Made by a program: the position numbers and the translations under genes. From NCBI RefSeq assembly GCF_014904705.1, contig NZ_JACZCQ010000010.1, positions 1-64,000 on the forward strand: a stretch of 64,000 bases of DNA, written 5' to 3'. This DNA is from Nisaea sediminum (lineage in GTDB: Bacteria > Pseudomonadota > Alphaproteobacteria > Thalassobaculales > Thalassobaculaceae). Shown here piece by piece: positions 1-64,000 of this stretch (within the stretch, counting starts at the first letter, position 1; the number at the start of each line of letters is the position of its first letter). The notes below the pieces were generated by a model. That model saw nothing but the letters and a program-made list of their open reading frames with translations. It had not been told where the DNA came from and searched no databases.

Positions 1-76
1 TCCGAACTCGGCCGTGAAAACCCTCTGCGCCAATGGTACTGCGTCTTAAGGCGTGGGAGAGTAGGGCGCCGCCAGG
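1..76 (+). rRNA. rrf: 5S ribosomal RNA, 3' part (cut by window start)
   Basis: The first 76 bases match the 3' half of bacterial 5S rRNA. The loop region CCGAACTCGG-CGTGAAA, the helix IV/V region around GCGTGGGAGAGTAGG and the terminal GCCGCCAGG are all recognisable. The 5' half lies before the window. It is followed after about 65 bases by tRNA-fMet, the usual end of an alphaproteobacterial rRNA operon (16S-Ile-Ala-23S-5S-fMet). The exact 3' end is uncertain by two or three bases. Confidence 0.9.
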
Positions 77-141
77 TCATCAAAAGACAAGTAAAACAAT
101 CATCGAAATATCTTAACCTCTCGCAATCTCAGCACCCATAT

Positions 142-260
<119 letters not shown>

Positions 261-341
261 CTGTGGCGGGTGAATGACCATGCCGGTTCAACCGCAGTGA
301 GCAAAGCGAACGAAGGACGGCGTGGCGCGACAGCGCGCAGC

Positions 342-364
342 CAAATCCTGCCCCCGCAACCAAG
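342..364 (+). repeat. Direct repeat of the tRNA-fMet 3' end
   Basis: Bases 342-364 repeat, without mismatch, the last 21 bases of the tRNA gene plus two downstream bases (198-220). The copies are 144 bp apart. The rest of the tRNA is not duplicated, so this copy cannot give a tRNA. A repeated tRNA 3' end is the typical footprint of site-specific integration (attL/attR), but no integrase lies nearby. It may be a scar of a lost element or a local duplication. Confidence 0.8.
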
Positions 365-370
365 AATATC

Positions 371-404
371 AAGGCCTTAGACGCTAACGCGCTAAGGCCT
401 TTTC
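371..404 (+). terminator. Second terminator-like hairpin after the tRNA-end repeat
   Basis: The inverted repeat AAGGCCTTAG (371-380) / CTAAGGCCTT (392-401) is followed by TTTC. It stands just after the duplicated tRNA 3' end, much as the first terminator stands after the real tRNA, though the hairpin sequences differ. It could be a back-up terminator of the rRNA operon. Confidence 0.6.
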
Positions 405-644
405 TGCGTCCGGAAGCATGCTGGAAGCAGCATTCACGCCCGTTGGTTGAGCCCCTATTGGGACAATTCTGACCTGATTGCCGGTGACGGTCTTGGCTTA
501 GATCTCCAGAGGCAGCCCTCCCGAGCTTGGAAAGTTCGGCTCGGTCCTGTTCAGCGGAGTAAACCAATCCGGTCGCCGACCGCCGAAACCCTGCCCGCTC
601 CGAATTCCGTTCCTCGCCGTTCCCCCGGTCTCCGCCGGCCTCCT
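405..644. other. Intergenic region without recognisable gene
   Basis: About 240 bases between the rRNA operon terminators and the nasT promoter. An open frame runs through it in frame with nasT from base 447, but its composition and lack of a ribosome binding site do not look coding. I see no clear NtrC palindrome (GCAC-type half sites), although an enhancer would be expected somewhere upstream of the sigma54-type promoter at 645. Confidence 0.5.
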
Positions 645-662
645 CAGGCATATTTTTTGCAT
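645..662 (+). promoter_or_regulatory. Sigma54-type promoter of nasT
   Basis: The element AGGCATATTTTTTGCA has GG at 647-648 and GC at 659-660, separated by exactly 10 bases. This is the invariant -24/-12 spacing of RpoN promoters, with a good TTGCA at -12. The predicted start would be near 671, about 34 bases before the nasT ATG. NtrC-dependent transcription is expected but not shown. Confidence 0.6.
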
Positions 663-704
663 TGCACAATCGTAGTTCCTAAGCATTCCGGTGTTTGTCC
701 ATCC

Positions 705-1280
705 ATGAAAATCGTCGTCATAGACCAGCGAAGCGAGCGGGCGGATCTGATCAAGGAGGCGCTCGGCGAGGCCGGATTTCCGGATGTCGTGATCGTCGCC
801 GAGACCGACCGGCTACTCGAAAGACTGGCCGAGATCGACCCGGACGCGGTGCTTATCGATCTTGAGGCGCCGAGCCGGGACATGCTGGAGCAGATGTTCG
901 AGATTTCGCGCCAGGTGAAGCGTCCGGTCGCGATGTTCGTCGATGACAGCGGCGAAAGCTCGATCGCCGCCGCGGTCGAGGCCGGTGTCGGCGCCTATGT
1001 CGTGAACGGGCTCGCCAAGTCCCGAATCAAGCCGGTCATGGAACTCGCAATCAGCCGCTACAATACCTTCAGCCGGCTTCAGACCGAACTCGACGCTGCC
1101 AAGGCGGCGCTTGCCGAACGCAAGCTGATCGATCGGGCCAAGGGCATCCTGATGAAGATGAAGGGGGTCGAGGAGGAAGAGGCCTACAAGCTGTTGCGCA
1201 AGACGGCCATGAACCAGAACCGTCGTATCGCCGAGATCGCCGAGAGTATCGTCACGGCGGCGGAGCTGTTGCAGCAATGA
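705..1280 (+). CDS. nasT: NasT, ANTAR-domain transcription antiterminator
   Basis: A 191-aa response-regulator-like protein. An N-terminal pseudo-receiver domain (about 1-120, starting MKIVVIDQRSERADL) is joined by a coiled linker to a C-terminal ANTAR RNA-binding domain (about 128-185, with the motif RAKGILMKMKGVEEEEAY). NasT binds two-hairpin leader RNAs and prevents termination when nitrate or nitrite releases it from NasS. I chose the ATG at 705 because the homologous region begins there, just downstream of the sigma54 promoter; the upstream extension is unlike the family. It overlaps nasS by ATGA, so the pair is translationally coupled. The likely target leader is at 2555-2676. Confidence 0.93.
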   Translation: MKIVVIDQRSERADLIKEALGEAGFPDVVIVAETDRLLERLAEIDPDAVLIDLEAPSRDMLEQMFEISRQVKRPVAMFVDDSGESSIAAAVEAGVGAYVVNGLAKSRIKPVMELAISRYNTFSRLQTELDAAKAALAERKLIDRAKGILMKMKGVEEEEAYKLLRKTAMNQNRRIAEIAESIVTAAELLQQ

Positions 1281-2443
1281 CCGATATCCGCATCGGTTTC
1301 ATCCCGCTCGTCGACGTGGCGCCGCTGGTGGCGCTGAAGGAAATCGGCTTCGCCCGCGAGGAGGGGATAGAGGTTTCGCTGCACCGCGAAATCTCCTGGT
1401 CGAACATTCGCGACAAGCTTGCGGTCGGGCTCTATGACGCCTCGCATCTTCTGGCACCGATGGCGCTCGCGACCAATCTCGGACTGGCGGGGCCGCCGGC
1501 GGATCTGGTGGTTCCCTACGTGCTCAACCTGAATGGCGACGTGGTCTGCGCGACTACGACCTTTCTTTCCGCCGTGGGGCTGCCAGCCGATGCCCCGGCT
1601 GCCCGGATCGCGGAGCGAATCCGGGCCGGAGCCCTCGGCAGGCCGGTGACTTTCGGCGTTCCGTTCTTCTTCTCCACGCATCATTTCCTGCTGCGTTACT
1701 GGTTGGCGTCGCAGGGCATAGACCCCGCGAGGGACGTCCGCATCGAGGTGATCCCGCCGCCGCTGATGCCGCAGGCCATCGCCAATGGCGTGATCGACGG
1801 AATGATGGTGGGCGAACCCTGGGGCTCGGTTGCCGTCGACGAAGGTACGGCCTCGATCTTCCTTTCCGCGACCGAGATCTGGGCCGGAGCGCCGGAGAAG
1901 GTCTTCGGAATGCGCCGCCGCTGGGCGGAAGAGAATCCCGATGCCGTGCACGCGCTGCTGCGCGCGCTCTACCGCGCTTCGAGCTGGGCGGAGGATCCTG
2001 GCAATCGTGTTACCCTTTCCGAACTGCTCGCCAAGGACGCCTATCTGGGCTTGTCCGCCGAAGTGATCGAGCGCGCCCTTTCCGGCGCGCTCACCCGCAC
2101 GCCGCAAGGGCTCCAGGAGCGGATCGGCAGGTTCATGGTCTTTCAGGACGGAGGATCCAGTTTCCCCTGGCTGTCGCAGGCGCTCTGGTTTCTCGAGCAG
2201 ATGGAGCGCTGGGGCTTCGTCGAGATCACGGCCGAGCATCGGCGTCTGGTGCGCAATACGATGGCGCCGAACCTCTATCGCGAGTCCCTCAGCCCGCTCG
2301 GCGTGGCCGTCCCCAGCGCCAATGCGAAGCTCGAAGGCTCGCTTGCGGAAACCACGCCGGCCGCATCGGCAACAGGCCGCCTGTTCCTCGGACCGGACCG
2401 GTTCTGCGACGGCAAAATCTTCGATCCCGAAATCGCGAGCTGA
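1277..2443 (+). CDS. nasS: NasS, cytoplasmic nitrate/nitrite sensor
   Basis: A 388-aa protein of the NrtA/CmpA periplasmic-binding-protein fold, but starting MTDIRIGFIPLVDVAPL with no signal peptide. It is therefore cytoplasmic, as known for NasS. In the family, NasS sequesters NasT and releases it on binding nitrate or nitrite. It is related to the exported NrtA encoded 300 bp downstream (shared motifs such as GEPWG/GEPWN and the RYWLAS block). The start overlaps the nasT stop by 4 bp, giving near-equal synthesis of both partners. Confidence 0.92.
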   Translation: MTDIRIGFIPLVDVAPLVALKEIGFAREEGIEVSLHREISWSNIRDKLAVGLYDASHLLAPMALATNLGLAGPPADLVVPYVLNLNGDVVCATTTFLSAVGLPADAPAARIAERIRAGALGRPVTFGVPFFFSTHHFLLRYWLASQGIDPARDVRIEVIPPPLMPQAIANGVIDGMMVGEPWGSVAVDEGTASIFLSATEIWAGAPEKVFGMRRRWAEENPDAVHALLRALYRASSWAEDPGNRVTLSELLAKDAYLGLSAEVIERALSGALTRTPQGLQERIGRFMVFQDGGSSFPWLSQALWFLEQMERWGFVEITAEHRRLVRNTMAPNLYRESLSPLGVAVPSANAKLEGSLAETTPAASATGRLFLGPDRFCDGKIFDPEIAS

Positions 2444-2455
2444 GAGATAAACAAA

Positions 2456-2504
2456 AGGCAATCGCCTATTTTATAGGCAAATATCCTATTTGAACAAAAA
2501 ATAG
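2456..2504. promoter_or_regulatory. AT-rich inverted repeats upstream of the nrt promoter
   Basis: Three short palindromes lie between nasS and the nrt promoter: AGGC-AATC-GCCT (2456-2467), GCCTAT-TTT-ATAGGC (2464-2478) and CTATTT-N7-AAATAG (2486-2504). They are about 30-75 bp upstream of the putative -24 element. They resemble a protein-binding region rather than a terminator, since the stems are AT-rich with no useful U-run. I cannot assign a regulator. Confidence 0.4.
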
Positions 2505-2530
2505 ACGATTTCGCTTGCGCCGCTCCGAAA

Positions 2531-2546
2531 AGCACTTATGCTGCAT
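2531..2546 (+). promoter_or_regulatory. Sigma54-type promoter of the nrtA-cysG operon
   Basis: AGCACTTATGCTGCAT keeps the GCAC of the -24 box and TGCA of the -12 box. AG (2531-2532) and GC (2543-2544) are 10 bases apart. The first G of the consensus GG is replaced by A, so this is a somewhat weak match. A start about 12 bases after the GC would fall at 2555-2556, exactly where the ANTAR hairpin begins. That fit supports the call. Confidence 0.5.
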
Positions 2547-2554
2547 TGCGAGAT

Positions 2555-2606
2555 AGGAGTGCATCCAAAGACGGAACACTCTTGGGTTTGGCCCCGAAGG
2601 CGGGGC
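2555..2606 (+). promoter_or_regulatory. ANTAR (NasT) two-hairpin leader RNA
   Basis: Hairpin P1 spans 2555-2583: outer stem AGGAGTG/CACTCTT, inner stem TCC/GGA, and a hexaloop AAAGAC at 2567-2572. A at loop position 1 and G at position 4 are the known ANTAR contacts. Hairpin P2 follows three bases later: GCCCC/GGGGC around the hexaloop GAAGGC at 2596-2601, which keeps G4 but has G rather than A at position 1. The intrinsic terminator follows at 2618. The arrangement matches nas leaders controlled by NasT, which is encoded just upstream. Confidence 0.72.
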
Positions 2607-2617
2607 AAAAGCCGGGC

Positions 2618-2676
2618 AAAGCCGCTCGATCCAAAGGACCGCATACCGCGAGTCCCCGGGTCAGCGGCTTTTTTTA
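2618..2676 (+). terminator. Regulated leader terminator before nrtA
   Basis: The stem AAAGCCGCT (2618-2626) / AGCGGCTTT (2663-2671) runs into seven T's, a classic intrinsic terminator, about 80 bases before the nrtA start. Together with the two ANTAR hairpins it forms an on/off switch: terminated without NasT, read through when NasT binds. Confidence 0.78.
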
Positions 2677-2758
2677 TGCCCTCGGTCACCATCTGACCGG
2701 CGCTCCTAACTTTCCCGATAGCGGACAGGAGCGGACCGGTCGAGGTCGGAGAGATGAG

Positions 2759-4153
2759 ATGCAGTTTCTTGCTGGTTTGAAGAGAGTATCCGTGAAAATC
2801 GCCGCGACCGTCGCTGTCACCGTCGCGGTCGCCGCACCGGCCGGCGCCGCAATGCTGGATGTCGAAAAGGACGAGCTCAAGTTCGGCTTCATCAAGCTGA
2901 CGGACATGGCCCCCCTCGCGATCGCCTACGAGAAGGGTTACTTCGAGGATGAGGGCCTGTTCGTCACCCTCGAGCCCCAGGCCAACTGGAAAGTCCTGCT
3001 CGACCGGGTCATCACCGGCGAGCTCGACGGCGCGCACATGCTGGCCGGCCAGCCGCTGGCCGCGACCATCGGCTTCGGCACCGAAGCCCATATCATCACG
3101 CCTTTCTCGATGGACCTGAACGGAAACGGCATTACCGTTTCCAACGAGGTCTGGGAAATGATGAAGCCGCACCTGCCGAAGGACGCGGACGGCAAGATCG
3201 CCCACCCGATCAAGGCCGAGTACCTGAAGAAGGTGGTCGACAAGTTCAAGGCCGACGGCAAGCCCTTTAACATGGGCATGGTCTTCCCGGTCTCGACCCA
3301 CAATTACGAGTTGCGCTACTGGCTCGCTTCCGGCGGCATTCATCCGGGCTACTACAGCAAGCAGAACATCAGCGGGCAGATCCTGGCCGACGCGCTGCTC
3401 TCCGTGACCCCGCCGCCGCAGATGCCGGCGACGCTCGAGGCCGGCACGATCCACGGCTATTGCGTGGGCGAGCCGTGGAACCAGCAGGCCGTCTTCAAGG
3501 GCATCGGCGTGCCGGTGATCACCGACTACGAGATCTGGAAGAACAATCCGGAGAAAGTCTTCGGCATCACCGCCGGGTTCGCGGAGAAATACCCGAACAC
3601 CGCGCTCGCCGTCACAAAGGCCCTGATCCGCGCCGCCAAGTGGCTCGACGAGAACGACAACGCCAACCGCATGGAAGCCGTCAAGATCCTCGCCCGCTCC
3701 GAATATGTCGGCGCCGATGCCGAGGTGATCGCCAACTCCATGACCGGCACCTTCGAATACGAGAAGGGCGACAAGCGCGACGTTCCCGACTTCAACGTCT
3801 TCTACCGCTACTTCGCGACCTATCCCTACTATTCGGACGCCGTCTGGTACCTGACGCAGATGCGCCGCTGGGGCCAGATCGCGGAGCCGAAGAGCGACGC
3901 CTGGTTCGACGAGGTCGCGCGCAAGGTCTACCGCCCGGACATCTATCTGAAGGCCGCGAAGATGCTGGTCGAGGACGGTCATGTGGCAGAGGCCGACTTC
4001 CCCTGGGAGACCGACGGATATCGCGCACCGCAATCCGCCTTCATCGACGGTCACATCTTCGACGGCCGTGCCCCCAACGCCTATCTGGAACAGTTCCCGA
4101 TCGGCCTCAAAGGCAAGGAAATCGTGACCGGCAACAAGGTCGCCGGCGGCTGA
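2759..4153 (+). CDS. nrtA: NrtA, periplasmic nitrate-binding protein of ABC transporter
   Basis: A 464-aa protein with a Sec-type signal peptide (basic start MQFLAGLKR, hydrophobic core, cleavage near the AGAA at about 31). It is followed by the NrtA/CmpA fold: [20 protein letters not shown], then the GEPWNQQAV block and the YLTQMRRWG region near the C terminus. It delivers nitrate (perhaps nitrite) to NrtB. I chose the ATG at 2759 because it follows GGAGAG and gives the signal peptide; an in-frame extension back to 2546 would cover the leader hairpins. It is the first gene of the antitermination-controlled operon. Confidence 0.93.
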
Positions 4154-4161
4154 GCGCGGGT

Positions 4162-4200
4162 GGGACCGGCGGTGCTCCTGACGCCCGGTCCCGCCTCTTT
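4162..4200 (+). terminator. Intercistronic hairpin between nrtA and nrtB
   Basis: GGGACCGG (4162-4169) pairs with CCGGTCCC (4185-4192), with extra pairing at the loop side, followed by GCCTCTTT. Hairpins after a binding-protein gene commonly protect the upstream mRNA or cause partial termination, giving more binding protein than permease. The short T-run argues against full termination. Confidence 0.55.
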
Positions 4201-4227
4201 CCATCTGATTGATCGAGGATCGAGACC

Positions 4228-5322
4228 ATGACCGCAACGGATGCGATGGATTTCGCCAACGACGCGACGGACGCGGCCCGGGCCGCGCGGCGCGACCGGC
4301 TCTATGCGCGGATCACACGCGCGGACCGCTACCTGAACCTGCTCGCCCTCGGCTGGATCACGCCGATCCTCAAGATGGCCATCGGCGACAACCCGGCCGG
4401 GCAGCTGAAAGAGCTCTGGCGCGGCCTCGGGCTTCCGGCGGTCGGCATCGCCCTCTTCCTCGCGCTCTGGGCGTCGACGGCTCCGATGGTGCAGACCTCT
4501 CTCGGCACCGTGCCCGGCCCGGCGGGAGTCTGGGAACAGGTCGAGAACCTCTATGCCGACCATTTGCGCGAGCGGAACAAGGAAACCGCCTTCTACGAGC
4601 GCCAGGACGAACGGAACGCGAAGCTGATCGCCGCCGGCAAGGCGGACAAGGTGAAAGAGCGCTCCTATACCGGCAAGCCGACCTATCTCGATCAGATCCT
4701 GACCTCGCTGAAGACGGTCGCCCTCGGCTTCGTCATCGCCACCATCTTCGCGGTGCCGATCGGCGTCATCTGCGGCCTCTCCCGCTCGGCCACCGCGGCG
4801 CTCAATCCGCTGATCCAGATCTTCAAGCCGGTGAGCCCGCTTGCCTGGCTGCCGATCGTCACGATGATCGTCTCGGCGCTCTCAAGCACGAACAGCGAGC
4901 TTTTTCCGAAGAGCTTCGTAATCTCGGCCGTCACCGTCACCCTCTGCTCGCTCTGGCCGACCCTGATCAACACCGCGCTCGGCGTCGCCAGCATCGAGAA
5001 GGACCTGATCAATGTCGGCCGCGTGCTGAACCTCTCCTGGTCGGTGAAGGTCCTGAAGCTGGTGCTGCCCTCGGCCCTGCCGCTGATCTTCACCGGGCTC
5101 AGGCTTTCCCTTGGCGTTGGATGGATGGTGCTGATCGCGGCGGAGATGCTGGCGCAGAACCCGGGTCTCGGGAAATTCGTCTGGGACGAGTTCCAGAACG
5201 GCTCCTCCCAGTCGCTCGCCAAGATCATGGTCGCCGTCTTCACCATCGGGATCATCGGCTTCCTGCTCGACCGCGTCATGATGGCGCTGCAGGCGATGTT
5301 CTCCTTCTCCGAGAGCCGGTGA
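4228..5322 (+). CDS. nrtB: NrtB, nitrate ABC transporter permease
   Basis: A 364-aa inner-membrane permease of the NrtB/SsuC/TauC type. A long N-terminal part (about 1-155) includes one membrane segment near 70-90 ([15 protein letters not shown]) and a charged stretch rich in K, E and R. The binding-protein-dependent permease domain (about 155-350) has several hydrophobic helices, the conserved region [10 protein letters not shown], and the ATPase-contact loop around [19 protein letters not shown]. The start has GAGG upstream. The dual ATPase follows 13 bp after the stop. Confidence 0.92.
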
Positions 5323-5335
5323 GGAGGATCGCGCC

Positions 5336-7012
5336 ATGGCATTCCTTGAACTGAAGAACCTGTCCAAGTCCTACGGTCTCGGCGTCGACCGGACCTCGGT
5401 GCTCGAGAACGTTTCCCTTGAGGTGGAGGAAGGCGAGTTCGTCGCGATCCTCGGTTTCTCGGGCTCCGGCAAGACGACGCTGATCTCCAGCATCGCCGGC
5501 CTGATCGAGCCGGATGCGGGAGAGATCCTGCTGAATGGCAAACCGATTAAGGGGCCGGGACCGGACCGCGGCGTGGTGTTCCAGAGCTACTCGCTCATGC
5601 CCTGGCTGACCGTGCACGGCAACATCGCGCTTGCCGTTGACGAGGTGTTCTCGAAAGAGGGCAAGGCGCAGCGGAAACAGCGGGTGGAAAACGCGATCGA
5701 GATGGTCGGCCTCTCCCACGCCGCCGAACGGCGTCCGGCGGAACTTTCCGGCGGCATGCGCCAGCGTGTCGCCGTCGCCCGCGCGCTGGCCATGAGCCCC
5801 GAAATGCTGCTGCTGGACGAACCGCTCTCCGCGCTCGATGCCCTCACCCGCGCAAAGTTGCAGGACGAGATCGAGCAGATCTGGAGCCGGGACAGGAAGA
5901 CCGTGATCCTGATCACCAACGATGTCGACGAGGCCCTGCTGCTGGCCGACCGGGTCATCCCGCTGACCATGGGCCCGGGCGCGACGCTCGGCCCGGACTT
6001 CAAAGTCGATCTCCCGCGCCCGCGCGAACGCGCGGCGATGAACCACGATCCGGCCTTCAAGCATCTTCGCGGCAAGATCACCCAGTATCTGATGGATATC
6101 GGGGCGGAGCACGCCGCGGCGGCGGACGACAGCAAGGTGCTTCCGGACGTCGTGCCGATCACCCGCAAGGAAAAGCCGCCGAAGGTCTATCGGGACGCCG
6201 CCCGTTCCCCGATCGGGGAAGGCTATGTCGAGTTCTCCGGCGTCCGGAAGGTCTATCCGACGCCGAAGGGACCGTTGACTGTCGTTGACGGGTTCGACCT
6301 CAAGCTGAAGCAGGGCGAGTTCATCTCTCTGATCGGCCATTCCGGCTGCGGCAAGTCCACCGTGCTCTCGATGATGGCCGGTCTGACCGGGATCAGCGAC
6401 GGCGGTATCATCCTCGACGGCCATGAGGTCAGCGACGCAGGCCCGGACCGCGGCGTGGTCTTCCAGGCACCTTCGCTGATGCCCTGGCTGACCGCCCGGC
6501 AGAATGTTGAGCTCGGCGTCGAACGGGTCTATCCGCATGCGACGGAGCGGGACCGCAGCGACATCGTCGAATACTACCTCTCCCGTGTCGGCCTTGCCGA
6601 TGCGATGGACCGGCCGGCGAAGGATCTCTCGAACGGCATGAAGCAGCGTGTCGGCATCGCCCGCGCCTTCGCCCTCTCGCCGAAGCTGCTGCTGCTCGAC
6701 GAGCCGTTCGGCATGCTCGACAGCCTGACCCGCTGGGACCTTCAGGAAGTGCTGATGGAGGTCTGGGGGCGCACCCAGGTGACCTCGATCTGCGTCACCC
6801 ACGATGTCGACGAGGCGATCCTGCTTGCCGACAAGGTGGTGATGATGACCAACGGCCCGAATGCCCGGATCGGCGCGATCATGGAGGTGAACCTCCCGCG
6901 CCCGCGTACCCGCCGGGCCCTGCTCGAGCATCCGAACTACTACAGCTATCGGGAAGAGATCCTGAATTTCCTCGAAGAATACGAGCGTGGCGCACACGCC
7001 GACGCGGCCTGA
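5336..7012 (+). CDS. Nitrate ABC transporter ATPase with two fused nucleotide-binding domains
   Basis: A 558-aa protein with two complete ABC ATPase domains in tandem. Domain 1 (about 1-260) has Walker A GFSGSGKT, signature LSGGMRQR and Walker B LLLLDEP. Domain 2 (about 295-550) has Walker A GHSGCGKS, signature LSNGMKQR and LLLLDEPFG. Both resemble NrtD/SsuB/TauB. In cyanobacteria the pair is encoded separately as NrtC (with a binding-protein-like tail) and NrtD; here the two ATPases are one chain and the tail is absent. One copy per transporter would supply both nucleotide-binding sites. Confidence 0.9.
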
Positions 7013-7039
7013 ACCGCCGAACGCGACAGGAGAGATATC

Positions 7040-7483
7040 ATGAGCCTGACATCCGAACAGATCACCTTGATCCAGGAGAGTTTCGCCAAGGTCGCCCCGA
7101 TCAAGGAGCAGGCGGCGGAGCTTTTCTACGGCCGCCTCTTCGAGATCGCGCCGGAGGTCCGCCCGCTCTTCCAGAGCGACCTGAAGGAACAGGGCGCCAA
7201 GCTGATGGCGACCCTCGGGATGGTCGTCGCCGGCCTCCGGAACCTCGAAGCCGTGGTGCCGGTCGCCGCCAAGCTGGCGGAACGCCATGTCGGTTACGGG
7301 GTGAAGGCCGAATATTACGCGCCTGTCGGGTCGGCCCTGCTCTGGACCCTCGAACAGGGCCTTGGCGAGGGCTTCACGCCGGACGTGGAGGAAGCCTGGG
7401 CAAGTGCCTACGGCCTGCTCTCCGGCGCCATGATCGAGGCCGCCCACGGGCCGTCCTCCGCAGTCACCGAGGGAGTCGCCTGA
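7040..7483 (+). CDS. Single-domain haemoglobin (flavohaemoglobin-type globin domain)
   Basis: A 147-aa globin resembling Vitreoscilla haemoglobin and the N-terminal haem domain of Hmp, with no FAD/NAD reductase domain. Visible features are Tyr30 (B10 position, FYGRLF) and the likely proximal His83 (LAERHVGYGV). It lies inside the nitrate assimilation operon, 27 bp after the transporter ATPase and overlapping the nirB start by TGATG. The comparable globin Bjgb in the Bradyrhizobium nas operon is linked to removal of nitric oxide made during nitrate assimilation. The reductase partner is unknown. Confidence 0.9.
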   Translation: MSLTSEQITLIQESFAKVAPIKEQAAELFYGRLFEIAPEVRPLFQSDLKEQGAKLMATLGMVVAGLRNLEAVVPVAAKLAERHVGYGVKAEYYAPVGSALLWTLEQGLGEGFTPDVEEAWASAYGLLSGAMIEAAHGPSSAVTEGVA

Positions 7484-9930
7484 TGGCCAGGAAACTCGTC
7501 GTCATCGGCAACGGCATGGCGCCTGGCCGGGCGCTGGAACGGCTGCTGGAACAGGCGCCCGATGCCTATGAGATCACGATCTTCAACGCCGAGCCGCGGG
7601 TCAATTACGACCGCATCATGCTCTCCCCGGTGCTCTCCGGCGAAAAAGCCTATGAGGACATCCTGATCCATGACGACGTCTGGTACGCGGATCACGGCAT
7701 CACCCTCAAGAAGGGCTGCAAGGCCGTCGGGATCGACCGGGAAGCGAAAACCGTGGCCGGCGCCGACGGCTCCGTTGTTCCCTACGACAAGCTGCTGGTC
7801 GCGACCGGTTCCTCCCCCTTCATCATTCCGGTGCCCGGCAAGGATCTCGAGGGCGTGCTGACCTATCGCGATCTCGACGATGTCGAGGCGATGCTGGCCG
7901 CTGCGGACAAGGGCGCCTCGGCCGTGGTCATCGGCGGCGGTCTGCTCGGCCTCGAGGCGGCGGCGGGACTGAAGGAGCGCGGCATGGACGTCACCGTGCT
8001 GCACCTGATGCCGACCCTGATGGAGCGGCAGCTCGACGCGGCTGCAGGCTATCTCCTGGAAAGGGCGATCGAGGCGCGCGGCATCAAGGTGGTGACCGGC
8101 GCCAATACACACGAGATTGTCGGCGACACCAGGGTCGAAGGTGTACGCCTCGACGACGGGGCCGAGATCCCGGCGGATATCGTGGTGATGGCGGTCGGGA
8201 TCCGTCCCAACGCGGACCTCGCGAGGCAAGCCGGGCTTGAGGTCAATCGCGGCATCGTCGTGAACGATGCGATGCAGACCTCCGATCCTGACATTCTCGC
8301 CGTCGGCGAGTGCGTCGAGCATCGCGGCCACTGCTACGGCCTGGTCGCGCCTCTCTACGAGATGGCCAAGGTCGTCGCCGAGCGGCTGCTCGACAAGGAG
8401 GCCGCGTACCAGGGGTCCGTGACTTCGACCCGTCTCAAGGTCACCGGCATCGATCTTTTCTCGGCTGGCGACTTCTCGGAAGGCAAGGACCGCGAGGAGA
8501 TCGTGCTGCGCGATGCCGTCGGCGGGATCTACAAGCGCCTCGTGATCCGCGACGACAGGCTGATCGGCATCGTGCTCTACGGAGATACCAAAGACGGTGC
8601 CTGGTTCTTCCAGCTGATGAAGGACGGCACCCCGATCGACGAGATGCGCGAAACGCTGATCTTCGGCCAGAACTATGCCGGAGGTACCCCGCTGGACCCT
8701 ACGGCGGCCGTTGCAGCCTTGCCGGATGATGCGGAGATCTGCGGCTGCAACGGCGTGTGCAAATCCAAGATCGTCGGTGCGATCACCGAACACGGTCTGA
8801 CGTCGCTCGACGGTGTCCGGGCCCGCACCAAGGCTTCGGCCTCCTGCGGCTCCTGCACCGGGCTTGTCGAGCAACTGATGGCGATGACCCTTGGCGACGG
8901 CTTCACGCCCGATGCGGTGCAGCCGATGTGCGGCTGTACCGATCTCGGCCATGATGACGTGCGCCGCCTGATCGTCGCCAAGGAACTGAAATCGATCCCC
9001 GCGGTGATGCAGGAGCTGGAGTGGAAGACGTCCTGCGGCTGCGCGAAATGCCGGCCTGCGCTGAACTTCTATCTGATCGCGGACTGGCCCGGCGAATATC
9101 AGGACGATTATCAGTCCCGTTTCATCAACGAACGCGTCCACGCCAACATCCAGAAGGACGGCACCTATTCCGTCGTGCCCCGGATGTGGGGCGGCATGAC
9201 TTCCTCGGCCGAACTGCGCGCCATCGCCGACGTCGTCGACAAGTTCGGCATCCCGACGGTGAAGGTGACGGGAGGCCAGCGTATCGATCTTCTGGGCGTG
9301 CCCAAGGAAGACTTGCCCGCGGTCTGGGCGGACCTGAATGCCGCCGGGATGGTCTCGGGCCATGCTTACGCCAAGGGGCTGCGCACGGTGAAGACCTGCG
9401 TCGGCACCGACTGGTGCCGCTTCGGCACTCAGGACTCCACCGGACTCGGCGTGAAAATCGAGAAAATGATGTGGGGCTCCTGGACCCCGCACAAGGTGAA
9501 GATGGCAGTCTCCGGCTGCCCCCGGAACTGCGCCGAGGCGACCTGCAAGGATTTCGGCGTGGTCTGCGTCGACTCCGGTTACGAGCTCCATGTCGGCGGG
9601 GCAGCCGGCATGCACATCAAGGGCACGGAAGTGCTCTGCACGGTCGCGACCGAGGCGGAGGCGCTCGAATATTGCGCCGCCGTGGTCCAGCTCTATCGCG
9701 AACAGGGCCGCTACCTCGAACGGATCTACAAGTGGATGGACCGGGTCGGTCTCGCCGCGATCCGCGAGCAGGTGGTCGAGGATGCTGAAAAACGGACGGC
9801 GCTGTTCGAGAAGTTCCTCTATTCGCAGCGCTTCGCCCAAAAGGACCCCTGGGCGGAACGGGTGGCCGGCAAGGACGCCCACGAGTTCACGCCGATGAAC
9901 CGGATCGCGATGCGGGAGGCCGCGGAATGA
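7483..9930 (+). CDS. nirB: NirB, NADH-dependent assimilatory nitrite reductase large subunit
   Basis: An 815-aa cytoplasmic enzyme reducing nitrite to ammonium with six electrons from NADH. Domains in order: an FAD/NADH-binding pyridine nucleotide-disulfide reductase region (start KLVVIGNGMA; second nucleotide fold AVVIGGGLLGLE), a BFD-like [2Fe-2S] region (CGCNGVC then CGSC), then the ferredoxin-like and siroheme/[4Fe-4S] domain. Cluster ligands appear in KTCVGTDWCRFG and SGCPRNCAEATC. The start overlaps the globin stop; the stop overlaps nirD by ATGA. Length is normal for the family. Confidence 0.96.
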   Translation: MARKLVVIGNGMAPGRALERLLEQAPDAYEITIFNAEPRVNYDRIMLSPVLSGEKAYEDILIHDDVWYADHGITLKKGCKAVGIDREAKTVAGADGSVVPYDKLLVATGSSPFIIPVPGKDLEGVLTYRDLDDVEAMLAAADKGASAVVIGGGLLGLEAAAGLKERGMDVTVLHLMPTLMERQLDAAAGYLLERAIEARGIKVVTGANTHEIVGDTRVEGVRLDDGAEIPADIVVMAVGIRPNADLARQAGLEVNRGIVVNDAMQTSDPDILAVGECVEHRGHCYGLVAPLYEMAKVVAERLLDKEAAYQGSVTSTRLKVTGIDLFSAGDFSEGKDREEIVLRDAVGGIYKRLVIRDDRLIGIVLYGDTKDGAWFFQLMKDGTPIDEMRETLIFGQNYAGGTPLDPTAAVAALPDDAEICGCNGVCKSKIVGAITEHGLTSLDGVRARTKASASCGSCTGLVEQLMAMTLGDGFTPDAVQPMCGCTDLGHDDVRRLIVAKELKSIPAVMQELEWKTSCGCAKCRPALNFYLIADWPGEYQDDYQSRFINERVHANIQKDGTYSVVPRMWGGMTSSAELRAIADVVDKFGIPTVKVTGGQRIDLLGVPKEDLPAVWADLNAAGMVSGHAYAKGLRTVKTCVGTDWCRFGTQDSTGLGVKIEKMMWGSWTPHKVKMAVSGCPRNCAEATCKDFGVVCVDSGYELHVGGAAGMHIKGTEVLCTVATEAEALEYCAAVVQLYREQGRYLERIYKWMDRVGLAAIREQVVEDAEKRTALFEKFLYSQRFAQKDPWAERVAGKDAHEFTPMNRIAMREAAE

Positions 9931-10277
9931 ACGACATGAGGCCGATTGAGATGCAGCACTGGTTCACCATCGGACGGCTCTCCGACATCCCGCGCCGGGG
10001 TGCCCGCCAGGTCATTCTGCCGCGCGGTCCCATCGCCGTCTTCCGGACCCAGACCGACGAGGTCTACGCCATCGAAGACCGGTGCCCGCACAAGGGCGGA
10101 CCGCTGAGCCAAGGCATCGTGCATGACGGCGCGGTGACCTGCCCGCTGCACAACTGGGTCATCGACCTGCAGACCGGCAACGCCATGGGCGCCGACCAGG
10201 GTTGCGTCAGGACCTACAGGACACGGACCGACGAGAACGGACTGGTGTCCGTCTCGCTCGCCGGACCGGCCGGTTAA
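9927..10277 (+). CDS. nirD: NirD, Rieske-type nitrite reductase small subunit
   Basis: A 116-aa protein with a complete Rieske [2Fe-2S] motif: C53-P-H55 (RCPHKGG) and C72-P-L-H75 (TCPLHNW). In many NirD proteins these cluster ligands are lost, so this one is the cluster-bearing type. In Paracoccus the equivalent NasG is thought to pass electrons from the NADH-oxidising nitrite reductase to the nitrate reductase as well. The gene overlaps nirB by 4 bp and nasA follows after 5 bp. Confidence 0.95.
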   Translation: MNDMRPIEMQHWFTIGRLSDIPRRGARQVILPRGPIAVFRTQTDEVYAIEDRCPHKGGPLSQGIVHDGAVTCPLHNWVIDLQTGNAMGADQGCVRTYRTRTDENGLVSVSLAGPAG

Positions 10278-10282
10278 TTCCG

Positions 10283-12943
10283 ATGGCGGAGAATGCCGGC
10301 GCCGGGACGGTGCGCACAACCTGCCCCTATTGCGGTGTGGGTTGTGGCGTACTGGCGACCCCGATGGCTGACGGAAGTGTCCGGATCGAGGGCGATCCCG
10401 AGCATCCGGCCAATTTTGGCCGTCTCTGCTCAAAGGGCAGCGCGCTGGCCGAGACCATCGATCTAGAGGGCCGCCTGCTTCATCCCGAGATCGGCGGCGA
10501 GCGGGCCTCCTGGGACACGGCGCTCGACCTCGTCGCCCGGCATTTCTCGCAGACGATCGCCGAGCACGGGCCGGACTCCGTCGCGTTCTACGTCTCCGGA
10601 CAGCTCCTGACCGAGGATTACTACGTTGCCAACAAGCTGATGAAGGGCTTCATCGGCTCCGGCAATATCGACACGAATTCGCGGCTTTGCATGGCCTCTT
10701 CGGTGGCCGGACACAAGCGGGCCTTCGGCGAGGATGTCGTCCCCGGGACCTACGAGGATCTCGAGGAAGCAGATCTGCTGGTCCTTGTCGGCTCCAATCT
10801 CGCCTGGTGTCATCCGGTCCTGTTTCAGAGAGTGATGGCAGCGCGCGAGCGGCGGCCCGGAATGACAATCGTCGCGATCGATCCGCGGCGCACGGTCACT
10901 GCGGAAGCCGCCGACCTGCATCTCGCCATCGACGCTGACGGCGATGCGGCGTTGTTCAACGGCCTTCTGCGCTTCCTTTTCGAGCGTGGGGCGATCGACC
11001 GGGATTATCTCGACCGTCACACGACCGGCTTCGACGAAGCGCTGGACGCGGCATCCGGCTGGACGCTCGACGCCGTTGCGCAAGCGACCGGCCTGCCGCG
11101 CCTCGACATCGAGGCCTTCTACCGCTCCTTCGCGATGACCGACCGGGTGGTTACCGTTTACAGCCAGGGGGTGAACCAGTCGGTTGCGGGCACCGACAAG
11201 GTGAACGCCATCATCAATTGTCACCTCGCCACCGGCCGCATCGGCCGCAGGGGCTCCGGTCCCTTCTCGGTGACCGGTCAGCCGAACGCGATGGGCGGAC
11301 GCGAGGTCGGCGGTCTCGCCACCCAGCTCGCCGCCCATATGGATTTCGGCGATCCGGTGGCCCGTGACATCGTCGGGAGCTTCTGGCGGAGCGACCGCAT
11401 CGCGAGACGCCCCGGCCTCAAGGCCGTCGAGCTGTTCGACGCGGTCGCCAAGGGGCGGATCAAGGCGCTCTGGGTGATGGCGACAAACCCGGCGGACAGC
11501 CTGCCGAACGCTGACCTGGTCGACCGGGCGCTCGCCGAATGCCCGTTCCTGGTCGTAAGCGACGTCATGGCCGAGACCGACACGACGCGTCATGCCGATG
11601 TCCTGCTTCCGGCCACCGCCTGGGGTGAGAAGGGCGGCACCGTCACAAATTCGGAACGCCGGATCTCCCGCCAGCGTCCGTTCCTGCCTGCTCCGGGAGA
11701 CACACGGCCGGACTGGTGGATCGTGAACGAGGTCGCGCGCCGTATGGGGTTCGCCGACGCCTTTTCCTACACAGCTCCTGCGGAAATCTATCGCGAGCAT
11801 GCCCGGCTCTCGGCCTTCCGCAATGGCGGGAGCCGCCTCTTCACGCTTGAGGCCCATACCGGGATCGACACGGCGGAGTACGAAGACCTTGCCCCGGTTA
11901 TGTGGCCGCTTGCCCGCAACGCAGAGGAGCGGCCCTTCTCCGAGGGACGTTTTCCGACCCCGGACGGTCGCGCCCGCTTGCTGCCGATCACCCCGCCCGA
12001 ACGGGCGAGCGCCGCGCCCGGCACACTCAGGCTGAATACCGGCAGGGTCAGGGATCAATGGCACACGATGACCCGGACCGGGAAGTCCCCGAGGCTCTCG
12101 CAGCATATCGCCGAGCCCTTTCTTGAGATTCATCCTGAGGATGCAGAGGAGCTGGAACTCCGCGAAGCGGGCCTGGCACGGGTGACATCGGAATTCGGAA
12201 GTTCGGTCCTGCGCGTCCTCCTTACGAAAGCCGTGTCGCGCGGCACGCTTTTCGCCCCGATGCACTGGACCGGACAGGTCTCGAGCAAGGGGCGGATCGG
12301 CGCCGTGATCGCGCCGAAGACGGATCCCGTTTCCGGGCAGCCCGCGGCCAAGGGCGCCTATGTCTCCGTTGCGCCGCTTGCCACCGCCTGGTTCGGGTTC
12401 GCCGTGCTCCGTAGCCGGCCGCAGGTGACGGAAGACTACTGGGCTCTCGCGGCCGCGGAGGGCGGCTGGCGCCTGGAGCTTGCGGGCGAGCGTCCTCCGG
12501 AAGACTGGCAGACCTACACCCGCGCGCTCTTCGGTCTCGGCAAGGAACAGGCATTGCTTTCTTTTCTCGATGCGCGCAGCGGACGGCATCGTTTCGCCGC
12601 ATTCGACGGGGGCCAGCTCATCGGCGTCCTTTTTGTCGCTTCGGAACCGGTCCAGGCGTCGCGCAACTGGGCGGCCGGGCTGCTGACGGCCGAGTTTGCG
12701 AAGCCGCAGGACCGCCTCGTCGCCCTTGCAGGGCGCCCCGGGGCCGGTGAAATCGAGGAGGGGGCGATCGTCTGCTCTTGTTTCACCGTCGGCCTCAACC
12801 GGATCGCCGCCTCCGTCTCCGCTGGCACGGCGGTGACGGTCGAAGAGGTCGGGGTCTGTCTTTCCGCCGGCACCAATTGCGGCTCCTGCCGCGGTGAAAT
12901 CCAGAGGATCATCGATCATGCGCATCGTCAGAAAGCCGGCTGA
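10283..12943 (+). CDS. nasA: NasA, assimilatory nitrate reductase catalytic subunit
   Basis: An 886-aa cytoplasmic molybdenum (bis-MGD) enzyme that reduces nitrate to nitrite. The N-terminal [4Fe-4S] ligands are C14, C17, C21 and C49 (CPYCGVGCG, LCSKGS). The molybdopterin oxidoreductase core includes the SRLCMASSV segment carrying the presumed Mo-ligand Cys, and there is a dinucleotide-binding domain near 590-700. The C terminus carries a BFD-like [2Fe-2S] motif (VCSCF and NCGSC), as in NasA of Klebsiella. I chose the ATG at 10283 just after the nirD stop; upstream in-frame codons overlap nirD and are not homologous. No dedicated NasC/NasB-type electron donor gene is present. Confidence 0.95.
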   Translation: MAENAGAGTVRTTCPYCGVGCGVLATPMADGSVRIEGDPEHPANFGRLCSKGSALAETIDLEGRLLHPEIGGERASWDTALDLVARHFSQTIAEHGPDSVAFYVSGQLLTEDYYVANKLMKGFIGSGNIDTNSRLCMASSVAGHKRAFGEDVVPGTYEDLEEADLLVLVGSNLAWCHPVLFQRVMAARERRPGMTIVAIDPRRTVTAEAADLHLAIDADGDAALFNGLLRFLFERGAIDRDYLDRHTTGFDEALDAASGWTLDAVAQATGLPRLDIEAFYRSFAMTDRVVTVYSQGVNQSVAGTDKVNAIINCHLATGRIGRRGSGPFSVTGQPNAMGGREVGGLATQLAAHMDFGDPVARDIVGSFWRSDRIARRPGLKAVELFDAVAKGRIKALWVMATNPADSLPNADLVDRALAECPFLVVSDVMAETDTTRHADVLLPATAWGEKGGTVTNSERRISRQRPFLPAPGDTRPDWWIVNEVARRMGFADAFSYTAPAEIYREHARLSAFRNGGSRLFTLEAHTGIDTAEYEDLAPVMWPLARNAEERPFSEGRFPTPDGRARLLPITPPERASAAPGTLRLNTGRVRDQWHTMTRTGKSPRLSQHIAEPFLEIHPEDAEELELREAGLARVTSEFGSSVLRVLLTKAVSRGTLFAPMHWTGQVSSKGRIGAVIAPKTDPVSGQPAAKGAYVSVAPLATAWFGFAVLRSRPQVTEDYWALAAAEGGWRLELAGERPPEDWQTYTRALFGLGKEQALLSFLDARSGRHRFAAFDGGQLIGVLFVASEPVQASRNWAAGLLTAEFAKPQDRLVALAGRPGAGEIEEGAIVCSCFTVGLNRIAASVSAGTAVTVEEVGVCLSAGTNCGSCRGEIQRIIDHAHRQKAG

Positions 12944-14390
12944 ACGCCGACCGGCACGGCTCGAGCCGCTCTCGGTCCTGCCCGTCTTCTGCAATCTTGA
13001 GGACCGGCCCGTTCTCGTCGCCGGCGGCAGCGACGCGGCGGCATGGAAAGCCGAGCTTCTGGCTGCGGCGGGCGCGCGTGTCTTGGTCGCTGCCGCGGAG
13101 CTCTCGGAGGAAATGCGGGAGTTGCTCTCCACCGATCTGCCGGCTGGCAGCATCATGCATCTTGTGCGCGACTGGACGGAGGATGACCTCGCGGGCATGG
13201 CCTTCGCGATCTGTGACGCCGAGAACGACGATGAGGCGGCGCAGTTCTTCGCCGCCGGCAGGATGGCTGGCGCCATCACGAACGTGATCGACCGCCCGGC
13301 CTTCTGCCAGGTCCAGTTCGGCGCCATCGTGAACCGCTCTCCGGTTGTCGTCGGCATTTCCACGACCGGAGCCGCGCCGATCCTCGGCCAGGCGGTACGC
13401 CGCCGGATCGAAACCGTCCTGCCGCGCACCCTCGCCGCCTGGGGCCGGGTCGCGATCCGCATCCGGTCGGAGGTCATGGCCCGTTTCGCACCCGGTCCCC
13501 AACGCCGCGCCGCGTGGGATCGCTTTGTCGACCGGTGCTTCACCGGCCATCCCCCGCTGAGCGATGCGGAAGAAAGCGCCGCCATCGCCGGACCGGCCGA
13601 TAACGGAACCAATGGGCGGGTAACCCTCGTCGGTGCCGGACCGGGCGATCCGGAACTCGTGACCATGAAAGCCGTCCGCGCCCTGCAGTCGGCCGACGTC
13701 ATCCTGTTCGACGATCTGGTCTCCGACGAGGTGCTCGAAATGGCGCGCCGCGAAGCGAAGCGGATGCTCGTCGGCAAGCGCGGAGGGCGCTCCTCCTGCC
13801 GCCAGGAGGACATCAACGCGCTGATGGTAAAGCTCGCTGGACAAGGAAAGCATGTGGTCCGGCTCAAATCCGGCGATCCGATGATCTTCGGCCGGGCCGG
13901 GGAGGAAATCGCGGAACTGGAGCGGGCCAGGATACCGGTATCGGTCGTGCCTGGAATCTCGGCGGGCATGGCCATGGCGTCCGCCTTCGGTATTTCGCTG
14001 ACGCACCGGGAGCAGGCGCAGTCGGTTCGCTTCGTAACCGGCCATTCGCGAAACGGCGGGCTCCCCGAAGAGCTGGACTGGAAAGGGCTCGCCGACCCCG
14101 CTGCGACCACGCTCTTCTATATGGGAGGTCGGACAGCCGGGCGTATTTCCGCTCACCTCATCCACGCCGGCATGTCGCCCGACACGTCCGTCGCCATTGC
14201 TCGCGATATCAGTCGGCCGGAAGAACGCCGATGGACCGGCACTCTCGCCGAACTTGCCGCGGGTATCGGTCAGGTCGGATATGAAAGACCTGTTCTCATC
14301 GGAGTAGGTGCCGTCTTCGATCAGGCCAGACGGGATAGAGGTGCCCTACGTGCTGGCGCAACAATTGGCGGCGATCGGCTGTCTGCCTGA
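12918..14390 (+). CDS. cysG: CysG, siroheme synthase
   Basis: A 490-aa trifunctional enzyme. An N-terminal precorrin-2 dehydrogenase/ferrochelatase (about 15-220, nucleotide fold VLVAGGSDAA) is fused to a C-terminal uroporphyrinogen III methyltransferase (about 228-475, LVGAGPGDPELVT and the loop GKRGGRSSCRQ). It makes the siroheme needed by NirB from the same operon. The ATG at 12918 overlaps nasA by 26 bp; an alternative GTG lies at 12894. It is the last gene of the assimilation operon. Confidence 0.95.
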   Translation: MRIVRKPAERRPARLEPLSVLPVFCNLEDRPVLVAGGSDAAAWKAELLAAAGARVLVAAAELSEEMRELLSTDLPAGSIMHLVRDWTEDDLAGMAFAICDAENDDEAAQFFAAGRMAGAITNVIDRPAFCQVQFGAIVNRSPVVVGISTTGAAPILGQAVRRRIETVLPRTLAAWGRVAIRIRSEVMARFAPGPQRRAAWDRFVDRCFTGHPPLSDAEESAAIAGPADNGTNGRVTLVGAGPGDPELVTMKAVRALQSADVILFDDLVSDEVLEMARREAKRMLVGKRGGRSSCRQEDINALMVKLAGQGKHVVRLKSGDPMIFGRAGEEIAELERARIPVSVVPGISAGMAMASAFGISLTHREQAQSVRFVTGHSRNGGLPEELDWKGLADPAATTLFYMGGRTAGRISAHLIHAGMSPDTSVAIARDISRPEERRWTGTLAELAAGIGQVGYERPVLIGVGAVFDQARRDRGALRAGATIGGDRLSA

Positions 14391-14592
14391 ACGTCGGTTG
14401 TTCGATTGTCGCGCATGCATGGAGCTTAGTTGAGCAACCACGTTGTCTGTATCTGCATCGCGCAATGAATCTGAACGAGTATTCAGACGTTATGTTAACT
14501 ATTTGAAAAATAAGGCGATCAAAGCGGTCCGCTCGGGCGCGCGAGCCGAGTCATGAGTGTTACCTGAATCTCGGGTGCACTGTTCAGTGTTT
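14391..14592. other. Convergent intergenic region between cysG and nnrS
   Basis: About 200 bases, more AT-rich in its middle than the flanking genes. CTCGG (around 14535) pairs with a nearby CCGAG around a short GC loop, a possible weak bidirectional terminator without a clear T-run. No gene or promoter is evident. Confidence 0.4.
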
Positions 14593-15771
14593 TCAGGAAG
14601 CGCGGAAGAATGCTCTCGAAAATCTTGCGATGAAGAGAACAAAACCACCGATCCAGCAAGCCGCCGCACCATGGAGAAGCAGCGTTCCGTCATCCGCATA
14701 GGGCGACAGGATCCGGAACACGATGCTCGTAAACAACAGCAGGTAGATCGCCGTGATCGTCCTGTCGGCCTTCAATGGCTGGCCTGTATGACCGAGCGAC
14801 GCCCGTGTCATGATGGCCATCGTCATCAGCCCGATCGCACCCGCCGTCCAAGCGTGGACCGCCGCGTTTGCCGGAACGGAATCCGGCACAATGGTCGACA
14901 TGCCCATTGCGAGGAACCCAAGCGGAAGAAAGGCGAAAGCGAGATGCAGGATCGCCACCAGGGGGTCCCCGAGCGTCCTGCCCCCGGCCCACCTTCCGAT
15001 GCGGATGCAATTCAAGAGGCCCGCGATCACGAGGATGGCGCCGCTCCAGAACGCGTCGGGAATGATTGTCCAGAGCAGCAGGGCCCCGGCCGAGACAGCG
15101 ATGGTGGCCATGTCGAAGTGGCCGAACGGCGCCGGAACGCGGATGGCGTTGCGCTTGGCCAGCCAATTGCGCGTGAAACTCGGAACCACGCGGCCCCCGA
15201 CTAACTGGATCAGCAATAGGACGGAGGAAAGGCCAAGCCGGATCGAAAGGTCCGCGGCGCCGTTCAGCCAGATCTCCCAGTGGAACAAAGCGTTCGATGC
15301 GCCAAAGAGGGCGACCAGGATTAGGACACGGAGATTTCGCCGGTTGTTGCCGGCGATCAGTTCTCGGGCCGCTGCGGCAATCAGGAGCAGGGGGAAGGAA
15401 AGGTCGATCGTGGCGACCACGACCGGCGGGAGTCCCCAGGGGAGAGAGACGACCAGCCGCCCGGCGACCCAGGTCGCGAACAGGACCGCGAGCCGCCAGC
15501 CGGAGAGCGGAAGGCGGCCGGTCCAGTTCGGGATTGCGGTGAGCAGAAAGCCGCCGATCACCGCGCCGGTATAACCGAAGAGCAGGCCATGGACATGCCA
15601 GTCCACGGCTCCGAGATTACCAGGGAGCGGAAAGCCGCCGGCCAGAAACCCGATCCAGACCAGCATGGAGGCGGCCGCCCAGAGCGCGGCCCCAAGGAAA
15701 AAGGGGCGGAAACCCTGATTGAAGAATGCCAGTCTGGGAAAAGTCGCGGCGCGGTCCGTGTCGGTTGCCAT
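14593..15771 (-). CDS. nnrS: NnrS family haem/copper membrane protein
   Basis: A 392-aa protein with about 12 hydrophobic segments, starting MATDTDRAATFPRLAFFNQGFRPFFL. The FRPFF motif and the downstream VDWHVHGLLFGYTGAVIGGF block are typical of NnrS. Family members bind haem and copper and relieve nitric oxide stress in denitrifiers. I prefer the ATG at 15771, with AAGG 9 nt upstream, over that at 15780. It is the last gene of the nar operon, 19 bp after moeA, so it is probably made when nitrate respiration produces NO. Confidence 0.9.
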   Translation of the reverse strand: MATDTDRAATFPRLAFFNQGFRPFFLGAALWAAASMLVWIGFLAGGFPLPGNLGAVDWHVHGLLFGYTGAVIGGFLLTAIPNWTGRLPLSGWRLAVLFATWVAGRLVVSLPWGLPPVVVATIDLSFPLLLIAAAARELIAGNNRRNLRVLILVALFGASNALFHWEIWLNGAADLSIRLGLSSVLLLIQLVGGRVVPSFTRNWLAKRNAIRVPAPFGHFDMATIAVSAGALLLWTIIPDAFWSGAILVIAGLLNCIRIGRWAGGRTLGDPLVAILHLAFAFLPLGFLAMGMSTIVPDSVPANAAVHAWTAGAIGLMTMAIMTRASLGHTGQPLKADRTITAIYLLLFTSIVFRILSPYADDGTLLLHGAAACWIGGFVLFIARFSRAFFRAS

Positions 15772-15790
15772 CGGAGACATCCTTACCGGT

Positions 15791-17059
15791 TCAGCAGAAC
15801 AGCCGGAGCTGAAGGAGGTCACCGGCTCTGGTCGCCTCCGTCTCGGCGGGTAGGATCACAATTCCGTCGGCCTCGGAGAGCGGAAACAGCGTTGCGGAAC
15901 TGGTCTGGCGCTGCGCCACTACGACCGGAAGGCCGGAAGGGTCGCTGCCGGCCATGCGGACGGGGAGGAACTCCGCGCGGCCGGGCTTCTTCCGTATTTC
16001 GAAGCCGGCGACCGCCTGCAGGGGCGCAAAGGGCTTCGGCGGCGCTCCCGTCAGGCTGCGGACAAGGGGAAGGACAAAAAGCCCGGCTCCCACATAGGCC
16101 GCGTAGGGGTTGCCCGGCAGGCCGACGAAGGCCATGGCGCCGAGGCGCCCGAAGACGACCGGTTTGCCGGGTTTCATCGCCACGCGCCATTGCAGGATCG
16201 ATCCCCCGGCATGCCGGAAGGCCGCCTTCACATGGTCATGGTCCCCGACCGACACGGCACCGGTCGAGATCACCGCGTCGAACCGTCCCGCGAGCTCGGT
16301 GAAGCGTGCGGCTGTCCGTTCAGGAGTGTCCGGCAGGGTGCCGCCATCCTCTACCTCCGCTCCCGCCTCCTTGAGCATCGCCAGAAGCATCGGTCTGTTC
16401 GCGTCGTAGACCTGGCCCTTCGACAGTTTCCGGCCGGCCTCGGCGAGTTCGTCACCTGTCGACAGGAGTGCGATGCGCGGGCGCCTGATGACATTGACCG
16501 CGGAATACCCGTTGGCCGCCAGCAGGCCGACATGCCTGGGCGCGATCCGGGTTCCGGCCTGCACGAGCACCGTACCGCGGGCAAGATCACTGCCCGCGCG
16601 GCGGACATTTTCGCCGGGCGCGGGTCGTCTTTCGATACTTATGAAATCGCCTGTCCGGACGCAGTCTTCCTGCATCACGACGGCATCGTAGCCGTCCGGA
16701 AGCGCCGCACCCGTGAAGATACGCATGGCACCGGACTCGGCGGCGCCAGTCATCGTCGTGCCGGCCGGTATCTCCGCCGTGACCCGAAGTCGCCAGGGGG
16801 CCTCACCGTCGAGTTCGCAAAGACGCACCGCATAGCCATCCATCGCCGAGCCGTCGAAGAACGGCATGCCGCGCGGCGCCGACAGATCGCGCGCCAGCGT
16901 TCGGCCGACGGCTTGATCCAGGGACACCAGCTCCGTCTCCCTGATCCGGTCGGCAAGGGATTGAGCGAGCTTCTCGGCAGCCGCGACACTCATCATCTGC
17001 GGACAGTCGCTGAGAAACCGGTCACATCCACAATTGTCTTCAACGATATCTCTAGGCAT
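15791..17059 (-). CDS. moeA: MoeA, molybdopterin molybdenumtransferase
   Basis: A 422-aa protein that inserts molybdate into adenylylated molybdopterin. Family motifs are GSAMDGYA, TGAALPDGYDAVVMQED, LLSTGDEL, STGAVSVGDHDHVK and the GLPGNPYAA loop. The start at 17059 has a strong GGAGG 8 nt upstream and overlaps the end of the carbonic anhydrase gene by 8 bp. The N terminus carries an unusual cysteine-bearing extension (NCGCDRF). Its place in the nar operon suggests dedicated cofactor supply for NarG. Confidence 0.95.
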   Translation of the reverse strand: MPRDIVEDNCGCDRFLSDCPQMMSVAAAEKLAQSLADRIRETELVSLDQAVGRTLARDLSAPRGMPFFDGSAMDGYAVRLCELDGEAPWRLRVTAEIPAGTTMTGAAESGAMRIFTGAALPDGYDAVVMQEDCVRTGDFISIERRPAPGENVRRAGSDLARGTVLVQAGTRIAPRHVGLLAANGYSAVNVIRRPRIALLSTGDELAEAGRKLSKGQVYDANRPMLLAMLKEAGAEVEDGGTLPDTPERTAARFTELAGRFDAVISTGAVSVGDHDHVKAAFRHAGGSILQWRVAMKPGKPVVFGRLGAMAFVGLPGNPYAAYVGAGLFVLPLVRSLTGAPPKPFAPLQAVAGFEIRKKPGRAEFLPVRMAGSDPSGLPVVVAQRQTSSATLFPLSEADGIVILPAETEATRAGDLLQLRLFC

Positions 17060-17681
17060 GAGCACATCCTCCCGCCCGGCCACTCGTTTCTTGTCCTGTC
17101 GCGCCGCATTCCAGATCCCGGATCAATCCGTCGCTCAGACCGTAGATCCAGCCGTGAATGGCGACATCCTTGCCGCGGGCCCATGCGGACTGGATGATCG
17201 GCGTGCGCGCGAGACTGCTCACCTGGGCGACAACGCTTAACTCCGAGATCCGGTCGAGGCGCGGCTCCTTGCCTTCGATGATGGTGAGCTCCTGCTCGTT
17301 CGCTTCGGCGACGTCGCGGATCGGCTGCAGCCAGTGATCGACGATGCCGTGACGATGGCCGTCCAGCGCGGAGCGCACGCCGCCGCAGCCGTAATGGCCG
17401 CAGACGATGATGTGTCTGACCTCCAGGGTCTCGACCGCGAATTCCACGACCGAGAGCAGGTTCATATCGCCGCGATGGACGAGATTGGCGATGTTCCGGT
17501 GCACGAAGACCTCACCCGGCTCGAGCCCGGTGATCACATTGGCCGGGACGCGGCTGTCGGAACAGCCGATCCAGAGATATTCCGGGCGCTGCAGCGCGGA
17601 GAGGCGGCGGAAGTAGTTCGGATCCTCCTCGCGCTTCTCCGTGGCCCAGCGGACGTTGTGGTGCAGCAGGTCTTTGAGCAT
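17052..17681 (-). CDS. can: Beta-class carbonic anhydrase
   Basis: A 209-aa beta carbonic anhydrase converting CO2 and bicarbonate. Zinc ligands C40, H96 and C99 and the catalytic dyad D42-R44 are visible in IGCSDSR and CGHYGCGG. No signal peptide, so cytoplasmic. The gene sits between ppiC (11 bp away) and moeA (overlap) inside the nar operon, so it is co-transcribed with nitrate respiration genes. Possible roles are bicarbonate supply or pH balance during nitrate respiration; this is inference. Confidence 0.95.
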   Translation of the reverse strand: MLKDLLHHNVRWATEKREEDPNYFRRLSALQRPEYLWIGCSDSRVPANVITGLEPGEVFVHRNIANLVHRGDMNLLSVVEFAVETLEVRHIIVCGHYGCGGVRSALDGHRHGIVDHWLQPIRDVAEANEQELTIIEGKEPRLDRISELSVVAQVSSLARTPIIQSAWARGKDVAIHGWIYGLSDGLIRDLECGATGQETSGRAGGCAHA

Positions 17682-17692
17682 GACAGCGCCTC

Positions 17693-18511
17693 CTACTGCA
17701 CCAGAGGCGAGTCCGTGCCGTCGAGATCGATACCGTCGATCTCGGTGCGGCCCGCGAGGATGCCGATATACTGGGAGACGGCCCGCGACCAGCTCGAGGC
17801 TTCAAGCCAGGCGGCGATACGCTCGCGCACCGCCTCGAATGGAAGCTGCGCGCCGGGGATGCGTTTCTCCAGATAGATCACATGATAGCCGTACCGGCTC
17901 CGCACGGGCTCCGGCAGCAGCGCGTTTTCCTCGGCCGTCCGCAAGGGTTCCTCGAACTCCGGCACCACCGAGCTGCGCGTGATCTGGCCGAGCGAGCCGC
18001 CCTGACCCGAGGACGGGCAGGCGGAATATTCGGTCGCCATCGCCGCGAAGTCGCCGGGACGCTCGGTCAGATGCGCGATGATGCCGTCCGCCACGGCGCG
18101 AACCCGTGCTTCGTCGCCCTCGCCTTCGACCGGCAGCAGGATATGTTTCGCCAGATAGATCGCTTCCGAGCGGAACCGGTGGGCGTTCGTTTCGTAGAAG
18201 CGCCGGCATTCGGCCTCGCCGGCAAGCGGGGCCTCGACCTCCCGCTCGATCAGCGCCCGGATCCGCTCGTCGGTTGAACCTTCGGAACTTCCGTCGGGTT
18301 CCTGCCTGTCCGCTTCCTGCAGCAGCAGTTCGCGAACAGTGAGGGCCCGTGCGGCGTCCCAGGCGGCGTCCGCAAGCTCTTCCGCCGGATGGTTCTGCGC
18401 TTCGCGCATGATCTCGTCGGCGGAAATGACCGTGCCGCCGATTGTGATGGCACCGGGCAGCGCCGCGGAGGCGGCGCTGCTTTCGGTCGGTGAACATGTA
18501 CAGGCTGACAT
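17693..18511 (-). CDS. PpiC-type (parvulin) peptidyl-prolyl isomerase, NifM-like
   Basis: A 272-aa protein with a parvulin domain at about 115-215 (LAKHILLPVEG, then FAAMATEYSACPSSGQGGSL and RYGYHVIYLEKRI). The N-terminal 110 residues are helical and NifM-like. There is no signal peptide, so it is likely cytoplasmic. A PpiC gene in this position, directly after narI, is also known in Pseudomonas aeruginosa, where it belongs to the nar operon. The probable job is folding or maturation of NarGH. The start at 18511 is 5 bp after the narI stop; a longer reading upstream is a shadow of narI. Confidence 0.88.
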   Translation of the reverse strand: MSACTCSPTESSAASAALPGAITIGGTVISADEIMREAQNHPAEELADAAWDAARALTVRELLLQEADRQEPDGSSEGSTDERIRALIEREVEAPLAGEAECRRFYETNAHRFRSEAIYLAKHILLPVEGEGDEARVRAVADGIIAHLTERPGDFAAMATEYSACPSSGQGGSLGQITRSSVVPEFEEPLRTAEENALLPEPVRSRYGYHVIYLEKRIPGAQLPFEAVRERIAAWLEASSWSRAVSQYIGILAGRTEIDGIDLDGTDSPLVQ

Positions 18512-18516
18512 CGCCG

Positions 18517-19227
18517 TCACTCCGCCGGATGGGCCCGGCCTGCGCCCTTGCTGCGCACAACCTGGTAGCCCGGACGCCAGAGATAGCGCACCGGCACGCT
18601 CAGCATGTGGACCAGCCTGGTGAAGGGAAACAGCAGCAGGATCGTCAGCCCGAGGAAGAGATGGAGCTGGAAGATCGGGTGCGTGCCCGCGATGTAGCTC
18701 GATGCTGCCGGGTCGAAGGTGAAGATCCCCTGGGCCCAGGACATGAAGCGGACCATTTCGTGCCCGTCGAGATGGCCGAGCGAAACCGGAATGGTGGCGA
18801 GGCCGAGGGCGAGCTGCAGCCAGAGCAGGACGATGATCAGCGTGTCGCTGGTGCTGGAAGCCGCGCGCACCCGGGCATCGAACAGGCGGCGATGCACGAG
18901 GAGCGTCGCGCCGACGATCGCCATGATTCCGGCGATGCCGCCGGCGACGACCGCGAGAAGCTGTTTCGCGCCGTGGCTGATCCCGAGGGCGTCGAAGATC
19001 CAGATCGGTGTCAGCAGCCCGCCCAGATGACCGAAGAAGATCACCAGCACGCCGACATGGAACAGCACGGAGCCGACCATGAGCTGACGCCGCCGCAGCA
19101 GCTGGCTCGACCCGGAGCGCCAAGTATAGGGCTCTCGGTCGTAGCGGATGATGCTGCCGAGGGCGAGCACCGCGAGGGCGATGTAAGGATAGATGCCGAA
19201 CAGCAGTGTGTTGATGTACTCGCTCAT
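18517..19227 (-). CDS. narI: NarI, cytochrome b (gamma) subunit of respiratory nitrate reductase
   Basis: A 236-aa membrane protein with five predicted helices, starting MSEYINTLLFGIYPYIAL. It binds two b haems through conserved histidines (for example in LFHVGVLVIFFGHLGG and FQLHLFLGLTILLLFPFTRLVH). It oxidises quinol at the periplasmic face and passes electrons to NarH. The start at 19227 follows the narJ stop by 4 bp. Length is normal. Confidence 0.96.
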   Translation of the reverse strand: MSEYINTLLFGIYPYIALAVLALGSIIRYDREPYTWRSGSSQLLRRRQLMVGSVLFHVGVLVIFFGHLGGLLTPIWIFDALGISHGAKQLLAVVAGGIAGIMAIVGATLLVHRRLFDARVRAASSTSDTLIIVLLWLQLALGLATIPVSLGHLDGHEMVRFMSWAQGIFTFDPAASSYIAGTHPIFQLHLFLGLTILLLFPFTRLVHMLSVPVRYLWRPGYQVVRSKGAGRAHPAE

Positions 19228-19231
19228 TGCC

Positions 19232-19954
19232 CTAGCCTCCCAGCTGGCCCGCGGATGCCGCGGGATCGACGGGCCGGCGGTCCGCCGCCCTGATTTGACG
19301 CTGCAGGCGGTCCGGCCCGCAGGCCCCCTCGCCGGCATTGCCGCCGAATGTCACAGCTTCCTCTTCCCAGATCTTGTCGAGCGCCTCGAGATCCTCCGGA
19401 TCGTCTTCGGGCACGCTCAGGAGCTGCTTCAGAAGATCCCGGTCGGGTTTGCCGCCGGCGATCGTTTCCAGCACCGTGAAGAGGCCGGCATAGATCGAGT
19501 CCCGTTTCACCAGCCGCTCTCTCAGCGCGGTCAGGATGTGCAGCGTCTGCCCCAGCAGCTCCCGCACCTCCTCCCGGTTCGAGAGGGCGAGGAACTCGAG
19601 GAAGAGCGGCAGGTAATCCGGCAGCTCGCGCGCCGAGATGTCCCAACCCTTCGCCTCGTACATCGACTTCAGGTCGACCATGGCCTGGCCGCGGTCCCGG
19701 CTCTCGCCATGGACATGCTCGAAGAGATGCAGGGAGAGCGAGCGCGTCCGGTCGAACAGCAGGACATAGCGTTCCTGCGCGTCGTAAAGGTCTCGCCGGG
19801 CAATATCGTCCGCAACCGCTGCGACGGCGGCACACGCCTTGCTGTCGAGCAGCGGGTCGGTGGCGATGGCCTTCTTCAGTTCCGGAACCGCCGCCTGGAG
19901 CTCCGCGCTCGGGTAGGAAAGCAGTGCGGAAATCGCTTTCAGGGATTTGTACAT
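19232..19954 (-). CDS. narJ: NarJ, nitrate reductase assembly chaperone
   Basis: A 240-aa soluble protein of the TorD/DmsD/NarJ family, starting MYKSLKAISALLSYP. The family block around LLFDRTRSLSLHLFEHVHGESRDRGQAMVDL is present across two stretches. It holds apo-NarGH while the molybdenum cofactor and clusters are inserted. The start has GGAG 7 nt upstream and follows narH by 10 bp. The C-terminal 30 residues are divergent and rich in R and Q. Confidence 0.95.
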   Translation of the reverse strand: MYKSLKAISALLSYPSAELQAAVPELKKAIATDPLLDSKACAAVAAVADDIARRDLYDAQERYVLLFDRTRSLSLHLFEHVHGESRDRGQAMVDLKSMYEAKGWDISARELPDYLPLFLEFLALSNREEVRELLGQTLHILTALRERLVKRDSIYAGLFTVLETIAGGKPDRDLLKQLLSVPEDDPEDLEALDKIWEEEAVTFGGNAGEGACGPDRLQRQIRAADRRPVDPAASAGQLGG

Positions 19955-19964
19955 CTCATTCTCC

Positions 19965-21491
19965 TCAGAATACGTCCGTCGGCGTTTCCACCCGCTTCTT
20001 CCGTTTGGCACCGAACAGATCGAGGTCCGACGCCCCGCCGGAGCAGCCGTTGCCGAACGAGAAGCCGCAGCCGCCCCGCACGTCGTAGGCGTCTTCCGAG
20101 ACCTCGCGATGGCTGGTCGGAATAACGAAGCGGTCCTCGTAATTGGCGATGGCCATGATGTGATACATGTCCTCGATCATCGCCTTGGTGAGGCCGACCC
20201 GCTTCGCGATCGCCTCGTTCTCGACCCCGTCGACGGTTTTGGCCCGCATGTAGGAGCGCATGGCCAGCATGCGTTCGAGGGCGGAGATCACCGGCTCCTC
20301 CTTGCCCGCCGTCAGCAGGTTGGCGAGATAGCGCACCGGGATGCGGAGGGAGCGGACGTCGGGCATGTCGCCTTCGGTTCCGAGTTTGCCGGCTTCAGCG
20401 GCGGACTGGACCGGGGAAAGCGGCGGGATGTACCAGACCATCGGCAGAGTCCGGTATTCCGGATGCAGCGGGAAGGCGACCTTCCATTCCATCGCCATCT
20501 TGTAGACCGGCGATTTCTTCGCGGACTCGAGCCAGGCTTCCGGCACCCCGTCCTTGCGCGCCTGCTCGATCACCTTCGGATCGTGCGGATCGAGGAAGAC
20601 CTTGAGTTGCTCGGCGTAGAGGTCCTGCTCGTTGCCGGTCGAAGCGGCTTCCGAGATCCGGTCCGCGTCGTAGAGCACGACGCCGAGATAACGGATCCGC
20701 CCGACGCAGGTTTCGGAACAGACCGTCGGCTGCCCGGCCTCGATGCGCGGATAGCAGAAGATGCACTTCTCCGATTTGCCCGAAGACCAGTTGTAATAGA
20801 TTTTCTTGTAGGGACAGCCGGAGACGCACATCCGCCAGCCGCGGCACTTCTCCTGGTCGATCAGGACGATGCCGTCATCCTCGCGCTTGTAGATGGCGCC
20901 CGAGGGGCAGGCCGCGACGCAGGTCGGGTTGAGGCAATGCTCGCAGAGCCGCGGCAGGTACATCATGAAGGTGTTCTCGAACTGGCCGTAGATCTCCTTC
21001 TCGACGCCCTCGAAATTGTAGTCCTTCGAGCGCTTGGAGAACTCGCCACCGAGAATCTCCTCCCAGTTCGGGCCCCATTCGATCTTCTCCATCCGCTCTC
21101 CGGTGATCTGCGAGCGGGGACGGGCGGTCGGCATGGTCTGGCTTTCGCGCGCCGTCTGCAGATGGTCGTAGTCGAAGTCGAACGGCTCGTAATAGTCGTC
21201 GATCTCCGGCAGGTCCGGGTTGGCGAAGAGCTTGGCGAGGATGCGCCATTTCGGGCCCATCTTCGGCTGGATCCGGCCATTGGCCTTGCGGACCCAGCCG
21301 CCGTTCCATTTCTTCTGGTTCTCCCATTCCTTGGGATATCCGACACCCGGCTTGGTCTCGACGTTGTTGAACCAGGCGTATTCGACGCCCTCGCGGTTCG
21401 TCCAGACGTTCTTGCAGGTGACGGAGCAGGTGTGACACCCGATGCATTTATCCAGGTTCAGCACCATGCCGATCTGTGCGCGGATCTTCAT
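19965..21491 (-). CDS. narH: NarH, iron-sulfur (beta) subunit of respiratory nitrate reductase
   Basis: A 508-aa subunit with four Fe-S clusters. Cys groups appear near the N terminus (CIGCHTCSVTCKNVW), in CEHCLNPTCVAACP, in CRGWRMCVSGCPYKK (with Trp replacing one Cys, which makes the [3Fe-4S] cluster) and in CIFCYPRI...CVGRIR. It links NarI haems to the NarG cofactor on the cytoplasmic side. The ATG overlaps the narG stop by 4 bp. The extreme C terminus (GGCGFSFGNGCSGGASD) contains additional cysteines. Confidence 0.97.
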   Translation of the reverse strand: MKIRAQIGMVLNLDKCIGCHTCSVTCKNVWTNREGVEYAWFNNVETKPGVGYPKEWENQKKWNGGWVRKANGRIQPKMGPKWRILAKLFANPDLPEIDDYYEPFDFDYDHLQTARESQTMPTARPRSQITGERMEKIEWGPNWEEILGGEFSKRSKDYNFEGVEKEIYGQFENTFMMYLPRLCEHCLNPTCVAACPSGAIYKREDDGIVLIDQEKCRGWRMCVSGCPYKKIYYNWSSGKSEKCIFCYPRIEAGQPTVCSETCVGRIRYLGVVLYDADRISEAASTGNEQDLYAEQLKVFLDPHDPKVIEQARKDGVPEAWLESAKKSPVYKMAMEWKVAFPLHPEYRTLPMVWYIPPLSPVQSAAEAGKLGTEGDMPDVRSLRIPVRYLANLLTAGKEEPVISALERMLAMRSYMRAKTVDGVENEAIAKRVGLTKAMIEDMYHIMAIANYEDRFVIPTSHREVSEDAYDVRGGCGFSFGNGCSGGASDLDLFGAKRKKRVETPTDVF

Positions 21492-24400
21492 TCTGCGGCC
21501 TCCTTGGGATGTGCCGACTGACCTTCGACATACGGACCTTCCATCCAGTCCACCTTGTCCAGCTTGTGGACGATGACGAACTCGTCGCGGTTGGCGCCGA
21601 CCGTGCCGTAGTAGTTGAAACCGTAGGATTGCTGGGCGTAGCCGCCGATCATGTGGGTCGGCTTGGTGATCGCCCGCGTGACCGAGTTGTGAATCCCGCC
21701 GCGCTGGCCCGTAAGCTGCGAGCCCGGCGTGTTCACGATCTTCTCCTGCGCGTGGTACATGTAGATCGTTCCGACCTTCATGCGCTGGGAGACGACGGCC
21801 CGGGCCACGATCGCCCCGTTGAGGTTGTAGACCTCGACCCAGTCGTTGTCGGCGATACCGCCGGCCGCGGCGTCCTCCTCGGAAATCCAGACCACCGGAC
21901 CGCCCCGGTTCAGCGTCAGCATCATCAGGTTGTCGCTGTAGGTGGAGTGGATGCCCCACTTCTGGTGCGGGGTGATGAAGTTCAGCACCACGTGCGGCTT
22001 GCCGTCGGTCCTGCTCTCGATCATCGGGTTCACCGACTTGGTGTCGATCGGAGGGCGATAGACGCAGAACGCTTCGCCGAAGGCCCGCATCCAGAGGTGA
22101 TCCTGGTAGAGCTGCTGGCGGCCGGAGAGGGTGCGCCAGGGGATCAGCTCGTGGACGTTGGTGTAGCCCGCGTTGTAGCAGACCTTTTCGGACTCGAGGC
22201 CCGACCAGATCGGCGAGGAGATGATCTTGCGCGGCTGTGCGACCACGTCTCGGAAGCGGATCTTCTCGTCCTCCTTCGGCAGGGCCAGATGGGCGTGCTC
22301 GCGTCCCGTTACCTTGGAGAGGGACTCCCAGGCCTTGACCGCGACCTCGCCGTTCGTTTCCGGTGCGAGGGTCAGGATGACCTCGGTCGCGTCGATGTCC
22401 GACTCGATCTTCGGCCGGCCTTTTGTCGGACCTTCCTCGGTGACCTCGCCGTTGAGCCGCTTCAGCAGTTCGACCTCGTGCTGGGTGTTCCAGGACATCC
22501 CCTTGCCGCCGTTGCCGAGCTTGTCCATCAGCGGGCCAAGCGCGGTGAAGCGTTTGTAGAGGTTGGGATAGTCCCGCTCGACCACGGCCACGTTCGGCAT
22601 GGTCTTGCCCGGCATCGGTTCGGTCTCGCCGGCCTTCCAATCCTTCACGTCCAGCGGCTGGGCAAGCTCGCCCGCAGTGTCGTGCAGGATCGGCACCATG
22701 ACGATGTCCTTCTCGACGCCGAGTACTTCCGGTGCGACCTCGGAGAAGGTCCTGGCGATCCCCTTGAAGATCTCCCAGTCCGACTTCGCGTCCCAGGCAG
22801 GGTCCGCGGCACCGGTCAGCGGGTGGATGAAGGGGTGCATGTCCGAGGTGTTCAGGTCGTTCTTCTCGTACCAGGTCGCGGTCGGGAGAACGATGTCCGA
22901 GTAGACGCAGGTGGTGGACATGCGGAAGTCGAGCGTGACCAGCAGGTCGAGCTTTCCTTCCGGCGCGTCGTCGTGCCAGACGGCTTCCCTGGCGCGCTGG
23001 CGGCCTTCCTCGCCGAGGTCCTTGCCCATCACCCCGTGCGAGGTGCCGAGCAGGTGCTTCAGGAAATACTCGTGCCCCTTGCCGGAGGAACCCAGAAGGT
23101 TGGAACGCCAGACGAACATGTTGCGCGGCCAGTTGGCCGGATCGTCCGGGTCCTCGCAGGACATCTCGAGCCCGCCGGACTTGAGCTGTTCGGCGATATA
23201 TTGCGGCGCTTCCTTGCCGCTTTCCGCAGCCGCCTTCGCGACGGCGAGCGGGTTGGTCTTAAGCTGCGGCGCGGAGGGCAGCCAGCCCATCCGCTCGGCC
23301 CGGATATTGTAGTCGATCAGCGTGGCGTCCCACGGCCCTTCCGGTGCCGTCGGCGACAGGATCTCGTCGACCTTCAGGGTCTCGTAGCGCCACTGGTCGG
23401 TGTGCGCGTAGAAGAAGGAGGTCGAGTTCATGTGCCGCGGCGGACGGTTCCAGTCGAGGCCGAAGGCGAGCGGCAGCCAGCCGGTCTGCGGGCGCAGCTT
23501 CTCCTGTCCGACATAGTGGCTCCAGCCGCCGCCGGACTGACCGATGCAGCCGCACATGACCAGGAGATTGATGATCCCCCGGTAGTTCATGTCCATGTGG
23601 TACCAGTGGTTCAGACCGGCGCCGAGAATGACCATGGACCGGCCGTTGGTCTTTTCCGCATTGCTGGCGAATTCACGGGCCACCTCGATGATATGGTCGC
23701 GCGGCACGCCGGTGATCTTTTCCGCCCAGGCCGGGGTGTAGGGTTCGTTCTCGTCGAAGCTCCTGGCGACATTCGCCCCGCCGAGACCGCGGTCGAGACC
23801 GTAGTTCGCGGCGAACAGGTCGAACACCGTCGCGACGAGCGCCTCGCCGTCAGCGAGCTCGGCTTTCTTGGCCGGCACCGCGCGTGGCAGGACGCTGGCG
23901 TGATCGGTACCTTCGAAGTGATCGTGCTCGCGGTTGCCGAAATAGGGGAACGCGACCTCGACTACCTCGTCGTGATCCTGGTCGAGCACCAGGCTCATTT
24001 TCAGGTCGGTCTCGCTACCCGAGGAATCCTTCTCCTCGAGGTTCCACTTGCCCTGTTCGCCCCAGCGGAAGCCGATCGAGCCGTGCGGCACGACGATCTT
24101 TCCGTTCTTGGCGTCGACCGAGACGGTCTTCCAGTCCGGATTGTTCTTCTCGCCGAGCCCGTCCTTGAAATCGGACGCGCGCAGCAGCCGGTCGGGCACG
24201 TAATGGCCGTTCTTCTCGACCAGACGGACCAGGAGCGGCATGTCGGTGTACTGCCGGCAGTATTTCTCGAAATACTCCGCCTGCCGGTCGAGATGGAACT
24301 CGCGCAGGATGACGTGGCCCATCGCCATCGCAAGCGCCGCGTCGGTGCCCTGCTTCGGATGCAGCCAGCGGTCGGAGAATTTGGCCGCCTCGGAATAATC

Positions 24401-25249
24401 CGGCGAGACCACGACCGACTTGGTGCCCTTGTAGCGCACCTCGGTATAGAAGTGCGCGTCCGGCGTCCGCGTCTGCGGCACGTTCGAGCCCCAGAGCATC
24501 AGATAGCCGGAATTGTACCAGTCGGCGGATTCCGGAACGTCGGTCTGCTCGCCCCAGGTCATCGGCGAGGCCGGCGGCAGGTCGCAGTACCAGTCGTAGA
24601 ACGACATGCAGACGCCGCCGAGGAGCGACAGGTAGCGCGAGCCGGCCGCGTAGGAGACCATCGACATCGCGGGGATCGGGGAGAACCCGATCACGCGATC
24701 GGGTCCCCACTTCTTCGCCGTGTAGGCGTTGGCGGCGGCGATGATCTCGTTCACCTCCGCCCACTTGGCGCGCACGAAGCCGCCATGGCCCCGCATCTTG
24801 GTATAGTCGCGCCGCTTTGCCTCGTCCTCCTGGATCGCCGCCCAGGCGGCGACCGGCGTTTTCGTGGCCCGCTCCGCCCGCCAGAGCTTCAGCAGCCTTG
24901 AGCGGATCAGCGGATGCTTCACCCGGTTCGCCGAATACATGTACCAGCTGTAGCTGGCACCGCGCGAGCAGCCCCGGGGTTCATGGTTGGGAAGATCCGG
25001 GCGGGTCCGCGGGTAGTCCGTCTGCTGGGTTTCCCAGGTGACGATCCCGCCCTTCACATAGATCTTCCAGGAGCAGGAGCCGGTACAGTTCGCCCCGTGC
25101 GTGGAACGCACGATCTTGTCGTGCTGCCAGCGCTTGCGGTAGCTCTCCTCCCACTCCCGTCCTTCGTTCGTGGTCACCCCGTGGCCCTCGGAAAAGGTTC
25201 CGGCGGTTTTCGAGGAGAGGAAGTTCATCCGGTCGAGAAATTGACTCAT
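21488..25249 (-). CDS. narG: NarG, catalytic (alpha) subunit of respiratory nitrate reductase
   Basis: A 1253-aa Mo-bisMGD enzyme, full length for the family. The N-terminal cluster binding has the His/Cys pattern HGANCTGSCSW followed by RGCSRG. The Mo-ligand Asp lies in the SFYDWYCDLPPASP region. No twin-arginine signal, as expected for cytoplasm-facing NarG. It catalyses nitrate reduction to nitrite coupled to quinol oxidation. The start has GGAGG upstream and the narK stop is 9 bp before it. Confidence 0.97.
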   Translation of the reverse strand: MSQFLDRMNFLSSKTAGTFSEGHGVTTNEGREWEESYRKRWQHDKIVRSTHGANCTGSCSWKIYVKGGIVTWETQQTDYPRTRPDLPNHEPRGCSRGASYSWYMYSANRVKHPLIRSRLLKLWRAERATKTPVAAWAAIQEDEAKRRDYTKMRGHGGFVRAKWAEVNEIIAAANAYTAKKWGPDRVIGFSPIPAMSMVSYAAGSRYLSLLGGVCMSFYDWYCDLPPASPMTWGEQTDVPESADWYNSGYLMLWGSNVPQTRTPDAHFYTEVRYKGTKSVVVSPDYSEAAKFSDRWLHPKQGTDAALAMAMGHVILREFHLDRQAEYFEKYCRQYTDMPLLVRLVEKNGHYVPDRLLRASDFKDGLGEKNNPDWKTVSVDAKNGKIVVPHGSIGFRWGEQGKWNLEEKDSSGSETDLKMSLVLDQDHDEVVEVAFPYFGNREHDHFEGTDHASVLPRAVPAKKAELADGEALVATVFDLFAANYGLDRGLGGANVARSFDENEPYTPAWAEKITGVPRDHIIEVAREFASNAEKTNGRSMVILGAGLNHWYHMDMNYRGIINLLVMCGCIGQSGGGWSHYVGQEKLRPQTGWLPLAFGLDWNRPPRHMNSTSFFYAHTDQWRYETLKVDEILSPTAPEGPWDATLIDYNIRAERMGWLPSAPQLKTNPLAVAKAAAESGKEAPQYIAEQLKSGGLEMSCEDPDDPANWPRNMFVWRSNLLGSSGKGHEYFLKHLLGTSHGVMGKDLGEEGRQRAREAVWHDDAPEGKLDLLVTLDFRMSTTCVYSDIVLPTATWYEKNDLNTSDMHPFIHPLTGAADPAWDAKSDWEIFKGIARTFSEVAPEVLGVEKDIVMVPILHDTAGELAQPLDVKDWKAGETEPMPGKTMPNVAVVERDYPNLYKRFTALGPLMDKLGNGGKGMSWNTQHEVELLKRLNGEVTEEGPTKGRPKIESDIDATEVILTLAPETNGEVAVKAWESLSKVTGREHAHLALPKEDEKIRFRDVVAQPRKIISSPIWSGLESEKVCYNAGYTNVHELIPWRTLSGRQQLYQDHLWMRAFGEAFCVYRPPIDTKSVNPMIESRTDGKPHVVLNFITPHQKWGIHSTYSDNLMMLTLNRGGPVVWISEEDAAAGGIADNDWVEVYNLNGAIVARAVVSQRMKVGTIYMYHAQEKIVNTPGSQLTGQRGGIHNSVTRAITKPTHMIGGYAQQSYGFNYYGTVGANRDEFVIVHKLDKVDWMEGPYVEGQSAHPKEAAE

Positions 25250-25258
25250 GTTTTCCTC

Positions 25259-28000
25259 CTATTGAGCGGGAGCTGCACTGGGCGAACGGGGAGCGATCCC
25301 GCGTTCGATGTCATGCAGCAGGCCGCCCCGGCGGGTGTAGACGAACCATGTCAGCAGCACGCAGCTGACGTAGAAGATCAGGAAGCCCCAGAGCGCCAGT
25401 TCCGGTCCGCCCGTCAGCTTGATCGAGGAGCCGTAGGCCTTCGGGATGAAGAAGGCGCCATAGGCCGCGATCGCCGAGGTGAAGCCGATGATGGCGGCGG
25501 ATTCCTTCTCAGCCTGACGCAGCCGCTCCGCCGGATTGAGGCCCGGCATCAGATGCTCGAGTTCGCTGCGCATGATGATCGGGATCATCTGGAAGGTTGA
25601 GGCGTTGCCGATGCCGGTGGCGAAGAACAGCACCATGAACATCGCGAAGAAGCCCCAGAACGCACCCGGCTGATCCTTGATGCCGAGGAAGTAGAGCACG
25701 CCCGCCACCGCCGCGATCATCAGCACGAAGGTGTAGAGGGTGACCCGGCCACCGCCGAACCTGTCCGAGATCCACCCGGTCGCGGCCCGGCTGAGGGCAC
25801 CGACGAGCGGCCCGAGGAAGACGAACTGCAGGGAGTCGATTTCCGGGAACTGGGTCTTCGCCAGCAGCGGGAAGCCCGCCGAGTAGCCGATGAAGGATCC
25901 GAAGGTCCCGGTATAGAGCCAGCACATGATCCAGTTGTGCTTGCGCTGGAAGATCACGGCCTGGTCCTTGAAGGAGGCCTTCGCCGAGGCGATGTCGTTC
26001 ATGCCGAACCAGGCGAGCGCCGTGGTGACGAGCAGGAAAGGCACCCAGACGAAGCCGGCATTCTGCAGCCAGAGCTGTGCGCCGCCGGACATTTGCTGCG
26101 GCTCGCCACCGATCGCGCCGAACACGCCGGCGGTGATCACCAGGGGAACCACGAACTGCATGACGCTGACGCCCGCGTTGCCGAGACCTGCATTGAGGGC
26201 CAGCGCGTTACCCTTCTGCGCCTTCGGGAAGAAGAAGCTGATATTGGCCATCGAGGAGGCGAAGTTGCCGCCGCCGAAACCGCAGAGCAGGGCCAGCACC
26301 AGGAAGATAAGGTACGGCGTATTGGGATCCTGCACCGCGTAGCCGATGCCGAAGGCCGGGATCAGCAGCGAGGCCGTCGTCAGGGTCGTCCAGAGACGGC
26401 CGCCGAAGATCGGCACCATGAAGGAGTAGAAGATCCGAAGCGTGGCGCCGGAGAGGCCGGGCAGGGCGGCCAGCCAGAACAGCTGGTCCGTACTGTAGTT
26501 GAAGCCGATGGCGGGCAATTTCGCCACCACCACGCTCCAGACCAGCCAGACCGAGAAGGCGAGCAACAGGCAGGGGATCGAGATCCAGAGGTTACGCTGG
26601 GCGATCTTGTTGCCCGTTGTCTTCCAGAAATCCGGTTCTTCCGGCCGCCAGTCGGTGATCAGCGCGCCGGTACCACGGCCGTGCTTTTCCTCGGAGTGGA
26701 TATGCTGCATCTCCGGGAACTCGGGCAGGGAGGACAGCTCCTTGCCCACGGCTTCGCGTTCCATGGCGCGGATCGAGAAATGCATCCAGCACAGCGCCAC
26801 GGCGACGATGCCGAAGAGCAGCATGAAACAGCTGGTCCAGACACCGATCAGGTCGTTCATCACGCCGAAGGTGATCGGGAGCACGAAGCCGCCGAGGCCG
26901 CCGATCATGCCGACCAGACCGCCGACTGAGCCGACATGCTCCGGATAATAGACCGGGATGTGCTTATAGACGGCTGCCTTGCCCAGCGACATGAAGAACC
27001 CGAGCACGAACACCGTCACGACGAACGGCACCAGTCCCATCCGGGTCGAGAACGCGATCTCCCCCGTGATGCCGTGGATGATGTAGTCCGTATTGGGATA
27101 GGACAGCATGAAGAGACAGATCAGGGACACGCCCAGCGTCCAATACATGACCGCGCGGGCACCGTAGCGGTCGGACAGGTAGCCGCCATAGGCCCGGAAC
27201 AGGCTGGCCGGGACCGCATAGACGGCGGCCAGCATGCCGGCGGTCTTGAGGTCGAGGCCGTAGACGCCGATCAGGTACCGCGGCAGCCAGAGGGCCAGGG
27301 CGACGAAGGCACCGAACACGAAGAAGTAGTAGAGCGCGAAGCGCCAGACCTGCTGCTTGCGGAGTGGCTCAAGCTGCATCAGTGCGCTTGGTGCCTTCTC
27401 TCCACGTGCCTTGCGTTCCTTGTGGGCCGGATCATCTTCGGTCGTCAGATAGAAGACGATGGCCATGACAGCGAGAATGACCGCGTAGAGCTGCGCAGTC
27501 TGTTGCCAGCCGAGCGCCACGACCGCGAACGGCGCGGCGAAGTTGGTCACCGCCGCGCCCACGTTGCCGACGCCGAAGATACCGAGGGCCGTGCCCTGCT
27601 TGTCCTTCGGGTACCAGCGCGATACGTAGGCGATGCCGACGATGAAGGAACCGCCTGCGAGGCCGACCCCGAGGGCCGCCACGAGGAACATCGGATAGGT
27701 CGAGACTTTCGATAGGAGAAAGGCCGCCACGGCGGTTGTCAGCATCTGCAGCGTGTAGATCAGGCGGCCGCCATACTGCTCGGTCCAGACGCCGAGGAAG
27801 ATCCGGCTGACGGACCCGGTGAGCACCGGAGTCGCGACCAGGATGCCGAACTCGGTATCGGTCAGTCCGAGTTCCTGTTTGATACGGACACCGAGGATTG
27901 AGAAAATTGTCCAGACGGCAAAGCAGGCGGTAAACGCCAACGTGCTCATGCCGAGGATCTTGTTCTGCTTTCCGGGGGTTACCCCACTCAAGGAATGCAT
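25259..28000 (-). CDS. narK: NarK1-NarK2 fused nitrate/nitrite transporter
   Basis: A 913-aa membrane protein made of two complete major facilitator domains, giving about 24 helices. The N-terminal half (about 1-410) starts with the NarK1-type sequence GKQNKILGMSTLAFTACFAVW. After a hydrophilic linker (about 420-470) the NarK2-type half begins at about QRNLWISIPCLLLAFSVWLVW. Both carry nitrate-signature glycine-rich helices (GLAGGSFIVGIAYVS; GFGGGNFASSMANIS). In Paracoccus such a fusion combines proton-driven nitrate uptake and nitrate/nitrite exchange. It is the first gene of the nar operon, with a perfect FNR box 85 bp upstream. Confidence 0.95.
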   Translation of the reverse strand: MHSLSGVTPGKQNKILGMSTLAFTACFAVWTIFSILGVRIKQELGLTDTEFGILVATPVLTGSVSRIFLGVWTEQYGGRLIYTLQMLTTAVAAFLLSKVSTYPMFLVAALGVGLAGGSFIVGIAYVSRWYPKDKQGTALGIFGVGNVGAAVTNFAAPFAVVALGWQQTAQLYAVILAVMAIVFYLTTEDDPAHKERKARGEKAPSALMQLEPLRKQQVWRFALYYFFVFGAFVALALWLPRYLIGVYGLDLKTAGMLAAVYAVPASLFRAYGGYLSDRYGARAVMYWTLGVSLICLFMLSYPNTDYIIHGITGEIAFSTRMGLVPFVVTVFVLGFFMSLGKAAVYKHIPVYYPEHVGSVGGLVGMIGGLGGFVLPITFGVMNDLIGVWTSCFMLLFGIVAVALCWMHFSIRAMEREAVGKELSSLPEFPEMQHIHSEEKHGRGTGALITDWRPEEPDFWKTTGNKIAQRNLWISIPCLLLAFSVWLVWSVVVAKLPAIGFNYSTDQLFWLAALPGLSGATLRIFYSFMVPIFGGRLWTTLTTASLLIPAFGIGYAVQDPNTPYLIFLVLALLCGFGGGNFASSMANISFFFPKAQKGNALALNAGLGNAGVSVMQFVVPLVITAGVFGAIGGEPQQMSGGAQLWLQNAGFVWVPFLLVTTALAWFGMNDIASAKASFKDQAVIFQRKHNWIMCWLYTGTFGSFIGYSAGFPLLAKTQFPEIDSLQFVFLGPLVGALSRAATGWISDRFGGGRVTLYTFVLMIAAVAGVLYFLGIKDQPGAFWGFFAMFMVLFFATGIGNASTFQMIPIIMRSELEHLMPGLNPAERLRQAEKESAAIIGFTSAIAAYGAFFIPKAYGSSIKLTGGPELALWGFLIFYVSCVLLTWFVYTRRGGLLHDIERGIAPRSPSAAPAQ

Positions 28001-28085
28001 TGATCCTACCCCTTCTTCAACGCGGCTTTGCGCCGCCGGTCACTACGAAACGGGTCGAGGATCAGCTATTGTTTCTTGGGCCAGA

Positions 28086-28099
28086 TTGATCTGAATCAA
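28086..28099. promoter_or_regulatory. FNR/NarR-type box for narK promoter
   Basis: TTGAT-CTGA-ATCAA is a perfect FNR-family site, 85 bp upstream of the narK start and 162 bp upstream of the regulator start. The distance suits activation of narK from a site near -41. Either FNR itself or the divergently encoded regulator may bind. Confidence 0.85.
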
Positions 28100-28223
28100 C
28101 GAATGCGGGGATTGCCTAACAAACAAGAGGCGCGCGGAAAGGCCTCAAGAGGTGGTCAGGCTTCCGATCAACCGGCGCGTTTGAAGGGAGCGGATATCGA
28201 TGCTAAGAATGTCGTGAAGAGGC

Positions 28224-28237
28224 TTGATAAAAATCAA
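28224..28237. promoter_or_regulatory. FNR/NarR-type box next to the regulator start
   Basis: TTGAT-AAAA-ATCAA is a second perfect FNR-family palindrome, ending 24 bp before the regulator ATG. So close to the start, it more likely overlaps the promoter or start point of the regulator (autoregulation, probably repression). An upstream role for narK is possible but more than 220 bp away. Confidence 0.82.
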
Positions 28238-28261
28238 TTAACGATCTCTTGAGGGGGTACT

Positions 28262-28960
28262 ATGCGGTCATCCGACCTGCCGCAGGTGCGGGAACTCGGT
28301 CTCTTCGAGAGCATGAGCGCCGAGAGCTTCGAGTCGCTGATGCGCGCGGCCTATCTGCAGACCTTTCCGGCACAGCTCGAACTGATTACCGAAGGCGATC
28401 CGGCGGATTTTCTCTACGTGGTGATCGAGGGATCGGTTGAACTCTTCGCCAAGTCGAATGGCCGCGAAGCGACGATGAGCATTGTCCGGCCCGTTGGCAC
28501 GTTCATTCTGGCGGCGGTTCTCAAGGATGCCGTCTATCTCATGTCCGCGCGGACGCGGGAGAAGTCGAAGGTACTGCTCATTCCCTCCGAGAATGTCCGC
28601 ACGATCTTCCGCGAGGATGCAGGCTTTGCCCGCGCCGTCGTGGTTGAATTGGCAAGCACGTATCGCAGCGTCGTCAAGGAGTACAAGGACCTGAAACTCC
28701 GGACCGCGGTTGAGCGCCTCGCGAATCGCCTCATCAGGTTTCATGAGGATCAGGGAGGCAATGGAAGTCTTGAGTTGCCGGACGACAAGCGGATTCTGGC
28801 CTCGCAGCTCGGCATGACGCCGGAGAACCTGTCGCGGGCCTTCAACACATTGAAACCATATGGCGTCGAAGTGGATGGGGCGACCGTTCGCCTCAACGAT
28901 CTTTCCAGCCTCCGTACGCTGGCGAAACCCAACCCGTTGATCGATAGCCCGAGAACGTGA
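28262..28960 (+). CDS. narR: Crp/Fnr family regulator without cysteines, NarR-like
   Basis: A 232-aa protein with an N-terminal cyclic-nucleotide-binding-like beta roll (about 15-125), a dimer helix, and a C-terminal winged helix. The recognition helix segment PENLSRAFNTL keeps the E..SR pattern that reads TTGAT half sites. There is no cysteine in the whole protein, so it cannot hold the oxygen-labile [4Fe-4S] cluster of FNR. Cysteine-free NarR of Paracoccus activates narKGHJI in response to nitrate/nitrite. The divergent position next to narK fits that role. A Dnr/NNR-type NO sensor is the alternative. Confidence 0.82.
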   Translation: MRSSDLPQVRELGLFESMSAESFESLMRAAYLQTFPAQLELITEGDPADFLYVVIEGSVELFAKSNGREATMSIVRPVGTFILAAVLKDAVYLMSARTREKSKVLLIPSENVRTIFREDAGFARAVVVELASTYRSVVKEYKDLKLRTAVERLANRLIRFHEDQGGNGSLELPDDKRILASQLGMTPENLSRAFNTLKPYGVEVDGATVRLNDLSSLRTLAKPNPLIDSPRT

Positions 28961-28986
28961 GCGAACAGCGATTCCATATTCCGCCC

Positions 28987-29014
28987 GGGCGAACCTCCCC
29001 TGGGCTCGCCCTTT
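28987..29014 (+). terminator. Possible terminator after narR
   Basis: GGGCGA (28987-28992) pairs with TCGCCC (29006-29011) around a 13-nt loop with further C/G pairing, followed by TTT. It is a modest hairpin 27 bp after the stop. The remaining ~225 bp to the end of the convergent amidase gene hold nothing recognisable. Confidence 0.45.
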
Positions 29015-29239
29015 GGCATATATGAGGCGCACCGGATCGACGGCGGCCCTGTCATCGATGCCAGTCGTGCACATGCCGGCCGGATGTGATCGGACGGTCC
29101 GGCTTCCAGAAGCAGGGGCCTGTCTCCGTTTGCACTCAGCCGGTTGGCCGGAACACATCCGGCCGATCCTGCCGCCGCGCCCAATCATTCCAGGGCCTTT
29201 TTGCGTCTGGAAGCAAAACGGATGCGGCAGCGAGCTGCG

Positions 29240-30667
29240 TCATGCCGCGGACGCCGCGGCGGCGACGCTCATGTCCGGCCAGCGCTGGTGCCAGTCGGTC
29301 GCCTTCTCGAAGGCTTGGCCTGCCTGGAAGACCGCCGCCTCGTCGAAATATTTGCCGACGATCTGCATCGAGAGCGGCAGCCCGGACTGGCTGAAGCCGA
29401 TCGGGATCGACATCGCCGGGTTGCCGGTGACGTTGAAGGGCAGGGTCTGCATCGGCCAGTTCAGCGGGAAGCTTTTCTGCGGCGCGTCGATCAGCGGCGC
29501 CGGAGTGAGCGAGCTCGCGGCGATCAGGACGTCGTAGCGCGAGAAGAGGCCGCTATTGACCTCCTCGCAGAGTTCCCGGCGCTGGCGCTGGGCCTGCATC
29601 AGATCCGCCGCCGTCAGGTAGCCGCCGAGAACGATCCGCTCCATTGTCAGCCGGCCGTAATCGAGCGGGCGGGTCTGCAGGTCCTGCTCGTGGATCGCAT
29701 AGGCTTCGGCCAGGAGGATCACCCGTCCGCAATTGTTGTAATCCGCATAGGAGGAGACCGCGGGCACTTCCTCGACTTCCGCGCCGAGATCTTTCAAGAC
29801 GCCCATGGCGGCATCGATCGCGGCCACGGCTTCATCGGAAACACCCTCGGCGTCCCGGTAGAAGGAACGGAGCACGCCGATCTTCATGCCTTTCACTCCG
29901 GCGGTGAGACCTGCACTGAAATCAGGCACGGGTACGTCCGCCGAGGCCGGGTCGAGCGGATCGTATCCCGCGATGCACTGCATGGTGATGGCCGCGTCCT
30001 CGACCGTCTTGGAGAGCGGGCCGCAATGATCGAGCGTATAGGACAGCGGGAAGACGCCACGGCGGCTGACCCGTCCGTAGGTCGGCTTGATCCCGATCGT
30101 GCCGCAATAAGCGGCAGGGCCGCGGATCGAACCGCCGGTATCGGAGCCCATGGCGGTGCGCAGCAGGCCGGCGGCGACGGCCGCCCCGGATCCGCTCGAG
30201 GAGCCTCCGGGCCCGTGCGCCGGGTTCCAGGGGTTGCGGGCCGGCGGGAAGGGCAGGTCGAAGGATGGCCCGCCGAAGGCGAATTCGTGCGTCGCCAGCT
30301 TGCCGATCAACACGCCGCCCGCGTCTTTCAGTTTGGTCGCGCAGACGCTGTCGGCGGCCGGAACGTTGTCGAGGCGCAGTTTTGAATGGCATGTCGTGCG
30401 GATCCCGGCCGTGTCGTAGATATCTTTCAGGCCGTAGGGAATGCCGTGCATCGGACCGCGGTCCATGCCCTCCTTCAGTTCCCTGTCTGCGCGGGCCGCG
30501 TCTTCCAAAGCCCGTTCCTGGGTCACGGTAATGAAGCTGTCGATCTGCCCGTCCAGCGCCGCGATCCGGTCCAGGGTCTCTTCGGTCAGGGCGACGGAGG
30601 TCAAGGTACCGTCTCGCAGGGCCTTGCCCAGTTCGGCGATTGACCGGCTGTCTGCTACGCCTCCCAT
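29240..30667 (-). CDS. Amidase-signature hydrolase 1 (AtzE/GatA-like)
   Basis: A 475-aa enzyme of the amidase signature family. The catalytic Lys lies in GLKDIYDTAG, the cis-Ser region is GPGGSSSGSGAAVAAG, and the nucleophile Ser is in GSDTGGSIRGPAAYCG. No signal peptide. The start overlaps the preceding small AtzG-like gene by 13 bp, a sign of a two-subunit enzyme such as 1-carboxybiuret hydrolase AtzE-AtzG. It is closely similar to amidase 2 at 39894-41315 (shared GPMHGIPYG/F, DPLDPASADVP and VSRRGVFPLS blocks). The substrate cannot be read from sequence. GGAGGG precedes the ATG. Confidence 0.9.
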   Translation of the reverse strand: MGGVADSRSIAELGKALRDGTLTSVALTEETLDRIAALDGQIDSFITVTQERALEDAARADRELKEGMDRGPMHGIPYGLKDIYDTAGIRTTCHSKLRLDNVPAADSVCATKLKDAGGVLIGKLATHEFAFGGPSFDLPFPPARNPWNPAHGPGGSSSGSGAAVAAGLLRTAMGSDTGGSIRGPAAYCGTIGIKPTYGRVSRRGVFPLSYTLDHCGPLSKTVEDAAITMQCIAGYDPLDPASADVPVPDFSAGLTAGVKGMKIGVLRSFYRDAEGVSDEAVAAIDAAMGVLKDLGAEVEEVPAVSSYADYNNCGRVILLAEAYAIHEQDLQTRPLDYGRLTMERIVLGGYLTAADLMQAQRQRRELCEEVNSGLFSRYDVLIAASSLTPAPLIDAPQKSFPLNWPMQTLPFNVTGNPAMSIPIGFSQSGLPLSMQIVGKYFDEAAVFQAGQAFEKATDWHQRWPDMSVAAAASAA

Positions 30668-30882
30668 GACCAGCCCTCCCGTCCGATCGTGCCGGCGACG
30701 AAGATCCCGGCCGGTTCCGAAGCCGCCGTCCGTGGCCGCCTCAGGCCGTCCGCCATTTCGCGTAGGCCGACATAACCCTCGAAGATTGCCTGCTCGCGAT
30801 CTGCGGGCAGAGAGAGGCCAAGGATATCGGTGATTTTCTGGAACGCGATCCGCGCTCCCTTATCGTCCTGAATGTAAGACAT
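30655..30882 (-). CDS. AtzG-like (DUF4089-type) small subunit 1
   Basis: A 75-aa protein starting MSYIQDD, with a helical core containing LSLPADREQAIFEGYVGLREMA (across two stretches) and the end motif EPAGIF. AtzG, the small partner of AtzE, has the same size and the same closing pattern (alanine/leucine-rich helix, then EPA-x-IF). The ATG has GGAGG 7 nt upstream. It overlaps the amidase gene, so the two are translationally coupled. A 12-bp operator-like palindrome lies 74 bp upstream. Only one other copy occurs in the window, at 41326. Confidence 0.72.
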   Translation of the reverse strand: MSYIQDDKGARIAFQKITDILGLSLPADREQAIFEGYVGLREMADGLRRPRTAASEPAGIFVAGTIGREGWSWEA

Positions 30883-30955
30883 GACAGCGCCTCCATATGT
30901 CCGGAATACCCGGGAAAACCGGCGCTTCTCATGCGCCTTATCGTAGAATGGATGG

Positions 30956-30967
30956 ATTGTATCCAAA
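30956..30967 (-). promoter_or_regulatory. Putative GntR operator, copy 1
   Basis: ATTGTATCCAAA, the reverse complement of TTTGGATACAAT, matches the other cluster copies at 11 of 12 positions. It lies 74 bp upstream of the small AtzG-like gene 1. Confidence 0.62.
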
Positions 30968-31303
30968 AAAGCAGCGAGTCTGGCAAGAATTTTGTGCAAT
31001 GCACAAAAAATGATCGTTTTCAGGTTTGGCGATATTCTAAAAAAATAATGAAAATCAATGGGATGATTTTATTTTTGACGCGCCGTGGATTTTTTAAGCA
31101 TGCCGGAAAGGGCGCAATCTGATTAACGATTGTGCACACTGACTGCGGAAATGGGCGTGCGCCCCGAGCTATCGCTCGTGCTCTTTGGGGTCCTAAAATT
31201 ATGGAACGAGTTTTCCAAATGGTGGCTGTAGGTCAGGGAAATGCTAAAGATTCAATTGGCTCGACGGACTTTCTTTGCGTGCATATGAGCTTCAGAAAGA
31301 TAG

Positions 31304-31315
31304 ATTGGATACAAT
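31304..31315 (+). promoter_or_regulatory. Putative GntR operator, copy 2
   Basis: ATTGGATACAAT lies 145 bp upstream of the ABC binding-protein gene and is identical to copy 3 at 41591. The distance suggests a promoter near 31330-31400 with a long 5' untranslated region. Confidence 0.62.
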
Positions 31316-31459
31316 TTATTTGTAATGGCATGGTATTTGCTGTGCGGTAAGGGACTGCAGGGCGATGTGATCGCAACGCAATATCGACATCTTCCGTCCT
31401 GGAGCATGCCGGTAGCAGGATCACACGGGGCGCCTTGCTGACAACAAGGAGGCTTCTCA

Positions 31460-33046
31460 ATGAAAACACTCAAAAGGCTCGCCGCAGCCGTTTCCGTCAC
31501 CGCCGGTCTGGCGATGGCGGGGCAGGCGGCGAACGCGGAATCGGTCCTCCGCGTGGCGATGACCGCCGGGGACATTCCGATCACCATCGGCCAGCCCGAC
31601 CAGGGCTTCGAAGGCTATCGCTTCGTCGGCTACAATCTCTATGACACGCTCGTACTCTGGGACTTGTCCCAGGGTGAGACCGCGGCCGATATCAAGCCGG
31701 GTCTGGCGACGTCCTGGGAAATCGATCCCAAGGACAACAAGCGCTGGCTGATCAAGCTCCGCGAGGGCGTGAAGTGGCATGACGGCTGCGATTTCGTGCC
31801 GGAAGACGTGGTCTGGAACTTCGAGCGCATTTCCAAGGAGGACGCGCCGCATTTCAACGTGAAGCAGTTCGCCGATATCCGGAACCGCACGGGCAACATC
31901 GATCATGTCGAGGTGCTCGGCGCCCATGACATCGCCATCGTGACCAAGGAGCCGGACGCGCTTTTCCCGTACCAGCTCAGCTACTGGTTCATGATCAGCA
32001 AGTGCCGCCTGACCGAACTGAAGAACGATTACGAGGCCTATGCCAAGGCGCCGTCCGGCACCGGCCCCTACAAGTTTGCCAGTGTCGTGCCGCAGGAGCG
32101 TCTCGAACTGGTGAAGAACGAGAGCTACTGGGACCCGAACCGGATCCCGAAGCATGACCGCCTGGTGCTGATCCCGATGCCGGAAGCGACCACCCGTGCC
32201 GCCGCGCTGCTGTCCGGCGAGGTCGATTTCATCGAGGCGCCGTCGCCGGATACCATTCCCCGGCTCGAATCCGCCGGCATGACGATCGTGACCGCGCCCT
32301 ACCCGCACAACTGGTCCTACCAGCTGAACTTCGTCGACGGGAACTTCAAGCACAAGGAAGTCCGCCAGGCCGCGAACTACGCCCTGAACCGTCCGGAGAT
32401 CAAGGCGCTGCTGAACGGCTACATGGTCGAGGGCTACACCAATGTGCCGCCATCGACGCCGTATCACGGCACCCCGTCGGTCAAGTACGAGTACGACCCG
32501 GCGAAGGCGGCCGAGCTGCTGAAGAGCGTCAATTGCTATCCCTGCAAGATCACGCTGGCCATCTCCACCTCCGGGTCCGGCCAGATGCAGCCGCTGCCGA
32601 TGAACGAACTGGTCAAGAGCCAGCTCGATGCGGCCGGCTTCGACACCGAGCTGAAGGTGATGGACTGGAACGCGCTGCTCGATGTCGGGCGTCCGGGCCG
32701 GGAAAAGAACCCGGAGATCGACGGCATCAATATCAGCCGCGCGCTGCAGGATCCGTTCAGCGCCCTGATCCGGCATGTCTACACCAAGCAGCATGCGCCG
32801 AAGGGCTCGAACTGGGGGCACTATTCCAACCCCGCCGTCGATGCCCTGATCGACGAGATCTATCTCTCCTTCGATCCGAAGGTGCGGATGGCAAAGCTCA
32901 CCAAGCTGCATGAGATGATGGTCGAGGATGCCGCCATGCTGTGGGTCGCCCACGATGTGAACCCGCGGGCCATCGCGCCGAACGTCAAAGGCTTCGTGCA
33001 GGCGCAGAGCTGGTTCCAGGACCTGACGCCGATCGTCGTCGAATAA
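31460..33046 (+). CDS. Extracellular solute-binding protein, family 5 (peptide/opine/amide type)
   Basis: A 528-aa periplasmic binding protein with a Sec signal (MKTLKRLAAAVSVTAGLAMA, cleavage near residue 27 after ANA). The family-5 architecture includes YDTLVLWDLSQGETAADIKPGLA and the GTGPYKF motif. It is the first gene of a long operon: binding protein, two permeases, two ATPases, isochorismatase-like hydrolase, asparaginase-like protein and EamA exporter. AAGGAGG precedes the ATG. The ligand is unknown; the neighbouring amidases suggest an amide- or ureide-containing compound. Confidence 0.92.
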   Translation: MKTLKRLAAAVSVTAGLAMAGQAANAESVLRVAMTAGDIPITIGQPDQGFEGYRFVGYNLYDTLVLWDLSQGETAADIKPGLATSWEIDPKDNKRWLIKLREGVKWHDGCDFVPEDVVWNFERISKEDAPHFNVKQFADIRNRTGNIDHVEVLGAHDIAIVTKEPDALFPYQLSYWFMISKCRLTELKNDYEAYAKAPSGTGPYKFASVVPQERLELVKNESYWDPNRIPKHDRLVLIPMPEATTRAAALLSGEVDFIEAPSPDTIPRLESAGMTIVTAPYPHNWSYQLNFVDGNFKHKEVRQAANYALNRPEIKALLNGYMVEGYTNVPPSTPYHGTPSVKYEYDPAKAAELLKSVNCYPCKITLAISTSGSGQMQPLPMNELVKSQLDAAGFDTELKVMDWNALLDVGRPGREKNPEIDGINISRALQDPFSALIRHVYTKQHAPKGSNWGHYSNPAVDALIDEIYLSFDPKVRMAKLTKLHEMMVEDAAMLWVAHDVNPRAIAPNVKGFVQAQSWFQDLTPIVVE

Positions 33047-33060
33047 TCCGAACCCACCGT

Positions 33061-33097
33061 CCCGGGCCCGTTTCCCCTTCCGGGGGGCGGGCCCGGG
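33061..33097 (+). terminator. Intercistronic hairpin after the binding-protein gene
   Basis: CCCGGGCCCG (33061-33070) and CGGGCCCGGG (33088-33097) form a perfect 10-bp GC stem with further CCCC/GGGG pairing in the loop. No T-run follows. It probably protects the upstream message, giving excess binding protein relative to the permeases, as with the hairpin after nrtA. Confidence 0.65.
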
Positions 33098-33170
33098 GAT
33101 CCCCTCAAAGGAAGGATGCCGCCCGGGCCCCCTGCCTCGGAGAGCAGCGTCCATCAGGAGAGATGGCACC

Positions 33171-34127
33171 GTGACGGCCTATATCATCCGACGCCTGCTT
33201 TATGCAGTTCCCATCGCCCTCGGCGTCAGCATCGTGTGCTTCGCCCTGGTTTACATCGCCCCCGGCGACCCGCTGCAGACCCTCTTGCCGGAGGATGCCA
33301 GCGCAGAGACCATCGCGATGGTCAGGAAAGCCTACGGTTTCGACAAGCCGATCCCGGTGCAGTACCTGATCTGGCTCGGCAAGGTCGTGACCGGCGATTT
33401 CGGCATGTCCATCGCCACCGGCCGCCCGGTTCTGGGCGAGATCGTCAAGGCGCTCGGAAACACGGTCCTGCTCGCCGCCGGCGCCGTGCTCATCGCCTTC
33501 ACCCTCGCCTTCATCCTTGGCACGATCGCAGGCTACCGCGTCGGGACGGCGACCGACCGGGCCGTCACCGGCTTTGCCGTCATCGGCGTCAGCGTACCGA
33601 ACTACTGGCTCGGCATCGTCCTCATCATCATCTTCGCCGTCGAGCTGAACGTACTGCCGGCGACCGGCATGGGGCCGCGCGGCTCCGACACCTTCAACCT
33701 CTTCGAATGGAACCACTTCCGCTATCTGCTGATGCCGATGGTCACGCTCTCGCTGATCCCGATCGGCATCATCGCCCGCACCACCCGTTCGGCGGTCGCC
33801 GAGGTGCTGAACCAGGATTTCGTCGAGACGCTCCGGGCCAAGGGCCTGATGGAGTGGGAGATCCTGCTGCATGTGCTGAAGAACGCCCTGCCGCAGGTGC
33901 TCGCCGTCATGGGTCTGCAATTCGGCTACCTGATGGGCGGCTCGATCCTGGTCGAGACCATCTTCACCTGGCCCGGCAGCGGTTTCCTCCTGAACAAGGC
34001 GATCCTGACCCGCGACCTGCCGGTGCTGCAGGGCACGATCCTCGTGCTCGCGATCATCTTCGTCGCCACCAATCTCGTGATCGACCTGCTTCAGACGGCC
34101 GTCGATCCGCGCCTCAAGCGCGGCTGA
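33171..34127 (+). CDS. ABC permease, DppB type
   Basis: A 318-aa inner-membrane permease with about six helices. The conserved N terminus is MTAYIIRRLLYAVPIALGVS and the GDPLQTLLPEDAS region follows. The cytoplasmic ATPase-contact loop includes TLRAKGLMEWEILLHVLKNALP. It starts with GTG at 33171 preceded by AGGAGA; a nearby ATG is out of frame and closes at once. It pairs with the DppC-type permease that follows 19 bp later. Confidence 0.92.
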   Translation: MTAYIIRRLLYAVPIALGVSIVCFALVYIAPGDPLQTLLPEDASAETIAMVRKAYGFDKPIPVQYLIWLGKVVTGDFGMSIATGRPVLGEIVKALGNTVLLAAGAVLIAFTLAFILGTIAGYRVGTATDRAVTGFAVIGVSVPNYWLGIVLIIIFAVELNVLPATGMGPRGSDTFNLFEWNHFRYLLMPMVTLSLIPIGIIARTTRSAVAEVLNQDFVETLRAKGLMEWEILLHVLKNALPQVLAVMGLQFGYLMGGSILVETIFTWPGSGFLLNKAILTRDLPVLQGTILVLAIIFVATNLVIDLLQTAVDPRLKRG

Positions 34128-34146
34128 ACCGAAGGGACGGGCTGAC

Positions 34147-35055
34147 ATGACCGACATCACAGCGAACAGCATGCAGGCCGAGGCGGCGGCGGAGCAGGGT
34201 GCTCCGGCGCTCAAGGTCCGGAGTTACTGGCAGACCGTCGGATACCGGCTGCGCTACGACTACATGACCCTGTTCTTCGGCGCCGTGGTCGCCCTGATCA
34301 TCCTCTCCGCCATCTTCGCGCCTCTCATCGCGCCGATGGATCCCTACGAGACCAGCCTGATCAAGCGGCTGAAGCCGATGCTTTACCAGGGGCATCTCCT
34401 CGGCACGGACGAGCTCGGTCGCGATATCCTCTCCCGGATGCTCTATGGCGGGCGGATCTCGCTCGCGATGGGCATCCTGCCGGTGCTCGCCGCGACCCTG
34501 ATCGGCGGGTCGCTCGGCGTCATCGCCGGTTTTGTCGGCGGCCGGACAAACATGGCGATCATGCGCACGGTCGACGTCTTCTACGCCTTCCCGTCGATCC
34601 TCTTGGCGGTGGCGATCTCCGGCGCGCTCGGCGGCGGCATCTTCAACGGTATGGCCTCGCTGACGCTGGTCTTCATTCCGCCGCTCTGCCGCATCGCGGA
34701 GACCGCGACCTCGCAGGTCCGCAACCTCGATTTCGTCGAGGCGGCGCGGGCGACCGGCGCCGGCACGTTCAACATCATCCGCGTGCACGTGCTCGGCAAC
34801 GTGCTGGGGCCGATCCTGATCTACGCCTCCAGCATGGTCAGCGTCTCGATCCTGCTGGCCTCCGGCCTCTCCTTCCTCGGCCTTGGGGTGACCCCGCCGG
34901 AGCCGGACTGGGGGCTGATGCTGAACACCCTGCGCGGCGCCATCTACATCAATCCCATGGTCTGCGCCCTGCCGGGCTTCGCCATTCTGATCACCTCGAT
35001 CTGTTTCAATCTGGTCAGCGACGGTCTGCGCTCGGCCATGGACGTCCGGATGTAA
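34147..35055 (+). CDS. ABC permease, DppC type
   Basis: A 302-aa permease with the oligopeptide-permease N-terminal domain (LRYDYMTLFFGAVVALIILSAIF across the first helix region), then LGTDELGRDILSRMLYGGRISL, a hallmark of DppC/OppC/NikC. The contact loop is FVEAARATGAGTFNIIRVHVL. It forms the second half of the membrane channel and is followed after 11 bp by the ATPase genes. Confidence 0.93.
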   Translation: MTDITANSMQAEAAAEQGAPALKVRSYWQTVGYRLRYDYMTLFFGAVVALIILSAIFAPLIAPMDPYETSLIKRLKPMLYQGHLLGTDELGRDILSRMLYGGRISLAMGILPVLAATLIGGSLGVIAGFVGGRTNMAIMRTVDVFYAFPSILLAVAISGALGGGIFNGMASLTLVFIPPLCRIAETATSQVRNLDFVEAARATGAGTFNIIRVHVLGNVLGPILIYASSMVSVSILLASGLSFLGLGVTPPEPDWGLMLNTLRGAIYINPMVCALPGFAILITSICFNLVSDGLRSAMDVRM

Positions 35056-35066
35056 GGAGCGGAGAC

Positions 35067-36182
35067 ATGAGCATGACAGAGACAAAAGCCGCCCTTACCG
35101 AAGTCGATACCCGCGACGCCCGCGATCGTGGCGGCGAAGCGCAGCCGATGCTGATCGCCCGCGGCCTGAAGAAGCACTTCCCGATCACCGGTGGCGTGCT
35201 GAACCGCACGGTCGGGCATGTGCGGGCGGTCGACGGGGTCAGCTTCACGGTGATGAAGGGCGAGACCCTCGGCGTGGTCGGCGAGTCCGGATGCGGCAAA
35301 TCCACGCTCGCCCGCCTGTTGATGCACCTGATCGTTCCGGACAGCGGAGAGCTGATCTTCGACGGAGACGGCGTCGGTCAGAAGGACGGCCTGGAGATCC
35401 GCGACATGCGGCGTCTGATGCAGATGGTCTTCCAGGACAGCTATTCCTCGCTCAACCCGCGCATGCCGGTGGAGGATTCCATCGCCTACGGCAAGACCGT
35501 GCACGGCGCGAGCAAGGCGGCGGCGAAGGAGGCGGCGCGGGAGCTGATGAAGAAGGTCGGCCTCGAGCCGAGCCTCTTCGGCCCGCGTTATCCGCACGAG
35601 CTTTCCGGCGGCCAGAAGCAGCGCATCAACATCGCCCGCGCGCTGGTGCTGGAGCCCCGCGTGGTGATCCTCGACGAGGCGGTCTCCGCCCTCGACAAGT
35701 CGGTCGAGGCGCAGGTGCTGAACCTGCTGCGCTATCTGAAGGACCATTTCAACCTGACCTATGTCTTCATCTCCCACGACCTGAACGTGGTGCAGTATGT
35801 GAGCGACCGGGTGCTGGTGATGTATCTCGGCGAGGTGGTCGAGATCGGACCGGTGGACGAGATCTACGAGAACCCGAAGCACCCCTATACGGCAGCGCTG
35901 CTGGCCTCGCGTCTCTCGATGGATCCGGACGATCGGGTCGAGGAACCGCCACTGGTCGGCGATCCGCCGAACCCGATCAATCCGCCGTCCGGCTGCCGTT
36001 TCCGCACGCGCTGCGACTTCGCGGAGAAGATCTGCGAGGTGGACTCACCGTCCCTGCCGGAGACCGACGGACCGAAAGCGCATGTCTGCGCCTGCCACAT
36101 GTTCGTGCCGAAATCCGGTCATTCGAAGGCCGCCGGTCTCGAGGCGCCGGCGACGAAGACTCTCGCGAGGAGCGCATCATGA
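35067..36182 (+). CDS. ABC ATPase, DppF/OppF type
   Basis: A 371-aa ATPase with Walker A GESGCGKST, signature LSGGQKQR and Walker B VVILDEAVSALD. Here DEA replaces the usual DEP. The C-terminal oligopeptide-transporter domain ends in a cysteine-rich stretch (CRFRTRCDFAEKIC) that in the family binds a [4Fe-4S] cluster. Its stop overlaps the next ATPase gene by ATGA. Confidence 0.93.
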   Translation: MSMTETKAALTEVDTRDARDRGGEAQPMLIARGLKKHFPITGGVLNRTVGHVRAVDGVSFTVMKGETLGVVGESGCGKSTLARLLMHLIVPDSGELIFDGDGVGQKDGLEIRDMRRLMQMVFQDSYSSLNPRMPVEDSIAYGKTVHGASKAAAKEAARELMKKVGLEPSLFGPRYPHELSGGQKQRINIARALVLEPRVVILDEAVSALDKSVEAQVLNLLRYLKDHFNLTYVFISHDLNVVQYVSDRVLVMYLGEVVEIGPVDEIYENPKHPYTAALLASRLSMDPDDRVEEPPLVGDPPNPINPPSGCRFRTRCDFAEKICEVDSPSLPETDGPKAHVCACHMFVPKSGHSKAAGLEAPATKTLARSAS

Positions 36183-37201
36183 GCATGGAAACCTCCGCGC
36201 CGCTGGTCTCGGTCAAGGACCTCAATGTCAAATTCGTCAGCCGCGAGTCGACGGTGAACGCGGTCAACGACGTGAACCTCACGGTCAATCATGGCGAGGT
36301 GCTTTGCATCATCGGGGAGTCCGGCTCCGGCAAGAGTGTCAGCATGCGGGCGCTGATGCGCCTGCTGCCGGAACGGCGGACGAAGATCACCGGCAAGCTC
36401 GAGGTCGACGGGCAGGACGTGCTCGCGCTGAAGGGGAAAGAACTCTCCGCATTCCGCGGTGGCAAGGCCGCGATGATCTTCCAGGAGCCGATGACGGCGC
36501 TCGATCCGGTCTTCACCATCGGCAACCAGATCGCCGAGACGGTCTGCCGGCACGAGGGCTGCTCGAAAGAGGATGGGCTGGCCCGGGCGCTGGAGCTGCT
36601 CGAACTGGTGAAGGTGCCGTCGGCGGCACGCCGTCTGAAAGCCTATCCGCACGAGCTCTCCGGCGGTCTCCGCCAGCGCGCGATGATCGCGCTCGCGCTC
36701 TCCTGCCGTCCTAAGCTGTTGCTTGCGGACGAGCCGACCACTGCGCTCGACGCCACGGTGCAGATCCAGGTCCTGATCCTGATGCGCAAGCTGCAGCAGG
36801 AAATGGGCATGGGCATGATCTTTGTTACCCACGACCTCGGTGTCGCTGCGGAGATCGCCGACAGAGTGGCCGTGATGTATGCCGGCCGCATCGTCGAGAG
36901 CGGAACGGTGCAGGAGGTCCTGACCGACCCGAAGCACCCCTATACCAAAGGCATGCTGTCCTCGACCGTACACGGCAACATGCGCGGCAAGGACATCGAG
37001 GCCATTCCCGGCAGCCCGCCCGACCTGCGCTCGTTGCCGACCGGATGCAGCTTCGCACCGCGCTGCCCGAACGCGGACGACGGATGCCGCGCCCAGCTCC
37101 CGCCCGAGGTCACGCTCGGTCCGGGGCGGATCGCACGCTGCTTCAAGCTGGACGACGCGCCGCCCGCGGCAAAGCCCGAACGGGAGAGCGCGCTGGCCTG
37201 A
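36179..37201 (+). CDS. ABC ATPase, DppD/OppD type
   Basis: A 340-aa ATPase with Walker A GESGSGKSV, signature LSGGLRQR and Walker B LLLADEPTTALD. The C-terminal region with CSFAPRCPNADDGC is the cluster-binding motif of the family. The start at 36179 (MSMETSAP) overlaps the previous gene; a longer in-frame reading from 35291 is a shadow of the first ATPase. The two ATPases form the heterodimeric motor. Confidence 0.93.
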   Translation: MSMETSAPLVSVKDLNVKFVSRESTVNAVNDVNLTVNHGEVLCIIGESGSGKSVSMRALMRLLPERRTKITGKLEVDGQDVLALKGKELSAFRGGKAAMIFQEPMTALDPVFTIGNQIAETVCRHEGCSKEDGLARALELLELVKVPSAARRLKAYPHELSGGLRQRAMIALALSCRPKLLLADEPTTALDATVQIQVLILMRKLQQEMGMGMIFVTHDLGVAAEIADRVAVMYAGRIVESGTVQEVLTDPKHPYTKGMLSSTVHGNMRGKDIEAIPGSPPDLRSLPTGCSFAPRCPNADDGCRAQLPPEVTLGPGRIARCFKLDDAPPAAKPERESALA

Positions 37202-37228
37202 AAACACAACAGAAAGGGGAGAGTGAAG

Positions 37229-37939
37229 ATGCACAAGATCGAGATACCGCAGCGTGTCGTGGAGTCCGTCGTCGCCCGGCGAGGCACGGCCCATCCCTTT
37301 GCAGATCTGGACCCCGCGAAGACCGCGCTGGTCGTGGTCGACCTGCAGAACGGTTTCATGATGGACGGTGTTGCCCATGCGCTCTGCACCATGGCGCGGG
37401 AGATCGTGCCGAACGTGAACCGGCTGGCCTCCGCCGTCCGCGAGACCGGCGGGCAGGTTTTCTGGATCCAGAACACCCATGACGAGTCCTGCCTCGAGAG
37501 CTGGTCGAACCTGCATGCGATGACGCTGCCGGAGAAGACCGCCAAGCGCATCGAGTCCATGAGCGAGGGCACCCTGGGGCACGAGCTCTGGGCCGATCTC
37601 GACGTGAAGCTGGACGACATGAAGGTGCTCAAATACCGCTACTCGGCTTTCTTGCCCGGCTATTCGGATCTGCCGGACATCCTGCGCGCGAGAGGGCTCG
37701 ACACGGTTCTGATCACCGGGACGGTCACGAATGTCTGCTGCGAATCCTCGGCGCGCGACGCCATGATGACGAACTTCAAGACCATCATGGTGACCGACGG
37801 CAATGCCGCGACCAGCGACGAGGAGCACAACAGCTCGCTCATCAACTTCTATCTGACGTTCGGTGATATCATGAGCACCGACGAAGTCATCGACTGCCTC
37901 ACCAAGAACGCTGCGGCCACCCGCTCCGCGGCGGAATAA
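37229..37939 (+). CDS. Isochorismatase-family cysteine hydrolase
   Basis: A 236-aa cytoplasmic hydrolase. The triad of the family is visible: D38 (VVVDLQNGF), K135 (LKYRYSAF) and C170 (TGTVTNVCCESSARDA). A second Cys, C171, directly follows the nucleophile where Val is usual. Relatives hydrolyse ureido and amide bonds (RutB, N-carbamoylsarcosine amidase, biuret hydrolase). It does not carry the sequence pattern I recall for biuret hydrolase, so I do not assign a substrate. The ATG at 37229 has GGGGAG upstream; it follows the ATPase gene by 27 bp. Confidence 0.88.
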   Translation: MHKIEIPQRVVESVVARRGTAHPFADLDPAKTALVVVDLQNGFMMDGVAHALCTMAREIVPNVNRLASAVRETGGQVFWIQNTHDESCLESWSNLHAMTLPEKTAKRIESMSEGTLGHELWADLDVKLDDMKVLKYRYSAFLPGYSDLPDILRARGLDTVLITGTVTNVCCESSARDAMMTNFKTIMVTDGNAATSDEEHNSSLINFYLTFGDIMSTDEVIDCLTKNAAATRSAAE

Positions 37940-37968
37940 TTCCGTAATACCAACCTGATAGGTACAAA

Positions 37969-38964
37969 ATGAGCAAACCCAAGGTCGCGGTGATCGGCAC
38001 CGGCGGTACCATTGCGTCGATCGGCAAGACCCCGCTCGACATCCTCGATTACGGCGCCAACAAGAAGATGATCGGCATCGAGGAGATCATCGCGATGTTC
38101 CCGATCGTGCACGAGGTCGCCGAAATCGTCCCGGTGCCCTATCAGGCGATCCCGAGCCCGTCGGTCGGCTTCAAGGAATGGCGCGAGCTGGTGCTGAAGA
38201 TCGATGAATTGGCAAAGGACCCGGATCTCGACGGGATCGTCGTGACACACGGCACGGCCTCACTTGAGGAAACGGCCTACGCGCTGCACCTGACCGTGAA
38301 GGCCGACATCCCGGTCGTCGTGGTCGGCTCCCAGCGGCCGTCGAGCGCGCTCTCGACCGATGCCGGCTTCAACCTGGTGAACGGAATCCGCACCGCGGGC
38401 TCGCCTGACGCGAAGGGCATGGGCGTCATGACCCTGCTCAACGACGAGATCCAGTGCGCCCGAGAAGTGACCAAGACTTCGACCTACCGCATGCAGACCT
38501 TCCGTACGCCCGACTTCGGATGTCTCGGCCATGCGGATGGGGATGCGGTCGCGTTCTACCGCAAGCCGCTGCGCAAACACGCGCCCGACACGGAATTTGA
38601 TATCCGCACGATCGACGCCATGCCGCGGGTCGACATCGCCTATGCCTATACCGGTTCGGACGGCACTGCTTGCCGGGCCTTCCTGGAGGCCGGGGCCCAG
38701 GGGATCGTGTCCGCGGGCTTCGCGCCGGGCTTCTGCGGGCCGGGCGACGAGGAGGTCCTGCGCGAGGCGGTCAAGAAGGGCGTCGTGGTCGTGCAGTCGA
38801 CGCGCGCCGGCAGTGGCCGGACCTTCACGAGCACGAAGATGAAGGAATGCGGCTTCCTGATCGCGGACAACCTCAACCCGCAGAAAGCTCGCATCCTGCT
38901 CTCCCTCGCCCTCACGGTGACCAAGGATCCGGACGAGATCGCGAGGATCTTCCAGACCTACTGA
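37969..38964 (+). CDS. Asparaginase-family protein with altered substrate-binding residues
   Basis: A 331-aa protein with the L-asparaginase fold. T14 in TGGTIAS (first catalytic Thr) and T96 in THGT are kept, as is K169 (REVTKTST). The Asp that follows the second Thr in true asparaginases (HGTDT) is A97 here (HGTASLEET), and the Ser-Gln-Asp contact motif is replaced by SPS (about 63-65). In the family those Asp and Gln residues bind the substrate amino group. No signal peptide. The true substrate is probably an amide without a free alpha-amino group (inference). Confidence 0.85.
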   Translation: MSKPKVAVIGTGGTIASIGKTPLDILDYGANKKMIGIEEIIAMFPIVHEVAEIVPVPYQAIPSPSVGFKEWRELVLKIDELAKDPDLDGIVVTHGTASLEETAYALHLTVKADIPVVVVGSQRPSSALSTDAGFNLVNGIRTAGSPDAKGMGVMTLLNDEIQCAREVTKTSTYRMQTFRTPDFGCLGHADGDAVAFYRKPLRKHAPDTEFDIRTIDAMPRVDIAYAYTGSDGTACRAFLEAGAQGIVSAGFAPGFCGPGDEEVLREAVKKGVVVVQSTRAGSGRTFTSTKMKECGFLIADNLNPQKARILLSLALTVTKDPDEIARIFQTY

Positions 38965-38975
38965 CGGGGCGGGCG

Positions 38976-39893
38976 ATGTCAACGGACCCCGCTCCAGCCT
39001 TGCCGGCGCGCATCGTCAACCCGGATGCGCGCACCGGCATTCTGCTGACTCTCGTCGGCCTGATCGTGTTTTCCATCCTGAATGGGGTGGTAAAGGCGCA
39101 GACCGAACTTTTCCCGGTCGTGCAGATCATGTTCTTCCGCAACGCTTTCGCGCTCCTGCCGCTTGCGCTCTTTATCGGCCTGACGGCGGGCTGGAAGTCT
39201 GTCCGGACCGAGCGCCCGGGGTTGCATGTGCTGCATGCGCTCTTGGTCAGCGGGGCGATCGGGTTCATTTTTCTCGGTTACAGCAGCCTGCCGCTGGCGG
39301 ACGCGACGGCGATCAACTTCGCGGCGCCGCTGGTGGTCTGCGTGCTCTCGGTACCGCTTCTGAAAGAACCCGTCGGGCCGCTCAAGTGGTTCGCGGTGCT
39401 GATCGGTTTCGTCGGCGTGATGATCATGGTGAGGCCCGGCGGCGACGTGATCCGCGAGGGGGCGATCTACAGTTTCGCGGGCACGGTGATGAGTGCTTGC
39501 GGCCTGTTGCTGGCGCGCCATCTCAGCCGGTTCGACGCGACGACGACGATCGTCTTCCTCTTCATGGCGCTGTCATCGGCCATGATGCTGCCGCTGCTGT
39601 TCCTCTACTGGGTGACACCGACGCCGCTCCAGCTGGCGGGGCTGGTTGCCATGGGGGTCGCGTCCGGCGTCGCGCAATATATCACCACGCGCGCGCTGTT
39701 CCATGCATCCGCCGCGACGATCGCACCGCTGGGGTACACGAAGATGATCTGGGCGCTCCTGATCGGCTATTTCGCCTTCGGGGATTGGCCGGCGCCGGTG
39801 GTGCTTGCCGGCGCCGGCCTGGTGCTGCTCAGCACCTGGGTTGTCTTTCGAAAGGAAAGCGCTTCCTCCCGGCGCCGTCCCGCCGAGCAGTGA
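38976..39893 (+). CDS. EamA/DMT family transporter 1
   Basis: A 305-aa protein with ten predicted helices in two EamA repeats, starting MSTDPAPALPAR, then GILLTLVGLIVFSILNGVVK. EamA proteins are usually exporters of metabolites or amino-acid-like compounds. It is the last gene of the transporter operon, 11 bp after the asparaginase-like gene. Its stop codon abuts the stop of the convergent amidase-2 gene (TGATCA). It is related to the second EamA gene at 41668. Confidence 0.88.
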   Translation: MSTDPAPALPARIVNPDARTGILLTLVGLIVFSILNGVVKAQTELFPVVQIMFFRNAFALLPLALFIGLTAGWKSVRTERPGLHVLHALLVSGAIGFIFLGYSSLPLADATAINFAAPLVVCVLSVPLLKEPVGPLKWFAVLIGFVGVMIMVRPGGDVIREGAIYSFAGTVMSACGLLLARHLSRFDATTTIVFLFMALSSAMMLPLLFLYWVTPTPLQLAGLVAMGVASGVAQYITTRALFHASAATIAPLGYTKMIWALLIGYFAFGDWPAPVVLAGAGLVLLSTWVVFRKESASSRRRPAEQ

Positions 39894-41315
39894 TCACTCG
39901 GCGGCGAGCGCTCCTGCCGCGGTGAGCGGCGGACGCCGGCTGCGCCAGTCGCTCGCCTGCTCGTAGGCGGCCCCGACACGGAACACCATGGCCTCGTCGA
40001 ACGGCTTGCCGACCACCTGGAGGGAGATCGGCAGACCGTCGGTGGTGAAGCCGCAGCAGACGGACATGGCCGGACTGCCGGTGACGTTGAACGGCACCGT
40101 CATGTATCCCGAAAGCGCCAGCGGATCGTTCGGCTGTGCGTCGAAGCGACCGGCCGGGAGCGAGGTGCAGGGGGCGATGACAGCATCGTATTTGCCGAAC
40201 ATCTCGGCATTGAACTGCATGGTCATCTCCCGGCGCATGCGCAGGGCCTCGACATAGTCGGAGCCGCGCACGAAGGCGCCCGCCATCAGCCGCTCGCGGG
40301 TCGGGCGGCCATAGAGTTCCGGCCGTTCCATCAGATCCTTCTCGTGGATCGCATAGCATTCGGAGAGGATGATCATGCGGCCGCAGGCGTGGAAGAGCTC
40401 GTGCGACGGCAGGGTGACGCTCTCGACCGTCGCGCCCTCGGCACGGAGCGTATCGAGCGCCTCCGTGAGCGCCGCGCGGACTTCCGGATTGGTGTGCTCG
40501 TCCTCGTCGAGCCAGTTGGCGACATAGGCAATCTTGAGGCCTTTCGCGCCATCCTTCAGGCCGGCTGTGTAGTCGGAAAGCGGTACGTCCGCCGATGCCG
40601 GGTCGAGCGGGTCGAAGCCCGCCATGGCCTGCAGCGCGATCGCCGAATCCTCGACGCTCCAGCTGAGCGGACCGCAATGGTCCATGGTGAAGGAGAGCGG
40701 GAAGACGCCGCGGCGGCTGACCCGGCCGTAGGTCGGCTTGATGCCGACCGTGCCGCAATAGGCCGCCGGGCCCCGGATCGATCCGCCGGTGTCGGAGCCG
40801 AGCGCCATCCGCGTCATGCCGGCGGCGACGGCCGCGCCGGACCCGGAGGAGGACCCGCCCGGCACATGCTCGACGTTCCAGGGATTGCGGGCCGGCGGAA
40901 ACAGCGTCTCCTCGCTCGGACCGCCGGTGGCGAATTCGATGGTCGCGCATTTCCCGAGCAGCACCGCGCCGCCATCCAGCAGCCTCTGCACCGAATGGGC
41001 GTTCGCTTCCGGGATCACGTCCGGGCGCAGCTTCGACTGGCAGGAGGTCAGGATCCCGGCCGTATCGTAGATGTCCTTAGCGCCGAACGGGATACCGTGC
41101 ATCGGGCCGAGGTCGGTCCCGGACTTTAGCTCCTCCTCGGCTTTCTTCGCGCGGTCCAGTGCCAGTTCGGCGGTCACCGTGTTGAAGGCCTTCAGGGTGC
41201 CGTTGAGCTCGGAGATCCGGTCCAGAGCATCCCGGGTCGCCTCGACCGGCGAGAGGGAGCGGTCGCGATAGGCCTTGCCCAGTTCGGCGATGGAAAGTTC
41301 CTTGATGTCGGACAT
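39894..41315 (-). CDS. Amidase-signature hydrolase 2 (AtzE/GatA-like)
   Basis: A 473-aa amidase. The catalytic Lys is in GAKDIYDTAG, the cis-Ser region is PGGSSSGSGAAVAAG, and the nucleophile is in GSDTGGSIRGPAAYCG. It is similar to amidase 1 along its whole length, so the two are paralogues. It is preceded by its own small AtzG-like gene (10 bp gap), which suggests a second heteromeric hydrolase with a different specificity. No signal peptide. Function beyond amide hydrolysis is not readable. Confidence 0.9.
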   Translation of the reverse strand: MSDIKELSIAELGKAYRDRSLSPVEATRDALDRISELNGTLKAFNTVTAELALDRAKKAEEELKSGTDLGPMHGIPFGAKDIYDTAGILTSCQSKLRPDVIPEANAHSVQRLLDGGAVLLGKCATIEFATGGPSEETLFPPARNPWNVEHVPGGSSSGSGAAVAAGMTRMALGSDTGGSIRGPAAYCGTVGIKPTYGRVSRRGVFPLSFTMDHCGPLSWSVEDSAIALQAMAGFDPLDPASADVPLSDYTAGLKDGAKGLKIAYVANWLDEDEHTNPEVRAALTEALDTLRAEGATVESVTLPSHELFHACGRMIILSECYAIHEKDLMERPELYGRPTRERLMAGAFVRGSDYVEALRMRREMTMQFNAEMFGKYDAVIAPCTSLPAGRFDAQPNDPLALSGYMTVPFNVTGSPAMSVCCGFTTDGLPISLQVVGKPFDEAMVFRVGAAYEQASDWRSRRPPLTAAGALAAE

Positions 41316-41325
41316 GTCGGCGCTC

Positions 41326-41538
41326 CTAACGGGTTTCGATCGCGCGGGTGATCGTGTCGAGGAAAAAGGCGTTGGACGGTTCCAGCGTGGCCGGCCGGGG
41401 CCGGTTGCGGACCATCTCCGACCATTTCAGGACATTCCTGTAGGTGCCGAGCATGGTTTCCTCGCGATCTGCGGGGATCGTGAGGCCGGATCGCGCGATG
41501 ATCGCGTCGTATTGCTGCTTGATGCTTGCGTCGTCCAT
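41326..41538 (-). CDS. AtzG-like (DUF4089-type) small subunit 2
   Basis: A 70-aa protein starting MDDASIKQQYDA, with LTIPADREETMLGTYRNVLK and the EPSNAFF end motif. It shares the pattern L-x-(I/L)PADRE...RPRxAxxEPxxxF with small subunit 1, so the two are paralogues, each placed before its own amidase. The ribosome binding site is weak. Two operator-like sequences lie 53-92 bp upstream. Confidence 0.7.
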   Translation of the reverse strand: MDDASIKQQYDAIIARSGLTIPADREETMLGTYRNVLKWSEMVRNRPRPATLEPSNAFFLDTITRAIETR

Positions 41539-41590
41539 TGGTGAAGCCCATCCCTGTTTGTTCTTTCGGGAAAGATTACCAAGACTCATT

Positions 41591-41630
41591 ATTGGATACA
41601 ATCAGGGTTTTGTGTTTGATTTGGATGCAA
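41591..41630 (+). promoter_or_regulatory. Putative GntR operator, copy 3 plus a degenerate repeat
   Basis: ATTGGATACAAT at 41591-41602 is identical to copy 2. A second, weaker element TTGGATGCAA lies at 41621-41630, and ATTGGATG follows at 41631. The repeats lie between the amidase-2 unit and the end of the second EamA gene, so they most likely control the amidase-2 unit. Confidence 0.62.
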
Positions 41631-41667
41631 ATTGGATGTGAATCGGAACGAAAGGGAAGGTCGTCGC

Positions 41668-42624
41668 CTATGCCTTGTTGCTGGCGGCCCGCTTTTCCGC
41701 GCGCACCGTGTAGAGCGAGGTGGCGATGATCAGGGTGGCGCCGGCTGCAGTCGCCAGGTCAGGCGTTTCGCCGAAGATGAGGAAGCCGATCAGGGCGGCG
41801 AAAACCAGCCTCGTATAGTCCATCGGCGCCACTGCCGAGGCCTCGCCTTCCTTGAAGCCCTGGATATTGGCGAGCTGGCCGAACACGGACAGCACCCCTA
41901 TCGCCGCCATCACCAGCCATTCCCTGGGGCTCGGGGTGACCCAGTACATGATTGTCGGCGGAACCATGAGAACGCCGACGAGAATGGCCTGATAGCTGAG
42001 GATCGTCACGGAGCGGTCGAATTGCGAGACCTTGCGGATGATGACCATCACAGCGGCCGCAGATGCCGCGCCGGCGACGGCGAAGAGGGAATAGAGATTG
42101 AGCCCGTCGGGGCCGGGTTGAACCATCACGAGCACGCCGGCAAAGCCGATCAGGACGGCGAACCAGCGCCGCGGTCCGGCGACCTCCCTGAGCAGGATCA
42201 GTGCGAAGATCGTCACGAACAGGCTCTTTGCGAAGCCGAGCGCCGTGGCTTCGGCGAGCGGGAGATGCACGACCGCCGTGAAGCCGCAGGTCATGGCGAT
42301 GAGCGCGAACAGCACGCGGGTGAGGTGCAGGGGCAGGTGGTTGGTCTTCAGAATGTCCGGAAATCCGGCGATCAGGACCGGCATGACCGTGAAGGTCATC
42401 ACGATCTGGCGGAAGAGCAGGATCTGGACGACCGGGATTGTATCACCGATCGACTTGATGAGCGCGGTCATGACGGTGAAGAAGAGTCCGGCGATCACGA
42501 CCCATATCGCACCTCGCGCATTGCCCGGAAGGGCCAGGAAGGGAGCGGTGACCGGCTTCAGGATGTTGTCGGAAAAAGATGATAACCTATTGAGGTATAA
42601 TAAGTTAATTGACGGGTTCCGCAT
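41668..42624 (-). CDS. EamA/DMT family transporter 2
   Basis: A 318-aa ten-helix transporter with two EamA repeats (for example AIWVVIAGLFFTVMTALIK, then GQLANIQGFKEGEASAVAP). I take the ATG at 42624; an in-frame TTG at 42660 is an alternative. It is divergent from the GntR gene, with the operator copy 4 in between. It is likely an exporter or importer of the same compound class as EamA 1. Confidence 0.85.
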   Translation of the reverse strand: MRNPSINLLYLNRLSSFSDNILKPVTAPFLALPGNARGAIWVVIAGLFFTVMTALIKSIGDTIPVVQILLFRQIVMTFTVMPVLIAGFPDILKTNHLPLHLTRVLFALIAMTCGFTAVVHLPLAEATALGFAKSLFVTIFALILLREVAGPRRWFAVLIGFAGVLVMVQPGPDGLNLYSLFAVAGAASAAAVMVIIRKVSQFDRSVTILSYQAILVGVLMVPPTIMYWVTPSPREWLVMAAIGVLSVFGQLANIQGFKEGEASAVAPMDYTRLVFAALIGFLIFGETPDLATAAGATLIIATSLYTVRAEKRAASNKA

Positions 42625-42738
42625 TCTGAAGTCGGACGGTTTTTCGGGTTCGCTGACCAATGCGGCGGATCCTTGCTGGCGATGGCCGATGCAGATTGCG
42701 CGGGCGCGCGCAAATGGCCGTTCGGTCTGAATTACAAG

Positions 42739-42750
42739 ATTGGATCCAAT
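42739..42750. promoter_or_regulatory. Putative GntR operator, copy 4 (perfect palindrome)
   Basis: ATTGGATCCAAT is a perfect 12-bp palindrome between the divergent EamA 2 and GntR genes. It is 11/12 identical to ATTGGATACAAT. This position suggests autoregulation of gntR and control of EamA 2. Confidence 0.65.
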
Positions 42751-42940
42751 ATTTGCAGAAATGTCATCCGACTGTCTACCTTCCGCGTAGGGGGTGTGTT
42801 ATGGTGCTCTTCGCGAACCGAGATTTCGGCGCGACGGGAGAGACGCTACCGGCCGGCAGGAGATATGTCGGCCTCGAAGTACAAAGAATGCAAAGGCATG
42901 GCGTCTGTTGGCCGAGCCTGAAATGAATGGGGTGATGATT

Positions 42941-43660
42941 ATGTCAACGCGTGGTCAATCGGTCGTTCGCGCCTTGCGGGACAAGGTGCTGGACGGCGAG
43001 TACGCGCCGGGCGCGCGGCTCAACGAGATCGAAATATCCAATTCGCTGAATGTATCCCGGACGCCCGTGCGCGCCGCTCTGGCGATCCTCGCGACCGAGG
43101 GACTGCTGGATTACGTTCCGAACAGCGGCTACGTGGTCCGCTGCTACTCGGTTCAGGATATCGAGGGCGTCTACGCGGCGCGCTCCGTCCTGGAAGGCCT
43201 GGCGGCGCGGACTGTTGCGGAGAAGGGGATCTCGGACCGGGTCCGCGGCCTTCTCCACAAGAATCTCGCCGAGACCGAGGTCCTGCTGGACGAAACCGAT
43301 TGGAGCGACAGGCTCCGGGACGAATGGGGGCGGCTGAACGAGGAGTTCCACGAGGCGATCTTCGCCGACGCGGGGAACCGCCATCTGAGCGAACTGATCA
43401 GCAAGTCCCGGTCCATACCGCTCCTGAAAGGTGTGAAGTTCCGCTGGCACGATCTCGACACGCTGGCCACGTCCTGCTCCGACCATGCGGAACTCTTCGA
43501 TGCCATCGCCAACGGTCAGGGTACCCGGGCCGAACATCTGGCGCGCGAGCACGTCTATCAGGCGGGGCGCCGTCTGGTCGCCAACTGGCGCCGGGCCGGA
43601 GCCGACGGGACCTCGGCGGCCGCACGCCGGCCGGTCCGCAAGGTTTCCCGCGCGGCCTGA
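42941..43660 (+). CDS. GntR-family regulator with FCD domain
   Basis: A 239-aa regulator. The N-terminal winged helix (about 1-72) contains LRDKVLDGEYAPGARLNEIE and the recognition region SRTPVRAALAIL. The C-terminal FCD domain (about 80-220; ARSVLEGLAARTV, EFHEAIFADAGN, and a later HAELFDAI) holds the histidines that bind a metal or ligand in this subfamily. I prefer the ATG at 41 of the 429xx block (42941, GGGGTG upstream) over that at 42923. It is the only regulator within the amidase/ABC cluster and the most likely reader of the four palindromes. Confidence 0.88.
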   Translation: MSTRGQSVVRALRDKVLDGEYAPGARLNEIEISNSLNVSRTPVRAALAILATEGLLDYVPNSGYVVRCYSVQDIEGVYAARSVLEGLAARTVAEKGISDRVRGLLHKNLAETEVLLDETDWSDRLRDEWGRLNEEFHEAIFADAGNRHLSELISKSRSIPLLKGVKFRWHDLDTLATSCSDHAELFDAIANGQGTRAEHLAREHVYQAGRRLVANWRRAGADGTSAAARRPVRKVSRAA

Positions 43661-43677
43661 TTTTCATGTCATAAATG

Positions 43678-43701
43678 CCGTGCCGATGCCAATCGGCACG
43701 G
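43678..43701 (+). terminator. Hairpin after the GntR gene
   Basis: CCGTGCCGAT (43678-43687) and ATCGGCACGG (43692-43701) form a perfect 10-bp stem with the 4-nt loop GCCA, 17 bp after the stop. No T-run follows immediately; a CCCTCCCTCTTTT stretch comes 15 bp later. It could end gntR transcription or be a protein site. Confidence 0.55.
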
Positions 43702-43739
43702 TAGATCGGCAGCTTCCCTCCCTCTTTTGATGCCGGGTT

Positions 43740-43753
43740 TTGACCCACATCAA
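43740..43753. promoter_or_regulatory. FNR-type box upstream of the N-ATPase operon
   Basis: TTGAC-CCAC-ATCAA matches the FNR-family consensus with one mismatch (C for T in the first half). It ends 115 bp before atpD. The placement suggests that the second ATPase is switched on under low oxygen or nitrate conditions. Confidence 0.55.
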
Positions 43754-43865
43754 TTACGCGCCGCGCCTCGTCGCACTATTTTGGCACTATGTCGTCCTTC
43801 CGATTTCCCTGACGTGTCGGGGCGGGTGGTGTCGCGCTATGATGTGCAGCGGCGAGAGGGTCTGA

Positions 43866-45732
<1,867 letters not shown>

Positions 45733-45736
<4 letters not shown>

Positions 45737-46017
45737 GCCGCGCCGACGATCCGGATCACAAGCTCGCAGAGGCAGCCCGGACCCGTCGTAAGAGACGTGA
45801 GATCTGGGAACGCGAAGGAGAGCGCTCCATCGCACGGAATCTGGCGATGATCGGTGCGCTCGGCTGGACCATTGTGGTGCCGACGCTGCTCGGTCTCTTC
45901 ATCGGCAGGTGGCTCGATAGCGCGTTTGCCTCGGGGCTCTTCTGGACTTTGGGACTTCTTGTCCTGGGACTTGCCCTCGGCTGCCGGCTCGCCTGGACAA
46001 GGATGCATCACGAATGA
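45733..46017 (+). CDS. atpQ: AtpQ, AtpI-like membrane protein of N-ATPase
   Basis: A 94-aa protein with a charged N-terminal helix (about 1-35, rich in R, K and E) and two membrane helices (LAMIGALGWTIVVPTLLGLF; LFWTLGLLVLGLALGC). It resembles AtpI, the assembly factor of F-ATPases. Position between atpC and atpR defines it as AtpQ of the N-ATPase operon type. Confidence 0.85.
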
Positions 46018-46310
46018 ACATGCTGACGCCGGAACTTCTCGGAACCATCGCCGTTGCCGCGGTCGCGGGTGTCGCTGCCGGCCTTGCCTATTTCCGTGCC
46101 CTGGCACGGACCACCAGCGCCCTGACCGGCAGCGGAAGCCCGGCCGTCTATGTCGGGATGACCCTCCTGCGTCTCGGCGGGATCGCCGTCTTTCTTGTTG
46201 TTCTGGTCCAGTTCGGTGCGCTGGCCCTGCTTGCCGGCTTCGGCGGCTTTCTGTTCGCGCGCATGCTGTCCACCAGAAACCCGCCGGACAGCGACGGGGA
46301 GGACCGCTGA
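46014..46310 (+). CDS. atpR: AtpR, membrane subunit specific to N-ATPases
   Basis: A 98-aa protein with three predicted helices, including VYVGMTLLRLGGIAVFLVVL with an arginine inside the second membrane segment. AtpR is found only in N-ATPase operons. The buried Arg has been proposed to meet the carboxylates of the c ring; this is as I recall the family description. It overlaps atpQ by 4 bp and atpB by one base (TGATG). Confidence 0.85.
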   Translation: MNMLTPELLGTIAVAAVAGVAAGLAYFRALARTTSALTGSGSPAVYVGMTLLRLGGIAVFLVVLVQFGALALLAGFGGFLFARMLSTRNPPDSDGEDR

Positions 46311-46981
46311 TGGACGCCTCGCCGCTTACCAGCACGCCTCTGTTCCAGCTCGGACCGGTGCCGATCTCGCGCCCGGTGGTCACGACCTGGGCGATCATGG
46401 CGGTGCTGGTCTCGGTCTCCTGGCTGCTGACGCGTCCCCGTTCGCGCTGGCATGACCGCGCGCTCTTCGTGATCGAGACCGTGGTCATCGGGATCCTGAA
46501 CCAGATCAGGGACGTGGTCGGGGACAATGCCCGTGCCCTGCTGCCGCTGCTGGGCACGCTGTTTCTGTTCATCGTGGCCGCGAACCTGTCCGGTATCCTG
46601 CCGGGTGTCGAGGGGCCGACGGCAAAGATCGAAACGCCGGCGGCGCTCGCCGTGGCGGTGTTCTTCTCCGTGCATTATTTCGGCATCCGCGCCCGCGGTC
46701 TGCTCGGCTATCTCGCGACCTTCGCCAAACCGAAACTGATCATGCTGCCGCTCAACCTCGTCTCGGAGGTGACCCGGACCCTCTCGCTGATGGTCCGGCT
46801 GTTCGGCAACGTCATGAGCGGCGAGTTCATGATCGGACTTGTCGTCGCGCTCGCCGGGCTTTTCGTGCCCATCCCCGTCATGGCTCTGGAGATCCTGATC
46901 GGACTGATCCAAGCCTACATTTTCACCATTCTGGCCGCCGTCTTCATCGGTGCCGCAATGGACCCACGCCAGGAAATCTAA
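46310..46981 (+). CDS. atpB: N-ATPase a subunit AtpB
   Basis: A 223-aa membrane subunit forming the ion half-channels. The conserved fifth-helix motif SLMVRLFGNVMSGEF contains the essential Arg. The start at 46310 (MDASPLTSTPLFQLGPVPIS) overlaps the atpR stop. It is somewhat shorter than proton-type a subunits of housekeeping F-ATPases, as usual for this group. Confidence 0.92.
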   Translation: MDASPLTSTPLFQLGPVPISRPVVTTWAIMAVLVSVSWLLTRPRSRWHDRALFVIETVVIGILNQIRDVVGDNARALLPLLGTLFLFIVAANLSGILPGVEGPTAKIETPAALAVAVFFSVHYFGIRARGLLGYLATFAKPKLIMLPLNLVSEVTRTLSLMVRLFGNVMSGEFMIGLVVALAGLFVPIPVMALEILIGLIQAYIFTILAAVFIGAAMDPRQEI

Positions 46982-46990
46982 GGAGGTATC

Positions 46991-47239
46991 GTGGACCCCA
47001 AGATCATCAGCATCATCGCCGCCGCGATCGCCGTCTCGTTCGGTGCCATCGGGCCTGCGCTGGCGGAAGGCCGCGCGGTTGCCGCGGCCCTCGACGCGAT
47101 TGCGCGGCAACCTGAATCGGCAGGCACGATCTCGCGAACGCTGTTCGTCGGTCTGGCCATGATCGAGACCATGGCGATCTACTGCCTGGTCATTGCCCTC
47201 CTGCTGCTCTTCGCCAATCCCTATACCGTCACGCCATGA
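46991..47239 (+). CDS. atpE: N-ATPase c subunit AtpE
   Basis: An 82-aa hairpin of two helices. Two membrane carboxylates are visible: E26 in helix 1 (GPALAEGRAV) and E59 in helix 2 (AMIETMAIYCLV). Y64 and T60 resemble sodium-site residues of Ilyobacter, but the usual Gln of helix 1 is replaced (P22). The polar loop ARQPE is intact. It starts with GTG at 46991 after AGGAGG. Ion specificity cannot be decided: related N-ATPases were predicted to pump Na+, but that of Burkholderia pseudomallei was reported to be proton-specific. Confidence 0.93.
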   Translation: MDPKIISIIAAAIAVSFGAIGPALAEGRAVAAALDAIARQPESAGTISRTLFVGLAMIETMAIYCLVIALLLLFANPYTVTP

Positions 47240-47991
47240 CCCTCGACTGGTGGACCTTCGGGCTGCAGACCGTCAATTTCGCGATTCTGGTCTGGCTGCT
47301 GCAACGGTTTCTCTACAAGCCGGTGCTGCGCATGGTCGACGCGCGCCGCGCGGAGATGGAGAAAGTCCGGGCCTCCGCGCAGGAAGACCGGGAGAAGGCC
47401 CGCGCCGAACGCGAACGGGTCGCCACGGAACATGCGCAAATCGAGGCGGAACGCAGAAAGACCATCGCGGACGCCCGTGCCGAAGCCGAGGCATTGGCGA
47501 CCGAAAAGATTGACCAGGCCGACAAGGAAGCCACTGAGATCCGGGAGAAGGCGCGCACCTCTCTCGCCGCCGAGCGGAAGGCCGCGGAAACCGACATCCG
47601 CCGGGCGGCACTCGATCTCGGCACCGACATCGCGCGCCGCCTGATCGAAGAGCTGCCGGTCGAATCCCGGACCGAAGCCTGGATCGGACATATCGAACAG
47701 CATCTGGCGGAACTCACGGAAGCGCAGCGCAGCGCGCTGCTGCAGGGGATGGACGGCACGAGCGCGCTTCGGGTCGTCGCGGCCGCCCCGTTCCCGGAAA
47801 GCGTCGCGCAGCACTGGCGCGAGCGGCTGCAGACGGCGCTCGGTCACGAGTTGCGGATCGATTTCGCGCATGACCCGGATCTCGTTGCGGGCGTCGAACT
47901 GCATTTCCCTACTGCGGTCCTGCATTTCTCGTGGCGCAGCACCCTGGAGGCCATCCGGGCGGAGATCGAGGACGATGCCGAAACTCGCTGA
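47236..47991 (+). CDS. atpF: N-ATPase b subunit AtpF with delta-like C-terminal extension
   Basis: A 251-aa stalk subunit: one N-terminal membrane helix (TVNFAILVWLLQRFLY), a long charged coiled coil (about 35-140), then a C-terminal domain of about 100 residues that ordinary b subunits (about 160 aa) lack. The tail (DPDLVAGVELHFPTAVLHFSW) resembles the end of the delta/OSCP subunit. No atpH is present in the operon, so the b tail probably replaces delta. It overlaps atpE by 4 bp and atpA by 17 bp. Confidence 0.88.
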   Translation: MTLDWWTFGLQTVNFAILVWLLQRFLYKPVLRMVDARRAEMEKVRASAQEDREKARAERERVATEHAQIEAERRKTIADARAEAEALATEKIDQADKEATEIREKARTSLAAERKAAETDIRRAALDLGTDIARRLIEELPVESRTEAWIGHIEQHLAELTEAQRSALLQGMDGTSALRVVAAAPFPESVAQHWRERLQTALGHELRIDFAHDPDLVAGVELHFPTAVLHFSWRSTLEAIRAEIEDDAETR

Positions 47992-49513
47992 CGATCTCCG
48001 CCGCTGGACAGAGTCGAGCCGGAAACGCATCGACAGCGTGGTGATGACGCCGTGGGAGGAACAGGTCGGCCGCGTACTGCATACCGGGGACGGGGTTGCC
48101 ACTGTCTCGGGGCTTCCGGAGGCACGGCTGGACGAGCTTCTGGTCTTCGAGAGCGGTGCCCGCGGAATGGTGGTCGGCCTCGGCGAGACCGATATCGGCT
48201 GCATGATGCTGAGCGACCCGAAAGGGATCGTCGCCGGGGAAACCGTCCGCGGCACGACCGAGGTCGCCAGGGTTCCCGTCGGGGACGAACTGCTCGGCCG
48301 CGTGGTCGATCCCATCGGCATGCCCCTGGATGGCGGCGAAGTCCCGGCCTGCCGGGACTTCGCCCCGATCGAAAATCCGGCACCCGCCATCTATGACAGG
48401 GCGCTGATCGAGCGCCCGCTGGCAACGGGTGTGCTCGTGGTGGATGCAATGATCCCAATCGGCCGGGGGCAGCGCGAACTCATTATCGGCGACCGGGGAA
48501 CCGGCAAGACCGCGCTTGCCGTCGATACGATCATCAACCAGCGCTCCAGCGACGTGATTTGCGTCTATGCCGCGGTCGGCCAGAAGGCCTCCTCCGTTGC
48601 GCGGGTGATCGAGTCCGTCCGGCATTCCGGCGCGCCGGAGCGCTGCATCTTCGTGGTCGGCGAGGCGGACGCGTTGCCGGGTCTGCAATGGTTGACGCCT
48701 TATGCGGCCTGCACGATGGCGGAGCATTTCACGGCACGCGGACGGGACGTCCTGCTTGTCATCGACGATCTGAGCAAACACGCCGCCGTCTATCGCGAGG
48801 TGTCGCTGCTGCTCCGCCGCCCGCCGGGACGTGAGGCCTTTCCCGGCGACATCTTCTACATCCACTCGCGCCTGCTGGAACGCGCCGCGCGGCTGTCGCC
48901 GGAACGTGGCGGCGGATCCCTGACGGCCCTGCCGATCGCCGAGACGCAGGCGGGTAATATCAGCGCCTTCATTCCGACCAACCTGATCTCGATCACCGAC
49001 GGGCAGATCTATCTCGATCCGACCCTGTTCAACGAGGACCAGAAGCCGGCGGTGGATGTCGGCCGCAGCGTCTCGCGCGTGGGAGGCAAGACGCAGGCTC
49101 CGGCGCTCAAGGCGCTCGCAGGTAGCCTCAAGCTCGAATATGCGCAGTTCCTCGAGCTCGAGGTCTTCACCCGGTTCGGAACCATGGTGGACGAGCGGAC
49201 GCGGAAAAAGATCGAGCATGGCCGCCGCATCCGGGCGGTACTGGCACAGAACCAGTTTTCCCCGCTGAGCCTCGGCGAGCAGACCGCCCTGCTGGCGGCT
49301 CTTTCCGGGCGTCAGCTCGACGACGTACCGCTGGACCGCATTGCGGAGTTCCGCGCAGCGCTCCCCCGCTGGCTCGCCGAACATGCACCCGAGATTGCCG
49401 ACCTCGATGACAGGGCCCCGCCGATCACCGACGAGAAACTCGGACAATTGCGGCAAGTCTTGGCAGAACTCGCGGACACCTTCGCCGCACCGGATCCGGA
49501 GGCAACGGAATGA
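47975..49513 (+). CDS. atpA: N-ATPase alpha subunit AtpA
   Basis: A 512-aa subunit with P-loop GDRGTGKTA and the family region DDLSKHAAVYREVSLLLRRPPGREAFPGD (in two stretches). The start MPKLADDLRRW at 47975 lies inside the end of atpF. It has the YSTRVGG-like motif as VGRSVSRVGG. It forms the hexamer with AtpD. Confidence 0.93.
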   Translation: MPKLADDLRRWTESSRKRIDSVVMTPWEEQVGRVLHTGDGVATVSGLPEARLDELLVFESGARGMVVGLGETDIGCMMLSDPKGIVAGETVRGTTEVARVPVGDELLGRVVDPIGMPLDGGEVPACRDFAPIENPAPAIYDRALIERPLATGVLVVDAMIPIGRGQRELIIGDRGTGKTALAVDTIINQRSSDVICVYAAVGQKASSVARVIESVRHSGAPERCIFVVGEADALPGLQWLTPYAACTMAEHFTARGRDVLLVIDDLSKHAAVYREVSLLLRRPPGREAFPGDIFYIHSRLLERAARLSPERGGGSLTALPIAETQAGNISAFIPTNLISITDGQIYLDPTLFNEDQKPAVDVGRSVSRVGGKTQAPALKALAGSLKLEYAQFLELEVFTRFGTMVDERTRKKIEHGRRIRAVLAQNQFSPLSLGEQTALLAALSGRQLDDVPLDRIAEFRAALPRWLAEHAPEIADLDDRAPPITDEKLGQLRQVLAELADTFAAPDPEATE

Positions 49514-50391
49514 GCCGGGTCGCGGAGATCGAAGTCGGCATCAAGGGAACGTCGGAGCTGCAGAACATCATCCAGGCGATGCGCTCTCTTGCCGGGATGC
49601 GTCTGCGTGATGCGCAGCAGAGCGTTCCGGGTATCCGGAGCTATGCCTCGATCATTGCCGACGGCATCGCGGACACGCTTATCATGACCGCCGATGCGCC
49701 GGCCGGCAGAGGCGGCAATCATGGCAGCGGGCCGACCGCTATCGTGGTCTGCGCGTCGGAACACGGGTTTGTCGGAGGGTTCAACGACCGGATCGTCGAA
49801 GCGGTCCTCAAGTCCCTGAAGCCGGACGACCGCCTGTTTGTCCTCGGGTCGCGCGGCACCGCCCTGTTCGAGGAACACGGTCATCCGACGTCCTGGAGCG
49901 GCCCGATGGCGACCCGGCCGGCTGCGGTGTCGAGTTCCGTGAATGAGCTCGCAAGGGAACTGTTCCTGCGCATCGCGCGCGGCGAGATCCGCCGTATCGA
50001 CGCGGTCTTTTCCGTCAGTCGTCCGGGCGGTGAGATGACGATCCGGCACACGCCTCTGCTTCCTCTTGATCCGAGCGTCTGGAAAACGCGGCGTCCGCGG
50101 CAGGCGCCGTTGCACAACATGGGCCCGCGCGATCTTCTGGAACAGCTGACGGAGGAATATGTCGTCGCGCTCCTGACGGAAGCCGCGGTCGAGTCGATCG
50201 CGGCGGAGAATGCCGCCCGTCTGGCAGCGACCGAGGCCGCCGACCACAACATCTCCCGGATGCTCTCGCGATTGCGCCAGGATGCGCGTCAGGCCCGCCA
50301 GTCGGAAATCACCACGGAAATCGTCGAACTCGTCACCGGCGCCGCCGTGGCCGAGGAAGGATCGAGAGAGCGGCGACATCACCCGACCTGA
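49510..50391 (+). CDS. atpG: N-ATPase gamma subunit AtpG
   Basis: A 293-aa central shaft subunit. N- and C-terminal helices form the coiled coil: ELQNIIQAMRSLAGMRLRDAQ at the start and AAVESIAAENAARLAATEAADHN near the end. The middle domain contains VVCASEHGFVGGFN, replacing the SDRGLCGGFN of standard gamma. This divergence matches N-ATPase gamma. It is the last gene of the operon, overlapping atpA by 4 bp. Confidence 0.9.
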   Translation: MSRVAEIEVGIKGTSELQNIIQAMRSLAGMRLRDAQQSVPGIRSYASIIADGIADTLIMTADAPAGRGGNHGSGPTAIVVCASEHGFVGGFNDRIVEAVLKSLKPDDRLFVLGSRGTALFEEHGHPTSWSGPMATRPAAVSSSVNELARELFLRIARGEIRRIDAVFSVSRPGGEMTIRHTPLLPLDPSVWKTRRPRQAPLHNMGPRDLLEQLTEEYVVALLTEAAVESIAAENAARLAATEAADHNISRMLSRLRQDARQARQSEITTEIVELVTGAAVAEEGSRERRHHPT

Positions 50392-50460
50392 CAAGGATCA
50401 AGGCGAAACCCGGGCGGATCACCCATATAGGAAATTCAGGAAGACCACGGAGCCATCGAG

Positions 50461-52290
50461 ATGACTGAGCCACGCCAGTCGAAACTTCCCGCGAAGACAG
50501 CCCCCGTCGTGCTGGCGGAGGAGCCGGCGCATCCGCTTCCGGGGGCGCCGGATAAATCCGTTTCCGAGCCGCCGGAACCGCTCTGGGGCGGTGTCGCCGG
50601 CCCCGTCATCGATCGTCAGGTTCACGCGGCAATCGCCCGCATGACCGGCGGTCTCTCGCCGGCCTCCTTCGCCGCGGCCTGGGGGGATTGGGCGATGCAT
50701 CTGGCGATCTCTCCCGGCAAGCAGTCGGAGCTCGTTCAGAAAGGCGTCCGCAAGGCGGTCCGCATCTGGCTCCACGCCCTCGACTGCGCCTGCGGCCGCG
50801 GAGACGGCCCCTGTATCGAGCCCTTGCCGCAGGACCGCCGCTTCTCCGACGAAGCCTGGCAGAAATGGCCGTTTGCCGGCATCTACCAGTCCTTTCTGCT
50901 GAACCAGCAATGGTGGCACAACGCCACGACCGACGTGCCGGGCGTCTCGCCGCATCACGAGCAGGTCCTGCAATTCGCCAGCCGCCAACTGCTGGATACC
51001 GTCGCGCCGACGAACTTTCTCTGGACCAACCCGGTCCTGCTCGCCGAGACGATGCGCCGGGGCGGAAGGAACCTCCACGAAGGAGCGTCGAATTTCATCG
51101 AGGATTGGGAGCGCGCGGTTGCCGGAAAGCCTCCGGTCGGTGCAGAGAATTTCCGGCCCGGACAGGAGGTTGCGATCACGCCGGGCGACGTCGTCTGGCG
51201 GAACGAACTGATCGAGCTCATCCGCTATCGCCCGACGACCGGCAAGGTCCATCCCGAGCCGGTGCTGATCGTGCCAGCCTGGATCATGAAGTATTACATC
51301 CTCGATCTCTCTCCCGAGAATTCCATGATCAGATACCTGGTCGGGCAGGGACACACCGTTTTCGCGATCTCCTGGCGCAATCCGGACGAGCGGCACAGCA
51401 ATTTCGGGCTCGACGACTATCTGAGATTCGGCATTTTCGAGGTGCTGGACGCGATCGAGCGGATCTGCCCGGACCGGAAGGTCCACGCCACGGGCTACTG
51501 CCTCGGCGGCACGCTCCTTGCCATGGCGGCCGCTGCAATGGCGCGGGATCAAGACGACCGCCTTGCCTCCATGAGCCTGCTCGCGGCGCAGGTCGATTTC
51601 ACCGAGGCCGGGGAGCTCACCCTCTTTATCGACGAGAGCCAGGTGCGGTTCCTCGAGGATATCATGTGGGAACAAGGCTACCTGGACGCACGGCAGATGG
51701 CGGGAGCATTCCAGCTGTTGCGCTCGAACGACCTGATCTGGTCGCGTCTGCTGCATGAATACATGATGGGCGAACGGGAGCCGCTGACCGACCTGATGGC
51801 CTGGAACGCGGACGCCACGCGCATGCCCTTCCGGATGCATTCGGAATATTTGCGCGGGCTCTTCCTCGACAATGACCTGGCACAGGGCCGGTTCAAGGTC
51901 GACGGACGGCTGGTCAACCTCGCGGATATCCGGGTCCCGATCTTCGCGGTCGGCACCGAGAAGGATCACGTCGCGCCATGGCATTCGGTCTACAAGATCA
52001 CCACGCATCCGGCGACCGACGTCACCTTTCTCCTGACCAACGGTGGTCACAATGCGGGGATCGTCAGCGAACCGGGCCATAAGCATCGGCATTACAGGAT
52101 GAGCACCAAGGCAAGCGGCGACCCCTATGTCGACCCTGACACCTGGGCGGAGACCGCGGAGGTGCGGGAGGGCTCCTGGTGGCCGGCTTGGCATGAGTGG
52201 CTGGCGGACCGTTCGGGCCGCCCGGTCGCTCCGCCGCGGTCGGGCAAGGCGCTCTGCGCCGCACCCGGAACCTACGTGCTGCAAAGGTGA
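50461..52290 (+). CDS. phaC: Poly(3-hydroxyalkanoate) synthase PhaC, class I type
   Basis: A 609-aa polymerase that joins 3-hydroxyacyl-CoA units. The nucleophile C347 is in the lipase-like box GYCLGG, the Asp in GTEKDHVAPW and the His in NGGHNAGI. The N-terminal PhaC domain includes VAITPGDVVWRNELIELIRY and an alpha/beta hydrolase core follows. The N-terminal 40 residues are proline-rich and low-complexity. It lies 69 bp after atpG on the same strand with no terminator visible, so it may be co-transcribed with the N-ATPase. Confidence 0.92.
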   Translation: MTEPRQSKLPAKTAPVVLAEEPAHPLPGAPDKSVSEPPEPLWGGVAGPVIDRQVHAAIARMTGGLSPASFAAAWGDWAMHLAISPGKQSELVQKGVRKAVRIWLHALDCACGRGDGPCIEPLPQDRRFSDEAWQKWPFAGIYQSFLLNQQWWHNATTDVPGVSPHHEQVLQFASRQLLDTVAPTNFLWTNPVLLAETMRRGGRNLHEGASNFIEDWERAVAGKPPVGAENFRPGQEVAITPGDVVWRNELIELIRYRPTTGKVHPEPVLIVPAWIMKYYILDLSPENSMIRYLVGQGHTVFAISWRNPDERHSNFGLDDYLRFGIFEVLDAIERICPDRKVHATGYCLGGTLLAMAAAAMARDQDDRLASMSLLAAQVDFTEAGELTLFIDESQVRFLEDIMWEQGYLDARQMAGAFQLLRSNDLIWSRLLHEYMMGEREPLTDLMAWNADATRMPFRMHSEYLRGLFLDNDLAQGRFKVDGRLVNLADIRVPIFAVGTEKDHVAPWHSVYKITTHPATDVTFLLTNGGHNAGIVSEPGHKHRHYRMSTKASGDPYVDPDTWAETAEVREGSWWPAWHEWLADRSGRPVAPPRSGKALCAAPGTYVLQR

Positions 52291-52448
52291 GGCGGGCGCG
52301 TTTTCTGGCAGATCCTCGCCAGTAGCCTTTTCGGTCGCCGGGAGCAAACCCTGCCGGCGCGATGAGGCATCCGAACGGCTTGACCAATGCCGGCTGAGCC
52401 GTTTTCTGTTGCCTGGAAATCGTTTCGGTTCAGTTTGGAGCACAGCCG

Positions 52449-53252
52449 ATGCTGTCCTATCAGCACGGGTACCACGCGGGCTGCCTCGCGGATGTCCACA
52501 AGCACGGCGCTCTCGCAGCACTCCTGACGCATCTTGGGGAAAAACCGAAGCCGCTGAGCTATCTGGAAACCCATGCCGGCCGCGCGGCCTACGACCTTTC
52601 CGCGCCGGAGGCGGAAAAGACCGGAGAGGCCAAGGCCGGCATCCTGCGGCTGATGGCCGAAGGGGCAATTCCGCCGGACCAGCCGCTGGCGAAGGCGATG
52701 CGGATGACCGAGCAGCAGTTTGGCCCGGGATTCTACCCCGGCTCCCCGCTGATTGCCGCACAGCTGCTGCGGCCGGACGACGTGCTGCACCTGATGGAGA
52801 TGCATCCGGAGGAGCACACGGCGCTGAAACGCGCCATGAGGCGGCACAAGGCTCATATCCATCGCCGCGACGGCTACGAGGGCGTTCTTGCGATTTCCCC
52901 GCCGGCGCCCCGCCGTGGCCTGGTGCTGATCGATCCGAGTTACGAGGTCAAGAGCGAGTATCTCCGCGCCGCCGAATTCATCATCGCTCTGCATGGCAAA
53001 TGGCCCGAGGCCGCCATCATGCTCTGGTACCCGATCCTGCAGGCCGGTCTGCACGAGGCCATGGCAGAGCGGCTCGCCTCATCGGATCTGCCGGACCTGG
53101 TCCGCCGCGAGGTCCGTTTCCGGCTCGACCCGGGTGCCCCGGGCATGCGCGGCAGCGGGCTGATCCTCGTCAATACTCCCTGGGGAGTAGGAGGGGCGCT
53201 CGACGCCGCCGAGCGCATGCTGGACCCGGTCCGTGTCACATCCGTGGCGTGA
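52449..53252 (+). CDS. rlmJ: RlmJ, 23S rRNA (adenine-2030 N6) methyltransferase
   Basis: A 267-aa methyltransferase. The N terminus MLSYQHGYHAGCLADVHKH is highly conserved in the family, and THAGRAAYDL is the SAM-binding region. The catalytic motif is DPSYE (LVLIDPSYEVKSEY), a common variant of DPPY. A housekeeping gene unrelated in function to its neighbours. Confidence 0.92.
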   Translation: MLSYQHGYHAGCLADVHKHGALAALLTHLGEKPKPLSYLETHAGRAAYDLSAPEAEKTGEAKAGILRLMAEGAIPPDQPLAKAMRMTEQQFGPGFYPGSPLIAAQLLRPDDVLHLMEMHPEEHTALKRAMRRHKAHIHRRDGYEGVLAISPPAPRRGLVLIDPSYEVKSEYLRAAEFIIALHGKWPEAAIMLWYPILQAGLHEAMAERLASSDLPDLVRREVRFRLDPGAPGMRGSGLILVNTPWGVGGALDAAERMLDPVRVTSVA

Positions 53253-53447
53253 TCGGGCAACTCTTGTCGCAAGCGGTCCCGGAGATGTGCTGAAGCACGG
53301 TTAAAGTATGCAAAGGTTGCAGATCGCGCCCAGGCCGCCATGCATTCATCGCTCTGGCGTCCATTTGTCCTCCGGAGCATTTCTAGAAAACCTGTACCGC
53401 ATCGGCTCCCGGTCGGTCTCTGCCAACGAGCCGTGGTGTTTCTTGAA

Positions 53448-53792
53448 ATGTCTTCTCTCATCACCGAGCTCGCAGTCGGAAACGGTCTCGTGCTGCTGTC
53501 CGCGATCGTGCTTCCGCTCGTTGCGCGCAAGACCCGCGGCGACTCGCGCGTGTGGCACTCGGAAACCGTTTCCACCCTCTGGGCCCTGTTTCTCACGGGG
53601 GCCTTGGGCCTCGCGGTGATCCAGCTCCTGGCCGCCGTTGGCGCATTCTCCGGCATCCTCCGTTACGGCTATGTCGGCGCCGAGATTGCGGCCTGTGCCG
53701 TGACGTTCAGAATGTCCTGGATGTTTTTCGGACCGGGCGTGGCGGCGCGAGGCAAGTTCCGCTTCCCGGGCGGCCCTGTGGCGCATCACTGA
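53448..53792 (+). CDS. Hypothetical small membrane protein
   Basis: A 114-aa protein starting MSSLITELAVGNG with three likely membrane helices (about 8-26, 48-70 and 75-95), then a basic tail with GKFRFPGGP. I do not recognise the family. The frame is open back to 53340 but the upstream part (R- and S-rich) does not look like membrane protein and no good ribosome binding site is present for either start. It is followed by a terminator, which supports a real gene. Confidence 0.5.
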   Translation: MSSLITELAVGNGLVLLSAIVLPLVARKTRGDSRVWHSETVSTLWALFLTGALGLAVIQLLAAVGAFSGILRYGYVGAEIAACAVTFRMSWMFFGPGVAARGKFRFPGGPVAHH

Positions 53793-53837
53793 CCTTGCGT
53801 CCGAGCCGGGCTGCCCAGCCGAAAGGAATCGATATCG

Positions 53838-53872
53838 GGGACCGCTCTTCGGGGCGGTCCTTGTGTTTTCAG
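53838..53872 (+). terminator. Terminator after the small membrane protein gene
   Basis: GGACCGC (53839-53845) and GCGGTCC (53854-53860) flank a loop TCTTCGGG and are followed by TTGTGTTTT. It stands between the plus-strand gene and the convergent YeeE gene and may serve both. Confidence 0.65.
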
Positions 53873-53902
53873 AGTGCTTCAACGGGATGCGAGTGGGGGC
53901 GC

Positions 53903-55018
53903 TCAATCCGGTCGCCGCTTCCTGCCGAACAGGTGTGGCACGGCAGCGAAGAAGGTGAGCACAAGCTCGAGCGGCCGGCGTCCCTCGACCAGATAGCGCA
54001 GGCCGAGTACGGCGCCGAGGACGATCGAAAGCAGGGTGACCGGCGCGCTCAGGGCGAGGACCGAAAATGCGGAAATGCCCTGTCCGACGGAGCAGCCGAG
54101 AGCGATCACGCCACCGACCCCCATCAAGGCAGCGCCGAAGATCTGCCGTCTGAGCTCGCCCGGATCGTCGCAGGCTTCCCAGCGGAATTGATGGCGGAAT
54201 CTGGCACCGATCCAGGCGCCCGAAACGACCCCGAGGACGGAACCGACGGAAAAGCCGCCGAGATCTCCGTTTGCCCCCATCATCTGCAGCAGAAGTTCAC
54301 CCAACGGCATTGTGAAGCTGTGGGACTCGACCGGGATCGGATCGAAGCCGTTCTGCGCCACATAGGTGGTTCCGAGCCAGGCCGCCGCGCAGGACAAACC
54401 GATCAGGACCGACCAGAGAACGGCGGAACGGTTGCGGATGAAATGCGGGTCGGTGAGCGCCGGCGCGATCAGCAAGACGGCGGCGGCAAGCGAGACATAG
54501 AGCGCGGGAATCCCCGTCAGCTCCTCGAGCTGTGCCGCGATGGAGCTGTCCGCCAAATGGGTGATGTGGGTGCGGGGGAAGAGCATGGTCCGGAGCTCGG
54601 CGAGCGGGCCGACGGCCGCCATGTAGGCAGCGATGCCGATCGTCAGCACGATCAGGACCGAACGGATGTCGCCGCCGCCGACCCGGGCCAGGGCCCCGAA
54701 ACCGCAATTCCCGGCAAGTGCCATGCCGATACCGAACATCAGTCCGCCGACAGCGGACGCGGAGAGGCTGAATTCGAACCGCAGGTAGACCGTCCCCTCG
54801 ACAGCGGCGAGTCCGAAGGTAGTAAGCAGCGCGGTTGCGGCGACGGCGGTTCCGATCGCCATCGGCCACATCATGATCCGGTCGCGGTTGCCGCCATAAA
54901 GCGCATCCTCGATCGCGCCGAGGGTGCAGAAACGCGGAATGCGGGAGGCTAGACCCAGCACGATGCCGCTGGCAAAGCCAACCAGGGTCACCGCGAGCGT
55001 TTCAGACATGCCGAACAT
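53903..55018 (-). CDS. YeeE/YedE family transporter (thiosulfate uptake type)
   Basis: A 371-aa membrane protein with about nine helices and an internal repeat. Conserved cysteine sites are visible: SRIPRFCTLGA, LAGNCGFGALARVGGG and GCSVGQGIS. In the family these cysteines guide thiosulfate or related sulfur compounds through the membrane. The gene follows the ArsR regulator by 70 bp on the same strand in the sox locus, so it probably imports or exports a sulfur species. Confidence 0.88.
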   Translation of the reverse strand: MFGMSETLAVTLVGFASGIVLGLASRIPRFCTLGAIEDALYGGNRDRIMMWPMAIGTAVAATALLTTFGLAAVEGTVYLRFEFSLSASAVGGLMFGIGMALAGNCGFGALARVGGGDIRSVLIVLTIGIAAYMAAVGPLAELRTMLFPRTHITHLADSSIAAQLEELTGIPALYVSLAAAVLLIAPALTDPHFIRNRSAVLWSVLIGLSCAAAWLGTTYVAQNGFDPIPVESHSFTMPLGELLLQMMGANGDLGGFSVGSVLGVVSGAWIGARFRHQFRWEACDDPGELRRQIFGAALMGVGGVIALGCSVGQGISAFSVLALSAPVTLLSIVLGAVLGLRYLVEGRRPLELVLTFFAAVPHLFGRKRRPD

Positions 55019-55088
55019 GGCCGGAGTGTGCAGCAGGTCCGGGGGCCTGTCGACCCGAGCTTTTGTCCGCCATTCTGTATTGCCCGGC

Positions 55089-55436
55089 TCAGGCGGTCCG
55101 GGTGTCGTCCTTGCAGAACAGCTCGTAGAGAAGCTCGAGAATCCGGACCGCGCGATCGTCTTTCAGGCTGTAATAGATCGCCTTGCCTTCGCGCCGGTGG
55201 TTGACCAGGCCCTCGAGACGCAGCCGCGCGAGCTGCTGCGATACGGCGGCCTGGCGCGAGGACAGGAGTTCCTCAAGCTCGGTGACAGACTTTTCTCCCG
55301 ATGCCAGCTGGCACAGGATCAGGAGTCGACCCTCATGCGCCAGCGCCTTCATGAATTCCGTCGCACGGGTCGCGTTTTCGACCATCACATCGAATTCCGC
55401 GTCGGTGACGTTTTCATCCAGAACGGGTAGGGCCAT
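55089..55436 (-). CDS. ArsR-family thiol/persulfide sensor, SqrR/BigR-like
   Basis: A 115-aa winged-helix repressor with HTH region SVTELEELLSSRQAAVSQQLARL. It has only two cysteines, C42 (LILCQL) and C108 (LFCKDD). SqrR uses C41 and C107, so the pair is displaced by one and the spacing of 66 residues is identical. BigR and SqrR form a link between these cysteines when reacting with persulfide and then release DNA. Being in the sox locus strengthens this call. Likely operators are at 56415 and 57857. Confidence 0.88.
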   Translation of the reverse strand: MALPVLDENVTDAEFDVMVENATRATEFMKALAHEGRLLILCQLASGEKSVTELEELLSSRQAAVSQQLARLRLEGLVNHRREGKAIYYSLKDDRAVRILELLYELFCKDDTRTA

Positions 55437-55459
55437 GTTCGACTCCAGTCGGGTGCGCG

Positions 55460-55975
55460 CTAGAAATCTAGGAAGTCCTGGATTTTATCAATAGCTTTTT
55501 GCGCACAATCGTGATCCAGGTCGGCGCCCGGCGCGCCGGAAATTCCAATCCCGCCGATGATATTGCCGGCCGCCTGAACAGGGATTCCGCCGCCGAGAAC
55601 GAGGGCATTGGTGATGTCCGGGAGACCGGCCATCACCGGGCTTTCCTTCACCAGAGTGCCGAGATCGATCGTGGCGGTCCGGAAGCTGACAGCTGTCCAG
55701 GCCTTGCGCGTCGCGGTATCGACCGTGTGGGCGCCGGCGAAGCGGTCCCGCAGGACCACCTGGGTCAGGCCGGACCGGTCGACCACGGTCACGGCGACCT
55801 GATAGCCGGCTTCACGGCAGATCTCGAGCGCGTGTTTCGCGAGATCGAGCGCGACTTCCGGCTTCATGGATTCGGTGCTGAAGATGGCTTCGGCGTTTTG
55901 TGCCTTCGCGGACTGCGGTGAGGCGAACGCCAGCATTCCGCCGATTGCCGCGGCGGCGACCAGTTTGAGTTTCAT
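55460..55975 (-). CDS. Exported GlcG/HbpS-like protein
   Basis: A 171-aa protein with a Sec signal (cleavage near AKA-QN at residues 24-26) and a GlcG/HbpS domain: VAVTVVDRSGLTQVVLRDRFAGAHTVDTATRKAWTA (in two stretches), then LGGGIPVQAAGNIIGGIGISGA. Relatives bind haem or small ligands. Such proteins recur in sox and hydrogenase loci but their role there is not settled. It overlaps soxS by 4 bp and precedes the ArsR gene. Confidence 0.85.
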   Translation of the reverse strand: MKLKLVAAAAIGGMLAFASPQSAKAQNAEAIFSTESMKPEVALDLAKHALEICREAGYQVAVTVVDRSGLTQVVLRDRFAGAHTVDTATRKAWTAVSFRTATIDLGTLVKESPVMAGLPDITNALVLGGGIPVQAAGNIIGGIGISGAPGADLDHDCAQKAIDKIQDFLDF

Positions 55976-56373
55976 GAGCCTTTTCCTCCCTTATTATCCG
56001 TCCCGCTCGGGGTCCGGTTGAGCAGTTGGGCAAGCAGGGGCCAGAAGAAATGCTCGCCCGGATAGCCTTCGATGCGTCCCGCCTCCTGGCCGTCGACCAG
56101 CAGGATGAAGGTCGGCGTGAAATGAACCTGACCGCGGATCGTGATGTCGTCGGGCCAGTCTGCGAACAGGTCCTGGCGGCGCAGCGGCGCGCGCTTGCCC
56201 TCATCTGTCTTGTCGTAGATCGCGCCGATCTCCCTGTTCCAGGCGGCGCACCATTCGCACCCCGCCTGTTCGACCATCAGCAGCTGGGTTTCCGCGCGCG
56301 CCGCACCGGTCGTGAGGGCTGCAACCAGCAAAAGCGGAAAGACGATTGTCTTCCACAAACTTCCGGCGAACAT
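55972..56373 (-). CDS. soxS: SoxS, periplasmic thioredoxin-like protein
   Basis: A 133-aa protein with an N-terminal signal/anchor (about 1-26) and the redox motif C39-E-W-C42 (QAGCEWCAAW), followed by TPTFILLVDGQEAGRIEGY. SoxS reactivates SoxY by reducing its C-terminal cysteine. I prefer the ATG at 56373 over one at 56406 because only the former has AAGAGA upstream. It is the first gene of the minus-strand arm, divergent from soxV. Confidence 0.88.
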   Translation of the reverse strand: MFAGSLWKTIVFPLLLVAALTTGAARAETQLLMVEQAGCEWCAAWNREIGAIYDKTDEGKRAPLRRQDLFADWPDDITIRGQVHFTPTFILLVDGQEAGRIEGYPGEHFFWPLLAQLLNRTPSGTDNKGGKGS

Positions 56374-56414
56374 TCTCTTGCTTTGTTCAGTTTGGCGATG
56401 GAACATAATAACAA

Positions 56415-56430
56415 ATTCTAATGTGAGAAT
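56415..56430. promoter_or_regulatory. ATTC-N8-GAAT palindrome in the soxS/soxV promoter
   Basis: ATTC-TAATGTGA-GAAT lies 42 bp from the soxS start and 61 bp before the soxV start. As I recall, SqrR recognises ATTC-N8-GAAT. The site could control both divergent arms, including the repressor's own gene. Confidence 0.7.
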
Positions 56431-56490
56431 ATGACGGTCGCAAGGCCGCTTGGGGAAACGTTCCGTGCAGTATACCGAAATGGGCTCGAA

Positions 56491-57225
56491 ATGGGATTCG
56501 ATATAGGGGTGGGCGGCGCTTTCGCCGCAGGTCTCGCGTCCTTTCTGACGCCCTGCATATTGCCGATCGTCCCGTTCTACCTCTGCTACATGGCAGGGGT
56601 GTCGATGAACGAGATCACGGACGGCGAAAGCGATGGCGCGGCGCGGCGCAAGGTCGTGCTCTCCGCGGTCCTGTTCTCGGCCGGCGTGATCACCGTCTTT
56701 GTTGGTCTCGGGGCGAGCGCTTCGGTCTTCGGCCAGCAATTGCGCGAATATTTCGACATCCTGCGTTACGCCGCGGCGGTCGTGATCGGCCTGATGGGCC
56801 TGCATTTCCTCGGCATTCTCAAGATTCCGCTGCTCTACCGCCAGGCCCGTATGGATGTCGCAGCCCCGGTCGGAGTGATCGGTCCCTATCTCGTGGGGCT
56901 CGCCTTCGCTTTCGGCTGGACGCCCTGTGTCGGCCCTGTACTGGCGATGATCCTTTTCAGCGCCAGTGCGGCCGAGACTGTCGGTGACGGCGTGATCCTG
57001 TTGCTTGGCTACGGGCTCGGCATGACACTGCCGTTCATTGTCGCCGCCGCATTTTTCGGGACGTTCATGAACTGGATGAAATCGATCCGGCGCTATCTCG
57101 GCGCGGTCGAGAAGGGGATCGGCGCGACGCTTCTGGTTTTTGCGGTGCTGATCGGAACCAACACCGTCGGTATCATCGCGCAATGGATGCTCGACACGTT
57201 CCCGTCTTTCGGGACCATCGGTTAG
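56491..57225 (+). CDS. soxV: SoxV, CcdA-type thiol-disulfide membrane transporter
   Basis: A 244-aa protein with six helices and the paired cysteine sites FLTPCILPIVPFYLCYMAGVS and FGWTPCVGPVLAM characteristic of CcdA/SoxV. It carries reducing power from cytoplasmic thioredoxin to periplasmic SoxW and SoxS. I took the ATG at 56491 (MGFDIGVGG); a longer start at 56431 would begin immediately after the operator. Overlap with the leader region makes the shorter form more likely. Confidence 0.9.
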   Translation: MGFDIGVGGAFAAGLASFLTPCILPIVPFYLCYMAGVSMNEITDGESDGAARRKVVLSAVLFSAGVITVFVGLGASASVFGQQLREYFDILRYAAAVVIGLMGLHFLGILKIPLLYRQARMDVAAPVGVIGPYLVGLAFAFGWTPCVGPVLAMILFSASAAETVGDGVILLLGYGLGMTLPFIVAAAFFGTFMNWMKSIRRYLGAVEKGIGATLLVFAVLIGTNTVGIIAQWMLDTFPSFGTIG

Positions 57226-57237
57226 GGAGGTGAAGTG

Positions 57238-57804
57238 ATGAGGCACTTGGTCTTTGGATTGGTCGCGGTCCTCCTGCTTGGCCAGGCGGCGCTGGCGGAA
57301 GTCGGTGAGGACGGTCTGCACAAGAAGGAATGGTTCACGGTCACCTTCAAGGATGTCGCGGAGGATATCCGCGACGCGGAGAAGCAGGGCAAACGGCTGG
57401 CGATGATTTTCGAGCAGCGCGGTTGCATCTACTGCAAACGGCTGCACGAGGGGCCGCTCTCGAACCCCGATATCGCGAACTTCATCAAGTCGAACTTCGT
57501 CGTCGTGCAATACAACCTGTTCGGGGACGAAGAGGTCACCGATTTCGACGGCACTGCACTGCCGGAGAAGGAAATGGCGAAGCGCTGGGGTGTGGTGTTC
57601 ACGCCGACCATTCTCTTCATGCCGGAACAGGTTCCCGAGGGGGATAATGCCGGCCGGGCCGCGGTGGCGACCATGCCGGGCGCCTTCGGCAACGGCACCA
57701 CGCTCGACATGTTCACCTGGGTGAAGGAAAAGGGCTACCAGAGCGACGAGCATTTCCAGAAATATCACGCGCGCCGGATCCAGGAACGGCAGAAGACCCA
57801 GTAA
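57238..57804 (+). CDS. soxW: SoxW, periplasmic thioredoxin
   Basis: A 188-aa exported thioredoxin-like protein. Signal peptide about 1-20, then the redox motif C63-I-Y-C66 (QRGCIYCKRLH) and the cis-Pro region VVFTPTILFMPE. It receives electrons from SoxV. The ATG at 57238 follows GGAGG by 7 nt. It lies 12 bp after soxV. Confidence 0.9.
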   Translation: MRHLVFGLVAVLLLGQAALAEVGEDGLHKKEWFTVTFKDVAEDIRDAEKQGKRLAMIFEQRGCIYCKRLHEGPLSNPDIANFIKSNFVVVQYNLFGDEEVTDFDGTALPEKEMAKRWGVVFTPTILFMPEQVPEGDNAGRAAVATMPGAFGNGTTLDMFTWVKEKGYQSDEHFQKYHARRIQERQKTQ

Positions 57805-57845
57805 TATGTGGTCTGAGGCGGCCGGAACCGGTCACGTGTTTGTAT

Positions 57846-57883
57846 CGCAACAACAAATTCATATCTTTGAATTTGTTGTTGCG
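57846..57883. promoter_or_regulatory. Long palindrome with ATTC-N8-GAAT core before soxX
   Basis: A perfect 16-bp inverted repeat (arms 57846-57861 and 57868-57883, spacer TATCTT) contains ATTC at 57857-57860, eight bases, then GAAT at 57869-57872. It shares AACAAATTC with the soxS/soxV site. It ends 83 bp before soxX. It is probably an ArsR-type operator for soxXYZABCD; a hairpin role in RNA is the alternative. Confidence 0.72.
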
Positions 57884-57966
57884 TTTGGGCCGGTTTTCCG
57901 GTCTTCTGAAGCGAACGGTCAGCATCAGAGCTGCACCGGCAAAAGAAAGTGGGAGGAGAATCGGTG

Positions 57967-58425
57967 ATGAGAATTGTTGTCACCACCGCTCTGGCTCTGC
58001 TCATTGGCGTCTCGGGCGCCCATGCGGGAGCCATGAAGCCCGGCGAGGTCAAGATTGTCGACGGGGTCGTCACAACGCCCCTTACCGACCAGCCCGGCGA
58101 TCCGCAAAAGGGTCGCCAGTGGTTCCTCGGGCGCAAGCTCGGAAACTGCCTGGCCTGTCATGTCAACGCGGACATGGCGAAGGAGCCCTATCATGGTGAG
58201 GTCGGGCCGGCGCTCGACGGTGTGGCCGACCGGTGGAAGCCGGAAGAGCTCCGGGCGATCCTGGTGAATTCCAAAGAAGCGCTGTCGCCGGATACGATCA
58301 TGCCGAGCTTCTATCGCGACACCGGCTTCAATCGCGTCGCCGAGAAGTTTGCCGGCAAGACGATCCTGACGGCCCAGCAGGTCGAGGATGTCATCGCTTA
58401 TCTCACGACCCTGAAGGAAAAGTGA
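57967..58425 (+). CDS. soxX: SoxX, cytochrome c subunit of thiosulfate-oxidising complex
   Basis: A 152-aa periplasmic monohaem cytochrome c. Signal peptide about 1-20 (AHAGAM), haem motif C61-L-A-C64-H65, and a distal Met in IMPSFYRD. It pairs with SoxA to couple thiosulfate to SoxY. The ATG at 57967 follows GGGAGGAG. Confidence 0.95.
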   Translation: MRIVVTTALALLIGVSGAHAGAMKPGEVKIVDGVVTTPLTDQPGDPQKGRQWFLGRKLGNCLACHVNADMAKEPYHGEVGPALDGVADRWKPEELRAILVNSKEALSPDTIMPSFYRDTGFNRVAEKFAGKTILTAQQVEDVIAYLTTLKEK

Positions 58426-58479
58426 CCGCAGGCGGGAAACGCCAGCGGACATGGCTATTACCAAACGGAGGAATCCAAA

Positions 58480-58902
58480 ATGCAGATGACAAGGCGTGAC
58501 CTGTTCGCGCTTGCGGCCGGTCTGGCCGCCGCCGGTCTGATCAGTCTCCCGGCTGATGCGAGCACTGATGCGGTCGAAGCGGCGATCAAGGAATTCGCCG
58601 GCGGCATGCCCGAGACGGGCGGTGTCGAGATCGGCGCACCGGAGATCGCTGAAAACGGCAACACCGTTCCGATCGAAGTCTTCGCCGACGGCGCGACCTC
58701 GATCATGCTCCTCGCTGCGGGCAACCCGAACCCGGGCGTCGGTACGTTCCACTTCACCGAGATGTGCGCCGAGAGCCGCGCTTCCACGCGAATCCGCCTG
58801 GCCAAGACCCAGGACGTGGTCGCTGTAGCGAAGATGGCGGACGGGTCGACCAAGATGGCCCGGCGCGAAGTCAAGGTGACGATCGGCGGCTGCGGCGGCT
58901 GA
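58480..58902 (+). CDS. soxY: SoxY, sulfur carrier protein
   Basis: A 140-aa protein with a twin-arginine signal (TRRDLFALAAGL) and the C-terminal GGCGG swinging arm whose cysteine carries the sulfur substrate. It forms SoxYZ with the next gene, which lacks its own signal and is co-exported. It begins 54 bp after soxX. Confidence 0.97.
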   Translation: MQMTRRDLFALAAGLAAAGLISLPADASTDAVEAAIKEFAGGMPETGGVEIGAPEIAENGNTVPIEVFADGATSIMLLAAGNPNPGVGTFHFTEMCAESRASTRIRLAKTQDVVAVAKMADGSTKMARREVKVTIGGCGG

Positions 58903-58920
58903 GGCTTAGGAGATCAAGAA

Positions 58921-59250
58921 ATGGCTAAGATTAAACCCCGCGTAAAAGTGCCGAAGAAGGCCAAGGCCGGCGAAGCGATCGTGATCAAGACGCTGATCAG
59001 CCACCCGATGGAATCCGGTCAGCGCAAGGACAGCAAGACCGGCAAGCTGATCCCGCGCAAGATCATCAACAAGTTCGTCGCGACATATAACGGCAAGGAA
59101 GCGTTCTCCATGGACCTGCTGCCGGCCATTGCCGCGAACCCTTATATCGAGTTCTCGGTCAAGCTGTCGGAGTCGGGAACCATGCGGTTCGAATGGACCG
59201 ACGATGACGGCTCCGTCTACGACATCGAGAACAAGATCACCGTCGCTTGA
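58921..59250 (+). CDS. soxZ: SoxZ, partner of the sulfur carrier
   Basis: A 109-aa immunoglobulin-like protein (MAKIKPRVKVPKKAKAGEAI, then LISHPMESGQRKD) without a signal peptide. The family HPM-x-SG-R motif is present. It is exported with SoxY through the Tat route. AGGAGA precedes the ATG, 18 bp after soxY. Confidence 0.97.
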   Translation: MAKIKPRVKVPKKAKAGEAIVIKTLISHPMESGQRKDSKTGKLIPRKIINKFVATYNGKEAFSMDLLPAIAANPYIEFSVKLSESGTMRFEWTDDDGSVYDIENKITVA

Positions 59251-59277
59251 ACGAATGGTGACAAAGGGGAGGAAGAT

Positions 59278-60120
59278 ATGAGGAAACTCTTGGCACTGGG
59301 GCTGGTCGGCCTCCTCGCGGTCGGCGCTCAGAGCGTCATGGCCGACGAGAACGCCGAACTGGTCATAGACGGCAAGACCTTCGTCACCAAGCTGAAGGCG
59401 CCTGCCGACTCGCCCTTTGACGAGATCCTGTCCGGCTGGCGCTTCCGCACCGACGAGACCCAGGCCCTGCAGCTCGATGATTTCGAGAATCCGGCCATGA
59501 TCTCCGCTCAGTACGGCGAGGAGCTCTGGAGCACGGCAGACGGTGCGGACGGCAAGTCCTGCGCCGACTGTCACGGCGATGCGTCCGAAAGCATGAAGGG
59601 GATCCGCGCCCAGATGCCGAAATGGCACGAGGGCAAGAAGACCCTCTTCACGCTTGAGGATCACATCAACTGGTCCCGCGAAGAGCACCAGAAAGCCAAG
59701 CCGTGGAAGTGGGAAAGCCAGGAGATGGTGGCGATGACCGCCTATATCGGCCTGCAGTCCCGCGGCATGCCCGTCAATGTGAAGACCGACGGGCCGGCAC
59801 ATGAATGGTGGGAAAAGGGCAAGGAGCTTTACTATACCCGCGTCGGGCAGCTCGATATGTCCTGTGCCCATTGCCACGAAAACAACTACGGCAACATGGT
59901 CCGGGCCGACCATCTCAGCCAGGGTCAGATCAACGGTTTTCCGGTCTACCGTCTGAAATGGCAGGGCATGGGCTCGATCCATCGCCGCTTCAAGGGCTGC
60001 ATGGATAACATCCGCGCCACGCCGTACAAGCGCGGCTCGGACGAGTTCACCGCCCTCGAATTGTATCTCGCATCGCGCGGCCAGGGCCTCTCGGTCGAAA
60101 CGCCGGCGCTGCGTAACTAA
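59278..60120 (+). CDS. soxA: SoxA, dihaem cytochrome c of SoxAX
   Basis: A 280-aa periplasmic protein. Signal peptide about 1-22. Two haem motifs: C95-A-D-C98-H99 and C196-A-H-C199-H200. The active-site cysteine lies in RRFKGCMDNIRA. It therefore belongs to the dihaem SoxA type. With SoxX it forms the thiosulfate-cysteine bond on SoxY. 27 bp after soxZ. Confidence 0.96.
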   Translation: MRKLLALGLVGLLAVGAQSVMADENAELVIDGKTFVTKLKAPADSPFDEILSGWRFRTDETQALQLDDFENPAMISAQYGEELWSTADGADGKSCADCHGDASESMKGIRAQMPKWHEGKKTLFTLEDHINWSREEHQKAKPWKWESQEMVAMTAYIGLQSRGMPVNVKTDGPAHEWWEKGKELYYTRVGQLDMSCAHCHENNYGNMVRADHLSQGQINGFPVYRLKWQGMGSIHRRFKGCMDNIRATPYKRGSDEFTALELYLASRGQGLSVETPALRN

Positions 60121-60132
60121 GCAAGCCGTGAT

Positions 60133-60163
60133 CGTGCCCGGGAGGATTTCGATCCCGGGCACG
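60133..60163 (+). terminator. Strong hairpin between soxA and soxB
   Basis: CGTGCCCGGGA (60133-60143) and TCCCGGGCACG (60153-60163) form a perfect 11-bp stem with a 9-nt loop. No T-run follows, so partial termination or mRNA stabilisation is more likely than full termination. Confidence 0.6.
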
Positions 60164-60241
60164 GCCGGCACCTGACAGTTCTTTTTCACTCCGGTTCGCC
60201 GAGGCGGAAAATGGCCGCGGACGGGAGAGCTTTGTCCCGAA

Positions 60242-60261
60242 CCCGGGATCTGTTTCCCGGG
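60242..60261 (+). repeat. Second hairpin before soxB
   Basis: CCCGGGA (60242-60248) and TCCCGGG (60255-60261) flank TCTGTT, 22 bp before the soxB start. The shared CCCGGGA core also allows pairing with the hairpin at 60133, so the two could exclude each other. Confidence 0.5.
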
Positions 60262-60283
60262 ACGTTTGAAGGAGCCAGTAGCC

Positions 60284-61975
60284 ATGTTGTCGCGCCGCGA
60301 TTTCCTCCAGGCCTCGTTTGCCGCCTCCGCGATTGTCGGTGCCAGCGGTTTCGGTAACTGGGCCCGGCTGGCCGCACAGCAGCGCCTGACCCAGGAGCAG
60401 CTGCTGGACTTCGAGACCACGGGCAATGTCACGCTGGTGCATTTGACCGATTGCCATGCGCATCTGAAACCGGTCTGGTTCCGCGAGCCGTCGATCAATC
60501 TGGGGGTCGGCGAGGCGCAGGGAAAGCCTCCGCATATTTCGGGCAAGAAGTTTCTCGACACCTACGGCCTTGAAGCCGGCTCTCCGGAAGCCTACGCGCT
60601 TACGTCGGAGGATTTCGTCGCCCTGGCGCGCGAATACGGCCGTGTCGGCGGCTTCGACCGGATCTCGACCGTCCTGAAATCGATCCGCGCCGACCGTCCC
60701 GATGCCCTGTTCCTCGACGGCGGCGACACTTGGCACGGCTCCTACACGGCGCTCAATACCGCCGGGCAGGACATGGTCAACATCATGAATGCCCTGAAGC
60801 CGGACGCGATGACCTCGCACTGGGAATTCACCTACGGCATCGACCGGGTGAAGGAAATCGTCGAAACCTTGCCGTTTCCGTTCCTCGGCGCCAACATTTT
60901 CGACAACGAGTGGAACGAACCGGCCTACGACTCGCACGCGATGTTCGAGCGCGGTGGCGTGAAGGTCGCCGTCATCGGCCAGGCCTTCCCCTACCTGCCG
61001 ATCGCCAATCCGCGCTGGATGTTCCCCAATCTCTCCTTCGGCATCCGCGAGGAACGGATGCGCGAGGTGGTCGATGAGGTCCGCGCGGACGGCGCCGAGC
61101 TCGTCGTGCTTCTGTCGCATAACGGCTTCGACGTCGACCGCAAGATGGCCAGCCAGGTCGAGGGGATCGACGTCATTCTCTCCGGCCACACGCATGATGC
61201 CCTGCCGGAACCGGTGCAGGTCGGCAACACGCTCATCATCGCGTCCGGATCGCACGGCAAGTTCGTCAGCCGGATCGATCTCGACGTGCGCGACGGCGGG
61301 GTCAAGGGCTACAAGTACCGCCTGATCCCGATTTTCTCCGATGTGATCCAGCCGGACCCGGAAATGACCGCTCTCGTCGATGCCGAGCGCGCGCCGTTCA
61401 AGGCGGAGCTGGAGGAAGCCATCGGCACGACCCAGTCGCTGCTCTATCGCCGTGGGAATTTCAACGGCACCTGGGACGACCTGATCTGCCAGGCCCTGCT
61501 CGAGGAACGGGAGGCCGATATCGCGCTTTCTCCGGGCTTCCGCTGGGGCGCCAGCATTCTGCCGGGCGACCCGATCACGCGGGAGGACATCTATTCCGCG
61601 ACCTCGATGTCCTATCCGAACGCCTATCGCAGCGAGATGACCGGCGAGCTCATCCACACCATCCTCGAGGATGTCGCCGACAACCTCTTCAACCCGGATC
61701 CCTACTACCAGCAGGGCGGCGACATGGTTCGCGTCGGGGGCATGGGCTACACGATCGACATCAACAAGCCGATCGGCAGCCGCATCACCGATATGACCCT
61801 GCTGAAGACCGGGGAGAAGATCGATCCCGCGAAGACCTACGTGGTTTCCGGCTGGGCCTCCGTGAATGAAGGTACCGAGGGCCCGCCGATCTACGACCTC
61901 GTCGAGCAGTACATCAAACGCAAGGGCTCGATCGAGATCACCCCGAACACCGCCGTCAAGACAATCGCCGGATAG
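60284..61975 (+). CDS. soxB: SoxB, thiosulfohydrolase
   Basis: A 563-aa periplasmic dimanganese enzyme of the 5'-nucleotidase fold. Tat signal SRRDFLQASF; metal-binding motifs HLTDCHAHLKP, DGGDTWHGS, LLSHNGFDVDRK and SGHTHDALPE. It releases sulfate from SoxY-bound thiosulfonate. The ATG at 60284 has GGAG 10 nt upstream; a TTG at 60266 is less likely. Confidence 0.96.
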   Translation: MLSRRDFLQASFAASAIVGASGFGNWARLAAQQRLTQEQLLDFETTGNVTLVHLTDCHAHLKPVWFREPSINLGVGEAQGKPPHISGKKFLDTYGLEAGSPEAYALTSEDFVALAREYGRVGGFDRISTVLKSIRADRPDALFLDGGDTWHGSYTALNTAGQDMVNIMNALKPDAMTSHWEFTYGIDRVKEIVETLPFPFLGANIFDNEWNEPAYDSHAMFERGGVKVAVIGQAFPYLPIANPRWMFPNLSFGIREERMREVVDEVRADGAELVVLLSHNGFDVDRKMASQVEGIDVILSGHTHDALPEPVQVGNTLIIASGSHGKFVSRIDLDVRDGGVKGYKYRLIPIFSDVIQPDPEMTALVDAERAPFKAELEEAIGTTQSLLYRRGNFNGTWDDLICQALLEEREADIALSPGFRWGASILPGDPITREDIYSATSMSYPNAYRSEMTGELIHTILEDVADNLFNPDPYYQQGGDMVRVGGMGYTIDINKPIGSRITDMTLLKTGEKIDPAKTYVVSGWASVNEGTEGPPIYDLVEQYIKRKGSIEITPNTAVKTIAG

Positions 61976-61991
61976 GCCGGAGACTGGAACG

Positions 61992-63248
61992 ATGACCGAA
62001 AAGACACCCACTTCACGCAGAAATTTCCTCAAGGGCAGCCTCGCCGCCGGCGGTGCGCTGGCCGCGGCCCCGGCCCTGGCCGCGGGCGATCCCCTTATCA
62101 CCGAGGTGCAGCCTTGGGCGAACCAGCTCGGCGCAGGCGTCGACGTCGCTCCCTACGGCATGCCGTCGAAATACGAGGCGCATGTCCGTCGCCGCGACGT
62201 GCCGTGGCTGACCGCCGATCCGGTCAGCTCCGTCAACTTCACGCCGCTGCATGAACTGGACGGCGTCATCACGCCGAACGGGCTCTGCTTCGAGAGGCAT
62301 CACGGCGGCACGGCCGATATCGATCCGGCGAAATACCGCCTGATGATCAACGGTCTCGTCGAGAAGGAAATGGTCTTCACCCTGCAGGATCTGAAGCGCT
62401 TTCCGCGGGAGAACCGGGCCTACTTCCTCGAATGCGCGGCCAACAGCGGCATGGAGTGGCGCGGTGCGCAGCTTAACGGCTGCCAGTTCACTCATGGCAT
62501 GATCCACAACGTGATCTATACCGGCGTCTCGCTGAAGACGATCCTCGAGCAGGCCGGCGTCAAGACCAACGGCAAGTGGATCCTCCCGGAAGGCGCCGAT
62601 GCCTCCGCGATGACTCGCTCGATCCCGATCGAGAAGGCGCTCGACGATTGCCTCGTCGCCTTCGCCATGAACGGCGAGGCGTTGCGGCCGGAGCAGGGCT
62701 ATCCGGTCCGGCTCGTCGTTCCGGGCTGGGAAGGCAACATGTGGGTCAAGTGGCTGCGCCGGATCGAGGTCGGCGACATGCCCTGGCATCACCGCGAGGA
62801 AACCTCGAAATACACCGACCTGATGGAGAACGGTAAGGCGCGGCGCTTTACCTGGGAGATGGATGCCAAGTCCGTCATCACCAATCCGAGCCCGCAGGCA
62901 CCGATCACCCACGGCAAGGGCCAGACCATCATTACCGGTGTCGCCTGGTCCGGGCGCGGCACGATCAAGGAAGTCCACGTGACGACCGACGGCGGCCGCA
63001 ACTGGCGGCAGGCGCGGATCGACGGCCCCTCCTGGAACAAGTCGATGCACCGCTTCTATTACGAGTTCGACTGGGACGGCAGCCCGCTGCTGCTGCAGTC
63101 GCGCGCGGTCGACAGCACGGGCTACGTGCAGCCGACTAAGAACGAGTTGCGCGCGGTTCGCGGCGAGAATTCGATCTACCACAACAACGGCATCCAGACC
63201 TGGTACGTGAACGAGAAAGGGGAGGCGGAAAATGTCGAGATTTCTTAA
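61992..63248 (+). CDS. soxC: SoxC, molybdenum subunit of sulfane dehydrogenase
   Basis: A 418-aa protein with a Tat signal (SRRNFLKGSLAAGG) and the sulfite-oxidase molybdopterin fold. The Mo-ligand cysteine is in FLECAANSG, and the C-terminal dimerisation domain begins around THGKGQTIITGVAWSG. Together with SoxD it oxidises the sulfane sulfur on SoxY, so thiosulfate can be taken fully to sulfate without sulfur globules. It overlaps soxD by 17 bp. Confidence 0.96.
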   Translation: MTEKTPTSRRNFLKGSLAAGGALAAAPALAAGDPLITEVQPWANQLGAGVDVAPYGMPSKYEAHVRRRDVPWLTADPVSSVNFTPLHELDGVITPNGLCFERHHGGTADIDPAKYRLMINGLVEKEMVFTLQDLKRFPRENRAYFLECAANSGMEWRGAQLNGCQFTHGMIHNVIYTGVSLKTILEQAGVKTNGKWILPEGADASAMTRSIPIEKALDDCLVAFAMNGEALRPEQGYPVRLVVPGWEGNMWVKWLRRIEVGDMPWHHREETSKYTDLMENGKARRFTWEMDAKSVITNPSPQAPITHGKGQTIITGVAWSGRGTIKEVHVTTDGGRNWRQARIDGPSWNKSMHRFYYEFDWDGSPLLLQSRAVDSTGYVQPTKNELRAVRGENSIYHNNGIQTWYVNEKGEAENVEIS

Positions 63249-64000
63249 TCTGGCAGCGCTGGCCCTGGCCGTCGGTCTGGCGGCTCCGGCTTCGGCCGAG
63301 AACTATGACCTTGGACGCGCCGCGACCCCCGACGAGGTCGCGGCCTGGGACATCGATGTGCGCCCGGACGGGCTAGGCCTGCCGGAAGGCAAGGGCTCGG
63401 TGGCCGACGGCGAGGCGATCTACAGTGAACGCTGTGCGGTCTGCCACGGCGATTTCGGCGAGGCGGTCGGACGCTGGCCGGTCCTGGCCGGCGGGCAGGG
63501 CACGCTGATGAGTGCGCGCCCGGTCAAGACCATCGGCTCTTACTGGCCGTATCTTTCGACCGTCTGGGATTACGTCCACCGGGCGATGCCTTTCGGCGAT
63601 GCGCAGTCGCTCAGCAATGACGAGACCTACGCGATCACGGCCTATCTCCTGTATCTGAACGATCTGGTCGATGACGATTTCGAGCTCTCGAAGGCGAATT
63701 TCACCGAGGTTCGGCTGCCGAACGAGGAGGGTTTCTATCCGGACGACCGGACCGAGACCGCCGTCTGGAAGAACCGCACGCCTTGCATGGAGAACTGCAA
63801 GGAGGAGGTGAAGATCACCAAACGGGCGGCGGTCATCGATGTAACGCCGGACGAAGCCAACGGCGCGGCGGCCGACGCGATGGGTGAGGGTTCCGGAGCG
63901 GCGGCTCCGGCCGGCGAGCCGGCCAGTGAACCTGCGACGGAAGTCGCGGCGGTACCCGCCGTCGATCCCGCGCTGGTCGAAGCCGGCGAAAAGATCTTCA
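63232..64000 (+). CDS. soxD: SoxD, dihaem cytochrome c of sulfane dehydrogenase (cut by window end)
   Basis: 256 codons are present and the frame is still open at the window end. Signal peptide about 1-22 (SAENYDL), first haem motif C68-A-V-C71-H72 followed by GDFGEAVGRWPVL. A cysteine pair CMENCKEEV and an alanine/proline/glutamate-rich linker (about 205-245) come next, and a second cytochrome domain seems to begin at VEAGEKIF. The start at 63232 has GGAGG upstream and lies inside the end of soxC. Confidence 0.95.
   Translation, partial: MSRFLNLAALALAVGLAAPASAENYDLGRAATPDEVAAWDIDVRPDGLGLPEGKGSVADGEAIYSERCAVCHGDFGEAVGRWPVLAGGQGTLMSARPVKTIGSYWPYLSTVWDYVHRAMPFGDAQSLSNDETYAITAYLLYLNDLVDDDFELSKANFTEVRLPNEEGFYPDDRTETAVWKNRTPCMENCKEEVKITKRAAVIDVTPDEANGAAADAMGEGSGAAAPAGEPASEPATEVAAVPAVDPALVEAGEKIF

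Follow-up and report, generated by a model that had tools for sequence, protein, structure and literature searches.

Gene content and extent of the locus

The window analysed here is a stretch of 64,000 nucleotides from Nisaea sediminum, in which 14 genes sharing one common operator motif make up a putative nitrogen-scavenging block at positions 29240-43660. The sequence-only reading had set the limits at 30655..43660, of which the right end was retained; the left start had to be moved, as amiA (29240-30667) is situated further to the left, and the unit is therefore taken as 29240-43660. The genes listed by that reading are present, and those other than the two small-subunit genes were recovered in Pfam and NCBIfam searches. 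On the minus strand, amiA encodes an amidase-signature hydrolase of 475 aa that resembles AtzE and GatA (PF01425, E 7.1e-107), and its start is overlapped by the 3′ end of smA (30655-30882, minus strand), a conserved neighbour of amiA that specifies a predicted AtzG-like small subunit of 75 aa. The plus strand carries genes for a family-5 solute-binding protein, SBP_bac_5 (31460-33046; PF00496, E 3.7e-74), an ABC permease of the OppB/NikB type (33171-34127; NCBIfam Opp2B, E 4.4e-84, below the cut-off), an OppC-type permease (34147-35055; PF00528 and PF12911) and two ABC ATPases with PF00005 and PF08352 (35067-36182, and 36179-37201 with its start at 36179 within ORF 35291-37201). These are followed on the same strand by genes for a RutB-like cysteine amidohydrolase of the isochorismatase fold (37229-37939; PF00857, E 2.6e-34; possible alternative start, GTG at 37223), an asparaginase-like amidohydrolase (37969-38964; PF00710/PF17763, E 1.6e-51 for the N-terminal and 3.4e-30 for the C-terminal part) and an EamA/DMT transporter, eam1 (38976-39893; PF00892 in ORF 38670-39893, the start at 38976 being assigned from the sequence). 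On the minus strand are a second amidase gene, amiB (39894-41315; 473 aa; PF01425, E 4.2e-107), its conserved neighbour smB (41326-41538; 70 aa, likewise a predicted AtzG-like small subunit) and a second EamA/DMT transporter gene, eam2 (41668-42660; PF00892, E 5.9e-28; the true start probably lies after the TTG at 42660), and the block ends with gntR on the plus strand (42923-43660; PF00392 and PF07729; several in-frame starts in an ORF from 42794), specifying a GntR/FCD regulator. The block thus encodes four hydrolases from three superfamilies (two amidases, one of the isochorismatase type and one of the asparaginase type), and each amidase gene adjoins a small-protein gene.

The operator motif and conservation of the block

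An inverted repeat, TTGKATMCAA, is present in all four promoter regions of the block, as TTGTATCCAA for smA-amiA (30957-30966), as TTGGATACAA for both the solute-binding protein gene (31305-31314) and smB-amiB (41592-41601), and as TTGGATCCAA between eam2 and gntR (42740-42749). The four copies of the motif in the 64-kb window compare with 0.03 expected, none of 100 shuffles reaching four, while ten loci amounting to 230,531 bases hold 30 exact sites as compared to 0.15 expected by simulation. The sites are conserved in relatives, and the one in the eam2-gntR promoter is found with 0-1 mismatch in all nine loci tested (the window and eight relatives). The N. sediminum genome contains four exact ATTGKATMCAAT sites, three of which are located inside the block. 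Because the operator occurs at all four promoter regions and is conserved in relatives, we infer that the block is one regulon under one operator motif, a feature of these promoters that the sequence-only reading had overlooked, and the regulator acting at this motif is probably the local GntR/FCD protein. A TTGGATCCAA copy in another locus (L061) was set aside as an operator, as it is located within a DctM gene. When the operator strings were sought in published text, those among the matches that were listed contained only TTGGATCCAA and were, by title, mostly human or animal work.

Identical gene order was observed in nine of the 36 genomes of the taxonomic order, N. sediminum being counted (in one of the nine the contig stops before smA-amiA), and a tenth genome has a partial copy. 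The cultured relative Nisaea nitritireducens DSM 19540 is among the carriers of the block (L015). The grouping that had been proposed is accordingly not accidental, given the same order in eight other genomes, and a chance association of the genes is ruled out by this order together with the shared operator. In the metagenome-assembled genome G011, gntR directly follows the asparaginase gene, with eam1, amiB, smB and eam2 missing between them, and no exact operator was found in the piece of this genome that was searched (L019). A further 13 genomes of the order possess only an asparaginase relative of approximately 50% identity; none of 12 regions retrieved around such relatives encodes any other protein of the cluster.

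The hydrolases and their small partners

AmiA and AmiB are 55% identical and each forms a single clade with a support of 100/100. K81, S156/S157 and S180, which we take to be the catalytic residues of AmiA, are invariant across the 11 rows aligned. Both enzymes fall short of the AtzE model TIGR02715 (312.1 and 311.6 bits, respectively, as compared to a cut-off of 425.75) and score below the NCBIfam GatA cut-off. GatA is the best solved relative of AmiB (2df4, E 2.1e-85; AtzE complex chain 6c62_A, E 3.8e-70). A role of either as the GatA of the genome's GatCAB is ruled out, as that cut-off is missed and the best amidase match of the genome, at C3:58412-59752, adjoins gatC (C3:59842-60054) away from the block.

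The assignment of the small subunits as AtzG-like, made from the sequence alone, fails by Pfam and NCBIfam and holds by profile comparison. PF13318 is absent from the matches of 22 aligned members of SmA and SmB, and a search of the N. sediminum genome with the PF13318 profile gave no match, the same search having matched ten of 143 genomes; a PDB sequence search with the small proteins likewise returned nothing relevant to a relationship with AtzG. In contrast, hhalign aligned the joint SmA and SmB profile to AtzG (built from nine loci, as a tenth, L139, gave an empty sequence) with a probability of 93, an E-value of 3.1e-7 and a score of 37.8, as compared to at most 17.5 for 50 column shuffles; a reversal control was also made. 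SmA alone gave a probability of 83.2 and SmB alone a weak 47.1. The small proteins matched GatC with a probability of 42.9, while AtzG against GatC gave no signal (0.1), and the test is therefore insensitive for GatC. The predicted structure of SmB (pLDDT 79.3, pTM 0.54) has two confident helices (residues 3-17 and 23-44) and a tail of low confidence, and a fold search with this model, having no match at E <= 0.001 and eight at E <= 10, placed AtzG (6c62_C, from the structure entry of the AtzE complex) first of the eight, at a non-significant E of 3.4 and a prob of 0.28 (TM 0.56/0.59, rmsd 6.2). SmA and SmB are thus, by profile, remote AtzG homologues missed by Pfam, which extends AtzG-type small subunits to sequences invisible to Pfam, and the amidase/small-protein pairs look AtzEG-like, with complex formation as a prediction.

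The isochorismatase-type protein has RutB as its best solved relative (E 1.3e-18), with which its D, K and C triad aligns; RutB and BiuH both share this fold and triad. It reaches 89.3 bits against the RutB TIGR03614 cut-off of 377.95 and 49 bits against the BiuH cut-off of 370, and neither is attained. Three residues past the catalytic Lys it has a Tyr, as does RutB, whereas BiuH at the comparable position, counted and not aligned, has Lys145, which is apparently essential.

These superfamilies raise the question of a disguised cyanuric acid, biuret or pyrimidine pathway, built from AtzEG plus a biuret hydrolase or of the Rut type, for which the AtzEG-like pairs and the RutB relationship speak. 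We regard it as very improbable, since the AtzE, RutB and BiuH cut-offs are all missed, the Tyr is that of RutB and not of BiuH, and the genome yields no match to AtzH (PF11533; matched in the control Caulobacter) or RutA (TIGR03612; controls matched in 7 of 14, two above the cut-off). AtzD and AtzF are not among the cluster genes. The absence of a urease gene, as asserted from the sequence alone, is correct for the locus and incorrect for the genome, which encodes urease elsewhere. As in the block, the small subunit of the 1-carboxybiuret amidohydrolase AtzE-AtzG of Pseudomonas sp. ADP is encoded just upstream of the amidase-signature enzyme; the block differs from such systems in its two pairs, its additional asparaginase-like and isochorismatase-type enzymes, its small subunits without PF13318 and the lack of an AtzH match. 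The claim of an undescribed system has to be narrowed, as PMC6219798 already describes atzG-atzE-atzH clusters, resembling the block in that in some bacterial groups they lie beside ABC transporters and other amidases; the exact gene set of the block was not found in a limited search of the open literature.

The asparaginase-like protein belongs to the fold family of the type II L-asparaginase AnsB of E. coli (approximately 39% identity) and retains Thr12, Ser58, Thr89 and Lys162, but differs from it in that Asp90 is replaced by Ala and Gln59 by Pro, in lacking Glu283 (the column is alignment-dependent, with Lys in two alignments and a gap in the third) and in showing no signal peptide by eye. 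Ala90 is also found in the other cluster members aligned, four out of those of nine other genomes, and among 39 rows chosen the protein falls in a clade of 32, all of which are missing Asp90. In asparaginases the α-amino group of the substrate bonds the equivalents of Asp90, Gln59 and Glu283, and the α-carboxyl group that of Ser58 (PMC7567106). This relative has, by alignment, lost residues that recognise asparagine, a change in the substrate pocket that had escaped the sequence-only reading, and the likely substrate of its step is a half-amide lacking a free α-amino group. As Asp90 is also part of the catalytic network (PMC6667453), its loss could mean low activity.

Ordinary scavenging of peptides and amino acid amides, by an oligopeptide importer, amidases, a true asparaginase freeing ammonia from Asn and Gln and EamA proteins exporting surplus amino acids, would suit the Opp/Nik-like importer, the asparaginase score of 299.3 (type II cut-off, 314.3), and EamA proteins that match, below cut-off, a model for carboxylate, amino acid or amine transporters. 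We nevertheless hold it to be improbable, as AtzG-type subunits and a RutB-like hydrolase, for which we know of no role in peptide use, would be unexpected there. The clade-wide loss of Asp90, a residue invariant in all L-asparaginases (PMC6667453), argues in the same direction. Filing the block enzymes under AtzE, GatA, RutB, BiuH or type II asparaginase was rejected, the respective cut-offs being missed.

Relatives in other genomes and the proposed pathway

Some D90-less relatives are found in contexts of amide nitrogen. RutA above its cut-off is encoded divergently from the relative's operon in Terrarubrum (L101) and convergently, adjoining it, in G109 (L183); a fused hydantoinase/oxoprolinase gene is divergent from ABC, amidase and asparaginase genes in G124 (L118), and hydantoinase A and B genes lie upstream of the relative on a Ti plasmid. 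Amidase, asparaginase and ABC genes occur together in G124 and G227 and in G206, which represent two other families, the ABC link in G227 consisting of two ATPases at the contig start. In 16 genomes from outside the family that encode a closely related asparaginase, the gene is linked to amidase and ABC genes in three and to RutA in one, and the other 12 have no such set beside it. The pRt932 cluster of Rhizobium tumorigenes (L103) resembles the block in its importer (permeases 58-63%, ATPases 66-68%), small protein, cysteine hydrolase, asparaginase-domain protein and an amidase that is sister to AmiA (support 95/95), but has MarR in place of GntR, three further amidases, an acetamidase and urease; no EamA protein is annotated in this stretch, whose gene table is possibly incomplete. 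Elsewhere D90-less relatives lie beside genes for Rieske dioxygenase, for 3-oxoadipate, for a sugar isomerase and kinase, or for a TPP enzyme and TRAP components. The related importers of Dinoroseobacter, R. johnstonii and Haematobacter have a gene of the Asp/Glu racemase family as neighbour, and no amidase is annotated there.

An N-substituted derivative of Asn or Gln (N-acyl, N-carbamoyl or sugar-linked of the Amadori type) as the imported compound would also account for the altered pocket, in that loss of Asp90 and Gln59 would make room for a blocked α-nitrogen and the other hydrolases would remove the substituent. FraE of Salmonella, compared by description only, helps in using fructose-asparagine, which is an N-substituted Asn (PMC4941530); SIS-domain, ROK and PfkB-family genes lie in the same 25 kb as a relative with D90G in Agrobacterium sp. 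33MFTa1.1; and N-carbamoylsarcosine amidohydrolase (1nba) is among the relatives of the isochorismatase-fold protein. We consider this unlikely, as Pfam found no kinase or sugar isomerase among the block genes and the RutA and hydantoinase contexts fit ring-opened amides better.

The amide-nitrogen role that had been proposed fits the enzymes as well as the RutA, hydantoinase/oxoprolinase, urease and acetamidase contexts of some relatives, and it seems reasonably probable that the block is one substrate-inducible nitrogen-scavenging regulon in which an importer supplies a multi-amide or ring-opened compound for stepwise deamidation. In such a scheme the GntR/FCD protein would control four transcripts via TTGKATMCAA and release the DNA upon binding the substrate or an intermediate. 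The compound taken up by the family-5 importer would contain several C-N amide bonds and probably stem from a cyclic amide, imide or ureide; each of the two AtzE-AtzG-type amidases may cut a different amide bond, the RutB-type hydrolase would take off carbamoyl or terminal amide nitrogen, and the D90-less enzyme would release ammonia from a half-amide bearing a carboxylate and no free α-amino group, with the EamA proteins as the route through the membrane for the carbon skeleton or any surplus. Several observations weigh against this reading: the block has no recognised ring-opening enzyme and RutA gives no match in the genome, 12 of the 16 genomes from outside the family lack the linked set, other D90-less relatives and the related importers have unlike neighbours, the G011 piece lacks four genes and an exact operator, the loss of Asp90 could mean low activity, the Glu283 column is alignment-dependent, and the profile and fold matches of SmB to AtzG are weak. 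More tentatively, at somewhat short of an even chance, this may be a catabolic pathway not described before, acting on a natural cyclic amide, imide or ureide, with two divergent AtzEG-type amidases and a GntR operator, in which D90-less "asparaginases" act as half-amidases on mono-amides of non-amino dicarboxylates. What was a guess from gene names has become a delimited regulon with a defined operator motif, approachable in cultured N. nitritireducens DSM 19540. Members of the D90-less clade are named asparaginase in plasmid records, and if this reading of the enzyme is true, a protein group now called asparaginase has another function.

The gene block and its conservation

From left to right, the block at 29240-43660 of the window carries amiA and smA (an amidase and a small AtzG-like protein) on the minus strand; then, on the plus strand, the genes for a family-5 solute-binding protein (SBP), two permeases, two ATPases, an isochorismatase, an asparaginase-like protein and a first EamA transporter (eam1); then amiB and smB (a second amidase and small protein) and a second EamA transporter gene (eam2) on the minus strand; and finally a GntR/FCD regulator gene (gntR) on the plus strand. 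This gene list, drawn up in the sequence-only reading, was borne out by Pfam and NCBIfam scans. The grouping is also not accidental, as comparison of the window proteins with related loci by tblastn recovered the gene set, with order and strands unchanged, in eight other genomes, namely G016, G018 (locus L015), G019 (L014), G020 (L016, where the contig stops before smA-amiA), G024, G025 (L017), G026 and G027. The nearest named relatives at the locus are Nisaea, with asparaginase identities of 98% and 91%. Among 36 genomes, nine hold the block complete up to contig limits and one in part, 13 have solely an asparaginase relative of about 50% identity, and 13 gave no asparaginase match at E <= 1e-40; the congener G017 gave no asparaginase match. 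No other cluster protein (E <= 1e-4) was detected in any of 12 fetched regions around the ~50% relatives, which represent 11 of those 13 genomes (G013 and G035 being left out) plus one G011 paralogue and include some short contigs. In the tenth genome, the metagenome-assembled G011, amiA to the asparaginase gene lie on one contig, while on a second contig the asparaginase gene is followed directly by gntR; as the asparaginase pieces on the two contigs show 96% identity over their overlap, a variant of the block without eam1-amiB-smB-eam2 seems to exist. The block is real and conserved. It is bordered on the left by a gene for a Crp-like regulator and directly on the right by an N-ATPase operon (beta, epsilon, AtpR, B/delta, alpha and gamma genes; 43869-50391), neither of which seems to be part of the unit, since among the related loci the crp query matched L014 only and the ATPase beta-subunit query none.

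A shared operator

Inspection by eye revealed the same inverted repeat in promoter regions of the block four times. The pattern TTGKATMCAA occurs four times in the window against 0.03 expected, and none of 100 shuffles gave as many, a chance value that is partly circular as the pattern was defined after the sites had been seen. The relatives provide a better test: ten loci including the window (230,531 bases) hold 30 exact sites against 0.15 expected from 20 first-order Markov simulations, these loci being related and thus not independent draws. Wherever the ten loci include the smA, SBP and smB regions, exact sites are present there, and the eam2-gntR region carries an exact or one-mismatch site in 9/9 loci tested, window included; upstream of gntR, the short piece L019 lacks an exact site. 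The sites persist in more distant loci whose adjoining small proteins are only 46-74% identical. In the own genome of 5.02 Mb, ATTGKATMCAAT has four exact occurrences, three of them in the block, and 14 sites (four in the block) when one mismatch is allowed; the same pattern read backwards does not occur. The block is thus very probably co-regulated, and the GntR protein is predicted from its gene position to bind the operator. The only exact 12-mer match of the genome outside the cluster, ATTGTATACAAT at G000:C3:775678, perhaps belongs to another FCD regulator. A one-mismatch operator-like site, ATTGTAAACAAT, was also observed about 3.4 kb from the urease alpha gene of this genome (G000:C1:236188 and C1:239641).

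Hydrolases of the block

AmiA and AmiB share 55% identity and both fall under the NCBIfam cut-offs for AtzE and GatA, the genome encoding its own GatA and GatC elsewhere. In a tree of 19 rows, AmiA and AmiB fall in two separate, fully supported clades, that of AmiA adjoining an amidase of Rhizobium tumorigenes (95/95). Elsewhere in the genome (L012, 1393-3411) lies an amidase that reaches 994 bits with the PRK06565 model, whose cut-off is 575. The small proteins, described as AtzG-like from sequence, have an invariant Glu-Pro near the C-terminus, and a profile of 20 of them matched nine PF13318 sequences from other genomes with probability 93 and score 37.8, as compared to at most 17.5 for 50 column shuffles and 8.6 for the reversed profile. 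This remote match upholds the description for the pooled proteins; in separate profiles SmA reached probability 83 and SmB by itself just 47. The SmB model (mean pLDDT 79, pTM 0.54) comprises two helices and a loose tail, and in a Foldseek search of 350,542 chains its first match was 6c62_C, a 66-residue chain from the AtzE complex entry; given an E of 3.4 and an rmsd of 6.2, this match is no more than a hint. The small proteins are most likely remote AtzG relatives, and by analogy with the AtzEG complex described in PMC6219798 each would be predicted to bind its amidase.

RutB is the best solved relative of the isochorismatase, with the triad aligned. BiuH requires Lys145 according to PMC5806882; at this position, counted from the catalytic Lys, both the window protein and RutB have Tyr. 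As a biuret hydrolase, the window protein fails the NCBIfam cut-off.

Relative to E. coli AnsB, the asparaginase-like enzyme retains Thr12, Ser58, Thr89 and Lys162, and has Ala at position 90, Pro at 59, Phe at 248 and a residue other than Glu at 283, the assignments at 283 and Tyr25 being alignment-dependent. PMC6667453 describes Asp90 and Lys162 as invariant among L-asparaginases, with Asp90 being critical for binding of the substrate. In PMC7567106, a substrate's alpha-amino group makes bonds with the residues equivalent to Asp90, Gln59 and Glu283, and the Ser58 equivalent holds the alpha-carboxyl group. Given these published roles, the pocket should still accommodate both a carboxylate and an amide, but a free alpha-amino group should no longer be recognised. 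Alternatively, loss of Asp90 could mean low activity, because this residue also sits in the catalytic hydrogen-bond network (PMC6667453). In a tree of 39 rows, hand-picked chiefly for their resemblance to the window protein so that counts hold for this set only, Asp90 is kept in five and absent in 34. Of the latter, 32 group in a single clade (96/97); the other two, Ti-plasmid proteins, lost it separately. Among these 34, Thr12 is not kept in three (L190, L195, L198) and Ser58 in two (L187, L190).

Contexts of relatives and the likely substrate

In Terrarubrum flagellatum, a 62% asparaginase relative shares its operon with a different type of ABC importer, after which come an MFS transporter, an amidase, an 81-aa protein, an isochorismatase, a pair of polysaccharide-deacetylase-type proteins (one resembling PuuE but far under cut-off, the other just short of the Pfam cut-off), a protein resembling N-carbamoylputrescine amidase (below cut-off) and flavin reductases; RutA (over cut-off) is divergent from this operon. 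A neighbouring RutA, again over cut-off, is convergent with a 79% asparaginase relative in G109. G124 has a fused hydantoinase/oxoprolinase divergent from ABC, amidase and asparaginase genes; G227, of the same family, has an amidase, an asparaginase and the two ATPases at a contig start, and G206, of another family, has ABC, amidase and asparaginase together. On a Ti plasmid, hydantoinase A and B precede the D90G protein, and in R. tumorigenes a related importer and amidases are coupled with acetamidase and urease. In Thioclava, the genes for a small protein and an amidase diverge from those of the importer, accompanied by a flavin reductase, a DMT gene and a member of the Asp/Glu racemase family. 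Around the best amidase matches in the class, 4 of 20 regions contain the importer (L107, L110, L118, L123; permeases 53-66% identical). The thread common to these contexts would be cyclic amides opened to half-amides; against it count several contexts of asparaginase relatives unlike the block, and of 16 genomes from outside the family that carry a close asparaginase relative, 12 lack any link to amidase/ABC or RutA. The block is most likely to import and deamidate a multi-amide or ring-opened compound. AtzG-AtzE clusters with transporters are of a known kind, as PMC6219798 describes; within the open literature searched, the gene combination, the operator and the asparaginase lacking Asp90 are new.

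Asparaginases of the same family, of about 50% identity and lacking Asp90, also lie beside 2-hydroxyacid dehydrogenase and ROK genes (L061, 5814-12511; L059, 9843-12976), L061 additionally having a TPP enzyme and a TRAP permease, and these loci constitute a second, different system. On an Azospirillum ramasamyi plasmid (L206, 911-11258), Rieske-type and SRPBCC genes precede a D90A asparaginase, with an intradiol dioxygenase nearby, which suggests an aromatic amide route. In L127, L128 and L132, where no amidase is annotated, related family-5 importers are followed by an Asp/Glu-racemase-family gene, a relative of hydantoin or allantoin racemase. Among these importers, the one on pRL12 of Rhizobium johnstonii has urea transporter genes in its vicinity.
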